Source of the DNA: Pristionchus mayeri
Lineage: Eukaryota; Nematoda; Chromadorea; Rhabditida; Neodiplogasteridae
Reading direction: 5' to 3'
Length of the DNA: 64,000 nt
Assembly: GCA_036245805.1 (NCBI GenBank)
Contig: BTRK01000001.1
Location: forward strand, 27,225,087-27,289,086
The translations under genes and the position numbers were made by a program. Shown piece after piece: positions 1-64,000 of this stretch (the first letter of the stretch is position 1; every line of letters begins with the position of its first letter). The notes below the pieces were generated by a model. It made no database searches. It worked only from the letters and a program-made list of their open reading frames with translations, and was not told the origin of the DNA.

Positions 1-79
1 ATTTCAGAATTTCTAATTGCTGAGATTCAAATCTCCTTTGTCTATGTGATTGGCTACTACTAATGGGGATATGCAAATA

Positions 80-1345
80 TCAGGTTGGAACAAAAGTTTT
101 GCACGATTTTCAAATTTTCGTCTCTGTCATGTCCTGCCCTTTATTTTCAAAATCAATTAATATCGCTACCTATATTTGTTGAGTACTTGCATACTCTTTC
201 TATCACACATTAGTAATAACCAAATCATTCGATATTGTGGTCACATTTTAAAGTCAAATTTACTACATTTGAAAACTGAACTTCCTAATTTTGAGGTCTG
301 CATTTTATGGACAGCTGTGATAGAGCACATATCAAGGTATATTTGGAAAGTGTGATGAACAGACATCTTAAAATTGCATGAAAATGGGGATCATCACAAA
401 TGGCATTCCAGAAACTTATGTCATTTTTGATCTCGCGAAAAAAGGGGCTTGGTCTGACTTAGTTGTCTTCAGTGCATAGCCATAGCCGTGAGTCTATCGA
501 TCACAAATGCATTTAAACTTTAAATACCTTCCATGGAAAGCTCACAATTATTTTCATGTGGACATACAATGCTTCTATTTAAAAAATGCAATATTGCATA
601 CTCAGATACTGATATTGGGGTGTCGAAATTGATGGTTCAATGAATGGCATGTTTCCAGCATACAAGGAAGCTTAGACTTTATATGGTTAACTGAACAAGC
701 AGCTCTTACTCTATCACTTATTCGCTTGACCGATTCAGGAGATAGCTTCCTTTTGAGGAGATCGACTCGAACAATGTACACCGAAATTCAATATTTTGGC
801 TGTGATAACCATGATTCAAAATTTCAGAAAATATAAATTTTCTAGGAGTGGAAAAGAGTATGCTCCAGAATTTCTTTATGTCATAAAGCCCCAATGTACT
901 TTATGTATAAGCACTTAAGATCAAGCCAGCATAATTGATTGTCGAGGCAATAACAGTGATCAATTGAGTAACGTTACTTCGCGAATGTTGGAATTTAATG
1001 GTCTGTAAACCTTGCTAAATCGAAGCAACCACTAGATCCCATATAGTTTCGGAAAGTACAACCAACGGGCTTGTCATTCCACTATATGTGATTAAACAAA
1101 GCTTTGTTCTGTTAGAATAAGAGCATGACAAACAAATATGTATGCATCGTGAATATTTCACTTTTAGCGAAACCGTAATTTCTCGCGCACCCTGAACGTG
1201 GGATTTGATTCGAAGATGTGAATATAATGAACAAGTATTCCCCAAATATATGCTATCCAGTCAGGTCGTGATGATTCAAGTGAAGCATTTTAGGCGAGCT
1301 CAAACTTCATGGTCGAAATCGTGCAAAACTTTTGTTCCAACCTAA
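80..1345. mobile_element. Mariner-like DNA element, apparently non-autonomous
   Basis: About 29 bp at the left end (from 82) and the right end (to 1342) are inverted copies containing AGGTTGGAACAAAAG and TTTTGCACGATTT. The element is flanked by TA on both sides (78-79 and 1346-1347), as expected for Tc1/mariner insertion. The terminal AGGTTG..CAAAAGTTTTG resembles known mariner ends. The length of 1266 bp is also typical of mariners, but I found no readable transposase or DDD motifs inside. It is either a decayed copy or a non-autonomous passenger. It lies downstream of gene A. Confidence 0.55.
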
Positions 1346-1565
1346 TACTTACTTCGTTGGCACATATTATCGGAATTTCGGCCAGCACGGCCTTCGCCAG
1401 AGGCAGAAACAGAGGTGAAGATGATTCTAAGTTCATCATCTCCTTTGCTGAAAATATTAATTTATTGTTCAGCTCAATTTGTAATATTATTATATCTCAT
1501 GTGCAGCGATACAGCGAAGATGCAATAAAAAAACACCAAATATAATAGAACATAAATAAACATAC

Positions 1566-4500
1566 TTGGAGCACTCATCGTATCCACTGGCTGATTCGTT
1601 TTCAGATAAGTCAAATAGTCCCGTAAATATTTCATAAATGTTTCGACAAGTTCATGACTCTGAAAGATAAAGCGATATTGCGGTGAAATCTGACATAGCA
1701 TAAATCAAACGATCAACAAAAGCTGGATTTTTCGATAAACTTCGATAAACAACAGGTTGGTTTTTATGTGCAAAAAACATTTGGCTAACTGGGAAACGTC
1801 AAGTACACCCCTACCTCTCCCGCTGCAATTGGATCGGTACTCATAGTGCTTTCCATTGCGGTAATCTGCGGAGACGTGGTTTCTAGTTTCTGGGAAAAAT
1901 GGATAAGCCATAATAGCTCACTATCAATATCACATGCTATGCAATTTTTAATTTTTAAACTTGATAAAGGTATTCGAATTTACTCACGGATCTACTCATG
2001 GAGTCGAATGGATTCTCCCCGTGTTTCTTTCTCAGTTCACCCAGTTCCGTAAACGAAGAATCGCATTCTCGTCTAATTTTTACGTCATCCTGTGAAATAA
2101 AGTGTGATAAACATGGCAGTTCTATAACACAAAATATTTACGGTAACATTGAAGCAAGTCCTGCCAGTTATATTTTATTGACCTTGAAGCATCCCTTCGA
2201 GTACCAGGCATCCATCGCTTCCCGAGTACAAGGACCGTATTCTTTTCCGTTCGGGTCAAGGTAGAAGAATTTCAAGGGCTTCGAAGAAGTAGGCTTCAAA
2301 ATTCAAATAAGTTTTCAAAGAAAGAAATGAAAGAAAGTTAGAGAGTTTTCAAAGAAAGTTTTCAAAGAAATGTTTGCCCAAAAATCTTTCATGATGTTAT
2401 AAAACTCACTTGATCAAAAAATGCACCCAGATCCATCTTGAAAGGTATATCTGCATCTGCAATGAATTAAAGTAGCTTGAATGGTTTTGCCGGGGTGTTT
2501 TTTCAAGATAATGGTACTACGCTACTATTGCAAGCCAGCTTGAACTGTTGCAAAGGTTCGTGATGCAACGGGATACACGAAACTTTTTGAGCCTTATAGA
2601 GCAAAACCCGGTTTGATTTTGACCTGACAGATAGTTGAATTCACAGACATACATCCTGAGTTATCTTACTAACTCCTTTAAAAATATATCACCATTCACT
2701 GCTTTTCCATCGGGGAAAGAAGAATCACACTTGTGAAGTAACATTTCTTCCTGTGAATGAATAGTTAATCCTATTTAGCAATGTATATGACAATTACCCA
2801 AAAAATTCTTAAAAATTAATCGATTTTAAATCTTACTCACTTTCAAATATCCCATTGATTGCAACGCTTTCACAGCATTCCATTCAAGAGTTCTCTTGAT
2901 TCCTTCCGGATCAATGTACGAGATTGTTGACGTTTCTACCGGATAACTCTGAAAAAAATAGTATTTCCTATCCGTGTTGGTTGTGGAATTGCTAAATCAT
3001 TTAAAATTTATTTTTAGTTCATAATCATTAATATAGAATCTGTTGTTCTTCGTGTATAGTCCCTACAATTCCTAATATTGCTACGAAAATATTATAAACA
3101 CAACTCACTTTATTCAAAATTAAAGTTAGCTCGGTCTTCCCATATAACTCTATGAATTTAGTTAATTCTTCTGAAAATTTAGTTTTATCATTTTAGCAAA
3201 AATATAGAAGTACAAAATTCACCATTCATTGCTGCTGCATGCTCTTGATTCAAAGGATCGGAGCTGCTTTCACTGCCTGAGGGAATCTGCTGCAAAACGT
3301 GAAAATTAATAATTGATTTTAGCGATGCTGTCAAGTTCCCTTCGTGCTTCACTTCTCTTACTATAATCTCATAACCACAACAAACCTCCTCATATTCGCA
3401 TGGCAAGGATGTTTCTTTCTCGGATTCTTCTTCCGATGCATTCTGGAAAAATCGATAAATCAATAAGAATTTTAGATTGAAACCCATAACATCTTCTGAT
3501 TTTTCATCTAACGGATTCGGTTGGCTGACCTCGTCAAGCTGTTTCTCTCCTGCGGGAATAGTCTCTTCGCCTATGATCGATTCATCATCAGCGTGCCCAG
3601 CTTTGAATCGCTGATGAGTAATATTTTGTTTTGTAATCTCATATTTCTTTGCAAATCCTGGCAAATCGATCTACTCACAGTCATCTCCCCATCAATGTAC
3701 TCATTGATATCACGCTGCATGTGCTCAAGAGAAGTCTGAAAATATAGAAATACGTGTTGTTCTTAGAGATCGCAAATGTAGATTTTCGATCTCGATGCTC
3801 ACAATCATTACCACATACACTCACCATTTTCAGCTCGTCAAATTCCTTCTGCACTTGTTGGAGAGCTCTCTCAGTGATTTTTACCTGATTCACCATCGTT
3901 TCCGAAATCTGCCAAATAAATGTTTTTCGTAAGCTCTTCGATTATGCTAATTACCTTATTGACTGACTTGATGCTGTCGAGAATACGCATTTGCGATGAT
4001 TTTAATGTAGATATTGCCCCTGAAAACGGCTCTTTATCAGCGTTGGAGAACAGAATTTCGAATGAATAATCATTGCGTCGATGGCAACTATGTGAATGCT
4101 AAGAATCAAAATGTTGCTCTCTCAATTTTGCACTTTCTTGTCGTTCAACTATTCAATAGTAAGCTAAATTCAGTTGCCAGTTGCCTTCTGACCTTGAATA
4201 AAGAGATCCTCACCATTCACAGAATCGTCCGTTTCCTTCTGCTGTTCAATCAAATTTTCCAACTTTTGATTGTTTCGATCGCATTTGATTTTTACAGTCG
4301 ATATTTCCTGAGGAAACGTGTATTCAGTAAAGAAATAATGTTATCGCTAAAGGATAAAATTGTTTTCCCTAGAACGAATTTGAAATAATTCTGATATTCA
4401 TACGAGATTTTACCTTCTTGATTGAAGCCAAACTTTCTTCTTGCTTGGCCACTTTCTTTTCGATTTCCACAATTTTATTTTGCTGCGGATTATCTTTCCC

Positions 4501-5591
4501 ATTAGAAAGTGCATCCACCAGCTTCTTTTGGAGGCGATCGACAATGGACGTCTAGGCAACATTCAAATTCTTTGTGGCTTTGCTTTCAGAAGTGTTTTAG
4601 GTCCTGATCAGTATGGTGCAAAATTTACAAAGTATTATTTTCGCTATAAACTTGCAAATGCACAGTTTCATGTTCTCACCTCAAATAAGGGTGCAATCTG
4701 ATTTTGGATAAGATCTGTAATTTCCTCCCTTTTCCAATTCCATGGCTCATTGAACGATGTGGTCAGTGATTCGACTTTCTTCAACAAAGAATTACAATTC
4801 CCTACACTTCAAAAAGGTTAGACATACTTGCTTAAGTAATTGAACATCCTGTTCAAGTTGCTTGCATCGGTTCACATTCTCTTTCGAGAAATGAAAAGGA
4901 AGGTTGTGGTCATTTGGATCGATCAATTCGTCTGTAATTTTTTTAAATGACATTCCAAAAACGCTCTAAGGGACGATAAACCCAAACTGCCCATCCTAGA
5001 ACCACTGAGTCTTCAACACCATGGCTCGGTGCACAATGCTTACCCAAATTCCGCAGCTGTTCCTTGTCCCATTGTTCACGAACCGAGATCTGAGAGTGAC
5101 CACATGTTACACCATGTATACTGTCAACTGACGAGACTAGACTTTTTGTCACTTCCTACCAGCTGGGAACTCTGAGCAAAGAAAGAGAAAGGAAGAGTGA
5201 TCGATGTAACACAACCGGCAAGGGAACAGGAAGAATCTCTAGATACCCATGACGTAATAGTTGCAAATAATTAGAGGAAAAAAACACGATGGAATTCACC
5301 CGGAATATCACTTCCGAGGTTAGGCTTTCACTTGCGCCAACGGTGAATTCAGTGACTGGCCCACTGAAAAGATCAATATTTACCTGGTGTATTTTGAAAA
5401 AATAGCTACAATTTACAGCTAAATATTTTCAACCCGTGCAATTTTCGCCACCTTTCACAAACAGCAGAAGCTAGCTTAACGATTGCATAGAATTACGTTA
5501 ATTAGATCAACTAAAAATAGTTGCAACTAAAATCTCATCAAAATACTCACTAGGCTTTGTCATCTATGCCGATATAGAAGCTCTTAGACAT
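1566..5591 (-). CDS. Gene A: GYF-domain coiled-coil protein (3' end not resolved)
   Basis: Spliced minus-strand gene; first exon 5591-5551 starts MSKSFYIGIDDK, with a TTTCAG acceptor upstream (likely spliced-leader site). The next exons complete a degenerate N-terminal GYF-like domain (YGPVTEF; the usual W..GYF is missing). Coiled-coil exons follow near 4931-4852, 4790-4690 (contains NEPWNW), 4530-4420, 4303-4215, 4020-3960, 3910-3830 and 3735-3680, then acidic linkers at 3660-3225. A second GYF-like unit is at 2940-2660 (ISYIDPEGIKR, lacking GPF). A third, canonical one is at about 2276-2000 (FYLDPNGKEYGP, then FTELGELRKKHGENPF). A distal exon at 1659-1566 (ELVETFMKYLRDYL) matches the RLF-type exon of genes B, C and F. 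I could not trace zinc-finger exons; the 3' end may be lost or lie before 1566. Exon edges are hand-called. Confidence 0.7.
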
Positions 5592-6218
5592 TGTTGTGTA
5601 GGCGAATCATGAATTACTGCACCTGAAAGTTTGTTTCCATCGCTAAATATATGGTTACACATCAAACTAGTAGATATGGAAATCGGGAATGAGGAAATAT
5701 AGATAGTAAATGTAATTATAATAGGAAAAAGTGCACTTTTACCCAACTAGCGCCAATATAAACAAGAACGCGAACGGCGCGCGATTGATTGCAACTCTGG
5801 CCACGCCCACTCATCTTCCATTGCGAATTAAAGCAAAGAAATGGGGTTACGATTGATTTCGTGTTTAAAGCTGGCGATTGCTCCACGTTTAGTCTGTTCT
5901 CGAAAGGACTGTTATCTAGATCGGTTGGGCAAAAGGGAGAGTTTTCTAAGAGAGGAGACTTTCACTCCCCCTTGATCACTCAGCCTGAGATAAAGATCTC
6001 TTCCGTCCTGTCTTCCCATACACATTTCAAGAGTGGGTTCAAATGTCACCCAACAATAGAAATGTCGATCAGATAGAAACAGTATTTTCTTCATTTACTA
6101 AAATCGTGCGAATGCTTCTACGCATTCTTATCAGAAAATTTTTTTAAATTAATTCCGGACAATGTTTTCAAATGTCCCGAGTTATTGCTTCCAGCGAATC
6201 GAAAATCCTGACAATAAA
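5592..6218. other. Intergenic, gene A promoter side
   Basis: Sequence between the gene A start and the hairpin at 6219. An ACTTTCAG acceptor lies about 35 bases upstream of the gene A ATG. I see no convincing exon elsewhere; short ORFs here have no recognisable motif. Confidence 0.5.
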
Positions 6219-6313
6219 GGAGCAATGGTCTGACTCTCGACAGTTTGCACGCTCTCTCGCCGGTCAGAGAGACGAGGGAGCGTGCAAACTGAAGAGAGTT
6301 AGACCATTGCTCC
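6219..6313. repeat. Short palindromic hairpin (MITE-like)
   Basis: The arms GGAGCAATGGTCT and AGACCATTGCTCC close a 95 bp hairpin. A second nested pair (CAGTTTGCACGCTC and GAGCGTGCAAACTG) sits inside around CTCTCTCGCCGGTC. Similarly built hairpins with a CTCTCTCG..CCGGTC centre occur near 34630 and 55564. It lies between genes B and A. Confidence 0.75.
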
Positions 6314-6488
6314 AATAAAGCAATGCCAACTTGCTCATTTTCTGATCAAATGTTCATTTCCATGCTGCCAACTGCTTTAGCGATGAAATATTTATTTTAT
6401 CAATGTGATATGTGATTGAAAGCGGTAAGTTGCATCGTGTAATAGGATTATCATTATAGAGAAGAGATTTGAAGATCTCTTGCTTGAT

Positions 6489-9400
6489 CTACGCCGTCCA
6501 TTCATTATTCCAGTAGTTGCTGCCCTTCCAGATCTTGATGAACAGGGTGAATGAGGATGAATCCTGGAAATATTTTATTCGTTTTCTGGTGATTATCCTA
6601 ATAAAAGTCCACCATGGCTTCTTCCAAATATTATTTTTTTCACTCGAAAGGCGGGTGAGCAAGACAGATTTTAATGGATGGACGCTGTTATCCACTGTTA
6701 CTCACCAGCAGTCCATGGTTGTATGAAGTCATGTGCTGGAAGTAGTCATCGGCGCTCTCGAAGATCGCCCTGCACGATCCACACGCGGGAATCTGAAATA
6801 ATATATTACCACCTCTCTATTTCCCAGAAAAAAAATTTAATGGAGGAAAACCATGATAAATACAGGCTCTCATTAGGTTTGATTCACACACTTCATTAAG
6901 AAAAAGCTGCCTAACACTTCAAGTGATACTGCAAAGCCTACCTTTCCTCTGAATAGTTTATCAAATTCTGCTGTGGCCTTTTTCACGTTCTTCTTGCACT
7001 CGAGGAAGGCGCGAATATTCGCAGCCAGTTCCTTGTTGTACTCGGCAGTTTTCGGCTCGTTCACCATTTGCACTGGGCGACCATTAGCTGGGAAATTATA
7101 TTTAAAAACTTTTTATATCTAATTTTTAAATTAGTATACATATGTATCATTTCTCATTCAAAGTATCGCAATGTTTCTTCCATTTGGTTCACAAATTTCT
7201 TCAAAAAACTACCTTTTCTGTGGTTATCGAAGTTGCGCTTGAAAGCGGGCATTTTAGCCATGATATCGCTCGCGAATTTGATCATAAAGTCAATGTCAGG
7301 ACGATAGAGGGATAGAGGGAGACGATAGAGGGATTAAATATATGGAAATATTATTTTTTATTTTCTTTCTCTAATATTGGTGTTCTATATTGATCTGACC
7401 TTGAAATTCTCGACATGCGAATCGTCAATGAGGTGGAACAACAGATGGCGGGGATTCGTAATCGTGAAATCGCAAGCACTACAGTAGATCGTCTGAAGAT
7501 TATAGTATCAGCTCATATTGTAATTATCATATTGGCACGTTGATTCAATTCTGTGCTGAATGAATTCGCTAACATCACCTTCCTAAAAAATTTTATCTAC
7601 AGGCCAGTAACTCGTCGTTTTTCTCAACATATTACCGCACCTCACGAGCCAGTCGGCGAATCTCTTCCATCAACGAGATCGACATGCACTTGTAGTGAAG
7701 CGATTCTCGATCAGAGCAAGAAAGAAGGAATCTGTCCATTTCCTCTGAAATCACACCATGTTTCTTCTTTATCCTTAGCCAATTCCGTTATCATTTAAAT
7801 ATTACCAAAATCGAATCCAGCCCTGTTCGACTTCAGTTCGCCAAAATCGCCCGAATCAAGAGCGGCGCAGTAAATACGCAGAAGATCAACGAATTTGCGC
7901 ATGAAGAGACCAGACTGCTCTGCCTAAAACTTCCAAATTTGAATTTTTTTTAAATTTATAGTGTTGTCTTGGACAGTTAAAGGAGGAGTAAATGCAAACG
8001 CGCGCCCGGTTGGAATATGTTTCACCTAGGGACGCACTCTCTTCAAGTCGCGTGCTATCTCGCCCCTTCCCTGAGCTTTCCTTGATCTGGCTCCCAGCCA
8101 ACTAGCTATAACTCTGTTAGGAATGGAGATATCAATGTGAAATTTCGGAGCTTCTTATCGTTGTGGCAGGCGAGCATTCTACCACTGATTCTCTATTCTC
8201 TATTCTCTATTCTAGCGCTCGTGATGGGCGGTCGTCCCTGACCCCGCTCTTTTCCGACCTAGTTTGGGGAATCCTCTCCCGTCAGCTTGGGCAACCCGGA
8301 GAGTATCGCCTACTTGGTACACTTCAAGAGGAGGAGCACGGACGGATTCCCATCGTCTCGAGTGATCTACCGTCAAGAAAGCCTCGCTCAAGTCTGCGTT
8401 GTGAGTTCCTAACCGGCGCAAGTCAGGTGTTCGGCGGCAGGATGATCTACTTCGATGCTCAACGGAGATCCGTCACGATCGTCCCTACAGTTGACCAGAG
8501 AAGCCAAAGAAGATCCCATCCATTGACCTAACGACGCTCTGATACCGAAGATCCCAATTCCATCCACACCGAAGTCACCCTCCTGCAGGACCATTGTGCC
8601 TGACGTCAGGATAAATATGAAATATTATCGTTGTGGAGCTCTAGGCAGTGCATATCATAGCTTCAAAAATTGAATTTTGAGTTTACTCCTCCTTTAATGG
8701 CTCACAATTGTAATAGCTGGCTTCGCTTGCTCAACGGAAATCTCCTTTTCTTCTTCCTCCTCCTCTTCTTCACTATCAGAAAACTCACGACAGATCGCAT
8801 CCCAATTTTTGAGCTGAGAAACCTGCTTCTGAAATGGAATTCATAACTTTTAAATTATCTTCAACATTGAAGTTTTACTCACCTGTTTTACTTCAGGTGC
8901 TGACTTATCTTTCTTGGCAACGATAGCTACAGTGTTCGTATCATTCTGAATAAAATGTTCATTACATGAGAAAATTGTAAAAATATTATCGAAAAAAAAA
9001 TAATTTGTTGAGAGCGCTATGAAGTGTACCTTGTGTTCGACCGCTTTGGGTTCGATGTGTTCAGTTCCAACGGAGGGTTGAGCAGCGCTATCTGCAGGCT
9101 TCTGAAGCAAATCAATTATCAAAACAATTTTAAAATCATTCAATTTATTCATTTCAAAAAGGATTTGTCAAAACTTCTGAAACGATGTTGGAATGCTTAA
9201 ATGTTGTTTCGCTCAGCGAAAGAAAAATTAATGAATGTTCAGAGAATCAGAGGTCATGAACAATTTGCAAAGCTAAGCAACTGCTTAGCATGGACAGTCA
9301 TTTAATAGGCACTCACGGATATATTCATGGAGTAGTCGAAGGGATTCTCCCCATGCTTCTTTCTCAGTTCACCCAGTTCAATGAAAGACGAATCACATTC

Positions 9401-12400
9401 TCGTCGAATTTTGATTTCATTCTGTAAATTTCAGCCAGATTTTAGTTTCGAGAAAAGAACTCCCTGCCAGATTTCGTAAGTACTGACTGTGAAAGATCCC
9501 CTCAAATTCCAGGTTTCCATTGATTCCTGAGTGTAAGGTCCGTATTCGATTCCATTCGGGTCAAGGTAGAAGAAGTTCACCGGCTTCGAAGAAGTAGCCT
9601 TCAAGTTGTAAATACATTTTCAGAGAATACACGCCCAAAAGATCTTCCTTGACGGATATATATTTCAAGATTTCCAAAATTTTTGAATTTTTCTTCGTTT
9701 CAAAACTATTTTATGTCGAAATAAATTAGGTAAAGACCGATATTTTCGGAAATTTACTGTATACGACAGAGCAGGAGCAGCATTTGTCTTCTGATCGTTG
9801 TTTCCACTACCAGATGGAGTCTGCTGAAAGAAATATAGTTCAAGTACTAGCAATGTTTTCCAGATTCATCCATGATTCAAATCGTTTCTCTTATCTCACT
9901 ACTACAACATATCTCCTCATATTCGCAAGACAAGGATGCTTTTTCTAGGACGTTGAGCTTGTACGATATACATGGTAGGATTTTCGGTTGTTACCAATGA
10001 AGTTTAAAGAGTTTTAATGATGAATCCATTTGGTTTGCGATAACTTACATTTTTCATCTTTTCCATTTCCTTCTTCACATCATGCAGATCATTCACAATC
10101 GACTGTAGTTGGCGCGAAGTCGATTCGGCATTCTATAAATAAGATTATGATTAAATGCTCAAAGTAAGAAAATAATAATTTTACAAACCTGTTCGCAAGT
10201 TGTGATACTGTCTCGAATGGTCTTCTCTGACGATCTCAATTCGTCCAGTTGCTTCGCACTACCTGAAAAAATAAAATGGTAATTTCCTTTAGAAAATTAG
10301 ATCATGAATGGAAATTATATTACCATTCACAGAATCCTCCGTTTTCGTTTGTTTCTCCATTAGCTTCTCCAACTTGGAATCATTTCGATCGCATTTTGAA
10401 TTGATTGCAGATATCTCCTGAACAAATTTTCACTCCATTTGGTAAACTAGATGTGGAATACCCATAATTTATTGGATCTATTCGTCCTCATCTATATTTC
10501 ACCCTTGGTTTCACACCTTTTTCATAGACGCCAAGCATTTCTCTTGCTCGTCCACCTTCTTCTTTATCTCTGTCATCTTCTTTTCAAGTTGAGAATTCTC
10601 CGGAGATGGTTCCTTCTTGGTCGACAGCCCGTTCAGCTTCTTGAGAAGATCAGTATGCGACTACAATTTAAAATATTTTTTCCCATAATATTTTAATAGT
10701 TAAAACTGTGCCGTGAATATTTGTGAAACTAAATTGTGAATTGCTGACCTCCACTAGTGACTCTATCTGGCTCTTGAGAGCAGCAATCATTTCCTGATAA
10801 TCTGACTTCTGATTATTGTGCTTCTCATTGCAGGATGTTCGCAGCGATTCGAATTCCTTTTAATAATTGGTGATTTTTTATTATTATGCATATTGATTAA
10901 CACAATTGTATTGGGGTGTCCGGAAAGTTCGTATAATGCTTCGGAAAAAGTCAGTTCGCGATCAAATGCAGTGATTGCGCAATCTGTTTGTCAACAATGT
11001 ATTGCATCATTCTGACGTTGAGTAGTGAGAGGATTTAATCAGTCTCCTAGATGCTACATTGATTCTTGTGATGGACTCCCATCTCTACCTCCGAGCAGTT
11101 TTACTTCATTACTACCGTCTTGGCCGATCCGTGAAGGAGGCCCACTCTGCCCTGGCCCAGTCGGAAGGAGCTGACGCCCCCTCCATACCCTTCTGCTATA
11201 AGTGGATCTCCCGCTTCAAGAAAGGTGAGTTTGGTCTCGATGATCAACCCCGCTCTGGACGCCCTCCCTCCCTCGATCAGCCTTTCGTTCTCCGCATACT
11301 GAAGCGCAAGCCCATGGCCAGTGTGCGTGAGTTGAAGAAGGATACTGGTACTCCCAGATCAACGGTGTCCGATATCCTCCATCGATCTGGGAAGAAGCCG
11401 AAACTCCCACAAGTGATTCCCCATGACCTCTCCCCCGAACAGCTGAAAAATCGTGTTCAAGTCTGTCGGGAATTACTCCATCGCAGATCCAATCTTCGAT
11501 GGGTCAATTCCATCATCGCTACAGATGAGAAGTGGATCACGTACGATAACCCTGTGAGGAGACTGCAATGGGTGGATGCAGATGAGAAGCCCACGCCCGT
11601 CCCGAAGAAGGAAGAGCACGGAAAGAAGGAACTCCTCTGCTTCTAATTCTCAGTGCTCGGTCCCATCTACTGGGAGATCCTCGCCCCTGGCACCAGCATC
11701 AATGCCGACCTCTTCTCTGAACAACTGGAAGATGTCGCGATCAGAGTCCCTCCCAGACTCCTGAATCAGGGCAAAATTCTTCTTCTGATGGACAATGCTC
11801 GCCCACATCGAGCGAAGATGACCCAGAAGAAAATGGACGAGCTGAAGATCGAGAGGATTCCCCATCCACCGTATTCCCCGGATCTCTCCCCATGCGACTA
11901 CCACTGCTTCCGCTCTCTCTCTGACTTCCGCAAAGGAAAGAAGTTCAAGAATCGAGATGAAGTTGTGAGGGCTTTCGTGAACTGGGCGGTCTCGAAGAAA
12001 CCCGCATTCTGGAAGAGAGGAATCGAGACCCTGCCCAATCGCTGGAGGGAGGTAGTGAGAAAGAAGGGGGCATACATTGGTCACTGAGAATTGTAAAGCA
12101 TTGAATAAAAAATAAAAACAAAAAATTATACGAACTTTCCGGACACCCCAATACATAGTTTAACGGAGCGTACCCCCTTCAACTGATTCAATGATTCCTC
12201 CAATTTCTTCTCTCGATCGACCTTATCTTGTGAATTCGGAATGGATGAATGTAGCCATTCAGTACAATCAATTCGTCTGCAAATAGTGTGAATCAGAATA
12301 TCCATGCAAGGCTCTGTAAACAGCTCTAAAACTATTTTCTCAAGTTTTGGGATTTTTTAAAAATGCAACGCGAAATGCTTACCCATGCTGAACATTTGCT

Positions 12401-12753
12401 CGTTGACGTTGAAATGATCACTGTCAGAGATCTGAAAGTTTACACTTTTTAAACTGGATGTTCCTATTTTTTATACGCTCAAAGTTTTAGCTCTATATGC
12501 CGCAGTATACGAAGTGAAAAGAAATATATTTTCAAATTCTTACTTGAAATTGCACTTCAGCGGAGAAATATCCACGAGCGTACCATCTCTGGGCATCGAT
12601 TTGGGAAACAGGTCCACTGAAATGAAACCATGCTTTAGTTTATCAGAAGGATAAAAAATTCTGCTGATGTTGCCGCTACATTAATCTTATCAATAAAGCA
12701 AAATTTGCTCACTAGACGTTGTCGTCCTCTCCGATATAGAAGAGCTTCGACAT
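6489..12753 (-). CDS. Gene B: double-GYF, coiled-coil, two U1-type zinc fingers; possibly frameshifted
   Basis: Starts MSKLFYIGEDDNV at 12753. Exon 2 (about 12618-12548) gives YGPVSQIDAQRWYARGYF, a clear GYF core. Coil exons are near 10860-10750, 10660-10525, 10420-10325, 10265-10190 and 10133-10050. A canonical internal GYF (FYLDPNGIEYGPYT, then FIELGELRKKHGENPF) is split over 9600-9500 and 9425-9317. Then come acidic exons (8828-8715, LKNWDAICREFSDSEEEE), an RLF-type exon (7925-7815), zinc finger 1 (7497-7400, CSACDF..HLIDDSH), EPKTAEY exon (7066-6943), zinc finger 2 (6788-6705, CGSCRAIFES..H) and last exon DSSSFTLFIKIWKG..YW ending at 6489. Both fingers are C-x2-C-x12-H-x5-H. Odd: exon 4 (12293-12180) changes frame between the HPF and VDREKK parts, so the gene may be inactive or the base call wrong. 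A mariner and a TTAA element lie in introns. Confidence 0.75.
7981..8693. mobile_element. TTAA-flanked element (piggyBac-like, non-autonomous)
   Basis: The inverted ends AGGAGGAGTAAA (7981) and TTTACTCCTCCT (ending 8693) are immediately flanked by TTAA on both sides (7977-7980 and 8694-8697). Exact TTAA target duplication is the hallmark of piggyBac-type insertion. At 713 bp it is too short for a piggyBac transposase, and the 122-codon plus-strand ORF at 8163 shows no transposase motif. It lies in an intron of gene B, just after an exon whose donor is GTGAGC, so it need not disrupt the protein. Confidence 0.7.
10911..12151 (+). mobile_element. Mariner transposon, copy 1
   Basis: Inverted ends begin TTGGGGTGTCCGGAAAGTTC at 10911 and end in the complement at 12151. 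TA lies on both sides (10909-10910 and 12152-12153), so both ends are intact. The 1241 bp element sits in a gene B intron, opposite to that gene, at the place where coil exons 4 and 5 would join. It carries a transposase broken by one nonsense codon. Copy 2 at 43046-44285 is nearly identical, so both insertions look recent. Confidence 0.95.
11071..12087 (+). pseudogene. Mariner transposase with one in-frame stop
   Basis: The frame runs from MDSHLYLRAV at 11071 to GAYIGH at 12087, 338 codons plus stop. A TAA at 11644-11646 replaces a TTC present in the intact copy at 43108-44124 (within LLCFFFS). The N-terminal paired-type helix-turn-helix region and the catalytic blocks ATDEKW, MDNARPH and YSPDLSPCDYH are otherwise present, with 34 residues between the second and third Asp (a D,D34D mariner). 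The first Asp is before the stop and the other two after it, so no functional enzyme is expected without readthrough. The upstream TTGATTCTTGTG is less likely to be the start than the ATG at 11071. Confidence 0.93.
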
Positions 12754-13513
12754 CGAAGAGTAGACTATTGCCTAATAAACTGCTAGATCTGTAAGGAAAC
12801 AGAATATTTATCTGTCTAAAGCATCCAAAAAATAAAATGATGTGAAAACTGTCGGACCAATAAGCGGCCACACATTGAAACTTCGGGACATTCAAAGTAG
12901 TGATAATGAAGGAACAAGGAATTGAGTGGAATCCGATGTACTCATTCCGATGTACGGGCGCAGATGGGATGCCATTGGATGATTGAGCGCACCCACTAGG
13001 CATAACTGCTCATATTCGAAAGCAAGTCGGATGCGCCAGCATAGCCACTGGGTATTTCAGCAGAACCCTCCTGGGGTACCCAAACAATGTGAAAAATATA
13101 ATATATTTAATTAATTAAATTGATTAGAAAGAAAATCAGGCGTAATTAGACCATGGAAAGGATCTGATTGAAAGGAAGAAGTAAAGGCCCGATGATCGTC
13201 CAGAAAGCGTAAAGCGTTGAGATGAGATGAAGAGAAGTACAGCCACTGGGAGCATTTCGAATACCCATTCTTTTTTCATACGTGAATATTGGATAATTAG
13301 TTACATTCAAAAATCTTTATAAAATATGGTATTCATGTAAATCTTATGTAACAAGTAGCATTTCATAGCAACACAATTAATGAGTACCAGGCAAGGTTTA
13401 GACAAGACAAGCACGTTTAGAGCAAATCAACAACAACAACAAACATAACGATCTATAGAGTCAATGGAAGTCGAAATCTAATAAAATTAAGCTGAAGAAT
13501 GCTCCAAATGTAA
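12754..13513. other. Intergenic between genes C and B
   Basis: Sequence between the gene C stop and the gene B start. It contains a short AACAAC run near 13424-13442 and TA-rich stretches. I see no exon matching the family. It probably holds the 3' end of gene C and the promoter of gene B. Confidence 0.4.
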
Positions 13514-16500
13514 TCATAGCATCGCATTCCAGTAATCACCTCCTTTCCAAATCGACAGGAACATAGTGAATGAAGATGATTCCTGAAACCAGTAATGTAG
13601 CACTTCCTTCTGACTCAATTCTGAAATCATCAGGCATTGACGAAATACTACTCAGGGAGATCTTTCATAGAAAGCGCGAGAAGGTTTCCTATTGAGCCAT
13701 TAGCCCTAATCATTCACAACTGTACTTTAAAATCTGATATAAAAACTGTTTTCGAGAATACAGCTCACCAGAAGTGCGTGATTGTAAGTGGTCATATGCT
13801 GGAAGTATTCATCGTCGGACTCGAATACCGCATTGCACTCTACGCAGCCAGGAATCTAGAATGCATCGCTCATTCTCGTAGTATAAAGTTAATAAATAAG
13901 AAGGTAGTCTTGCGTCGTATTCAAGAGTATCCTCGAAGTCAGCGGAAATCTTGCGTCGATTCTTCTCAAACGAGAGCCAAGTGCGCATATTTCTTGCAAG
14001 TTCCTTCTTGTAGGCCGCAGTCTTCGGCTCGTCCACAAGATTCAACGGGGCACCTCAATCAATTTATTCTATAGGATCATAAAATAAAGGTTGAAATGAA
14101 AACGATTGCGCAACTTATCCCTCTCGTTGAGTGGACAGATGCGCGCAAAAGCGGGCATGTGAGGCATGACCTCGCTGGCGAACTTCATTGCGAACTCGAT
14201 GCCAGGGCGGTAAGTGGACTTATCGTGAAAGGCTCCGGCCAGCCACTGAGCCCTCTCGAGCTGTCGCATTTCCGAATGCATCGCTCTGATATGTATTATA
14301 ATTTATCGCCACTTGCCTAGACAGTGACAGATCTCAAGATACTTTAAAATATTTTGGCAATACTCTGCCTTGCACCGCAAAAAGATTGGTAATGTTTTTT
14401 TAAAGAATCTCACTGATTTCTCTCTTTCAATGTAGCGAGGAATTGGAGGAAGACGTCTACGATGAAACCCTGGCACTCCAAGAATGATTCGATGAACCGC
14501 GTCATCGACTGAATCATTTATTTTCATATTATTTTAACTTATTCAAGCAGTTTTTAACATGTAAAATGTTTTCTTTAAGGGTGCGAATTTAGAGCTGTAT
14601 ACAGCATAAATACAAAGTTAATGGTTAAAATTAAGCCTACCTTGACCGCATTGATGTGCGTATCGTCCTCGATGTGGTACATCAGATGGCGAGGTGTTGT
14701 GATCGTGAAGTCGCACGCAACGCAGTAGATCGTCTGGTAAATATGGGTAATTGGGAATTTGTATAACATAAACGCAAGACATATACGAGAGTCTCCATAA
14801 TATTAAAATCTACGTGGTAAAGACGAAAGAGCGTTTCTGAAACAATTTTGATTCTAAATGTTCACATTGGCGGCGAGGCGTCGCATCTCCTCCGTCAACG
14901 ACTCCTTGATCCGTGCATAGTTGAGTGTCTCCTGAGCGCAGTCCGCTGATTCATGGTAAGTGTGCAATCTCGCTGCAATGGAGAAGATTATTGGTACTTT
15001 TAATTCTGACGAGAAAGTACACAGACTATCCTTAGATCACATCACAATGAATTAAAGAAAAAGCGGAAAATGAGCTCACGAAGATCGTGTTTCTTCCTGG
15101 CAGTCTTCAGAGTTGAGTAGTTTCCCGATTCCATCGCTGTGCAATACACTCGCAGTATATCGATGAAACTTGAGATGAATAGACGGGCCTTCGGCGACTG
15201 GAACAATACTAAGGAAGTCGGTAAATTGAACGGACTTTGTGCAACAACAGGTCGGTCTGGCATGAATTTGTCGCCGCTATTATGGGTAAATTAACATTTG
15301 GCGACAAACTCACAACTTGCGAGTCTTTGCTCTGTATCGCAGCCTCTGGAATCTGTGGCTCTTCACCATCGACTACGTTACTACAACTCGGGTCTTCGCT
15401 CTGAAAAAGTTGATTTCAAAAATTTGCATATTTCTCTTCACATACACAACTTACTCTCATCAGTTCTTCTGAATCTGCCTTCACAGCCTGTGCAAGCGTG
15501 TCCTTAGCATCCTTCTCTTTCTGCAATTACCTCATACGAATTGGAAGGAAATACGTAAGTAATGAGAATTTAAAGGAAAATCACACATTCTCATCATTCC
15601 ACGGTGATGCGTTCTCTTCGTCATTATTATTCGTAGTTGTCTACAAAAAATAATCACGAAAACTAAGCGCTCTTCTCACCTTCTCGTTGCATTTCTCCCA
15701 TGGAGGTACATTCTCTGCATCATCCACTTGTGGTCTCGCGAACTCTACAGGAGCTTCAGAATTGGCCCGTCTCTGAAAATCATTTTCCTTTGTATTTCAT
15801 TATTCAAAATGTTATTTATGAAACGGGCATGAGAGGTTAGGAAACTCACGGCGCGTTTCTCCGACGCAGCGATCAATTCAGCAACATCCCTCGTCACTTC
15901 GCCAATTAGCACTCCATGCGCAAACGAATCCTGTCAACCAGTGCACCTTTTCAATTTAACTTTCTTTTCAGCAAATCGCTGTGTTCATTATTGAATTGTC
16001 CCTTTCTCCTTGATTTAAAAAAAAATGCTATCGGCTGAACGTTTGCACAATTCATAAGGAGAAGACCAACATTTCTCAAATCTTCCACTTTGTTCTGAAC
16101 GTCGCGCATCTCTTTCTGGATTGATTGAAGCACGTTTGATGTAGATTCGATAATCTAGAAAAGCATATTTATCAGTTTGCCAAATTAGGACAAACCTGAT
16201 CACAGTCTGTGATAGCTGCCTGAATGGATTTCTCTGATGATCTCAGTTCATCTATTTTCTTGTTGCAACCTTAAAATTGTATTACTTCAAGTCCCTCTAT
16301 TAGAAATTACTTACTACTCATAGATCCATCGGCTTCCTTCTGTTTCTCAATCACTTCTTCCAACTTGGAGCCATTCCGATCGCATTTTGAATTAGCGGCC
16401 GAAATTTCCTGGAGCAAATGGAAGTAAGATTACACCAATTTACTACTGGATATCACCTCAACATCACCTTCTGATATTTGCAGTATCATTCTTACCTTCA

Positions 16501-17592
16501 TCATCGAAGACAACCATTTCTCCTGCTCGTCCACTTTATTCATTATTTCGGATATTCTTTTCTCCAGTTGGCAAATTTCCGGCAATCTTTCCTTCTTGCG
16601 GGACAGAGCGTTCAACATTTGCAAAATGTCAGAATGAGACTGCAATTGGTGCGCAGTTAACAGCCATGAATTGAATCAATTACTACATCCGTTGTTCAAC
16701 ACTACTTTTGTTGTGACTGGTAAAATACCTCGAGAAGTGATGCCACCTGGCATTGTAGAACAGCCGTCATTTCGTTCTCTTCCTGCTTGGCACTGAATCC
16801 TCTCTCATATAACTTTCTTATCGATTCCACTTCCTGAATTAGTGTTTCACTAATGTGTTTATTAATTGTATGAGAAATACGAACACAACGGGGTGCGTAC
16901 TTGCTTCAAACTGATCAATTCCACATCATTCTGCTTCTCTCGATTCGCTTTCTCCGGAGAAAAATAAAAAGGGAGGATGCGACCATTTAGCTCGATAAGA
17001 TCGCCTACAAATATCTTTCTCCCTCTCTCACATTATCAGGGGATAGAATGAACTGCAGAAACAGATTTGTGCTGATGCCGAATAAATCTGTGATGCATTG
17101 GATAAGTTGATTGATCGAACTCACCCAAGCTCAGTAGCTTCTCGTTGGGATCGAAATTATCGCTCTCAGATATCTGAATGATGCCCCAATTTTTCATTTG
17201 GATTTCTCCAAATTTTGTAAGTTGGCATAAAGCAAGATGGATTTCAAAGAAACAATCCTCTTCATCACAAGCATATTAAATTTAGGTCGCGTGAAATCTA
17301 TCACGGAAGCTTCCTAAAAATATTACCTGGAATTTCACATCAGAGGACAGATATCCGCTGGCGTACCATCCCTGGGCGACGAGTTCGGTCACTGGACCAC
17401 TGAAATTGGAAATGTATCCGCTAACCAAATAGCAATATTGCTTAGGTCATGCAGCGGATCGGGATTTTACCTATTAAATCGTAATATCGATTTGAAAATA
17501 TATGATATAAAAATACTGGATGGAAATACAAATTATGGCCATAATCCTCACTAGACTTTATTGTCCACACCAATGTAGAATATTTTCGACAT
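13514..17592 (-). CDS. Gene C: GYF, coiled coil, PW motifs, two U1-type zinc fingers (most complete family member)
   Basis: About 22 exons can be joined with GT/AG. It starts MSKIFYIGVDNKV at 17592. Exons to 16907 form the GYF-like domain (YGPVTELVAQGWYASGYL, then LLSLGDLIELNGR). Coil exons: 16834-16738, 16640-16495, 16410-16315, 16270-16200, 16155-16050 and about 15930-15850. Then PW-motif exons (15775-15680, NVPPWEKC; 15642-15585, ENASPWNDEN), acidic exons at 15520-15318, RLF exon 15200-15080 (RLFISSFIDILRVYC), an exon ending EEMRRLAAN (14975-14870), zinc finger 1 (14733-14640, CVACDF..H) and exons near 14510 and 14320-14115. EPKTAAYKKELARN (14050-13925), zinc finger 2 (13860-13785, CVECNAVFES..H) and the last exon ESSSFTMFLSIWKG..YW follow. 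Unlike A and B it has no internal canonical GYF. No frameshift was seen. Role unknown; U1/JAZ-type fingers often bind RNA, and GYF domains bind proline-rich peptides. Confidence 0.82.
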
Positions 17593-19529
17593 CGGAGAAG
17601 AAAATTGGACTAATATTTCATTCAATCTGCAAAGAAGCACGGGAATTGTCAAGTAGAGAATGAGGCAAAAGTATAAGTATTTGGGACGGCAGCCCGAATT
17701 TTGAGTACGGAATATTAGGTGCCTCCTTCCGACGCTTTTGCTTTCAAACTACCGTACTTTTCAAGCCAAATTCTTTCAATAATTTAAAACATTTTTTAAA
17801 AATATTTAATGTTATTTTAAAACTATTTTATTGATTGGAATGAATATGAACACATATTGGATGAACACTAAGCATGGCAAGAAGAGACATATCGCAGAAC
17901 TGGAGAAGTACGACGTGATCGAAAATATACGTGTTTTTAGAATTAAATGTTGAAGCTTATTTTTTCTTAATATAGGTGGATTACGGAGCACAAAAAATTG
18001 CTTTCAACATAAAAATAAATATAAATATCAGATAAAAGAGAATGAGGCCGTCAAAGTTGAGCGTTTTACCGTTGTGAAAACACATATTCGGTGTTTTCGA
18101 AAAGGACGCAAACCGTATATCTGAGATTTTTGGGTATTTTTTTCAACATACTATTTCGATTCAAATGTGCAACAATCAAAACTATACGGTTTGCGTCCTC
18201 TTCGAAATTAGACTTCAAATTTATGACTACCGTAATCCTAATATATTTACATTGCTTCTGAAGTTGTATTAAATTCCCAGTGCGTTTTATAGTTAAATTT
18301 GAGAAATAGTTATTTTAAGGGTACGTCATATATGGAATGGCAATGTTATAGACCAGATTGGCACATATAAGCCAAGCAGAATAAATTTCAGTTTGCGATA
18401 ATTTTGAGAACACAGTGACCTGTGATACGCTCCATTTGAACTCAAAGCGTCGCCATTTTACTTTTTTTTTTTTTTTTTTTTTTTGCATTCTTTACTGTTT
18501 TTCTCTATATTTTTATTAAATTATTCAAAAACTAAATTGAAAAGTCGAAATGTGGTAAGATAAGCTTCCAAATGCGTATCAATTTGTTAATTGTTTTGCT
18601 CATTCGTAAACACCGTTGCCCTCCCTAATAAGTATGAAACAAAATAGAGAAATCAGTTAGAAAGGAGAACTAGGTTGAAAACACAGTGGAAGAGTTCGCA
18701 TTTTGAATGTGTAACAAGCGCACGTTTCGAACGCAATAATTGGCGCGCTTGGCGCACACTTTTCAAAAAAATTCGCCCAGTTAGTGCAGTTTATGTGTTC
18801 CGTGAGCAAACGTTGAAGAAATGGTGTTTTCCCGCAATTGTTAAATAAATTACCAATACTTCTACATTGTAATCGTAATAACTATGATAATTTACCATTA
18901 ATATCATTGTGTGAATTGCATTCGAAGTTTCTCCAAATACGATGGAAGCGCAGGCTTTACACCCTCTCATACATATTTCAACATTCACCCTCTCTACTAG
19001 TTGTCTATCTATTCTCATGCTTTTTCACTGTGCTTTATTGATGAACGCTCTTCTCGCTCTATCAATTGTCTTTTGTCCACCCTCTTTTCATGTGTTTTTA
19101 CTGACTAATGATGGGCTGAGGCCCGAAACTTCTCAAAGCTAGCCGATAAAGCTGATGTGCATCTCCCTCTTGTCATCCGACACGGCTTCGCCAAGAATTT
19201 CAAGCAGTATTTGAACTTTTAACTTTTCAGCTTTTTCATGATCGATATTTCTCATAATAACATGAATGGACAGCCAATGATAAATTAGTAAAGCGGAAAG
19301 TCAGCATTCAAGTAGCATTAAAAGAGTAATTTAATAACACACGTTAAAGCAAAAAGTATATCAGTAACCCATTGGATAATTTGATTATGCAACCAGGAAA
19401 TTCAAATTAATAAAATGGCACAATAATCTAGTGAAATAAATTATTTTTTTTAAATCAACCTAAAATGCATAATATGGTAACATTGATGTCGTTCGGTGAG
19501 GATTATGTATCTTCGACAACTCAATCCTA
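17593..19529. other. Intergenic between the gene D 3' end and the gene C start
   Basis: About 1.9 kb with no family exon. A small inverted repeat covers roughly 17969-18247 (outer arms around GGATTACGG and CCGTAATCC; inner arms GGACGCAAACCGTATA and TATACGGTTTGCGTCC near 18110 and 18183). A run of 23 T lies at 18462-18484. The remaining short ORFs carry no recognisable motif. Confidence 0.5.
17969..18247. repeat. Small inverted-repeat element
   Basis: Outer arms near 17969 and 18247 (GGATTACGG and CCGTAATCC, with ATATA-type ends) and inner arms near 18110 and 18183 (GGACGCAAACCGTATA and its complement) define an imperfect stem-loop of about 280 bp. It is probably a MITE. It lies upstream of gene C. 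Confidence 0.5.
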
Positions 19530-22500
19530 TCAAATGATCGACTTCCAATACTCCTCTCCCTTCCACACCAACATGAACGCTGCGAAAAGGCTTTTATCCT
19601 GAAAAAACTGATTATTAGATTATGTTATTGACGATTTCAATTACAACCAGATGAATAGTTTGATGATATTCACTGGGATATTTAAAATAACGTACGTTGG
19701 TCATGTGAAAGTGCGAAGTCATGTGCAAGTAGTAGTCCTCTGATGTCTCGCATGCCACTCCGCAGACCGGGCAGAAAGGAATCTGAAATTAATAATTTGA
19801 AATAATTATTTGCCCTATTAAAGATCCGGCAACATTAAAATCATAAGTGCTTCATCAAAATTACCCCTTCTGATAAATGCTTGTTGAAGTCGTTTAGAAG
19901 TTTCTCTTTGTTTGTTCCGATCGATAGCCATAATTTCAGCTTTTCTCCTAATTCCTAAACAGATCGAATTGCTATTAAGCATAACATAAAAAATTCCATA
20001 TCAATGCATTCGCCTAAAAAAATCAGAAAAGCGTAGAACATTGCAGAAAATATCACAATTCTGACAGATCCTGTGGAAATATGACTAATATATGCATTGA
20101 ACAAATGGGCACCTTCATTCTCGTTGCTTTTCGCATATGTTTTGGTTCTTCTGTGCCGACGGCTTCAAGCTCGATATCTATAACGGGAGAAATTGGAGAG
20201 TATCGTTCGTTATATTGAATGGTGCCATCTTGCAAATTGCAGATGCTTGCAAACTTTTAGTCTATAGCAAATATTTTAAAGCAACCAAAAATTTGGAGAC
20301 TCTTAAGCAAAAAAATCATATATGCGACGAATCGCAAGAGAATTACCTATTTTAAGGGTTTTGCGGCGGTAGGAATCAAAATTAACCTAGCGGGAAACAA
20401 ATTTCACACACTTTGTGTGAAATTTGTTTCAAATGATGCTCTTTCAAACTGCGTTGTCAGAATTTTGATATCTATCGTCAACTTCGAAATACAGAAGGCC
20501 AAACTTGGGACACTCACTTTTCTAGAGTCAAATCGAGCCCACTTAAATGGACATAAATCAGTTTGAAATAACGTTAGGGAGCCGTTCTTCGCTTAGAAAG
20601 AAAGCTAAGAACATTCTCTACAACTTTTCTGTTGGACATGTCATTCCTCGCACAAATTCTGGTCCAGGGTGGTCGGTTGTACTAAAAATTGCATGACCCT
20701 GCAAATCGGAAAAACTCTATCAAGCCACTATGGGCGATCGATAGTACCTATGGATGACTAACTTCACGCAAAAAATCTAAGAAATCGGAGGTGGTAAAAA
20801 AAAGGCGCGGGTTTTCGTCCTTGGCTCCAAAAGCGGGTATACACCCTGCACGATTCCAATACTTGCCGGACCTCTATTGGCTTATATTGAGCTCAAATAC
20901 TTCAAAAATCAATCAAAATGAAATTGTAAGTTGTTTCCCCAATAGTTATATCACTTTCATTTGTCAAATTTACCGTATGACCGAAAATGCAAAAATCGAT
21001 ATTTTGAAAATTGTCAACCTGTGGCATGGGTGCAGCTGCACACAAATTGTTCCTAATAGTGTAGAAACATCCCTCAGAATCACTATACGATAGGGCGTAT
21101 CGAGAAATACGGATTTTCGTCTGAGGAATTGATAGAAAAGCGCAAAAGTGTAGATCAGCTCAATGTGGGGATAAGAACATGGGCCATGGCTAGAAATGTA
21201 GAGGACGATGAACTAAACAGTTTATCTGTTGAAAGTTAGTGTCTATCTTTCCATTTACGTGATCTACAGCGCTCAGAAGCTGGTAGAAACGGACAAGGGA
21301 GACGCGCGAGAGAGCGCTAAATGAAGGGGAGGGAGAGGGAGGTCAGACGGCGAGAGTGTCAGACGGATAGAGCGCGCGCTCTCGGGGATTTTTAAATGTT
21401 TTTTACTAACTTTTGAGCGCTGTAGCGCACGTAAATGGAAAGATAGACACTAACTTTTAACAGATGAAATGTTTAGTTCATCGTCCTCTACATTTCCAGC
21501 CATGTGCCATGTTCTTATCCCCACATTGAGCAGATTTACACTTTTGCGCTTTTCTATGAATTCCACAGACGAAAATCCGTATTTCTCGATACGCCCTATC
21601 GTATAGTGATTCTGAGGGATGTTTCTACACTATTAGGAACAATTTGTGTGCAGCTGCGCCCATGTCACAGGCTGACAATTGTCAAAATATCGATTTTTGC
21701 ATTTTCGGTCATACGGTAATTTTGACAAATAAAAGTGATATAACTGTTGAGGAAACAACTTATAATTTCATTTTGATTGATTTTTGAAGTATTTGAGCTC
21801 AATATAAGCCAATAGAGGTCCGGCAAGTATTGGAATCGTGCAGGGTATATACCCGCTTTTGGAGCCACCGGACGAAAACCCGCGCCCTTTTTTTTTACCA
21901 CCTCCGATTTCTTAGATTTTTTGCGTGAAGTTAGTCATCCATAGGTACTATCAATCGCCCATAGTGGCTTGATAGAGATTTTCCGATTTGCAGGGTCATG
22001 CAATTTTTAGTACAACCGACCACCCTGGACCAGAATTTGTGCGAGGAATGACATGTCCAACAGAAAAGTTGTAGAGAATGCTCTTAGTTTTCTTTCTACG
22101 CGAACAACAGCTTCCTAACATCATTTCAAACTGATTTATGTCCATTTAAGTGGGCTCGATTTGACTCTAGAAAAGTGAGTGTCCCAAGTTTGGCCTTCTG
22201 TATCTCGAAGATGACGATAGATATCAAAATTCTGACAACGCAGTTTGAAAGAGCATCATTTGATATACCTTACTTCTTGTGTAAAACAAGATAGGACGAT
22301 TTTGGTGCTACCGCCGCGGAGAAGGTAATTCTCTCGCGATGTCTCTCATATCAATTCAAATTTGCAAAATTCAAACTGGACATTCTAAACCTTTTCTCAC
22401 AGTAAATCTCAGCTGAAAATTAAATTTGAGATACAGTACCGTGCAAAAGTCTCGCAACAAATTTGTTGTTGTCATAACTTTGTTCAAAATTAAGCTAGAG

Positions 22501-25040
22501 ACTTATGGTTGGAGGCATTCGAGAGTTGAATATCAGGAGAATCACATGGCGCTTGGTCTGAAGCATATTTATCGCGGGTTTCTGAATTTATTTTTCGGCA
22601 GCACAATTTTCATGTAATTTTTGAAACTCAGCTGTAAGTGGATATTATCTCGCACGAACTGTGATGGAAGTATAACCATTGATGTTTACAATCCACTATG
22701 TGGCCTGCTCGTTGCACATCGAAAATAGCTAATATATCGATTTTCCGACACCTCCGAGACGTGTTTGAACGGCTATATCCTTGCTCCCAGTTGAGCGATA
22801 GGGCCCATAGTTAGCAACGACTATACACTAATAATGTATGAACATTGTACCATGTTTGATAGTGATCAGACAACAGACAGCAAAAATCGAAAAATTTTGG
22901 ACACGAATTTTCATGCATGTGGAGAAGACCTTTAACGCTATCGAAAAAATCCGATTTCTTGCACCGTGATGCAGAATCTATTAATGAATAAGTGTGTGAA
23001 ATCGGGAAGTGAGACGATTTGTCCAGCACATTTTAAAGCCCAAAAACCACAGAGGGTCAGGTAGCCATGAGCCATAAAACATGGTACAAAGTAAAAATGA
23101 ATCTTGTTCAAATTGCCTAAAACGCACCTAACAGCTTTGCAAGTCCTAGATATGCACATTTATCATTGAATTGGAGCCAATTTTAAAGAAACTCCCCGGT
23201 TGTGCTAGGTCGACTTTCGTTACGGTCCATTTCTGACGACTTTGGCCGTTCTGACTCTCTGTGGTTTTTGGGCTGTAAAATGTGTTGGACAAATTGTCTC
23301 ATGTCGCGATTTCCCACACATATTCATTAATAGATTCTGCATCAAGATGCAAGAAATCGGATTTTTTCGATGGCATTAAAGGTCTTCACCATATGCATGA
23401 AAATTCGTGTCCAAAATTTTTCGATTTTTGCAGTTTGTTGTCTGATCACTATAAAACTTGGTTTAATGTGTCTACATTATTAGTGTATACTAGCTGCTAA
23501 ATATGGGCCCTATCGCTCAACTAAGAGCGAAGATAGCCGTCAAAACACGTCTCGGAGGTGTTGGAAAATCGATATATTAGCTCTTTCCGATGTGCAATGA
23601 ACAAGCCACATAGTGGATTGTAAACATCAATGGTTATACTTCCATCACAGTTCGTGCGAGATAATATCCACTTACAGCAGAGTTTCAAAAATTACATGAA
23701 CATTGTGCTGCCGAAAAATAAATTCAGAAACCCGCGATAAATATGTTTCAGACCATGCGCCATATGACTATCTTCTCCTGAAATTCACCTATCGAATGCT
23801 TCCAACCATAAGTCTCTAGCTCAATTTTGAACAAAGTTATGACAACAACAAATTTGTTGCGAGACTTTTGCACGGTACTGTATAAAGTTTAACATTTACG
23901 ATATGGCTCACTGTTTCAGCCGGTATACGTTGACGGTTTTTTCGCGCGTTGACTGAGCTGTCAATTCCGCTTGAAACTTACTACTCTGAAGACTCTTCTC
24001 ATCATGCAATCCGCAGTCGATAAATGTTCCGACTAGGAACTCTGCTGTTGGGCGACTCAATTCGCCGATATGCTTCCTTACTAATTCGTTTCCTTTTTCG
24101 TCCAGCTGAATCTCAGTATTCCATAAACTGCAAAACATAGTATTCAGAGAAATGGATGTCAGAAGAAAAAAAGACAAAATTTAATTCACTGGTTGATTTG
24201 TTCAACTGAGCAGACGAAAGTTGATAGAGCGATTTTAATAAATTTGCAAAGATTTTCGAATGCTTTTTTATTCCTTCCGAAATCCTTCAATCATTCATTT
24301 GTATTCACTTTGTTTTGCTGATTTTTTATCCGCTCAAACCCCTATATGCACGAAAATACGAACGAATAGGGATGCTAGGCTGTTTATTAATAAATAATTC
24401 TTCTAATTGCTCACTCCGTTTCTGCTCTGTATATGGCCTTCGCTCATGAAGTGACAGAACATCACGTTTGGCGTGCCCAGAAAAACGTCGCATGCGTGGC
24501 AGTAGACTAACTGAAAAGTAAAACTCATTTTTTCCAACAGCCTCAAGGGATGAAGAAACCTATACTGACGGCCGATTCGCTTTACATCATAAAGATAGTA
24601 GTATTTTAACTTTTTTTTTAACTTTTTTAAACTTTTTTAGTAACTTTTTTTCGGATAGCTCGGTTCTCAGGCCAATCTCAACAGTCGCGTCCAACTGTTA
24701 CCCTTGGCATACAACGCCGCGGACCAGGTAGCGAACGAACGTCGCTAGTTATGCATAAATGTATCACAATTTGAGGTATATGGTTAATGTCTACTTTGAT
24801 TGCAAAATGAATTTATGTGACCTCAATGGCGAGTCTCACCGCAGCTTGTCGAATGGATCTCTGGAGGTGTACGTTATCCTAAGTTATGCTTCTTTTTCGT
24901 GGAGCGTAAATTTATTCTGTTGAAAAGGAGTCTAACCTTCAGTGTACTTCCAAAATTGGACAATCGAACTCTGGGCCAAACAAGGACTCAATTGCAAAAT
25001 CTGTGGCTCATCATTCTTGTCGCTGCTAATTCTCATCTCC
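19530..25040 (-). CDS. Gene D, 3' half: two U1-type zinc fingers and terminal exon
   Basis: These exons match the C-terminal part of gene C. An exon with SDKNDEPQILQ near 25030-24970 resembles gene C GEEPQIPEA and spans the palindrome edge at 25010. Zinc finger 1 is at 24513-24405 (CHACDVFLGT..H, C-x2-C-x12-H-x5-H). Next is an exon near 24120-23990 (LVRKHIGELSRPTAEFLVG), then two fold-back elements, an exon at 20178-20113 (DIELEAVGTEEPKHMRK), a basic exon at 19955-19863, zinc finger 2 at 19780-19690 (CPVCGVACETS..H) and the last exon DKSLFAAFMLVWKGEEYW ending at 19530. I could not find the RLF or EEMRRLA-type exons in 24.5-25 kb. Probably the remains of one gene whose 5' half is at 32518-34951, or a gene fragment. 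Confidence 0.6.
20320..22351. mobile_element. Long fold-back element, family FB1, copy 1
   Basis: The two halves (about 20320-21240 and 21420-22351) are inverted copies around a G/A-rich centre near 21300-21380. The subterminal block TTTCAAATGATGCTCTTTCA, the GCCAAACTTGGGACACTCAC block and the GGCGGTA motif near the tips are shared with the element at 26447-27130, so they define one family. No transposase is visible; mirrored ORFs inside simply reflect the inverted arms. It lies in an intron of the gene D 3' half, about 80 bp from another fold-back element. Confidence 0.8.
22434..23880. mobile_element. Long fold-back element with Tc1-like ends, family FB2, copy 1
   Basis: Ends CAGTACCGTGCAAAAGTCTC (22434) and its complement (ending 23880) are flanked by TA at 22432-22433 and 23881-23882. 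CAGT-type termini with TA duplication are typical of Tc1 elements. The two halves are inverted copies over most of their length, for example the arms containing GCATATTTATCGCGGGTTTC near 22560 and the complement near 23740. No transposase is readable. The same terminal sequence ends the element at 45724-47111. Confidence 0.82.
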
Positions 25041-28000
25041 ATGTTGATAACAATGCATGCGATGTGATAAAGATTGACCGGAGAGACGTTTTCCATTCCG
25101 ATCGGGCTTATGAGTTCAACATATTTCTGATTACATCTTTCCAAGCCGGCTGTATAGAAAGGTCACCGGATCATCTCTTCAACCCACCTTACAGGTCAAG
25201 TGTACACTGACTTTTGACGATTGAGATTTTCGGTTGCCAATAATGCGAGTGAATGGAAAGGAATATTCCAAAGAATTTCAGAAACAATTCAGAGTTTCTG
25301 AGCAAATTCATCCCTCACCACTTCGATTTAATTCACATGCCGCTTTCCACAAATATTGGCCACATAGGCTTTGGGCCATGGTTTCATACCTCTCACACCC
25401 TGCCCCACCTGTAATAAATAATTATATTTTCCGTGGTTTCATCGCGTCTCAGGCGTAGATAAATGATTTTTATAACATGTTTAGCTTTCTTGCGAGTACT
25501 CGGAAAAAGAGGGAAGAAGTAGCGCTAAACGCTGATATTTGCATAAGGTATTCATCTTGCAAAGATGGTGATTTTTCTTCCTACATATACTGGTCGTGGT
25601 GCCAATAACTCCATTGTTTTAGGGAGAACACACGAGTGTGCCGCCCTTTCAACTCCTCCTGATCCCTATGGGAAGGGAGGGGCAGATCGATGAGAACAGA
25701 TTATCTACCACCCGCCTAATCTTTTCTCACGCATTTATGATCTTCCCTTTGTATCCATTAGTCCATAGTGAAATCGTCCGCCCCGCCCATCAGTTCAGCC
25801 ACCCGCGATGGCCAGAACTCATTTACCCACATATGCATGCGCCAGGAAGCGCTGTCCTTATCTCGCTCCTTAAGCTATGAGGAACCATGTGCTCGTGTTT
25901 CCGACCGTTCACTCCCTTCACCGAAATGTTCTTTCTCGTAACGCTCCTTATATTTATTTTTTATGTCTTTTATCTTGACCTCGTCTTTAAAATATTTTTC
26001 AGGTAGTCCGCAGAACAATCATGGCGAGCAAAGTGCAATCACTCAAGGCGATCAAAGTGCTAATCAGCGTCGGAAAGCAGTATCAGGTCAGTCCGATAAT
26101 CGTGCAATGAGATGCTCATTTCCCGCAATGAACAATAACTTTCCAGGCTGTTCTTCCAAACCCCGCCGATTCGACTACATCTCGTGAAGCGGAGGAGGAC
26201 AGGGACGAGCTGATGTGGGCACCCGGAAGGATCAGCGAGGAGCGACTCGAGAAATACATCGAGTAAGTGGAATTCTACCAGTCGTTTTCCTGAGATGCAA
26301 GGATAGCACTCGAACAAACGAAACATGTTGTTTCGTTGCCAACATTTTCACTAGTCCAAAATCAAAGGAAAATAACCGTTTGTATCATATCCGATAAGCA
26401 AAGATATAAATTAGGAATTTCTTATTTCTCTGTTTGGCATTTTCGAATATGAGAGACATCACGAGAGAATCACCTTCTCCCCGGCGGTAAACCCAAATTC
26501 AACCTATCGTGATATGAACATGATCTAAGGTATTTCAAATGATGCTCTTTCAAACTGCGTTGTCTGAATTTTGATAACTGTCGTCATCTTCGAGATTCAG
26601 AAGGCCAAACTTGGGACACTCACTTTTTAGAGGTCAAATCGAGCCCACTTAAACGATCATAAATTCGTTTAAAATGACGATAGAAACTCGTTCTTTGCTC
26701 AGAAAGAAAGCTGATAACATTCTATATAACTTTTATGGGTCATTTTTTTTTTTTTTTTTTTTTTTAGGTCATTTTTGGTCGACCCGACCACCCCGCACTG
26801 GGACATACGCGTGGAATGAAATAATCAACATAAAAGTTGTATAGAATGTTATCAGCTTTCTTTCTGAGCAAAGAACGAGTTTCTATCGTCATTTTAAACG
26901 AATTTATGATCGTTTAAGTGGGCTCGATTTGACCTCTAAAAAGTTAGTGTCCCAAGTTTGGCCTTCCGAATCTCGAAGATGAAGATAGTTATCAAAATTC
27001 TGACAACGCAGTTTGAAAGAGCATCATTTGAAATACCTCAGATCATGTTTATATCAGGATTGGATGACGTTGTGTTTTACCGCCGCTAACCCCCCTCAAA
27101 TGGGTGATTTTCTCGTGATTCCTCTCATATATCAATATCGAAACTTTCAGATCATCGTGTCCTTTCTCGAGAAAACAGCGAGAAGAAAGGAGGAGAAATG
27201 GGTAAGGGTTCAAATCGAGTATAGCGAAACAATAAGTATCTCTAGTAAGGTTTCACCATCAAAACCTTTAAGGCAGCGCATAGATAAATTATTCGTTATT
27301 CCCACTGGGAGATGGCTGTTATACCATCGGGAATGGCACTATCCAGTGGGAAGGGGGTTGATGATCCCCCGTTGCCATCTCGCTGTGAAACTAAAGAAAA
27401 CAAAAACAAAAACACAAGGTGTATTTCGTTTTCAGACAGCTCACTCTCGTGGATCCTGGTGTCTGGAGTGATAAAGAAGAAGAAGAAGACCACAGGATCT
27501 ATCTTCCCCTTGAGACGAACACCTGTATGGACAGGCTCTTGATTAAGAGCTTGTCCAGCCTGCACAAGTCCGACTACACCATCAAGGTTAGTAGTCAAAT
27601 AATAATCTGTTTAGGAGTAAACAGACTGAATAGAGAATGAATATTTTCAGGAGAGATCGCCAGCACCCAAGAGAGGAAAACTTCCGCGAGCAGCCAAGGG
27701 AGACAACACAGGAAAGCATCGGACAGCAGTTCAAAGAGTATGTCGTTAGCAAATTAAAGTATACATTAAGGAGATTTAATTATCCAGTTAAATTCGGTTT
27801 CATGTGAATGTTCAATCGCGCAGCGCCAAAATGGGGAAGAAAAGCTCTTCAAGACGACTCAAGGCCAAGCATCCCTTCGCAACTCGAAGAACTCAGTGCT
27901 TCGCCTGTTTTTATACCGGGCGAAGATGTTCATTTTAGTGTCGATATTTGTACAAATAGAGCGGTGCTCTCATGGTGCTGCTTAATTATTGTTCTCTAAA

Positions 28001-28232
28001 TCTGATGTGGTTTCAGCTACTTTCACCTCTCGTTATGAATGTGTGTGTGATATAGTTGAATCGTATTTGAAGGTGAAAATACAAACCGAATTTTGTACAA
28101 TTTTTGTTTTCGTATTGTTCATGCTGACTGCGAAACCGGTGTAGTATCCGAATTGTAGTTGAATGTTAATAAAGTTCGCCAACAACAAATACATCAATTT
28201 CTTCGAAAATAATCTATTTAGTTTCTGAGAAG
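25010..28232. repeat. Left arm of the 7.5 kb near-perfect inverted repeat
   Basis: Every base x from 25010 to 28232 pairs with base 57519-x in the right arm with no net indel that I could see. I noted only three substitutions by eye (25955, 27913 and 27937). The arm contains the 5' part of the ELM2-like gene and a fold-back element. The inner edge falls at 28232, inside a short coiled-coil exon that begins at about 28230. Confidence 0.95.
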
Positions 28233-29124
28233 AGAGTGAACTGAAGTCGATAATGAAAACTCTCAATGAAATCAAACATAAAGTGGAGAGACAGGAAAAG
28301 GTAGGTTCGATACTTAGATGGCAAGACAGAGATTGTCAACAAAATTCCTTACTAGAACATCATCAAGCTTGCAGATCTCGAGCTCACACGAAACTCAACT
28401 TGAGACAATGAAGAAGGAGAAGAAGGTTTCAGAGAATGCGAAAGAAGTGAGAAATAACATATAATAACTTAATTTATACTCCAGTATTTTTTTTACAAAT
28501 ATGGATTGCTTCCTGATTTTTCTCATTATCAAGGCCCAACATTTCAGAACAACATTGGCTCTTGTCTCAACAGAGAAGTCACTCGCGATGTGCTCTGCAC
28601 GCGTATTTCAGCAGAGGTCCAGAGGGCGGAGAACAGAAGCATCGCGATTTCGCCACCTCGTCGCTTTCAGATATTTGTGAGAATGATTGGTGCGTTTACC
28701 TACAATCCCGCTCGGAAAAGAGGTCTGAAAAGACCTTTTGCCCCCTTAAATTGCACTGCTATCTTCGTTACGTGAAGCAGAACATTTTAGCTGCACTTTT
28801 CTCGCCGTTTAGCCGATGACACTATTTAGGGTCTTCCCGATGCATCTTGCATATATATCATGATTTCTTTCAGGCAAAACTATTGCTCTTGAATGCTCGA
28901 ATTCCTCCCTTGTTTCCCACTTAAAGCAGGCCATAGAAGTGAAGACCGGAGTACCTGCACGCCATCAAAAACTATGCTATGGAGGTAAGCAAACATAATC
29001 TATTTATTCCAAATTGAAAAAATATCCGGAAAAAATGATAAATTCAGGTAAATATCTGCGAAATGACGCAGCACCTCTTTCGGATTACAATATTGGACGC
29101 GAGTCAAAGATTCAGATGATGTGA
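26021..29124 (+). CDS. Gene E: ELM2-like domain protein with C-terminal ubiquitin-like domain
   Basis: Exons: 26021-26086, 26147-26262, 27436-27586, 27651-27737, one near 27824-27935, 28230-28300, 28356-28446, 28548-28689, 28874-28984 and 29048-29124. The N-terminal part (IKVLISVGKQYQAVLP, DELMWAPGRISEERLEKYI, then LHKSDYTIK) fits an ELM2 domain of the RCOR/MIER/MTA corepressor class. Exons 6-7 are coiled coil. The last exons form a ubiquitin fold: RFQIFVRMIGKTIALEC, AIEVKTGVPARHQKLCYGG, LSDYNIGRESKIQMM, then stop. It lacks a C-terminal diglycine, so it cannot be conjugated as ubiquitin is. The phase joining exons 5 and 6 is uncertain, so this may be two genes. An acceptor (CCGCAG) sits just before the ATG. 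The intron at 26263-27435 holds a fold-back element. Confidence 0.65.
26447..27130. mobile_element. Fold-back element FB1, copy 2
   Basis: Ends ATATGAGAGACATCACGAGA (26447) and its near complement (ending 27130) close an inverted repeat of about 684 bp around a run of more than 20 T at about 26748-26766. The subterminal block TTTCAAATGATGCTCTTTCA is identical to that of the element at 20320-22351. It lies in intron 2 of gene E and is duplicated with the palindrome arm (mirror copy at 30389-31072). Confidence 0.85.
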
Positions 29125-29286
29125 CCATCACGAGATTGTGCATCAGTAATGGGAAATACACGAGTTATTTGTACCGTTCCTCGTCACTTCAGTTCATCTG
29201 TCATAATCACATTTCTTTATTATTGGTTGTGATCATGATTTTATGTTTATTTCATACATATCCGATTGACGAAATATCATTGTCGA
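28233..29286. other. Unique loop of the 7.5 kb palindrome
   Basis: These 1054 bp are the only part of the palindrome without an inverted partner. They hold gene E coil exons 6-7 (28230-28446) and the ubiquitin-like exons 8-10. Consequently only the plus-strand copy of gene E keeps its 3' half. Confidence 0.9.
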
Positions 29287-29579
29287 CTTCTCAGAAACTA
29301 AATAGATTATTTTCGAAGAAATTGATGTATTTGTTGTTGGCGAACTTTATTAACATTCAACTACAATTCGGATACTACACCGGTTTCGCAGTCAGCATGA
29401 ACAATACGAAAACAAAAATTGTACAAAATTCGGTTTGTATTTTCACCTTCAAATACGATTCAACTATATCACACACACATTCATAACGAGAGGTGAAAGT
29501 AGCTGAAACCACATCAGATTTAGAGAACAATAATTAAGCAGCACCATGAGAGCACCGCTCTATTTGTACAAATATCGAC

Positions 29580-31498
29580 ACAAAAATGAACATCTTCGCC
29601 CGGTACAAAAACAGGCGAAGCACTGAGTTCTTCGAGTTGCGAAGGGATGCTTGGCCTTGAGTCGTCTTGAAGAGCTTTTCTTCCCCATTTTGGCGCTGCG
29701 CGATTGAACATTCACATGAAACCGAATTTAACTGGATAATTAAATCTCCTTAATGTATACTTTAATTTGCTAACGACATACTCTTTGAACTGCTGTCCGA
29801 TGCTTTCCTGTGTTGTCTCCCTTGGCTGCTCGCGGAAGTTTTCCTCTCTTGGGTGCTGGCGATCTCTCCTGAAAATATTCATTCTCTATTCAGTCTGTTT
29901 ACTCCTAAACAGATTATTATTTGACTACTAACCTTGATGGTGTAGTCGGACTTGTGCAGGCTGGACAAGCTCTTAATCAAGAGCCTGTCCATACAGGTGT
30001 TCGTCTCAAGGGGAAGATAGATCCTGTGGTCTTCTTCTTCTTCTTTATCACTCCAGACACCAGGATCCACGAGAGTGAGCTGTCTGAAAACGAAATACAC
30101 CTTGTGTTTTTGTTTTTGTTTTCTTTAGTTTCACAGCGAGATGGCAACGGGGGATCATCAACCCCCTTCCCACTGGATAGTGCCATTCCCGATGGTATAA
30201 CAGCCATCTCCCAGTGGGAATAACGAATAATTTATCTATGCGCTGCCTTAAAGGTTTTGATGGTGAAACCTTACTAGAGATACTTATTGTTTCGCTATAC
30301 TCGATTTGAACCCTTACCCATTTCTCCTCCTTTCTTCTCGCTGTTTTCTCGAGAAAGGACACGATGATCTGAAAGTTTCGATATTGATATATGAGAGGAA
30401 TCACGAGAAAATCACCCATTTGAGGGGGGTTAGCGGCGGTAAAACACAACGTCATCCAATCCTGATATAAACATGATCTGAGGTATTTCAAATGATGCTC
30501 TTTCAAACTGCGTTGTCAGAATTTTGATAACTATCTTCATCTTCGAGATTCGGAAGGCCAAACTTGGGACACTAACTTTTTAGAGGTCAAATCGAGCCCA
30601 CTTAAACGATCATAAATTCGTTTAAAATGACGATAGAAACTCGTTCTTTGCTCAGAAAGAAAGCTGATAACATTCTATACAACTTTTATGTTGATTATTT
30701 CATTCCACGCGTATGTCCCAGTGCGGGGTGGTCGGGTCGACCAAAAATGACCTAAAAAAAAAAAAAAAAAAAAAAATGACCCATAAAAGTTATATAGAAT
30801 GTTATCAGCTTTCTTTCTGAGCAAAGAACGAGTTTCTATCGTCATTTTAAACGAATTTATGATCGTTTAAGTGGGCTCGATTTGACCTCTAAAAAGTGAG
30901 TGTCCCAAGTTTGGCCTTCTGAATCTCGAAGATGACGACAGTTATCAAAATTCAGACAACGCAGTTTGAAAGAGCATCATTTGAAATACCTTAGATCATG
31001 TTCATATCACGATAGGTTGAATTTGGGTTTACCGCCGGGGAGAAGGTGATTCTCTCGTGATGTCTCTCATATTCGAAAATGCCAAACAGAGAAATAAGAA
31101 ATTCCTAATTTATATCTTTGCTTATCGGATATGATACAAACGGTTATTTTCCTTTGATTTTGGACTAGTGAAAATGTTGGCAACGAAACAACATGTTTCG
31201 TTTGTTCGAGTGCTATCCTTGCATCTCAGGAAAACGACTGGTAGAATTCCACTTACTCGATGTATTTCTCGAGTCGCTCCTCGCTGATCCTTCCGGGTGC
31301 CCACATCAGCTCGTCCCTGTCCTCCTCCGCTTCACGAGATGTAGTCGAATCGGCGGGGTTTGGAAGAACAGCCTGGAAAGTTATTGTTCATTGCGGGAAA
31401 TGAGCATCTCATTGCACGATTATCGGACTGACCTGATACTGCTTTCCGACGCTGATTAGCACTTTGATCGCCTTGAGTGATTGCACTTTGCTCGCCAT
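29580..31498 (-). pseudogene. Truncated mirror copy of gene E (ELM2-like part only)
   Basis: This is the inverted duplicate of gene E exons 1-5: start at 31498, exons at 31498-31433, 31372-31257, 30083-29933, 29868-29782 and one near 29695-29584. The duplicated segment ends at 29287, so the coiled-coil and ubiquitin-like exons are missing. It keeps the same promoter side and splice sites, so a transcript encoding only the ELM2-like part could still be made. Confidence 0.75.
30389..31072. mobile_element. Fold-back element FB1, copy 3 (mirror of copy 2)
   Basis: Inverted duplicate of 26447-27130 carried in the right palindrome arm, including the homopolymer centre (A run near 30757-30775). It was copied by the arm duplication, not independently inserted. 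Confidence 0.85.
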
Positions 31499-32517
31499 GA
31501 TTGTTCTGCGGACTACCTGAAAAATATTTTAAAGACGAGGTCAAGATAAAAGACATAAAAAAAAAATATAAGGAGCGTTACGAGAAAGAACATTTCGGTG
31601 AAGGGAGTGAACGGTCGGAAACACGAGCACATGGTTCCTCATAGCTTAAGGAGCGAGATAAGGACAGCGCTTCCTGGCGCATGCATATGTGGGTAAATGA
31701 GTTCTGGCCATCGCGGGTGGCTGAACTGATGGGCGGGGCGGACGATTTCACTATGGACTAATGGATACAAAGGGAAGATCATAAATGCGTGAGAAAAGAT
31801 TAGGCGGGTGGTAGATAATCTGTTCTCATCGATCTGCCCCTCCCTTCCCATAGGGATCAGGAGGAGTTGAAAGGGCGGCACACTCGTGTGTTCTCCCTAA
31901 AACAATGGAGTTATTGGCACCACGACCAGTATATGTAGGAAGAAAAATCACCATCTTTGCAAGATGAATACCTTATGCAAATATCAGCGTTTAGCGCTAC
32001 TTCTTCCCTCTTTTTCCGAGTACTCGCAAGAAAGCTAAACATGTTATAAAAATCATTTATCTACGCCTGAGACGCGATGAAACCACGGAAAATATAATTA
32101 TTTATTACAGGTGGGGCAGGGTGTGAGAGGTATGAAACCATGGCCCAAAGCCTATGTGGCCAATATTTGTGGAAAGCGGCATGTGAATTAAATCGAAGTG
32201 GTGAGGGATGAATTTGCTCAGAAACTCTGAATTGTTTCTGAAATTCTTTGGAATATTCCTTTCCATTCACTCGCATTATTGGCAACCGAAAATCTCAATC
32301 GTCAAAAGTCAGTGTACACTTGACCTGTAAGGTGGGTTGAAGAGATGATCCGGTGACCTTTCTATACAGCCGGCTTGGAAAGATGTAATCAGAAATATGT
32401 TGAACTCATAAGCCCGATCGGAATGGAAAACGTCTCTCCGGTCAATCTTTATCACATCGCATGCATTGTTATCAACATGGAGATGAGAATTAGCAGCGAC
32501 AAGAATGATTAATCATT

Positions 32518-34951
32518 TTAATCCGGTAATCATTTTCTCCAATTCATTCTGCTTGTCATGAACTTTCTCGAGTTTAGTGTCATTTCGATCGCTCTTAGAG
32601 TTCACGGCCGAGATTTCCTAAAAGTAACTGAAATAAATTCCATCCTTGCTCATCATTCCAAATTCCAATCAAAGCTTAAAATGCCAATATTAATCGAACA
32701 GTTGAAAAAAGCAAAATTGGACAATCTTGATCATTATTGATGGCTAATCATAGATTAATTACAATTTGTACCTTCTTCATCGATGCGATGTTCTTCCCTT
32801 GCTCGTCCACTTTCTTATTTAATTCCGCCATTTTCTTCTCCAATGATGAGTGATCTGGTGATGCTTCCTTCTTCTTCGAGAGATCACTCACTTTTTGGAG
32901 TAGGTCAGAATACGACTGCAAAATAAAGTCCACGTAATTTGGAAATTACAAGGACTTGATTTTGCTTGAACTTTGTCCGTGCGTTTTTTTCCAGTTACTT
33001 CGTATTGGAATGAGCAACCTTATTTTAAGGGTTATCTTCAGGAGCTCTTTGCATTAATGGTAAATGTCATACCTCGGTAAGCGATGAGACTTGGCTCTGT
33101 ATATTAACAATCATTTCCTTTCCTACAGCATTGTCATTGTTCTGGATATTACTGAAAGTCTCGCGGAGCGCGTTCATCTCCTACAATTGGCATCTCTTGA
33201 GGGAATTGAATTTCAGCCATTTATAGTTCAGACATTATCACTTGGTAAAGTCAGAAATGTGAAGAAATGCCTGCGAAAATGAGCGACTTACTTGCTTCAG
33301 CTGATTCAATGTCTCCTCTTGCTTTTTCTCTCTATGCTGCTTCTCCGGTGAGAAGTGGAAGGGAAGGGCGCGACCATTTAGCTCGATCAATTCACCTTGA
33401 AGTGTTGTCGTTCAAGCTTTTCCTTATCATCATGTAGTTGAATACTTTCTGACATTGTGCCATTAGTTCACTCTTTTGTTAGAACGTATTAATTTTGAAC
33501 TGAAACCGGAGTACACTCTGAACGATTTGCCAATATTGGACACAGGGAAAGAAACTTGAAGGACACGAGCAGAAGTACCTAATATAATATTTATAGTTCA
33601 AATAGAGTTAGCAATCGCTCTGCTAGGTCGAATCGGTCGCTCACTGAGATCTGAAAATGACAGCATTCAAATATTTCAGGGGAAGACAGCGCAAAGCAAC
33701 ATTCGTGAATTTTGCATTTCCCGTCTTCGAATTTAAAATTAGGTATAACAAACTGTTATTTTGAGAAATTGCGCGCGGTAATCGCTCATGTTTCAGGGTA
33801 GTTTACCTGGAATTGCACATCGGAAGAGAAGTATCCACTGGCGTACCACCCCTGGACGTCGAGTTCATTAAATGGACCACTGAAAGATTGAGTAAAGTTG
33901 AGCATTATGGGTAGAGACCGCAAGGTGGGTGACCGAATTGCTTTGGCATAGTCATTTGTGAGTCTAATGTATCCCTTTGAGGCTAAATAAGGCCATACTT
34001 TTTGCCGTTTGGAGATATCGTATCGTTGACTCGAGTTATGGCCCAAAAACACCTCGAAAGAGTCACAACGGAAAGGGAGTCGAAATCGGGACGAGAGCGA
34101 AGTGGGCGGAGCCCGCTCTGCCTGGTTTCTCCAAAAGTTTGAGCATAGCTTCGCGTCGAGCTTGCTCGAGGATGAGAGGAAAGGCAGAGGTCCTCAAGAG
34201 CGCGCGCTCTCTGCATACGCCGGGTGAGAGACAAGCGAGCAAGTAGAGAGGAAGCAACGCCCCTTGGTAGTTCTATTAGCACACGCCCTTGAACCTTTAA
34301 AATGAAATGATTAATCGGAGAAAAATCCAAAAAATACGTTCTCGGTGTCAATCGACGCCTAAAATCAGGAATCATCGCACCATGCCCGTGTTAAGAATTA
34401 TCGTCGGAACCTTTTCATTCCCCTATAATGAACCCTAAATCGGTCTTTTTTAGATATTTCTGATTAGATAATGCATGACGGGCACCCTGTCGTTTATAGA
34501 CACTAGTCAGACGTACTCAAAAATATTTTTTCCATAATTTTTGGATAAGTATTCGCTGCGTCATTTCAAGAACCAGATTTCGACGCGCCTCTTTCTCCTC
34601 CTAAGTGGGCGGAGCCTGCGGTCTCTAATCATGGGCCATTTATTGTCGCAAAAAGGTGAGGGGTCACTCTCTTCATTAGCCGAACTCTCTCGACCGGTCA
34701 ACCGGTGAGAGAGTTCGGGAGATGAATAGAGTGACCCCCAGCTTTTTTCAAGAATAAAGGGCCCATTATAGTGCTATGGGAAAACCATGTTCAAGACCGC
34801 TTCCTCTCATTAAGCAAGATCAGTTTGATTGATGAAAAGGAAATAACAATTATCTAAGAGTGTAGTATCTACGAGATAAATATTTCAGTTATTAAAATGA
34901 GAAACCGCACTAGGTATTGCCTTCGGAGCCAATGTAGAATATCTTCGACAT
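32518..34951 (-). CDS. Gene D, 5' half: GYF-like domain and coiled coil, cut at the palindrome edge
   Basis: Starts MSKIFYIGSEGNT at 34951. Exon 2 (33880-33809) gives YGPFNELDVQGWYASGYF, a good GYF core. Exon 3 (about 33655-33595, ISVSDRFDLAERLLTL) lacks a clean donor. Exon 4 (33395-33295) gives GELIELNGRALPFHFSPEK. Coil exons follow at 33180-33070, 32917-32775 (SYSDLLQKVSDLSKKKE) and 32618-32518 (EISAVNSKSDRNDTKLEK). The next base pairs belong to the palindrome, so all downstream exons are absent here. The likely missing part is at 19530-25040, over 7 kb away beyond the inverted repeat. Without splicing across it, the product would be GYF plus coil only. Confidence 0.65.
34630..34768. repeat. 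Palindromic hairpin with CTCTCTCGACCGG centre
   Basis: Arms GGGCCATTTATT..GGGGTCACTCTCTTCAT and ATGAATAGAGTGACCCC..AATAAAGGGCCC form a nearly complete hairpin in the first intron of the gene D 5' half. The centre CTCTCTCGACCGGTC is like those of the hairpins at 6219 and 55564. Confidence 0.7.
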
Positions 34952-35000
34952 CGGAGTTCCCTAGCCAATCATTAATTCTGCAAAGGGATTAATTCATCCT

Positions 35001-36250
35001 AACACGCGTATCACTAGTCGATGGATGAAAAATGACCTCCTCGGGAACATTTTCAAAAAAGTTGTGCCGTATATCGTTCATATTGTTGTGGTAGAATACC
35101 CTAGAAGTAAGATTTCGAAAAAAATATGTCATTGGTCCGAGAGCCGGCATGTAGTAATTTCCCGGTTTTGCACCCGGCTATAGTGTATATCTGCTTCCAG
35201 ATGAGCTACAGATATGGCGTTTAGCTCAAAATGCGCGGAAAATTATTTCCAGCAAAATTCATGTTGGACTCGAAACGATTGGACAACAAGTAAAAATGAT
35301 ATGATTAAAAACCGAATTTTGTCAACAAAATAAAAATATTTTCTCTGGCAAGCGGTGGAGCGCAGCAGATTTTTAATGCAGATTATGAAACAACAAGTGT
35401 AAGTGTACGATTTAAAAATATAAAAGCTGAATTCGAAGTGTCTTCTACTTGGCAATTTTAACTCAAAATTAACACTCTGAAGAAAAAGTCGAAAAATGAC
35501 ATTTTTTAGAACGTCGATTTTCCTTCTTTAAATGTTTGCAAATTGTTTGTAGTGTTAGGTAAAGTAGGAAAAACTCATTATTGAGGATGCTAGTTCGCGA
35601 AATAACGCTGTAATCCATATGTATGCCTAGGTACCTCGTTATTAGGGAAAATCAATAATTTCGCGAAGTAACAACCTCTTTAATGAGATTTACTTACTTT
35701 ACCTAACACTAACAACAATTTGTGAACAGTTAAAGAAGAAAAATCAACGTTCTGAAAAATGTCATTTTTCGACTTTTTCTACAGAGTTTCAATTTTGAGT
35801 GAAAATTGCCAAGTAGAAGACACTTCGAATTCGGCTTTAATATTTTTATATCATACACATAGACTTGTTGTTTCATAATCTGCATTAAAATTCTGCTGCG
35901 CTCCACCGCTTGCCAGAGAAAATATTTTTATTTTGTTGACAAAATTCGGTTTTTAATCAGATCATTTTTACTTGTTGTCCAATCGTCTCGAGTGCAGCAT
36001 GAATGTTGCTAGAAATAATTTTCCGCGCATTTTGAGTGAAACGCCATATCTGTAGCTCATCTGGGAGCAGATATACACTATTGCCGGGTGCAAAACCGGG
36101 AATTTACTAAAAGCCGGCTCTGGGAACAATGACCCATATTTTTCGAAATCTTACTTCTAGGGTGTTCTACCACAACAATATGAACGATATTCGGCACTAC
36201 TTTTTTGTAAATGTTCCCGCAAACCACCACTGACTCGTGATACGTGTGCT
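35001..36250. mobile_element. Long fold-back element, 1.25 kb
   Basis: The left arm from AACACGCGTATCAC and the right arm ending GTGATACGTGTGCT are inverted copies, including GAACATTTTCAAAAAAGT and a long block around GCGGTGGAGCGCAGCAG. The centre is near 35620. No protein motif is visible inside. It lies just upstream of the gene D 5' half. Confidence 0.8.
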
Positions 36251-36921
36251 AAATAGAACACGGATTGCTCAAGGACGCTCGATAACGCAAGAAGTACGCG
36301 AAGTCAAAGCAATCATATCTCGGAAATTAATAACTGAAATATTTATCGATCGATAGCAATGAAATGTTGGTAATCCACAAACAATACGGCCGTGCAATGG
36401 TCATTTATTAAGCTTATTTCGGGAAGCCAGTTGTCGCAACACCAAATGACCCGCATTTCGTGCGCGATTGATTGCCCGTCTGGCGCGCGTTTGTATCCAA
36501 GCCTTCCTGCCAGGCCTCTCAATGCTCTCTGTTACGCTAGCCGGCGAGAGATGTGCACATTGAAGAGGTGCTTCTCCCTTCTACCCGTCCCTCTCCCTTG
36601 TCTGTCCAATAGAATGGAATCGACCACAAACTGGTTTCAAATTTATTCGATTGCACTCATTGAATGGATAGTTGCTGAAACTATTCCAAGTCCGTATACG
36701 AAAACGATCTTGTGATGTCATTCAACCCGAAATTGGAATGTAACTGTAGAAATGTAGATTTTCAAATCCTTTTCGCACTCAAAATATCTCGAAAAGGGGC
36801 AAGAATGAGCTAAACTAGAAGAGGACATCAGATTTCGGAAAGTGAAGAATATTAGGGTGTCCGGAAATTTTTAAGAATAGTTATGTAAAAACTTATTGCA
36901 TTATCGATATGCCTGCATTCA
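36251..36921. other. Unassigned sequence upstream of the retrotransposon
   Basis: No family exon is visible. Near 36852, TTAGGGTGTCCGGAAA resembles the mariner end found at 10911 and 43046, but no partner end was seen. It may be a solo end remnant or chance. Confidence 0.35.
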
Positions 36922-38875
36922 CAAATCAGATGCAAATTGCCCCAACTCTCGTTCCTGCTCTCCTCATTAGAGCATCTTATCATTTGCATATCAGAGACCT
37001 GGCTAGATTGTAGTGAGAGCGATTCTTTCCTTGTAGGTGGATTTCCTTATTACATACCATTCCGATGCAATCGCGCGATTTCTAATGATTACGGTAGAGG
37101 CGGTGGCGTAGCTTGCTTAGTTCACCACTCCTTGAATCCCATCCTGGTTTCTTCCCTCTCTTTTCCTCTTATAGAATGTTGCGTAGTTGATATTCATGTA
37201 GATTATTCTCCTACTCTACCATATAAAAAAATTAGGATTTTCACTGTCTACAGATCCCCTCCGCCCCGATTCTCTCTTTTACACAACTTCTTCAGAATCT
37301 AGGGACTCTCATCTCAACCAATTTTCCATGTATTTTAATTGGTGATTTCAATTTCCCCAATATTGATTGGCCATCTCTCTCTTCTCCAACTCAAAATGAC
37401 CTACTTGATTTTGTTTGCGACCACCACTTTACCCCACATGTCTCGTTCCCTACCCGGCTACATAACTATTTAGACCTCGTATTTTGCAATAAGGACATTA
37501 TTTGTAATACATCTCCTGCTACTGCATTAAGTGATCATCTAAGTGTGACATTTGATTTAGTTACTCCCTGTTCTCCTCAGAATGTTGGTGCTCCCTCCCG
37601 TAATTATCGATTAGCTGATTGGTCATCCATCAATGATCACATTTTTTATCACAACTGGACCCATGCTTTAAGTAACCTTGATGCTCACCAATCGTTTGAT
37701 TATTTCATTTCTTTCATTAATAATGTCCTTAATACTTTCGTTCCTCTTTCTAATCAATCACCATTGTCTAGATATCCTCGAACTTTGAAAATCCTTTATG
37801 GGAAATCTAAGAACCTGACCAGAATTGCCCCTAACAGTCGCGCGTGTGCCATTATGAATCAACGCTTTAACTCTGCTCTCAATAGATTTTACTGTTCCCT
37901 CGAAAATCGTATTGTCAAATCTTCTAATCCTATGCTGTTTTATAATTACTGTAAGGACAAATTAAGTTCTCCTAAGGTCACCCCTTCTGGAATTGTTGAC
38001 TCTGATGGTTCTGTTTTGTCATCTAACGACCAGAAATGTAGAGCTTTTGATAGTTTCTTTTCATCTGTTTTTTCCCGACCCCAGCATTCTCCGCTTCCCC
38101 TTCCTTCCCCTCAATTCTTTTTCGATTTACCCTCCATTTGTCACGTGGATGTTATTAGTGCTCTTAATAAGCTTTCTCCCAAAGTGAATGTAACCCCCGA
38201 TAATATTCCGAGCATAGTTCTCTCGAAATGTAAATCGTCTATTGTTTCTCCCTTACTTATTATTTTTAACAAATCTTTGCTTACTTCCCAGGTGCCATCT
38301 CAATGGCGTCACGCCCTAGTTAAGCCAATCCCTAAAAAATTTAGTAATTCTATTTCTGATTTTCGTCCTATTTCACTTACGTCGTCTGTTTGCAAAGTTT
38401 TCGAGAAGATTATCATAGGTAAAATCACGTCATTTCTTGATCAGAATAATTTGTTTGACCAACATCAAACAGGTTTTAGAAATTGTAGATCAACTTCTTG
38501 CTGAGACATATGCACATTATCTCCGCATTTCTAGGCACGGTGCCCCTTATGACACAATTTATATTGATTTCAAAAAAGCTTTTGACTCAATCGACATCGA
38601 TTATTATTACATAAATTGACTGAGCTAGGTCTCTCTGATCACTTAGTATCTTGGTTTCATGCTTACCTTTCTAGCCGAACGCAATCCGTTTTCATTGATA
38701 ACTCCTTTTCCCCTCCGTCCCCAGTGATTTCCGGCGTTCCCCAGGGATCTTGTATAGGCCCTCTTCTCTTTATTTTATTTATCAACGATATTTGTAGTAA
38801 ATTCCCTCAGACTATATATTATTCTGTTTATGCAGATGACCTTAATTTTTTCCCTCATTCCGAGTCCGCATAGTC
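36922..38875 (+). mobile_element. Non-LTR retrotransposon fragment (endonuclease plus reverse transcriptase), broken
   Basis: An APE-type endonuclease begins in a first frame (LIICISETWLD, GRGGGVACLVH, FTVYRSP). After a frameshift near 37298 it continues with LIGDFNFPNIDW, LDLVF and SDHLSVTF. The same frame runs into the reverse transcriptase (PKKFSNSISDFRPISLTSS, HQTGFRNCRST). Frameshifts near 38480 and 38610 precede YIDFKKAFDS, GVPQGSCIGPLLF and the catalytic YADD. The protein ends a few residues after YADD. Both the 5' start and the 3' part (thumb, UTR, tail) are missing. Motifs fit the CR1/Jockey group. The 3' edge at about 38875 abuts the leucine-zipper exon of the bZIP gene on the other strand. 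Confidence 0.9.
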
Positions 38876-39029
38876 GTGCTTGTTCTTCCTTCAGCCGTGC
38901 GTTCCCTTCTTCGAGTAGGCGTATTTCCTCCTTCAGGCTTTTATTCTTCTTCTGAAATGAATATGCACTCAATTAGGCTCGACTTCGTAAGAGACGGCCC
39001 TCCATTTCGCGTGCTGTATTTCCCGCATT

Positions 39030-39113
39030 TGGTCGGATGAGAACTATGACGTCCATCCACCTTTGATATATCAAAGGCGCCATGACGTCATAGTTTTCAT
39101 CCTATTGTCGTCT
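39030..39113. repeat. MITE-CRE, copy 1
   Basis: Palindrome of about 84 bp with GGTCGGATGAGAACTATGAC on the left and CATGACGTCATAGTTTTCATCC on the right, around CTTTGATATATCAAAGG. It contains TGACGTCA. It lies in the bZIP gene intron. Confidence 0.85.
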
Positions 39114-39944
39114 CAACTGCCAGGCCGGTAAGATATCGCGCAGAGCGGAAAGGAATCTCTTGGAAGCAATCTGTACACTCAATCTAACCAGCTACTGATA
39201 TTGATTATTGAAGAACTAGAATTAATTGATAGCCTGAGAGCTTTCCTCAGCATTACATTTTCCTCTTGCTCTCGTCTCTCTTGCCTTTTCCTCCTAGCGT
39301 GTTCATTGTTCTTTTCCCTTCTATGTGCTTTCCTGCACATGAAGAATGTTATGCGTGATCGTGACATTTAAAACAAATATAAAAATTGTGTTGCGTGTTT
39401 TCACAACGCGAGTGGATAGTCATCAAGAGACGACAACCCTTGCTGTTTCAATCCGATGAGACGGGCTGCTATCAGTGATAAAAAAATTTTTTTAATATAA
39501 GTGAGCAATTCATACCATAAACCAACCTCTCTTCGGCGGACATAAATAACCTTTTACTCGATTTTCTGTTGGAGACGTCGGTAGACGGGGCAACGCGGTA
39601 AGATGAATCTAAGGAGATCATTGAAATGATATCATAATTTTTATATTTCTCACCAGACTTTTTATATGAAATAAAGACTGCATCGGTGGAGGGAGGAGTG
39701 GGCATGCCGATGGGAAAATTCGGAGTGGAGGAGAAGGAGTAGGGAGTCGATGTGTGCAGAGGCCACAATTTTCTGGAAGGATACGGTAACAGATGGCGAA
39801 GGAGAATCCCCCAGAGGGGTTATTTTTAAGAATAATTTTGTCATGGATTGTATCTAATCAACAGAGGGCACTTCGCAACTATCATCCATTCTCTCTCCTC
39901 CACCTCCCTCCTCTAGATACTCGGTTGGTATTAGGTGATCGTAA

Positions 39945-40070
39945 GGACTAAAAATTATCATTTGATGCGAGGTAGCGATTCCGCTACGCCTCTTCCTATT
40001 TGAATTGCGAAATCAGGCGATCGAGAGGGATAAGCGGAATCGCTACCTCGCATCGAATGGCCATCCCTAT
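39945..40070. repeat. MITE-GAGG, copy 1
   Basis: Imperfect palindrome. One arm reads GATGCGAGGTAGCGATTCCG; the other reads CGGAATCGCTACCTCGCATC and ends GAATGGCCATCCCTA. Other copies lie at 47415, 52651 and 56948. It directly abuts another MITE at 40076. Confidence 0.85.
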
Positions 40071-40075
40071 CTAGT

Positions 40076-40196
40076 AGGGTTGGCAATACGAGGGGAGGAT
40101 ACGAGCTCGTTATCCTCCGCCTACTCTTATTTCGCAATCTGAGGAGGCGGGGGGCGTAACGAGCTCGCAACCTCCCCTCGTATTACCAACTCTGCT
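40076..40196. repeat. MITE-TTGGCAATACG, copy 1
   Basis: Palindromic element of about 121 bp with ends GTTGGCAATACGAGGGGAGG and CCTCCCCTCGTATTACCAAC. A second copy is at 59988. It lies in intron 1 of the bZIP gene, only six bases from another MITE. Confidence 0.85.
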
Positions 40197-40299
40197 AGCT
40201 AGTATCAAGGTATACTTACGGTCCATAATAGTAGGGCTGTTCCATCGGAGAATACGTTGGCCAGGAGTAGGAAGATCCGGCTGCAGTCGTGTTATCCAT

Positions 40300-41628
40300 C
40301 TCTCGAGTAGATGGGTACTGTAAGGAGGGAAATACGGTAGACACCAGAAGGAACGAATGCACAACCAGAGACTGGATGATAAAGTGGGCACAGACCAGCC
40401 CTCCAGGAGTAAGCCCCGCCCATCGCACTCTCCTCTCTCGCCACACTCTCTCGTCCCTCTGTCTGTCTCTCCCTGTCTCTTCATTCTGCACACTATCTCG
40501 ATCTGAACAGTGAAGGAGGAAAGAAGGAACAAGGTGGGAAGTGGACAGGTTCGACTAAATTGGCGAAAATCCGTTTCTAGCCTTCTATTTAGCACTATAT
40601 TCTTCATATCTCAATCCTAAAGGAATTAATTACTAAATCAATTAATGAAGTTCGCAACAGTTGACGGAGGGACTGGAGCAGCCGATAATATTTTCTATCA
40701 TCTGTCAAGAGACATCTATAGTATACTGAGCTATAATAAACAAGTTAACAACTCACTAATCACTGTTGCGAATCAAAGTTGCATCGCCCATTCTACTTTA
40801 AGTGGCAACTGGGCACTTCTTGGATAATTAATCCAAACTCTTCAGCACTCAACTTTACTTTACTCTTCTGTACCATCTCCGCTATTTAATTCGTAGGGTT
40901 TGGGCTTACAAGTCCTGATAAGGATAAATAAGTCAAGGGAAGAAAGGGCAGGGTAATTCAGATATGGAGATGAAATATAATTAGAGCACTCGGTGCTTGG
41001 CTTGATATGAATCCCTCTTTTGCCCGTTACTCTTCTGAGTCATCCGATCCCCATCCCTACCCGCCTTTTCTCCACTAGTCGTTCCCCTGTGTATTGAGCG
41101 GCAACAAGCGTTCCAACGTGAAGGGCCGACATTCTTTGTTTACATAAAAATCTTCTCATCCCTGTCCCTTTACCTGTTCAACAACAATGAACCACCCTGC
41201 CCCTCCCTCTCCTGCTCACTGGTGTCGGTCTCTCTTTGGAAAGGGGTCGATTTGCACTAATGAGACTGATCGCATGTTCAGCCTCGTTCCCGACAGATTA
41301 TCCCAAGGGGTCTTCATGGGAATGGTGAGGAACGGGATGAGGATCCCTTTTATGGTCTAATCATTTGCCACTATCCAAACCCACGAAGGAGTGCCCAGTT
41401 CCGAATGCCCCCTTACTCGTATTCTTGTCATTGCTGTTTTATGAAAGTGCTTGTACTCAAGAAACTTCGAAATTCATCATTTTAGCAGAGAAACAGAAAC
41501 GAACAATAATGGGGAATCCTTCTTAGAACAACTCGATAAAAACAGGTACAAATTACAGTAATAACAACGGGAAGGAAATTAGGGCATGTCAATGTCCAAC
41601 AGATAACTTACCAAGCACGAGCACCAAG
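40300..41628. other. Intergenic between the bZIP gene and SUMO-like gene S4
   Basis: This holds a CT-rich tract (about 40425-40490: CTCTCTCG, CTGTCTGTCTCTCC) upstream of the bZIP start, and the S4 3' flank, which resembles those of its paralogues (AACAACGGGAAGG, CATGTCAATGTCCAACAGA near 41565-41605). No further exon was recognised in 40.6-41.5 kb. Confidence 0.4.
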
Positions 41629-44455
41629 CTACACATGATATACATCGATATAATCGTCCATCTTCATGTTCAGACTAATGGGAATGTCCTCATCATTGAT
41701 ATCCCGTCCCATGTAGAGGAATCGGAGAGAAGAAAGAGGGACTCCGACTCTCTCCGCATATTCTCTCTTGACCTTTCCACAGCTGCACTTTCCTTGTCTC
41801 ACTCGGAAGTGCAACTCGGGTAAGTCCTCTCCGACGACTCTCAGAATGATGCAATCATCATTCCCTTCGCCAGTGCTAGTAGAAGCCTGAATTATATCGC
41901 CCATTACTGTGAAATGCGTACGGATTTAGGTAAAGTAAAGTAAACATTTTCTCATGAATGATTGTTATCGGAGAATCTATTCAAATATTTTACTACGATA
42001 ACATACATTTTTTCTGATAAATTACGAGCAGACCTGTTGAGACGCGAGATAGTCCTCGGTTCTCTGCTCCGAAGCCTTCATATCGGAGGATCGATTGACG
42101 AGTTCTTAAATGTTCTGAGCTAGATATTGTAAAAATCCTTACGAGGTGAAACAGTTTTGTTGTTGCTTCGAAACAATGAAACAAAAGTAAGCGCCCACCT
42201 GCCGCTTTACACAGCGAATCCACATCCGTCTCCAGCACTTTCAATCTCAGAAAAGCGATTTCCATGAGCTTCTCCAGAAGCATATTCTTAGCCTTGGGGC
42301 AACACGCCCAGTCCACGTTGTAAGGATCCTGAATGAAGGTCCACTCCCGGTCACTTATTGGCCGAAAATACATGCATAAGCTGCAAACCATTCGATATTT
42401 TTATTTATGTCTAGAATCCCACGCTCAATTATCCGCTTCTAAATTTATAGGTGGAAAAACGTTAAGGTACCACACTATGGAGGCAAAAATAAATATATCG
42501 TATTACGTACTCAATTGCTTCGAAGTATCAATTTTCAAACATACTGAATTTTCTCATAAAATGAATACAAAATTTTCTCCTCAACAAAATTTCAAAAGAC
42601 GTTGCAATAAACTTTGGCTGATCGACACGCGTAAGTAGTAAGCATATTTTAAATACAATCAATCAATCACTTCACCTTTATCCTACTTTTTCATAATAAA
42701 TAATCTAGCAACCAAACTCTTCTCTCATCTAAGTACCAAACCATGGCAAATAAATGCATTCTACCTGGTTTTTCCCGATCAATAGTCCACCGTACCTTCG
42801 TCTCTCCTTCGGTCAATAATCTACCGTACCTTCATCACTTTCTTCTCCTCTTCGTCCACTTTCTCCGTTAATTCGCTCATTTTCTTCTCCAGAGGGACGG
42901 TCGAGTCTCCCTTCCGATTCAGTTCATCCATACGACGAACGAGGTCGGATTGAAACTTAAGAGACGATTTCAGCTTGAAAAATGTCAACCCAGCTTGCAT
43001 CTTCATTCCCAATTAAACGTGAACACTTAATAATAGTCGAATCTATTGGGGTGTCCGGAAAGTTCGTATAATTTTTTTTTTTTTTTTTATTCAATGCTTT
43101 ACAATTCTCAGTGACCAATGTATGCCCCCTTCTTTCTCACTACCTCCCTCCAGCGATTGGGCAGGGTCTCGATTCCTCTCTTCCAGAATGCGGGTTTCTT
43201 CGAGACCGCCCAGTTCACGAAAGCCCTCACAACTTCATCTCGATTCTTGAACTTCTTTCCTTTGCAGAAGTCAGAGAGAGAGCGGAAGCAGTGGTAGTCG
43301 CATGGGGAGAGATCCGGGGAATACGGTGGATGGGGAATCCTCTCGATCTTCAGCTCGTCCATTTTCTTCTGGGTCATCTTCGCTCGATGTGGGCGAGCAT
43401 TGTCTATCAGAAGAAGAATTTTGCCCTGGTTCAGGAGTCTGGGAGGGACTCTGATCGCGACATCTTCCAGTTGTTCAGAGAAGAGGTCGGCATTGATGCT
43501 GGTGCCAGGGGCGAGGATCTCCCAGTAGATGGGACCGAGCACTGAGAAGAAGAAGCAGAGGAGTTCCTTCTTTCCGTGCTCTTCCTTCTTTGGGACGGGC
43601 GTGGGCTTCTCATCTGCATCCACCCATTGCAGTCTCCTCACAGGGTTATCGTACGTGATCCACTTCTCATCTGTAGCGATGATGGAATTGACCCATCGAA
43701 GATTGGATCTACGATGGAGTAATTCCCGACAGACTTGAACACGATTTTTCAGCTCTTCGGGGGAGAGGTCATGGGGAATCACTTGTGAGAGTTTCGGCTT
43801 CTTCCCAGATCGATGGAGGATATCGGACACCGTTGATCTGGGAGTACGAGTATCCTTCTTCAACTCACGCACACTGGCCATGGGCTTGCGCTTCAGTGTG
43901 CGGAGAACGAGAGGCTGATCGAGGGAGGGAGGGCGTCCAGAGCGGGGTTGATCATCGAGACCAAACTCCCCTTTCTTGAAGCGGGAGAACCACTTATAGC
44001 AGAAGGGTATGGAGGGGGCGTCAGCTCCTTCCGACTGGGCCAGGGCAGAGTGGGCCTCCTTCACGGATCGGCCAAGACGGTAGTAATGAAGTAAAACTGC
44101 TCGGTGGTAGAGATGGGAGTCCATCACAAGAATCAATGTAGCAACTAGGAGACTGATTAAATCCTCTCACTACTCAACGTCAGAATGATGCAATACATTG
44201 TTGACAAACAGATTGCGCAATCACTGCATTTGATCGCGAACTGACTTTTTTCCGAAGCATTATACGAACTTTCCGGACACCCCAATATATCCGTAATTTT
44301 AGATTTGCAAAGTCGTTCCCTTTACTAAAAATCCACAAGAATACCTTATCGTCATTCCATGGCGAGTTATTCTCCTTCTCTTCTACTTTCTTCTTTCCTT
44401 CCTTCTTCATTACAGTCTTCTTCTTTGACTTTCCCATTCCAGAATCGGATCTGAC
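41629..44455 (-). CDS. S4: PW motif, coiled coil, C-terminal SUMO-like domain
   Basis: First recognised exon 44455-44345 (VRSDSGMGKSKKKTV..ENNSPWNDDK). Its start aligns with an internal exon of gene F, so a 5' exon may precede it, or MGKSKKK at 44437 is the start. The coil exon (about 42967-42840: LVRRMDELNRKGD, VDEEEKKVMK) is a paralogue of gene C coil exon 6. Next come an exon near 42330-42200 (NVDWACCPKAKNMLLEK), a short exon 42110-42035 (ASEQRTEDYLASQQ) and the SUMO-like exon 41906-41629 (CIILRVVGEDLPELHFRVRQ, VPLSSLRFLYMGRDINDED, MDDYIDVYHV then stop). The fold is SUMO, not ubiquitin. The chain stops where SUMO would continue to its QTGG tail, so it cannot be conjugated. An intact mariner lies in the first intron. 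Confidence 0.82.
43046..44285 (-). mobile_element. Mariner transposon, copy 2 (intact)
   Basis: Inverted ends TTGGGGTGTCCGGAAAGTTC at 43046 and the complement ending at 44285, with TA at 43044-43045 and 44286-44287. The 1240 bp element sits in an intron of S4 in the same orientation as the gene. A run of T follows the left end. Both ends and the full transposase frame are preserved, so it may be mobile. Confidence 0.96.
43108..44124 (-). CDS. Mariner transposase, full length
   Basis: 338 codons starting MDSHLYHRAV, no internal stop. The N-terminal third carries two helix-turn-helix regions that bind the element ends (SIPFCYKWFSRFKKGE, PRSTVSDILHRSGKK). The catalytic triad is visible: D152 in ATDEKW, D241 in LIDNARPH and D276 in YSPDLSPCDYH, with 34 residues between the last two (mariner D,D34D). 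The C terminus is AFWKRGIETLPNRWREVV. It differs from copy 1 at only a few residues plus the missing stop. Length is normal for the family (about 340). It catalyses cut-and-paste transposition at TA dinucleotides. Confidence 0.97.
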   Translation of the reverse strand: MDSHLYHRAVLLHYYRLGRSVKEAHSALAQSEGADAPSIPFCYKWFSRFKKGEFGLDDQPRSGRPPSLDQPLVLRTLKRKPMASVRELKKDTRTPRSTVSDILHRSGKKPKLSQVIPHDLSPEELKNRVQVCRELLHRRSNLRWVNSIIATDEKWITYDNPVRRLQWVDADEKPTPVPKKEEHGKKELLCFFFSVLGPIYWEILAPGTSINADLFSEQLEDVAIRVPPRLLNQGKILLLIDNARPHRAKMTQKKMDELKIERIPHPPYSPDLSPCDYHCFRSLSDFCKGKKFKNRDEVVRAFVNWAVSKKPAFWKRGIETLPNRWREVVRKKGAYIGH

Positions 44456-44789
44456 CTAAACAAACTTTAATCGACAGAATCTGAAAGCGCCATGACTAAT
44501 AAGGAATATTAATTGTAAAGTTTGACATAGTACAATATTACCATATTTTATGATCATCAAGTATCGCGAAACTATTGCTACGTTTAATAAAATATTTAGA
44601 TGAATCAAGAAACGAGCATTTCTCGTTATAAAGTTCTTGCGTCATCTGAACTTGTGCTGGCTATAAGGGATTGGCGTATAAGCGAAAGAGGGAAGAACGA
44701 TCTCATGGTTGACAGAAAGGAGAGGTGAAAAGACCCGCTAGTAATGGTAGCTGGTAACAAGATTACTGACCTTATCTTGTACTATTAGC

Positions 44790-45091
44790 AATACCGATGT
44801 AAAGGTAAAGGTACATCCCGTCTTCGAGACTGGGCTCGCGGGAGAACACTGCTAGGCCAGTGTTAATATGGGCTGATTCAGTCTGGAGTGCCCACCTTTT
44901 CGCCAGACCTATTTACCTGCGTGATCTAGTCACGACTACCAATTCCCCGTCCCCAATGGGTGGGCGCCTTGGTGGGGCGGAGACGGTGTCACGGCCGGGA
45001 ATCGAACCCGGGTGGGATGGAATGGGAGGGTGCGCCATAGACCACTACACCACTTCGTCTCTCAGGGGTGAGTCTCTGAATACCGATGTAA
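44790..45091 (-). mobile_element. tRNA-derived SINE with target-site duplication
   Basis: On the minus strand the element begins with a tRNA-like head: A-box TGGTGTAGTGG near 45049 and B-box GGGTTCGATTCCC near 45010, about 35 bases apart as in a tRNA promoter. A tRNA-unrelated body follows and ends near 44803. The 13 bp sequence AATACCGATGTAA occurs at both edges (44790-44802 and 45079-45091), a clear retroposition duplication. It has no complete acceptor stem or anticodon arm, so it is not a working tRNA gene. It lies between S4 and S3. Confidence 0.88.
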
Positions 45092-45118
45092 GGACATATA
45101 AAATCACAAAAATCAAAA

Positions 45119-45400
45119 TGGACATCGAATGAGTGAGATATTCTTCGGTGGCTTTACTTTACCATCTCAAATATTTAGATATTCAAATTTTCTTAGAAGC
45201 GATCTTTATTATAACAACTGAACAGTACCGAAATTCGAAAATTAACGTCAACGTATCAGAATTATAATTGAGTATCCTCCTTAAAACAACAGCAACAAAA
45301 AACGAGAAACAGATAACAGCAACAATGATAACAATGGGAAGGGCGGAATTAACATATAGAATGAGACCATATCAATGTCCAACAGATAAGAAGCATCACC
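45119..45400 (-). repeat. Conserved 3' flank of SUMO-like gene S3
   Basis: The segment GAGTGAGATATTCTTCGGTG, then CCTTTATTATAACAA and an AACAAC-rich part, recurs downstream of S2 (51770-52040) and S1 (55810-56085). A looser match is near 59560-59720, after gene F. It is probably the shared 3' UTR and downstream region copied with the genes. Confidence 0.75.
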
Positions 45401-45403
45401 AAA

Positions 45404-48400
45404 CTACACTTGATAGACATCAATATAATCGTTCTCTTTCATTCCCAAACACTTTGGCGTGTCTTCATCCTTTATTTCCCGTCCCATGTAGAGGAATCGA
45501 AGAGAAGAAAGAGGGACTCCCACTCTCCCGGCATACTCACTCTTGATTTTTATCCAGGGGCACTTTTCTTTTTTCACACGATAGTGGAGCTCGCGCGAGT
45601 CCTGTCCGACGAGTCTCAGATAGATGTACTCATCATTCCCATCGCTGGTTTTAGCCGTAGCCTTAACAGTATCTCAAATCACTAGGTCAAACTTAATCAT
45701 CTCGAATCGATAACAACTAAGTACACTACCGTGCAAAAGTATTGAAACAAAATTGTTTTTGCCATAACTTTCTTCTAGGATGAGATATCGACTCATGGTT
45801 TGGAGTGATCAGTAGGTAAACATCATGCGCATATAGCACCATGGATGACGTGGATACAGCCACTGAGCTCTGGATACGGTATTAAATCTTCATATTTGAG
45901 ATCGGGAAACAATTATGTAAGGTACACAGATATTTCCTATGATGCCCCACTTCGTGTGGTGGAAGCACAACCATCTGTGCATAGAATCCACTGCTAAACT
46001 CATTGAACGGATTTCGCAATCTCTGGGAATATCGATTTTCCGAAACATCCACATTTTTGAAAAATGAGCATATCTTTACTCTACGACGAGCAACAGCTCC
46101 CAAATTTGGCATGTGATGTGGCATAACGATGTAACAATAATGCCCCGAATATTGGGCAGATTGAATGATCGGCGCAAAATTTCGAAAAAAAAATTGGATC
46201 AAGTTTTCACCTGATAGCGGACTTTGCGAAGTATTATTGGCAAAACGTACAAGACAGTTTTCTTTTTGGAGAATTTTCCCCGTTGTTATTGCCCAAAAAC
46301 CTGGTCGAATTTGAGCGGATGGAGTCATGAAAAGTGGACACAGTTAGAACTTTTTCTCGTCTATCGAGATAATTTGCACTTTAATCGACCAGGCTAACAC
46401 TGAATTATGAATAACTCGACCCATCAATGATCGTGGCATGATCTGGAGTGAATCCGAGATGATTCATTTTGAACTCAGTCATAATTTTACAATCTCGCAC
46501 ACGCAATTTCCATTCATTTCATCACTAATAAAAAGCTTCAAAATGCTCCAAAAAGATAACTGTCTTGTAGGTTTTGTCAATAATACTTTCTACAACTGAA
46601 AACCAAAAATTAGATTTGTAGCTTCACGCATCGCAAAGTCCGCTATCAGGTGAAAAATTGATCCATCATTCGCGCCGATCATTCAATCTGCCCAATATTC
46701 GGGGCATTATTGGTACATCGTTATGCCAAATTTGGGAGCTGTTGCTCGTCGTAGAGCAAAGATATGCTCATTTTTCAAAAATGTGGATGTTTCGGAAAAT
46801 TCATATTCCCAGAGATTGCGAAATCCGTTCAATGAGTTTAGCAGTGGATTCTATGCGCAGATGGTTGTGCTTCCACCACACGAAGTGGGGCATCATAGGA
46901 AATATCTGTGTACCCTACATAATTGTTTCCCGATCTCAAATATGAAGATTTAATACCGTATCCAGAGCTCAGTGGCTGTATCCACGTCATGCACGGTGCT
47001 ATATGCGCACGATGTTTACCTACTGATCACTCCAAACCATGAGTCGATATCTCATCCTAGAAGAAAGTTGTGGCAAAAACAATTTTTTTGCAATACTTTT
47101 GCACGGTACTGTAAATCTTGAAGTGACTGTGGACGCATTTTGCCAAGAATGATTTCTTGGCAAAAGAATATTCCACGGATTATTCTCGGAAAATATATTC
47201 AAATATTTTACTACGGTAAGAACCAATTTTTCTGATAAATTTAGATTCATACGAACACACCTGTTGACACATGCTAAGCTTGCCCTTGATGTTCTTCAGA
47301 TCGGATCGGAGATTCTTCTCCATTGCTACAATAGTGTACATTGCGTATTTAGGAATTCCTCATGAGATGAACTTGTTTTGTTGTTGCTTCAAAACACATA
47401 CAACCTTGTGTCGTGATGACTAGGATTCGATGAGAGGTAGTGATTCCGCTACGCCTCTCCCTAGCCTGATTTCGCGTTTCGAAGAGGGAAAAGCGTGTAG
47501 GGATCGCTACCTCGCATCGAATGGTCATCCCTAGTTAGGACTCACCATCCGTTACAGCAATCTGCTTCTTCAGCAGCTCCTCATTCAGAAGACTGATAGC
47601 AAGCTTCTTTTTCATTAGTATGATTTCAACCTTGCGGCAGCATACCCAGTCCAGATCCAAAATTTCCTGGAAGAACGGCAAATTCCGGCCAAATATATGC
47701 TCAAAATACCTACATAGGCTGCATGTCGTTCGATAAACATGTTTTTCTTTATTTCTAGCTCTCCCCCATGCATTCAACTGTCCCGCTCATTTGTGTTTTT
47801 ATTCATTTTTATGGAAAAGTACTACACCACAGAGGCACAATAAATTTATCGTGTTACATATTTCCTCCCAACTTCACCGTTACGGTACTTTTTCCCCAGG
47901 AAATATTCGAGCTAGTGTACTCTTCTCTAATTTAGGTCTCTCCTCCGAACAATAATCTACCGTACCTTCGTCTTTCCTCATATCAATAATCTATCAAAAT
48001 CACTTCACCACAATCTAGTATAATATATAATCACTTCACCATAACCTAGCAACCATACTCTTCTTTCATCTAGGTACCATACAAGGGCAAATAAATATAT
48101 ACTACCGTGATTTTCTCCGATCAATAATCTTCCGTACCTTCTCCGCTTCCTTCCACTGTTCGTCCACATTCTTCGTCAGTTCATTCACTTTCTTCTTCGG
48201 CGGGATGGTCGATTCTTGCCTCAGAATCATCAGTTCGTTAAATCGACGAATGATCTCGGATTGTGACTGACAAAAAATAATTCTTTAAACAAATCAGCCC
48301 AAATGATACCCACATTGCATGCTATATAAATACTCATTGAAATTAATTCGATAACTAAACACATAGTTCAATGAAGTATAACTAAATAACAAGCAAATAT

Positions 48401-49693
48401 CTTCAGGAACAAACCTCAACTAACGAGTCGACCTTCCTTTGTAAGGTTCCAATCAGCGCATTATCCTCATTAGAATCCCTCTGATATTCATTGACAGCAC
48501 GTTGAAAAGACAAAATGTGCTGTAAAATATGATATCAGGTTGATTCATAATTTTCGCTCCAATACTTTTTTTATAGTTTACTCGCTTGTGGTTCACTTGT
48601 GTTTAGGACTACTTTGGCATTATTTGAGCTTCAATAGGTGCACATAAATTAACTGTTTTATGTGAATTAATTCCACTTCGTTCTGCAGTAAAAAAATATT
48701 TTTCGAAAAGTGATGAATTGAACGGTTTTTGAGTGGTGTATTCAAGCCGTCGCTTAAACAAAACGAATGTGATACAAGCGCTGCATTTTTGGGAAGTCAC
48801 TAAGTAAGGGTCACTGTTTCCGATAAACACTTGTAAACGGAATTCTAGACTGTCTCGAAGAGCAGGCGTAGTCAAAATTAGCGAAACTGGACACCAAATT
48901 TCGATTTTGCGATCATTCCAAATATGGCTTTTGAATGGACTGATGAAACTCCACAATTATTTAATGGTAGCATCCACATGAAATGCTCTTCCACTTCCGA
49001 TAAATTTAAGACCACTAGCTCGTTCATCAGAAATGTTCAGCTCCAGGCAACAAATTCTGCAATATTCAAGAACTCAGAACTATGAAATTCCTGCCTATCA
49101 GGTCAGGCAGTTGCAATGCTCATCCGATGCACGTCTACTACAAGAATGACCATTCGAAATACTTTACGAAAATAGTGTTGGTGTGGCGCTATCATTATTA
49201 CGCAATCAGTACCATTGAATCAAATTGGCTGTGTCAAATTTCAAGTTTGTGGCATTTCAGCCTTTGACATTCCCGTAGAATCGATTGATCATGTATGAGT
49301 ATAGGTGCGCTATGGAGAGAGAATTGACAAAGTTCGAAGCAAATAATAGTTCAAAAACGACAGGCGTGGAATTGGAGCGAAAATTATGAATCAACCAAAT
49401 ACATCAAGAAACAGATAGACTAATTAAGTCATACTCGATCTCATAATATGCACCTTTTTCATTGTCTCGAATGGATTCGCCTTCTCCTTCTGTAGAGTCG
49501 AAACCTCGCGAAGACCATTCTGAAAATGTGATAGCAGAGTCAAACGATTTTTCCTAGCAATAAAATGTAAATACTGGCAACGGCAAATCTGTACCTTATC
49601 GTCATTCCTGGGCGAGTCATTTTCCTTCTCTTCTACTTTCTCATCTTTATTCTTAACCATTTTAGTCTTTTTCTTCGATTTTCTCTTTCCCAT
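45404..49693 (-). CDS. S3: coiled coil with C-terminal SUMO-like domain, carrying two large insertions
   Basis: Exon 1 is 49693-49595 (MGKRKSKKKTKMV..ENDSPRNDDK); the tryptophan of the PW motif is replaced by Arg. A duplicated CAGAATCG just before the ATG breaks the frame shared with S4. Coil exons: 49520-49452 (NGLREVSTLQKEK), 48520-48423 (HILSFQRAVNEYQRD), 48266-48140 (SQSEIIRRFNELMILRQE). The first and third flank a TIR element at 48535-49399. Next is an exon at 47675-47546 (LDLDWVCCRKVEIILMKK). The SUMO-like exon is 45676-45404 (EYIYLRLVGQDSRELHYRVK, RFLYMGREIKDED, NDYIDVYQV then stop): an open frame, no diglycine. A 1388 bp fold-back element sits in the last intron. Splicing across both insertions is required, so expression is uncertain, but no coding break is evident. 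Confidence 0.7.
45724..47111. mobile_element. Long fold-back element FB2, copy 2 (Tc1-like ends)
   Basis: Ends CACTACCGTGCAAAAGT (45724) and ACTTTTGCACGGTACTG (ending 47111) are flanked by TA. The arms are nearly identical inverted copies (for example GATATCGACTCATGGTTTGG near 45783 and its complement near 47035). The 148-codon ORF on the minus strand and its 76-codon echo on the plus strand arise from the arms and show no transposase motif. It lies in the intron before the S3 SUMO-like exon. Confidence 0.85.
47415..47534. repeat. MITE-GAGG, copy 2
   Basis: Palindrome with ATTCGATGAGAGGTAGTGAT on the left and GATCGCTACCTCGCATCGAA and GGTCATCCCTAG on the right. It lies in the S3 intron between the WVCC exon and the next downstream exon, the same intron position as the copies in S2 and S1. 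Confidence 0.85.
48535..49399. mobile_element. TA-flanked element with 26 bp inverted ends
   Basis: Inverted ends GGTTGATTCATAATTTTCGC near 48538 and the complement near 49396, with TA at 48533-48534 and 49400-49401. The 865 bp element has no transposase motif. The AGGTTG start recalls mariner-type ends such as those of the element at 80-1345. It separates two coil exons of S3. Confidence 0.75.
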
Positions 49694-49839
49694 ATCAGAA
49701 TCGCAGAATCGGATTTGGCCTAAACAAATTTGAATCGACATAATCTGAACGCCACGAAAATCACTAAGGAGTAGGGTTTGCCATAGTACAATAATACCAT
49801 GATTTACGATCATAAACAATCGCGAAATTATTGCTACGG

Positions 49840-50007
49840 TACTGTGAGAATAGAAAGCGCAGTCCGTGGTGTGGAGGGGCGAGATTTAGTATATTTGTTT
49901 CTAAGTATACGCGGAACATTTTTCCTCCGCGTTCCGCGTATATTTAGAAACAAATGTATTAAATCTCGCCCACCACACCACGGACTACGTTTTCTATTCT
50001 CACAGTA
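49840..50007. repeat. Hairpin element, 168 bp
   Basis: TACTGTGAGAATAGAAA at the left is matched by TTTCTATTCTCACAGTA at the right. The arms pair almost throughout (GTCCGTGGTGTGG and CCACACCACGGAC, TATACGCGGAAC and GTTCCGCGTATA). It lies upstream of S3, 25 bp from another hairpin. Confidence 0.88.
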
Positions 50008-50032
50008 AGTAAAAATAATAAGAGGAATAAGC

Positions 50033-50444
50033 ATCCACCTTCCGTGGGAAGGTGGCGTATCCTGGCTTTTCAAGCAAAGTCAACAGCTGAGTGAATTTTG
50101 GCAAAATATCAATTCAATAAAAGGAGTGAGAAAGGAGGAGTACACAAAAACAAGCAGTTCAATAAAAGTGCCGGGATCAACAGCCAAAATTCGCTTTTTT
50201 TTCAAATTTCAATAAGAAATCTGAATATTTTCCTTTTTTTAAATTTTTATTATGACATTGTAATTGAGATTGTCAAAAATAGTGAGAGAATTTTGGCTGT
50301 TGATCCCGGTACTTTTATTGAACTGCTTGTTTTTGTGTAATAGGAAATCACTCCTTTTATTGAATTGATATTTTGCCAAAATTCACTCAGCTGTTGACTT
50401 TGCTTGCAAAGCCAGGATACGCCACCTTCAAACGGAAGGTGGAT
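50033..50444. repeat. Hairpin element, 412 bp
   Basis: Ends ATCCACCTTCCG and CGGAAGGTGGAT. The arms share GGTGGCGTATCCTGGCTTT, GTCAACAGCTGAGTGAATTT and AATTCAATAAAAGGAGTGA with their complements. The short ORF inside has no motif. It lies next to the hairpin at 49840, upstream of S3. Confidence 0.88.
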
Positions 50445-51769
50445 CTCGGGACTTTTATTGGCGCGGAGCGATTAATTTGTTTTCGTGATTAGCGTTTTCT
50501 ACTTAGTACATTAAATGGATAGGGAGATGAATCAGATGAATCAATGGATACGTATTTTCCCTGTGGGCTATTTTAAAGTGCCTCAGATGGGAAGCTTTCA
50601 GTTCCCTCCTCCTCCCTTTCCACACCCACAGGGGACAAATCTGAAAGTGACCATTCGACCCCAAAAAATCATGCCGCCATGGGTAATTTAGCGTGCTAAT
50701 TTCAAATATGATACTTGTTTTGCCCAGCCTTGAACTTCGCTCCCGAAGGATGTTGACAACTTGAGACGACTCGTATTGTTTACGACCTGGCCGAGAGAGG
50801 CGCGGGGGGGGGGGGGGGAGAGAAGGAGGAGGCAGAGGGATAAATTACCGCTGGAAAATGTTTGAAAGGTGCTAGCACCTACAGATGGAAACCAATCTTT
50901 TCGATATTATGCTCATTGGATTCGCCGTGTCAATATTAGTCTACAGTAGGACGGTAGGAACTTGGATTTTCCATTGAGAGCTTGGATAACCCAAAATGTG
51001 GCTGAGCCGCCAGAGAGCTCAAAATTTCGAACTTTGGAGGCCCTTTTCGCACCTTTGCAGACGGAATTTTACAATTCTGAAAAGTCTCTAGGCGGGCAAC
51101 CGACTATGCTCTATCGAATGAGCTATAGCACGTCTCTGTACGATGCTCGCGCCACCAACTCAAAAAACCGGGACGCCACGAAACCGACAAAAACTGGAGT
51201 CAGCCTGTGGCACTTCCGGTTGTGATAGAGACTTGAAATTTCGGATTTAGCAACTCTTATGTTCCGGCAGAAGATCCCCAACAGCTGGATACTTGGTTTT
51301 GAGGTTCAACGGATGTCGATACCCTACCCTCTCAGGAACCTTTCCGACCGTGGGAATTTTTCGTTTCCCGGCCAAAATTGCCCCGGCGCTTCGCGCCGAG
51401 GCTAATCAAGCAGTGCGCGAATAGATAATGCAATCGTCATTCTTGCGTCTAAATTTGGGCGTGTTTTCGAAATTGGATGATCTACCAATGCATTGCTAAC
51501 AATTTTAAATGGATTCGCAAACCCTACGACTTCTATATAAAAATATTATGAATACGAGAACTCTATGAAAAGCTTGTGATGCATTTATCATTTCCAGTAC
51601 TTCACAGGAGTTTAGACGAAGAGAATAAGCGAAACATAGAAGAGCGATCATTTAGATGACAGAAATGAAAGGGGAAGGATCCGCTAATAATGATCACTGG
51701 CAATAAAATTACTGACCTTGTCTTTTACTATTTGCAATTGGAGTGCATCACAGAAAATAAAGTTGGATG
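50445..51769. other. Intergenic between S3 and S2, no gene seen
   Basis: 1.3 kb without family exons. It includes a run of 15 G at 50804-50818 in a purine-rich stretch and a small palindrome near 51392 (CGGCGCTTCGCGCCG). The 87-codon plus-strand ORF at 50962 shows no recognisable motif. Confidence 0.45.
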
Positions 51770-52040
51770 GGACATCGAATGAGTGAGATATTCTTCGGTG
51801 GCTTTACTTTACCATTTAAAACATTTAGAACTTCAAATTATCTTGGAAGGGGCCTTTATTATAACAAATGAACAGTGCTGATATTCGAAAATTAACGTCA
51901 ACTTATCAGAATTATAATTGAGGATCCTTCTTGAAACAACAACAACAACTAAAAACAGCAATAACAGCAGAAAGGGCTGAAATAATATGCACAAAGAGAC
52001 CGAATAAATGACCAACAGATAACCTATCAAGCAGCATCAC
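51770..52040 (-). repeat. Conserved 3' flank of SUMO-like gene S2
   Basis: Matches the S3 and S1 flanks: GAGTGAGATATTCTTCGGTG, CCTTTATTATAACAAATGAA, then GGATCCTTCTTGAAACAACA. It is almost identical to the S1 flank at 55920-56085, pointing to a recent duplication of S1 and S2. Confidence 0.78.
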
Positions 52041-52044
52041 CAAG

Positions 52045-55000
52045 CTACACTTGATAGACATCGATATAATCGTCCGTCTTCATTCCCAGACACTTAGGCG
52101 TGTCTTCATCATTGATATGCCGTCCCATGTAGAGGAATCGAAGGGAAGAAGGAGGGACTCCGACTCTCTCCGCATATTCTCTCTTGATCTTCCCACAGCT
52201 GCACTTTCCTTGTCTCACTCGGAAGTGAAACTCGTGTAAGTCCTCTCCGACGATTCTCAGAATGATGAACACATCATCCCGATCGCAAGTGCTAGTAGAA
52301 GCCTCAATTATATCGCCCATTAATAGCTCAACCCTAATCATTCCGAATCGATGACAACTGAGTGGAACTCCAACTGAACGTGGAAACATTTTGTCATCAA
52401 AGATTATTCATGGAAAATCAATTCAAATATGTTACTACGGTAACAGCTAGTCCTACTGCTAAATTTTTTTAAAGTAAAGACACCTGTTGAGACGCGTTGA
52501 GATAGTCCTGCTTTCTCTGCTGCGATGCCTTCATGTCGGCGATTCTCTGTTGGAACCCTTTAATGGTCTGTGCTCATGATTTTTTTAAAAATTTTATGCG
52601 ATGAACCCGCTTTGTTATTGTTTCACACCCTTTTAAAAGCTTGTTTCGATAGGATGGTCATTCGATGCGAGGTAGCGGATTTGCTGTCCGTCCACATCAT
52701 CGAATGGCCATCCCTAGTGAGAACCCACCTTTCTCTACGGCAATCTGCTTCTCCAACAGTTCTTGAGTAATATGGCTGATCGCAAGCTTCTTCTTCATTA
52801 GCATGGTTGCAACTTTGAGGCAGCACACCCATTCCAAATCAGAAGGTACCTGGAAATTCAGGCCATATATCACACTCCCCTATCATTACCCACCCCCTAA
52901 TCGCAGAGGGGTTGTGCAACCGAAAAGAGGGGGGGGGGGGTCTAGGCAAAATGTGATCAAACAATCCGAGAAGTGTCCATATATCTTACCCAAATAAGCT
53001 GCGTTCGACAATCACTTATTTTGCTTCTAGTTTCCCCCTACACTCGACTATCCCGCTCATTTATCACCCCTCTCACCTAAGAATCGAACTGAAATGCCCA
53101 TTTCTCGGATTAGGCCAAATACTGGTATCTGATATTTTTTGAGGAATGAGTAGGTCCATCTCAATCAGAGAGATCCTGAGAAACGCATTTGCCGATGATC
53201 ATGCTGAAGGTCCTGGTATGGGGTCGTTGGTTCTGGTACCCGCCTTTAACCTTGATTATCTACCTGCACTTTAAGCGAAAATCTTCCTCAGAAGAACCCC
53301 CACTATCTTGTTGAGTTCTATCGATGTATGCAAACTAGATCTCATGAAAATTACTATCAACAGTGCTATGTTCAAGTAGACTTTTCGAAAAAATCTATGG
53401 TGAAGACGCAAACGAAACTCATGGTGTGCAAAACTTACGAAGAGAGCTTTAAAATGAGTGGTTTGCGGTTCCTATACCGTCGATGCTAGGTTAGTTATGA
53501 AGGTTTGAAGCTCGGAGTTGATTTGAAGTCCTTTCATTCGAGTCAGGCCGCGCGCTTTCCGTAACGAGGCGAGAAATGAGATGAAGTTCGTAAATCAGGT
53601 TCATTTGTAAGTGTGTTTCAGTGATGATTTAACAATACCATCATTAGTAAATTTAAAATGGTCACTGAAACACATTTAAAAATGAACCTGATTCACAAAT
53701 TCCCTCCCATTTCTCGCCTCGTTAAGGGAAGAGCGCGGTCTGGCTCGAATGAAATGACTTCAAATCAACTCGGAGCTTCAAACCTTCATAACTCACCTAG
53801 CATCGACGGTATATGAACCACAAACCACTCATTTTATAGCTCTCTTCCTAAGCTTTGCACACTATGAGTTTCGTTTGCGTCTTCACCATAGATTGTTCGA
53901 AAACTGTACTTGAACATAGCACTGTTGAAAGTAATTTTGAGATCTAGTATGCATACATCAATGGAGCTCAAAAAGTTAGTGGGGGTCCATCTGAGGAAGA
54001 TTTTCGCTTAAACTGCAGGAGAACTGAGATAATCAAGGTTAAAGGTGGGTACCAGAACCAACGACCCCGTACCAGGACCTTCAGCATGATCGTAAGCAAA
54101 AGGAGAAGTTGGTAGTGTGTTTAGGGATGTCATAGAAGTTCAAAACTGAAGAAAATTCAATTTGGCTAATTTCGCCTAATCCGGCGTTCAGCTGCATTCT
54201 CATTTGAGAGGCGTGTAATGCGTGTTTTTTCGGTGGTAAGACATTTCGAACAAAACATTTCGAACTAGGACGTTTCACACAATTTTCGTGAATTTTCGTG
54301 AGCGCGCACACCACTTTGGACGCTAGTTTTCGCATTATGTAAATGATTTTAATGTAATTTATTTATCAATTACGTTTTTGACAGTGCCTAAAAATATATT
54401 AACGAGAACAAAAACCCTATGAATTAAATTTTAGGCGAAAATTGTGCAAAACGTCCTAGTTCGGAATGTCATTATTCAATTTTGTTTGTTCGAGATGTCT
54501 TATCACCTGTTTTTTCTTCAGTTTAATAGAAAACATTAAGATACCACCCATCGGAGGCAAAATAAATATATTGTGCTACGTACTCACTCCCTTCAATGTA
54601 TCAATTTTCAAACAAGCTGTCTCGACAAAAAAACTTCATACTACGTTGCAAGAAACGTTGGCTGATCAACCCGCTTAATTTCTATGGATATTTTAGATAA
54701 AGTAACTACACCTTTATCATTCTTTTTTCCTAATAAATAATCTAGCAACCATACATAAGCTTCTCTCATCAAGGTTCCACACTTGTGTGTAGTAAATGAA
54801 TATATACAATCGCAGTTTTCCCCGATCAATAATCTACCTACCTTCATCACTCTCTTCTCCTCTTCGTCCACTTTCTTCGTAAGTTCTTTCACATTTTTCT
54901 CCTGGTCGACGGTCGAGTCTTCCTTCCGATTCAGTTCATCCATACGACGAACGAGATCGGATTGAGACTTAAAAGATGATCTCAGCTTGAAATATATCAA

Positions 55001-55196
55001 TCCAATTAACATCCTCATTCTCAATTAGACTTGAACACTTAATAATAGTCGAGTCAATTACATATTTTAGGTGTGCAAAGTCGTTCCCTTTACTAAAAAT
55101 CAACAAGAATACCTTATCGTCATTCGATGGCGAGTCATCCTTTTCTTCCTTCACTCCTTCATCCTTCTTCACTTTCTCCCCAACAACAGCAGACAT
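52045..55196 (-). CDS. S2: coiled coil with C-terminal SUMO-like domain
   Basis: Starts MSAVVGEKVKKDEGVKEEKD at 55196, with TTTCAG six bases upstream (probable spliced-leader acceptor). Exon 1 ends DDSPSNDDK: the PW motif has lost its tryptophan. Coil exon about 54966-54842 (SQSDLVRRMDELNRKED, VDEEEKRVMK). A 0.9 kb fold-back element lies in the following intron. Next exons: 52850-52731 (DLEWVCCLKVATMLMKKK), 52570-52484 (FQQRIADMKASQQRKQDY) and the SUMO-like exon from about 52335 to 52045 (VFIILRIVGEDLHEFHFRVR, SLRFLYMGRHINDEDTPK, TDDYIDVYQV then stop). The C terminus stops before any diglycine. Frames are open throughout. Function unknown; a built-in SUMO fold could serve as a decoy or docking surface. 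Confidence 0.82.
52651..52718. repeat. MITE-GAGG, copy 3 (shortened)
   Basis: GATGGTCATTCGATGCGAGG and CATCGAATGGCCATCCCTAG flank a reduced centre. It lies in S2 in the same intron position as the S3 and S1 copies. Confidence 0.8.
53197..54091. mobile_element. Long fold-back element, 0.9 kb
   Basis: Left arm from GATCATGCTGAAGGTCCTGG; right arm ends with its near complement. Further paired blocks include GGTTCTGGTACCCGCC, CCTTGATTATC and ACACCATGAGTTTCGTTTGC-type sequence. The centre is near 53640. It lies in the S2 intron between the coil and WVCC exons. No transposase motif. Confidence 0.82.
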
Positions 55197-55202
55197 CGTA
55201 TT

Positions 55203-55208
55203 CTGAAA
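55203..55208 (-). promoter_or_regulatory. Probable spliced-leader acceptor of S2
   Basis: On the minus strand TTTCAG is followed by AATACGATG, leaving a 6-base leader before the S2 start codon. An acceptor so close to an initiation codon, with no upstream coding exon, is typical of nematode trans-splicing. Confidence 0.6.
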
Positions 55209-55563
55209 GCATTGCTATTGTCAACGATGAATATTATATGTAGGGTTTGCCATAGTACAATATTAGCATATTTTACGGTCATACAGTATCGCGAAACTAA
55301 TTGCTACGTTCAATAAAATATTTAGATTAATCAAGAAACGAGCTAATGGTTAATCTCGTTATACTATTCTTGCGTCGTCTGAACTTGGGCTGGCTATTCG
55401 GGATCGGCGTATTCGACACTGCATCACCTACCAATTCGTTCTCGAACGTATTCAATGAATTTGCCAACCCTACGAGGAGAAGAGGGCACGATTATGCATA
55501 CTAGGAAATAATGAAAAGTAACTTGTGATCCATTCATCGTTTTCAGTAGAGTTCGAGAAATAA

Positions 55564-55640
55564 AACCACGGTCTCTTCATTCTACACACTCTCTCGCCAT
55601 TCGACCGGTCGAGAGATAGTGTAAAATGAAGAGACGGTGA
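55564..55640. repeat. Short hairpin with CTCTCTCG..CCGGTC centre
   Basis: GGTCTCTTCATTCTACAC and GTGTAAAATGAAGAGACGGT pair around CTCTCTCGCCATTCGACCGG. The centre is like those of the hairpins at 6219 and 34630. It lies between S1 and S2. Confidence 0.7.
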
Positions 55641-55809
55641 CCCGAATTAGGAACTCTAGTTTTCAGTACTTCCAAGGAGTGAAAAAGACGAGATCAAGCG
55701 AAAGAAACAAGCGAACGCATAGATGACAGAAATGAGAGGGGTAGCACCCGCTATTAATGATCACTGGCATCAAGATTACTGCCATTATCACTGAAATAAC
55801 AGATAAAGG

Positions 55810-56085
55810 GACAAATAGAATGAGTGAGATATTCTTTGGCGGCTTCAATTTACCATCTCAAATATTTGGATATTCAAATTATCTTAGAACAGGCCTTTAT
55901 TACAACAAATGAACAGTGCTGATATTCAGAAAATTCACGTTAACTTATCAGAATTATAATTGAGGATCCTTCTTGAAACAACAACAACAACTAAAAACAG
56001 CAATAACAGCAGAAAGGGCCGAAATAATATGCACAAAGAGACCGAATAAATGACCAACGGATAACTTACCAATCAGCATCACTAA
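55810..56085 (-). repeat. Conserved 3' flank of SUMO-like gene S1
   Basis: Same block as after S2 and S3 (GAGTGAGATATTCTTTGGCG, GGCCTTTATTACAACAAATG, GGATCCTTCTTGAAACAACA). Confidence 0.78.
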
Positions 56086-56086
56086 A

Positions 56087-57955
56087 CTACACTTGATAGA
56101 CATCGATATAATCGTCCGTCTTCATTCCCAGACACTTAGGCGTGTCATCATCATTGACATCCCGTCCAATGTAGAGGAATCGAAGGGAAGAAAGAGGGAC
56201 TCCAACTCTCTCCGCATATTCTCTCTTGATCTTCCCACAGCTGCACTTTCCTTGTCTCACTCGGAAGTGAAACTCACGTAAGTCCTCTCCAACGATTTTC
56301 AGAATGATGAACACATCATCCCCATCGTCAGTGCTAGTAGAAGCCTCAACGATTACTCCCATTAATAGCTCAACCCTAATCATTCCTAAACGATGGCACC
56401 TAAGTAGAACTCGAAGTCCGTGGAAACATTTTTTAATGATTGATTATCCTCGGAAGACCTATTCAAAATGATTTACCAGGGTTGCGGGTAGTTTTACTAC
56501 TAAATTTAAACACTTTTTGACAGCGAGGAAACATTATACAAAAACACTGGAGAAGTGTACATTTTTTGGTTCTCATCAAGTGGATTCTCATCCGGCATAC
56601 TCCGGTTTTTCAACGCAGGATGCGCGCCACTTTTGCGAAGCGGCGCCGCCACGCACTTTTCGTTTGCACACTCTTTCTCTCTGAATATCCAAGACGAGAG
56701 AGTATGTAATATGAGGAGTGCGTGGACTCGCCGCAAGTGGCGCGCATCATGCGTTGAAAACCCCGACAAGTGCCCGACCACACCTTTTGAGACATTCTGA
56801 GATTGTTTTGAATCTGCTGGGCGGCCTTCTGGTCAGACATCTTCTTCGCGAATTCTTTAATAGTGTGAATTCATTAAATATATTTTTAAGTCCTCATGAG
56901 ATGAACCGGCTTTGTTGTTGCTTCAACACACTCAAAACCTAAGGACTGGGGATGGGCATTAGATGCAAGGAAGCCCGAACGCCTCTCCCTTTCGAAAAGC
57001 GAAATCGGGCGAGGGAGAGGCGTAGCGGAATCGCTAAATCGCATCGAATGGTCATCCCTCGCATACATGGGCAGGGAATGCTGCCGAGTTTCAAAATCCG
57101 GGAGGGTTCCCCCTTATTCAGCTGCAAAACCGACAGGGTTTGCATAAACTGGCATCCTAAAATTGCCAATTGTATAATGGGACTATCCAAAAACCGGGAG
57201 TGTCTTGCGTCGGGAGTGTTGCAGCAATGGTGCCCACGTTCGTTTGAAGGACCCACCTTTTTCGACTTCCATCCGCTTGAGAAACAGTTGCTCTTTCAGT
57301 TCACCAATCTTAACGTGCTTCTTCAGAAGCATAATTTTAACCTTGGGGCAGCACACCCAGTCGATGTCCCAAAGTTCCTGGAAGAAGGGATTTCAAGCAT
57401 GCGGTCTCCTCAAAAAAAATTTCAAAATACATTACAATAAACTTTGGCTGGCCAACCCGCTAAATTTGTAAGCATATTTTAAATATAATCACTTCACCAT
57501 AATCTAGCAACCATACTCTTCTTTCATCTAGGTACCATACAAGGGCAAATAAAGGTATACTACCGCGATTTTCTCCGATCAATAATCTACCGTACCTTCT
57601 GCGCTTCCTTCCACTGTTCGTCCACTTTCTTCGCCAGTTCCTTCACATTTTTCTCTCGAAGGACTATCGAGTCATCCTTCCGATTCAGTTCATCCATACG
57701 ACGAACGAGATCGGATTGAGACTCAATAGACGATCTCACATCAGCTTTAAAAATACCAGCACAACTGACATCCTCATTCTCAATTAGACTTGAACACTTA
57801 ATAATAGACGAATCTATATCCATATTTTAGGTGTGCAAAGTCGTACCCTTTACCAAAATCCACAAGAATACCTTATCGTCATTCCATGGCGAGTTATCCT
57901 TATCTTCCTTCACTCCTTCATCCTTCTTCACTTTCTCCCCAACAACAGCAGACAT
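56087..57955 (-). CDS. S1: PW motif, coiled coil, C-terminal SUMO-like domain
   Basis: Starts MSAVVGEKVKKDEGVKEDKD at 57955; exon 1 ends DNSPWNDDK at 57873, keeping the PW motif. Coil exon about 57720-57598 (SQSDLVRRMDELNRKDD, VKELAKKVDEQWKEAQK). Exon about 57385-57262 (IDWVCCPKVKIMLLKKH). A short exon near 56860-56793 (IKEFAKKMSDQKAAQQ). The SUMO-like exon ends at 56087 (VFIILKIVGEDLREFHFRVR, SLRFLYIGRDVNDDDTPK, TDDYIDVYQV then stop), again without diglycine. A hairpin (56591-56775) and a MITE (56948-57059) occupy introns. It is the most compact of the four SUMO-like genes. The CSCGKIKREYAERVG segment is shared with S2 and S4 and is not typical of ordinary SUMO. Confidence 0.84.
56591..56775. 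repeat. Hairpin element in S1 intron
   Basis: The left arm holds TTTTTCAACGCAGGATGCGC and GCCACTT; the right arm holds their near complement (AAGTGGCGCGCATCATGCGT then TGAAAAC). It lies between the last coil exon and the SUMO-like exon of S1. Confidence 0.72.
56948..57059. repeat. MITE-GAGG, copy 4
   Basis: GGGATGGGCATTAGATGCAA at the left and GCATCGAATGGTCATCCCTC at the right, with GAGGCGTAGCGGAATCGC inside. It lies in S1 in the same intron position as the S2 and S3 copies. Confidence 0.8.
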
Positions 57956-57961
57956 CGTGTT

Positions 57962-57967
57962 CTGAAA
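57962..57967 (-). promoter_or_regulatory. Probable spliced-leader acceptor of S1
   Basis: On the minus strand TTTCAG is followed by AACACGATG, a 6-base leader before the S1 start, matching the arrangement in S2. Confidence 0.6.
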
Positions 57968-58328
57968 GCGTCGCTATTGTCTTGTGTAGGGTTTTGCATA
58001 GTATAATATTACCATTACTTACGATCACAAAATATCCCGAAACTATTCTTACGTTCAATAAAAATATGAAGATGAATAAGCATCAAGTAGCGTGTAAATA
58101 GACAATGCAATTGGCATTTTGTGAACCTCTAAGATGACAGAGAATGGAACAGAAGGACTTGATAGTCATTATCCCGGGCAACTAGAATGATGCTTTTTAC
58201 TAGAAGGGTTGGCTTTTCGAGCAGGAATTTCTCTCTGTGGGAACGCAATCGTTCTGTTGAATTGATGCATTTCCGAGAATATGATTAATATAACAGACTA
58301 TCTGAGAAAATCAACATATTTCTTCAGC

Positions 58329-59383
58329 GACTTGGCACAGGCCGAAAATTCGAATTCCTGCTGACTTCACCAATAGGTCGGCCTCGACGAGGGAAATCTA
58401 CGAGCATCGAAAAAAATTCGATCCGCATCCGCGCGGTCGCGGGCGCGGATTGTGAATAATTAACTACGGTAGCTTCGAAATTTTTACATCGACTCCAATC
58501 ACTGGGGCGGTAGGGGATTCCTTGCATTCCTTGACAAATTCTAAGACTTTTTTACTCTCGGGAGTTGTTCGATCAGATTCCATCTAAAGCCGGAAATCGA
58601 TATTATCACTTTTATTTCGGACATGAATGCATTTCCCCAGAAATTTTTCAAGAACTCCCCTAAATATTAGTTGTGTCATAGCTTCTGCTTGAGCCGATAC
58701 ATATTTCAGTGGAAAGGCGCGAATTAATTTTTTACATAAGGAAGTGAATTATGGAAATATATGAATAAAAATGACTTATTTATGCATTATGGTGTAATTT
58801 TTGGGTTACTGTAAGCGAGTGCAAAAGTTGGACGACTTTTCCCAATTGGTGTAGCATAGTCTAAAATCGATTTTCAGGCCACATAACACCAATTGGGAAA
58901 AGTCGTCTAACTTTTGCACTCGCTTACATTAACCCAAAAATTACACCATAATGCGTAAATAATTCATTTTGACTTCCTTATAAAAAATTAATTCGTGCCT
59001 TTCTGCTGAAAGATGTATCGGCTCAAGCAGAAGCTATGACACAAATAATATTTAGGGGAGTTCTTGAAAAATTTCTGGGGAAATGCATTCATGTCCGAAA
59101 TAAAAGTGATAATATCGATTTCCGGCTTTAGATGGAATCTGATCGAAAAACTCCCGAGAGTAAAAAAGTCTTAGAATTTGTCAAGGAACGCAGCGTCCCT
59201 ACCGCCGCAGTGATTGGAGTCGATATAAAAATTTCGAAGCTACCGTAGTTAATTTTTCATAATCCGCGCCCGCGACCGCGCTTATGTGGATCGAAATTTT
59301 TTCGATGCTCGTAGGTTTCCCTCGTCGAGGCCGACCTATTGGTGAAGTCAGAAGGAATTCGAATTTTCGGCCTGTGCCAAGTC
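58329..59383. mobile_element. Long fold-back element, 1.06 kb
   Basis: Ends GACTTGGCACAGGCCGAAAA (58329) and its complement (to 59383). Paired blocks include CAATAGGTCGGCCTCGACGA, TTCTGCTTGAGCCGATACAT and GGGAAAAGTCGTCCAACTTT-type sequence around a centre near 58856. Mirrored ORFs inside (start MQGIPY on one side, MWIEIFSMLVG on the other) reflect the arms. It lies between gene F and S1. Confidence 0.85.
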
Positions 59384-59790
59384 TATTTCGATTCTGTCAG
59401 ATAGTGTGTTATATGACAGCCTCTTATCTTCAAAGCACGTTGAATCACAGAAATCAAAGAAGGTGGGGGGTGCAAGTGAGGTATTGTGCGGTGCATTACG
59501 TTACCGTAAACACATCCATTCTGCGATGGGATTATCATAAGCTAGCAATGGATTCTCAGAAGGTCCTTTATTATCACAGAGAAACAGTCATGATATTCAG
59601 AAAATGCATGTAAACTTCTAGCGTGTCTAGCTAACCGGAATGGCGGACAATTACCAGAATATTCTACCCTTCCAAATAAAACAACAATAATGACAACAAA
59701 TAAATGGAACAAGGAAACATAACGAGATCTACACTTCCTAGTAAGTCCCAAATGATCTCCCTAATACGTCTAATTCTATCCCGATTCCTC

Positions 59791-62700
59791 TCACAGCATT
59801 GCATCCCCGTAGTCGCGACCCTTGCAGAGGACGACATCCCTCGCGTACAGAGACTTATCCTCAAACACTCACTTCAGTTTAGTCTGAGTCATCTAGATAT
59901 CTCTCCTACTGATACTCCACGTCGACAATCTACGGAGGACGGGAACTAGAGAGCCTCTCTCTTGAAAGGGATTGGAGTGCTACTCACTAGAGTTGGCAAT
60001 ACGAGGGGCGGTGAGCGCGTTACGCCTCCCCTTCCTCGGATTGCGAAATAACAGGGGGGATAAGGAGCTCGTAACCTACTCTCGTATTGCCAACCCTAAT
60101 ACTCACCACTCCCACGTGGTTGTACGTCGTCATGTGCTGGTAGTACTCGTCGATGCTCTCGAAGATCGCCGCGCACGGAGAACAGAAAGGAATCTGCAGA
60201 GGCGCGCACTTTGTGGGAATCTCGAGCAGATCATAGAGTGCATTGATCTACTCTAATAGATTCGGAAATCGAACGAGGGTGCAAGAAACTGAGGCACAAT
60301 GAGCGAGAATCCCAATATACAGCTTCTTCTTGTTTCGGTCCCTCGTGAGCCGTAATCCCCATGTTTCATGAAATCGTCAGTTGCATGCTGGCCGGCACTA
60401 GGCCGGATGAGAACTATGACGTCATGCCGCCTTTGATATATCATGACGTCGGCATGACGTCATAGTTCTTATCAGACCAAGTGCCATGCTGACCCCCTCT
60501 TCGAGATGCGTCCGTAGCTCCTTCTCCAGTCGCTGCTTGTTCGCCTCCACCCAACGACGCGCATCCGAACTCATCTCCTTATTAGTCATCGAGAAGGGGC
60601 CAGCGGGGAATTCTGAATGAATCGAATGACAAACATACACTTCCACAAACAATTCATCTTCCACTGTAGATGCAAATTGTTTAGCCTTGAGATAAAGTCC
60701 AGCAGGTGATAAAGTCAGTGATGCTATAAAGAGGACTGGCAAATAGTAAACACGTAGACTCGCAATGGATCCTCACAGACTAGATCATAGACCGTTTTTT
60801 TTATTCTCAGTCAATAAATATCTCCTCTTTTCATCTATTACACTTACGTTTGGAGAGGTGATTCCCAACTTCCAGCAGATTCTTGCCCGAGTAGGAATTC
60901 ATGAACTGGGCGGTGGGGCGGAGCTTGAGCACGGGGTACCGCCCACTCGTCGCCCTTTCTCTGCCCTTCTCCAGATGCTCCAGCTCGACCCTCATCAATC
61001 TACAATGCTGCGCTCAGGGAAAGGCTACACTTCAGAAGGACTGTGCCACACGATCCTTTCGTCAGAAACCAGTATGAAATGAGGTGAGAGTAGGGCGCCC
61101 CGTTAGTCGATAAGTATTCTTGATGCACAATCATGTCTTTATTCCAGACACCGAAAGAGAAATGGGGAAGATTAAACGACTGCTCTAGACCGTGGCCTCG
61201 TTAGCCGCTCTCTTACAGTTTTCAGATGCCTTCTTATTCTTAAAAAAAATGTTCTTCAAAGGAAAACGTGCTCGGCAAATTGAACGAGAATGAAACAGAG
61301 AGAAAGTGGTTGAACTGCTCACTCATTGATCGTAGCCTGAGGCGAGATGAACCTATAGAAGACGCTGGAGACTAGATCCGTCATCTTGGTGTACACGCCA
61401 CCCCACCGCTCCGATACCTGCGCATACAACGTCGCCATTTTAGGGATTCCGATCAATGTGCGAAAAAAACTTGGTATGATCAATTTGGAGTCGAAGATTT
61501 GTTATCCCGAATATCTTCACATTGAATTGCACTAGTTAGTTTGAAACATACATACATTCCTACAATAAAGGAATAGCAAGACGAGTGTGCATCTGTGTTT
61601 TAGCTATGCTAAGAAGTACAGTATCCGTAGGCACTTACCACATTAGCGTTCTGTCCGTGGACCGCATCCACGAAGTGGTGCAGCAGATGGCGGGGCGTCG
61701 TGATGTTGTAGTTGCACGTGTGGCATTGAATATTCTAGACAAATCATGGTGAGGAAGAAACCGGTAGTTCACATTTCCATTAGAGGAAACTTAGTCATGC
61801 TTATGTGACAAGAAATATCCATGTAAAAATAAATGAGATACTAACCACAGCGAGTCGCCGAATCTCTTCCTTCAGCGCATCACAAACTCGGCCGTACGCA
61901 GGAATCGTCTGATTGAACGTCGCGGTGAACGACAACATCTCATCTGCAAAAGAACTTTCAAAATGATGGTTGCATATTTATTCATACACGTAGCACTCTA
62001 TGGATATGTGACTGCTCAGAGTGCGAAATAGGGAAAGGAGAGAGCTCTATTAAGCGAAATACAATTGCGAAAAAATTGAGAAATCGGAGGCGATCGAACC
62101 TAGCCTCTCATATTTTTAAAAATCACTAACCGATGTTGAAATTGTGGCGCTTTAGTGATTCAAAGTCGGCAGTGTCGATCGCATTGCAGTACACTCTGAG
62201 AAGAGCGACGAAATCGCTCACGAAACGCTCCGCTCCTCGAGCCTGCGCAATCGAGAATCAAATGCTCCCTCTCACATGGGAATGGTCAGAAGTCACATAT
62301 TCCGATCTGTTCCGTATTTCGCGATTAGAATTTAACCACTTTGAGTATCTCAAAACCGGTTTCAAAAGTCCCAAAATGTTCCTGGTAGTTGACTTATGAA
62401 CGCTCATGACTTCGAGAAAAATCCCCACGAACAGATCGGGATGAGTTCTGACCAGGTCCATGTCGCTGAGCTCGGCGCAGATCGCATTCCAGTCCTTGAC
62501 ACGCGAGGCCTGCGCGAATTCAGATGATAAAGAGGAGATAAGAAACACGAGTGGCACTACGCCGGATGAGAACTACGCCATGCCGCCTTTGATGTATCAA
62601 AGGCGGCATCACGTCATAGTTCTCATCCGACCTAGTGCCAACAAGAGTATGATTAGTAAAAGAAGAGAAAATTATGAGAAACATAGAACCGACTGGTTTG

Positions 62701-63995
62701 GCCGATGCAGCCTCCTTCACGTTCTTGGGAGGAGCCACTTCCGTCTTTCCTCCCATCTGTAAATAACCTCCGCGTTACAAGGTAGACGAACAACCATTTT
62801 CGGATATGAATGATTGTCAATAAAGTGAACTCAAAAATCTCATTATCTCCTAGTAACTTCATCAGTTCAGTGTTACGAACACAAATTTGCATATTCCCTG
62901 GGCAAATCATATCTGCGTCACGTGTCGTTTGGTTACGAACGCGCTCAACGTGTTATGAAAAAAAAGCTTGCGAAAATTAAAATTTAAAGAAAACAAAAAC
63001 ATTGAAAATAAAAATATTGCCTTCTCGATCGGTAGTCCACTCACTGCCTTCTGTGCTTCCACCGCGTCTGTAACGACGGAACTCATTTATACGTAAACAA
63101 GTCGAAATGTAAGTTCGAATGACATCAACAATAACAACAATATCGTAAATAAGTTAGTAAACAAGTCCTAGTGAGTTTTCAAGTACCCCTATCGTCCTTC
63201 TTGCTCCTTCCATTCATCTGATTCCATGGCTCGGCATCGTCGTTAGTCTCCGTCATGAATGGCTGAGTCTGCAAAATGATTTTTTAAAATATAAATCATG
63301 TATTTTGGATTTATAAAGTTTAAAAATGACCTCATCGCCCTCCCATGGGGAGCGTTCCTTTTCAACTCCTGCATTAGCCTGCGAAGATTTCGATTTACAT
63401 TGAGCAACAGACTTCTGCGATGCCCTTACTGATATGAAAGGAATGCGATTTGTGAGGTTAGAGCTTATTGAAATTCAAAACAGGGAGAGAAAGTCACCTC
63501 AATATCATCCCACGGCGCTTCTCCCTTCTTCTTCTTTCCAATCATCTTCTCAGGCTTCCTCACAACACAATCGCCTTTGGCCTAAACTGATGTGTTGATA
63601 TACCGTACAGTTCTACCTAATTAATAAAACAAATTTCATTCAAATTCAACTAAACTTCATATAAAATCGAAAACAGAACCTGATCATCATCCCATGGAGA
63701 CTTATCCTCACTCTCTTCAATCTTCTCATTCGACTTTCTTACACCAGAATCGATTTTGGCCTAAACAAATTTATACCACCTTCTCAATGATTTGCGCTGG
63801 TATATCAATACTAGGCATACAATATAATAGTGAAGGCACTAGGTCGGATGAGAACTATGACGTCATACCGCCTTTGACATATATCATATGACGTGACAGT
63901 TCTCATCCGATATGGTGCCTGCGTACCAGATTCTCCCATGGCGAGTGGTTCTCCTTCTCATCTTCTTCCTCCTTCACTTCCACTACAGTTGACAT
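59791..63995 (-). CDS. Gene F: serial PW-motif exons and two U1-type zinc fingers, no GYF domain
   Basis: Starts MSTVVEVKEEEDEKENHSPW at 63995. Five small exons each carry one PW motif: 63995-63927 SPWENL, 63760-63680 SPWDDD, 63581-63498 APWDDI, 63414-63331 SPWEGD, and about 63269-63190 EPWNQ. Then 63075-63050, 62757-62695 (MGGKTEVAPPKN), 62520-62462 (VKDWNAICAELSD), about 62245-62132 (ERFVSDFVALLRVYC), and an exon near 61945-61850 ending EEIRRLAV. Zinc finger 1 is 61735-61640 (CHTCNYNITT..H). Exons 61430-61325, 61000-60855 and about 60612-60490 follow. Zinc finger 2 is 60198-60110 (CSPCAAIFES..H). The last exon, 59859-59791 (EDKSLYARDVVLCKGRDYGD), matches the C termini of genes B, C and D. 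All exon joins I checked are in frame. The window ends five bases before the ATG, so the promoter is not visible. Confidence 0.8.
59988..60100. repeat. MITE-TTGGCAATACG, copy 2
   Basis: Ends AGTTGGCAATACGAGGGGCG and CTCTCGTATTGCCAACCCT form a palindrome like that at 40076. It lies in the last intron of gene F. Confidence 0.85.
60394..60485. repeat. MITE-CRE, copy 2
   Basis: GGCACTAGGCCGGATGAGAA at the left and CATAGTTCTTATCAGACC, AAGTGCC at the right, with ATGACGTCATG and a second GACGTC inside. It abuts the 3' side of the gene F exon at about 60612-60490. Confidence 0.85.
62553..62639. repeat. MITE-CRE, copy 3
   Basis: GGCACTACGCCGGATGAGAA and TTCTCATCCGACCTAGTGCC with the centre TTTGATGTATCAAAGGCGGC. 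Here the two CRE cores are mutated to ACGCCATG and CACGTCAT. It lies in a gene F intron. Confidence 0.85.
63835..63919. repeat. MITE-CRE, copy 4
   Basis: GGCACTAGGTCGGATGAGAA and TTCTCATCCGATATGGTGCC with ATGACGTCAT on the left arm and a damaged ATGACGTGAC on the right. It lies in intron 1 of gene F. Confidence 0.85.
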
Positions 63996-64000
63996 CGAAG

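Follow-up and report, generated by a model that had tools for sequence, protein, structure and literature searches.

Members of a tandem GYF-coil gene family of Pristionchus mayeri probably end in a retrocopied SUMO that cannot be conjugated

How can genes of a single tandem array share their coil exons and end in two different ways, with paired zinc fingers or with a SUMO-like fold? This question is raised by a stretch of 64,000 nucleotides of Pristionchus mayeri (the window), which on its minus strand carries a tandem array of nine related genes, A, B, C, D, S4, S3, S2, S1 and E (Table 1), in agreement with a first-pass annotation that had listed nine genes with common modules. Gene E of this analysis is gene F of that annotation, in which it was described as lacking a GYF start. 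However, GYF and coil exons of gene E were found 3.3-5.5 kb past the right edge of the window (window coordinates about 69548-67297), and therefore its GYF-less, PW-first appearance was due to the window edge. The second GYF exon of gene E was skipped by the gene finder and was found by tblastn. The gene models were built with splice and codon scoring trained on the window's paralogous exons, using hand-set splice weights, and the runs differ on several exon ends.

As read from the sequence, the standard protein of the family has the predicted order GYF domain, coil exons, acidic Pro-Trp (PW) motifs, NWDAIC block and two C2H2-like fingers. A near-complete standard gene was found flanking the window on both sides and in P. 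fissidentatus. The PW exons of the standard gene are located downstream of the coil (P0001, genes Z and E), and only the S genes carry a PW exon in front, so the earlier view of PW exons as a front of the family was not upheld. The proposed sharing of PW exons by S and GYF genes was likewise not confirmed: the exons concerned are very short, and in tblastn the S1 exon matched gene E with an E value of 0.014. For the fingers, the C-x2-C...H-x5-H spacing can be read in the sequence and is conserved, but all Pfam finger scores were below the curated cut-offs (best zf-C2H2_2, 24.4 versus 26.9 bits). Searches for tRNAs and in Rfam gave no matches. Two of the protein-collection searches scored only the 7,993 and 7,994 candidates with most words in common.

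The family is fast-changing in Pristionchus. Genes A and B contain a second GYF domain, a change beyond those noted before, which scored 52.8 and 64.9 bits, respectively, and thus above the curated Pfam cut-off of 25.7; the nearest relatives of this pair are GYF exons elsewhere in the genome. Below this cut-off were the GYF parts of gene C (16.3 bits, E 0.0078), P0004 (21.2 bits, E 0.00024) and P0005 (22.6 bits, E 8.5e-5), which are mutually homologous, and P0001 had no Pfam match at all in this search. Weak PDB matches were obtained to the GYF proteins At5g08430 (0.0055) and GIGYF1 (0.0062), and also to GIGYF2 and SMY2. The GYF domain is common to these proteins and the family, whereas here Pro-Trp motifs and two fingers are present in the same protein, and the S genes are devoid of a GYF domain.

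Table 1. Features of the array in window coordinates.
Feature	Position	Strand	Remark
Gene A N-terminal GYF domain, degraded	4828..5591	-	
Gene A second, canonical GYF, two exons	1988..2293	-	Pfam
Gene B N-terminal GYF domain; last exon's frame doubtful	12174..12753	-	
Gene B second, canonical GYF, two exons	9317..9598	-	Pfam
Gene B coil-1, -2, -3a, -3b exons	10189..10856	-	
Gene B finger 1, middle part, finger 2, C terminus	6489..7492	-	
Gene C N-terminal GYF domain over four exons	16901..17592	-	Pfam, below cut-off
Gene C coil-1, -2, -3a, -3b exons	16196..16833	-	
Gene C finger 1, middle part, finger 2, C terminus	13514..14733	-	
Gene D N-terminal GYF exons	33292..33878	-	
Gene D coil-1, -2, -3a exons	32522..33180	-	
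Gene D finger 1 (24513-24424), finger 2 (19782-19705), C terminus	19530..24513	-	
Gene E PW exons, KDWNAICAELSD block, finger 1 (61734-61639), finger 2 (60193-60107)	59791..64000	-	
S1 acidic SPW first exon	57872..57961	-	
S2 acidic first exon, SPS for SPW	55113..55202	-	
S3 acidic first exon, SPR for SPW	49595..49741	-	
S4 acidic SPW first exon	44345..44437	-	mariner-like insert between exon and coil-2
S3 coil-1 exon	48415..48519	-	
S1 coil-2, homologous part; exon start differs between own models and P0003	57596..57721	-	
S2 coil-2 exon	54842..54967	-	
S3 coil-2 exon	48138..48266	-	
S4 coil-2, homologous part; exon start uncertain	42830..42955	-	
S1 'WVCC' exon	57257..57377	-	
S2 'WVCC' exon	52729..52849	-	
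S3 'WVCC' exon	47546..47666	-	
S4 'WVCC' helical exon, S-specific	42199..42328	-	
S1 exon before SUMO, probable coil-3b	56784..56854	-	reached by 171/5,000 shuffles
S2 coil-3b exon before SUMO, missed by gene finder	52484..52558	-	13.0 bits, 0/5,000 shuffles
S3 exon before SUMO, possible coil-3b	47261..47325	-	alone not significant, 1,089/5,000 shuffles
S4 exon before SUMO, probable coil-3b	42034..42104	-	reached by 94/5,000 shuffles
S1 SUMO-derived terminal exon	56087..56344	-	
S2 SUMO-derived terminal exon	52045..52302	-	
S3 SUMO-derived terminal exon; no own upstream start codon	45404..45661	-	in-frame TGA at 45676
S4 SUMO-derived terminal exon, stop before di-glycine	41629..41886	-	

Five S genes were found, S1-S4 in the window and S5 on another contig (C3). 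All keep family coil exons and end in SUMO. Coil-2 is present in all five and is nearest to that of gene E, coil-1 is present in S3, and coil-3b is clear in S2 and S5. An acidic PW-type exon occupies the GYF position, and between the S exons no GYF or finger match was detected. The S genes are thus read as apparent copies of a coil gene minus both original ends, plus a SUMO copy. Two further assignments were considered and rejected. The 'WVCC' exon has a phase that would fit a diverged coil-3a, but it scored -4.5 to 3.9 bits, which was reached by 49-4,076 of 5,000 shuffles; and for the S3 'NPFE' exon, a derivation from a former GYF end (4.9 bits with a two-sequence profile, 6/5,000 shuffles) is suggestive only.

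The relationship of the S genes to the GYF genes was quantified with a profile of five GYF-gene coil exons. The coil-2 exons of the four window S genes scored 29.1, 28.8 (S2), 22.2 and 19.2 bits (S3, the lowest), in contrast to 4.4 bits for the best of 72 other coil windows (two P. fissidentatus relatives). For each copy, none of 2,500 plain and none of 2,500 heptad-preserving shuffles reached its own score, the top single shuffle having 19.7 bits (of S2). The best of 177,635 PDB sequences, scored with an equivalent coil profile, had 16.9 bits, which is near the S3 score. The S3 coil-1 exon alone had 9.1 bits, reached by 5 of 5,000 shuffles, and both S3 coil exons jointly had 39.8 bits versus a shuffle maximum of 16.8. 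S5 coil-3b, which precedes SUMO, had 21.3 bits (0/5,000 shuffles). A search of the 290.8-Mb genome with the S2 coil revealed seven places at E <= 0.1 (nine candidates, all scored), namely S1-S4, S5, gene E and, only with E = 0.09, gene D; the coils of Z, A, B and C were not recovered in this search. Because it yielded only S copies and GYF-gene coils, the coil link is real, and the first-pass proposals that the S coils match those of the GYF genes and that S3 keeps a second matching exon were both borne out. The coil-exon borders are identical and in phase 0 in S2, S3, C, D and E. In the coil tree one split sets S1-S5 and gene E apart from the other genes (93/92, not strong); no branch relied on meets the 95/80 mark.

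The SUMO-like back end that had been proposed was verified. Its fold is that of SUMO, with a match to PDB entry 5xqm (1.4e-19), which is the nematode SMO-1, and S4 matched PDB SUMO chains down to 1.5e-22. Rad60-SLD was the top Pfam family, above the cut-off in all four window copies. In tblastn, these share 51-55 percent identity with the intact SUMO of P. mayeri. The loop that follows HFRV is one residue longer in the S copies than in SUMO, and in 5/5 a TAG replaces the glutamine codon before LGG, so that, with this common stop just before the di-glycine, no S SUMO would be conjugatable. In the parental SUMO gene (L040), VVG is followed by an intron; the S exons are continuous across this site in 5/5 cases, and all five can be aligned for 23-60 bases beyond the SUMO stop (3′-UTR homology). 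With the parental intron absent and 3′-UTR homology kept, the S SUMO exons look retrocopied. The end is thus an intron-free copy of the SUMO gene, and not an alternative ending within the family, as it had been understood. The more general earlier proposal of tandem duplication, exon shuffling and a change of the C terminus was supported by the coil homology, the 93/92 split, which is not strong, and the identity of the S3 model with the public model P0002. A spliced-leader relic was rejected as proof of retroposition: the leader-like trace is degenerate and only suggestive in S1-S3 (by eye 11/13 bases in S3, 10/13 in S1 and S2, with a 4-base gap) and absent in S4 and S5.

Taken together, the S genes probably originated from a tandem duplicate of the family that contained the coil and received a retrocopied SUMO end. 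The ancestor would have been an E-like copy; the SUMO copy would stem from reverse transcription of a SUMO mRNA and would have turned into the last exon through splicing into it.

Several other explanations have to be weighed against this origin. It is very improbable that the coil likeness is generic and the S and GYF genes are unrelated neighbours. Coils commonly resemble each other, each exon is short and the S3 coil-2 score is just 2.3 bits over the best PDB sequence, but the shuffle and other-coil-window controls for coil-2 and the S3 coils, the genome-wide specificity of the S2 coil, the common phase-0 borders and the intermediate coil of gene E all argue against it. The SUMO end could also stem from an older intron-free copy that was duplicated at the DNA level, or its intron could have been lost, without direct retrocopying into the coil gene. 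This is rather unlikely: SUMO copies are present at 27 places in the genome, 5′-UTR homology to the SUMO mRNA is confined to S1 (11 bases) and S5 (5 bases), and a clear spliced leader is missing at the S loci, but the exact absence of the parental intron together with 3′-UTR homology in 5/5 copies speaks for retrocopying. So do two SUMO retrocopies of this genome that still carry leader bases, the intron-free L041, in which a full SL1 leader (22/22 bases) is joined to CTAATAATG, and L013 with 20/22 leader bases.

With somewhat more weight, but still doubtful, the S genes might be by-products in decay: a SUMO retrocopy would have landed next to a broken coil duplicate, be transcribed as noise and have no role. 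The SUMO dN/dS values of 0.93 (S1-S2), 0.80 (S2-S4) and 0.65 (S1-S4) and those of four S coil exons (0.68-1.40) indicate that recent constraint is weak; S4 contains a mariner-like insert, and in the public model P0003 the 5′ exons of S1 are connected, through odd junctions, with the SUMO exon of S2. Against decay, the SUMO frames are open in 5/5 copies, an outcome found in 36 of 4,000 runs of a drift simulation that was limited to substitutions and used hand-entered branch lengths from dS, treated as independent. Furthermore, of the ten S pairs, the seven with dS > 0.3 had dN/dS values of 0.43-0.61, the SUMO indels stay in frame, and the complete S3 model is identical to P0002 across its 288 residues; the pipeline behind P0002 used RNA-seq ORFs or P. 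pacificus proteins (PMC7992802). A second modifier fusion, not noted before, was found in P. fissidentatus. In P0005, two ubiquitin domains (Pfam 2e-50) follow a GYF-coil part, which shares 73/146 residues with P0001 and groups with P. fissidentatus GYF genes in the coil tree (87/84 and 84/99). It is an event separate from the P. mayeri SUMO capture. P0005 is a partial public model and abundant ubiquitin transcripts could be mis-joined, so it might be a chimeric transcript model and no parallel event. This reading is doubtful, since its ubiquitins are divergent (about 54/74 identical, by eye, in the first alignment) and tail-less and thus not the abundant ubiquitin, and its coil runs into the apparent tail of a preceding ubiquitin repeat. 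Another ubiquitin sequence, located about 10 kb away from the SUMO exon of S5, was dismissed as a further case, as it is a fragment broken into two pieces and has no adjacent coil or GYF match.

The proposed origin of the S genes resembles that of primate TRIM5-cyclophilin A, a coiled-coil protein of which the C-terminal domain was replaced, repeatedly and independently, by a retrocopied small housekeeping protein. The scaffold and the cargo (SUMO, ubiquitin) are different, the cargo here is without a conjugation tail, and any restriction activity of the S proteins would be hypothetical. Compared with SUMO itself, the whole fold is kept, but the S copies are behind a coil and without the di-glycine. 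Rad60, Esc2 and NIP45 are proteins with SUMO-like domains, two in tandem. A C-terminal SUMO-like domain without conjugation and the top Pfam family, Rad60-SLD, are shared with them, whereas the S3 model, P0002 and P0003 have a single SUMO stretch, the nearest solved relatives are SUMO itself, and the coil exons are of GYF-family origin. Tail-less, concatenated SUMO-like genes that lost the di-glycine, with tandem duplication and fusion at one locus, are described for grasses (PMC6680281); there the SUMO-like domains are fused to each other, while the S SUMO is fused to a GYF-family coil.

The coil might allow an S protein to self-associate or to pair with its GYF-coil-finger relatives, and it would then display an unconjugatable SUMO surface, as a permanent SUMO tag or as a competitor for SUMO-binding partners. 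Such a mechanism is suggested tentatively; in P. fissidentatus, the GYF-coil protein with the ubiquitin tail would play the same part with ubiquitin in cis. It is a speculative and unlikely extension that the GYF-coil scaffold family repeatedly captures conjugation-dead modifiers as decoys or tags against parasites or selfish elements that exploit SUMO or ubiquitin, in the manner of TRIM5-cyclophilin. At this locus, the making of a new protein out of a tandem duplicate and a copied modifier can be read in the sequence, with standard genes still adjacent and a separate parallel case in a sister species. Since the genus Pristionchus serves as a genetic model, it can be tested what a fused, unconjugatable SUMO does and which role is played by the GYF-coil-finger family, so far unstudied. 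Should the captures prove adaptive, this family would stand beside TRIM5-cyclophilin as a scaffold taking up housekeeping domains again and again.

The window covers positions 27225087-27289086 of contig C1 in the 290.8-Mb genome of P. mayeri, a free-living nematode. The gene plan was derived with a splice and codon search, which was trained on paralogous exons and extended to both sides of the window. On the minus strand, the standard gene starts with an N-terminal GYF domain spread over four exons, followed by coil-1, coil-2, coil-3a, coil-3b and, in some copies only, an extra coil. Acidic Pro-Trp exons, a KNWDAICREFSD block and a short helical part come next, and the gene ends with fingers 1 and 2, separated by a middle part, and a WKGxxYWN motif at the C terminus. 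In standard genes the Pro-Trp exons stand 3' of the coil and not at the front, as the first-pass annotation had placed them. The plan is fullest in gene E, in the right part of the window, and in gene Z to the left of the window; most of it is present in C and B, and it is degraded or interrupted in A and D. Gene E had been described (as gene F) as lacking a GYF start, but its GYF and coils were found 3.3-5.5 kb to the right of the window edge. The exon of C and D that ends in GW-YASGY-S, and its counterpart in B, had likewise been misread: it belongs to the N-terminal GYF domain as its second exon. A partial P. fissidentatus public model (P0001), whose start lies within the GYF domain, follows this order as far as finger 1. 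In Pfam, GYF scores were well above the cut-off only in B and A; they were below it in C, in P0004 (a GYF-family protein) and in the P. fissidentatus model P0005. P0001 had no Pfam match, and all finger scores were below the cut-off. In gene B, just a part of the last GYF exon matches the paralogs, and the frame of this exon may be broken.

Features of the locus and related places (window positions, unless a contig C1-C6 is named)
Feature	Position	Strand	Remark
Gene Z (L036, L037)	-3058 to -9266		left of window; nearly complete GYF-coil-PW-finger gene
Extra two-exon GYF, gene A	2293-1988	minus	
Extra two-exon GYF, gene B	9598-9317	minus	
Last GYF exon, gene B	12313-12174		
Inverted repeat	25010-28232 and 29287-32509		3,223-base arms, 100 percent complementary; 1,054-base spacer
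Mariner-like transposase pair (by reading)	10945-12123 and 43072-44250		98 percent identical, opposite orientation
Non-LTR-type reverse-transcriptase-like open frames (by reading)	36889-38873	plus	
SUMO retrocopy L041	C5:24.04 Mb		SL1-bearing, frame open; 22/22 leader bases
SUMO retrocopy L013	C1:11.63 Mb		SL1-bearing, frame open; 20/22 leader bases
SUMO-like exon clusters	C5:36.10-36.13 Mb, C4:39.73-39.83 Mb, C6:37.09-37.38 Mb		

Within the cluster, the extra two-exon GYF is present only in A and B; with GYF exon pairs elsewhere, at C2:19.0 Mb and C1:30.7 Mb, it shares 53-59 percent identity. This restriction indicates that A and B probably gained it from another gene. Several repeats were also noted in the locus. 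The inverted repeat sits between the coil and finger exons of gene D and is either a palindrome of very recent origin or an artefact of the assembly. One mariner-like copy lies inside an intron of gene B, the other between the first exon and the coil exon of S4.

The genes S1-S4 have the exon order acidic exon (SPW, SPS, SPR), coil-2, a 'WVCC' exon specific to the S genes, a short coil exon and the SUMO exon; S3 also contains coil-1. A fifth SUMO-ended copy, S5, was found on contig C3. The proposed coil link between the S genes and the GYF genes withstood comparison with coil windows of the same family, with heptad-preserving shuffles, with PDB sequences and with the whole genome. It was weakest for S3, with 19.2 bits versus 16.9 for the top PDB sequence. 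In the genome-wide coil search the gene D coil had E = 0.09, and none of the coils of Z, A, B and C reached 0.1. Coil-2 of gene E is intermediate, with 23-32 of 42-43 residues identical to the five S copies, which have 12-19 of 42-43 residues in common with the six other genes compared. One split in the coil tree (93/92) sets S1-S5 and E apart from the remaining genes. In S5 and S2 the exon preceding SUMO can clearly be assigned to coil-3b (0/5,000 shuffles), while this assignment is weak in S1 (171/5,000), S3 (1,089/5,000) and S4 (94/5,000).

The solved relatives found for the terminal exon of S4 are SUMO proteins. In the P. mayeri genome, 30 candidates were scored and at least 27 places proved SUMO-like; the di-glycine is kept in several of them (20 of the 27 were read) and is missing from others. 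In the parental SUMO gene (L040) an intron follows VVG, and CTAATAATG is immediately preceded by a splice acceptor. In the intron-free copy L041 a complete SL1 leader is fused to CTAATAATG, and when the genome was searched for exact matches to the leader placed six bases ahead of an ATG, this place alone came up. The S SUMO exons are unbroken over the parental intron site, and their alignment extends 23-60 bases beyond the SUMO stop; homology 5' of the SUMO start was limited to S1 (11 bases) and S5 (5 bases). In all five S copies TAG replaces the glutamine codon before LGG, and therefore the simplest account is that the tail was lost before the copies spread. In S3 no start codon precedes the SUMO fold, and the frame is closed by a stop only a few codons further 5', so that this SUMO part can be produced only through splicing.

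Among the S pairs, dN/dS was 0.43-0.61 in the seven with dS > 0.3, 0.65 for S1-S4, 0.80 for S2-S4 and 0.93 for S1-S2. Comparison of the five S copies with intact SUMO gave 0.50-0.69, and the four window coil exons gave 0.68-1.40. In a drift simulation every frame was still open in 36 of 4,000 runs. Together, these results suggest that the SUMO fold is moderately constrained and the coil sequence only slightly. The S3 model is identical across all 288 residues to the P. mayeri protein PMAYCL1PPCAC_03227 at NCBI (P0002), and a second public model, P0003, is a mixture of S1 and S2 exons. According to PMC7992802, these public models stem from a pipeline in which RNA-seq ORFs or proteins of P. pacificus are mapped. 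In both models the start lies 5' of the first methionine, which would resemble transcript ORFs.

In the partial P. fissidentatus model P0005, the family GYF and coil are followed by two ubiquitin domains without di-glycine. Its GYF fell among the remaining copies from P. fissidentatus in the tree (87/84 and 84/99). Used as a query against P. mayeri, it retrieved three places up to E = 0.1, namely C, D and Z at the locus, with scores so weak that further copies could be missed. Taking these ubiquitins together with the SUMO of the S genes, fusion to a ubiquitin-fold modifier seems to have occurred twice with different partners.

The collection of papers searched yielded nothing on a GYF domain in Pristionchus, no report on SUMO-like domain gene fusion by retrocopying, and only unrelated matter on nematode SUMO with a GYF domain and on GYF with coiled-coil and zinc finger in Caenorhabditis. 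On spliced-leader retrocopies in nematodes, the matches dealt with other organisms. For SUMO in Pristionchus nothing apparently relevant was among the listed entries, and for nematode ubiquitin-fusion retrogenes no title among the matches listed was on the subject. The parts are already known; their combination and its repetition appear to be new. TRIM5-cyclophilin is a comparison system for captured-domain fusions. In the family described here the coil is the constant part and the ends vary. The simplest reading, albeit a rather doubtful one, is that a putative coil scaffold carries a partner-binding end into a complex, and in the S genes this end is a SUMO without the capacity for attachment.
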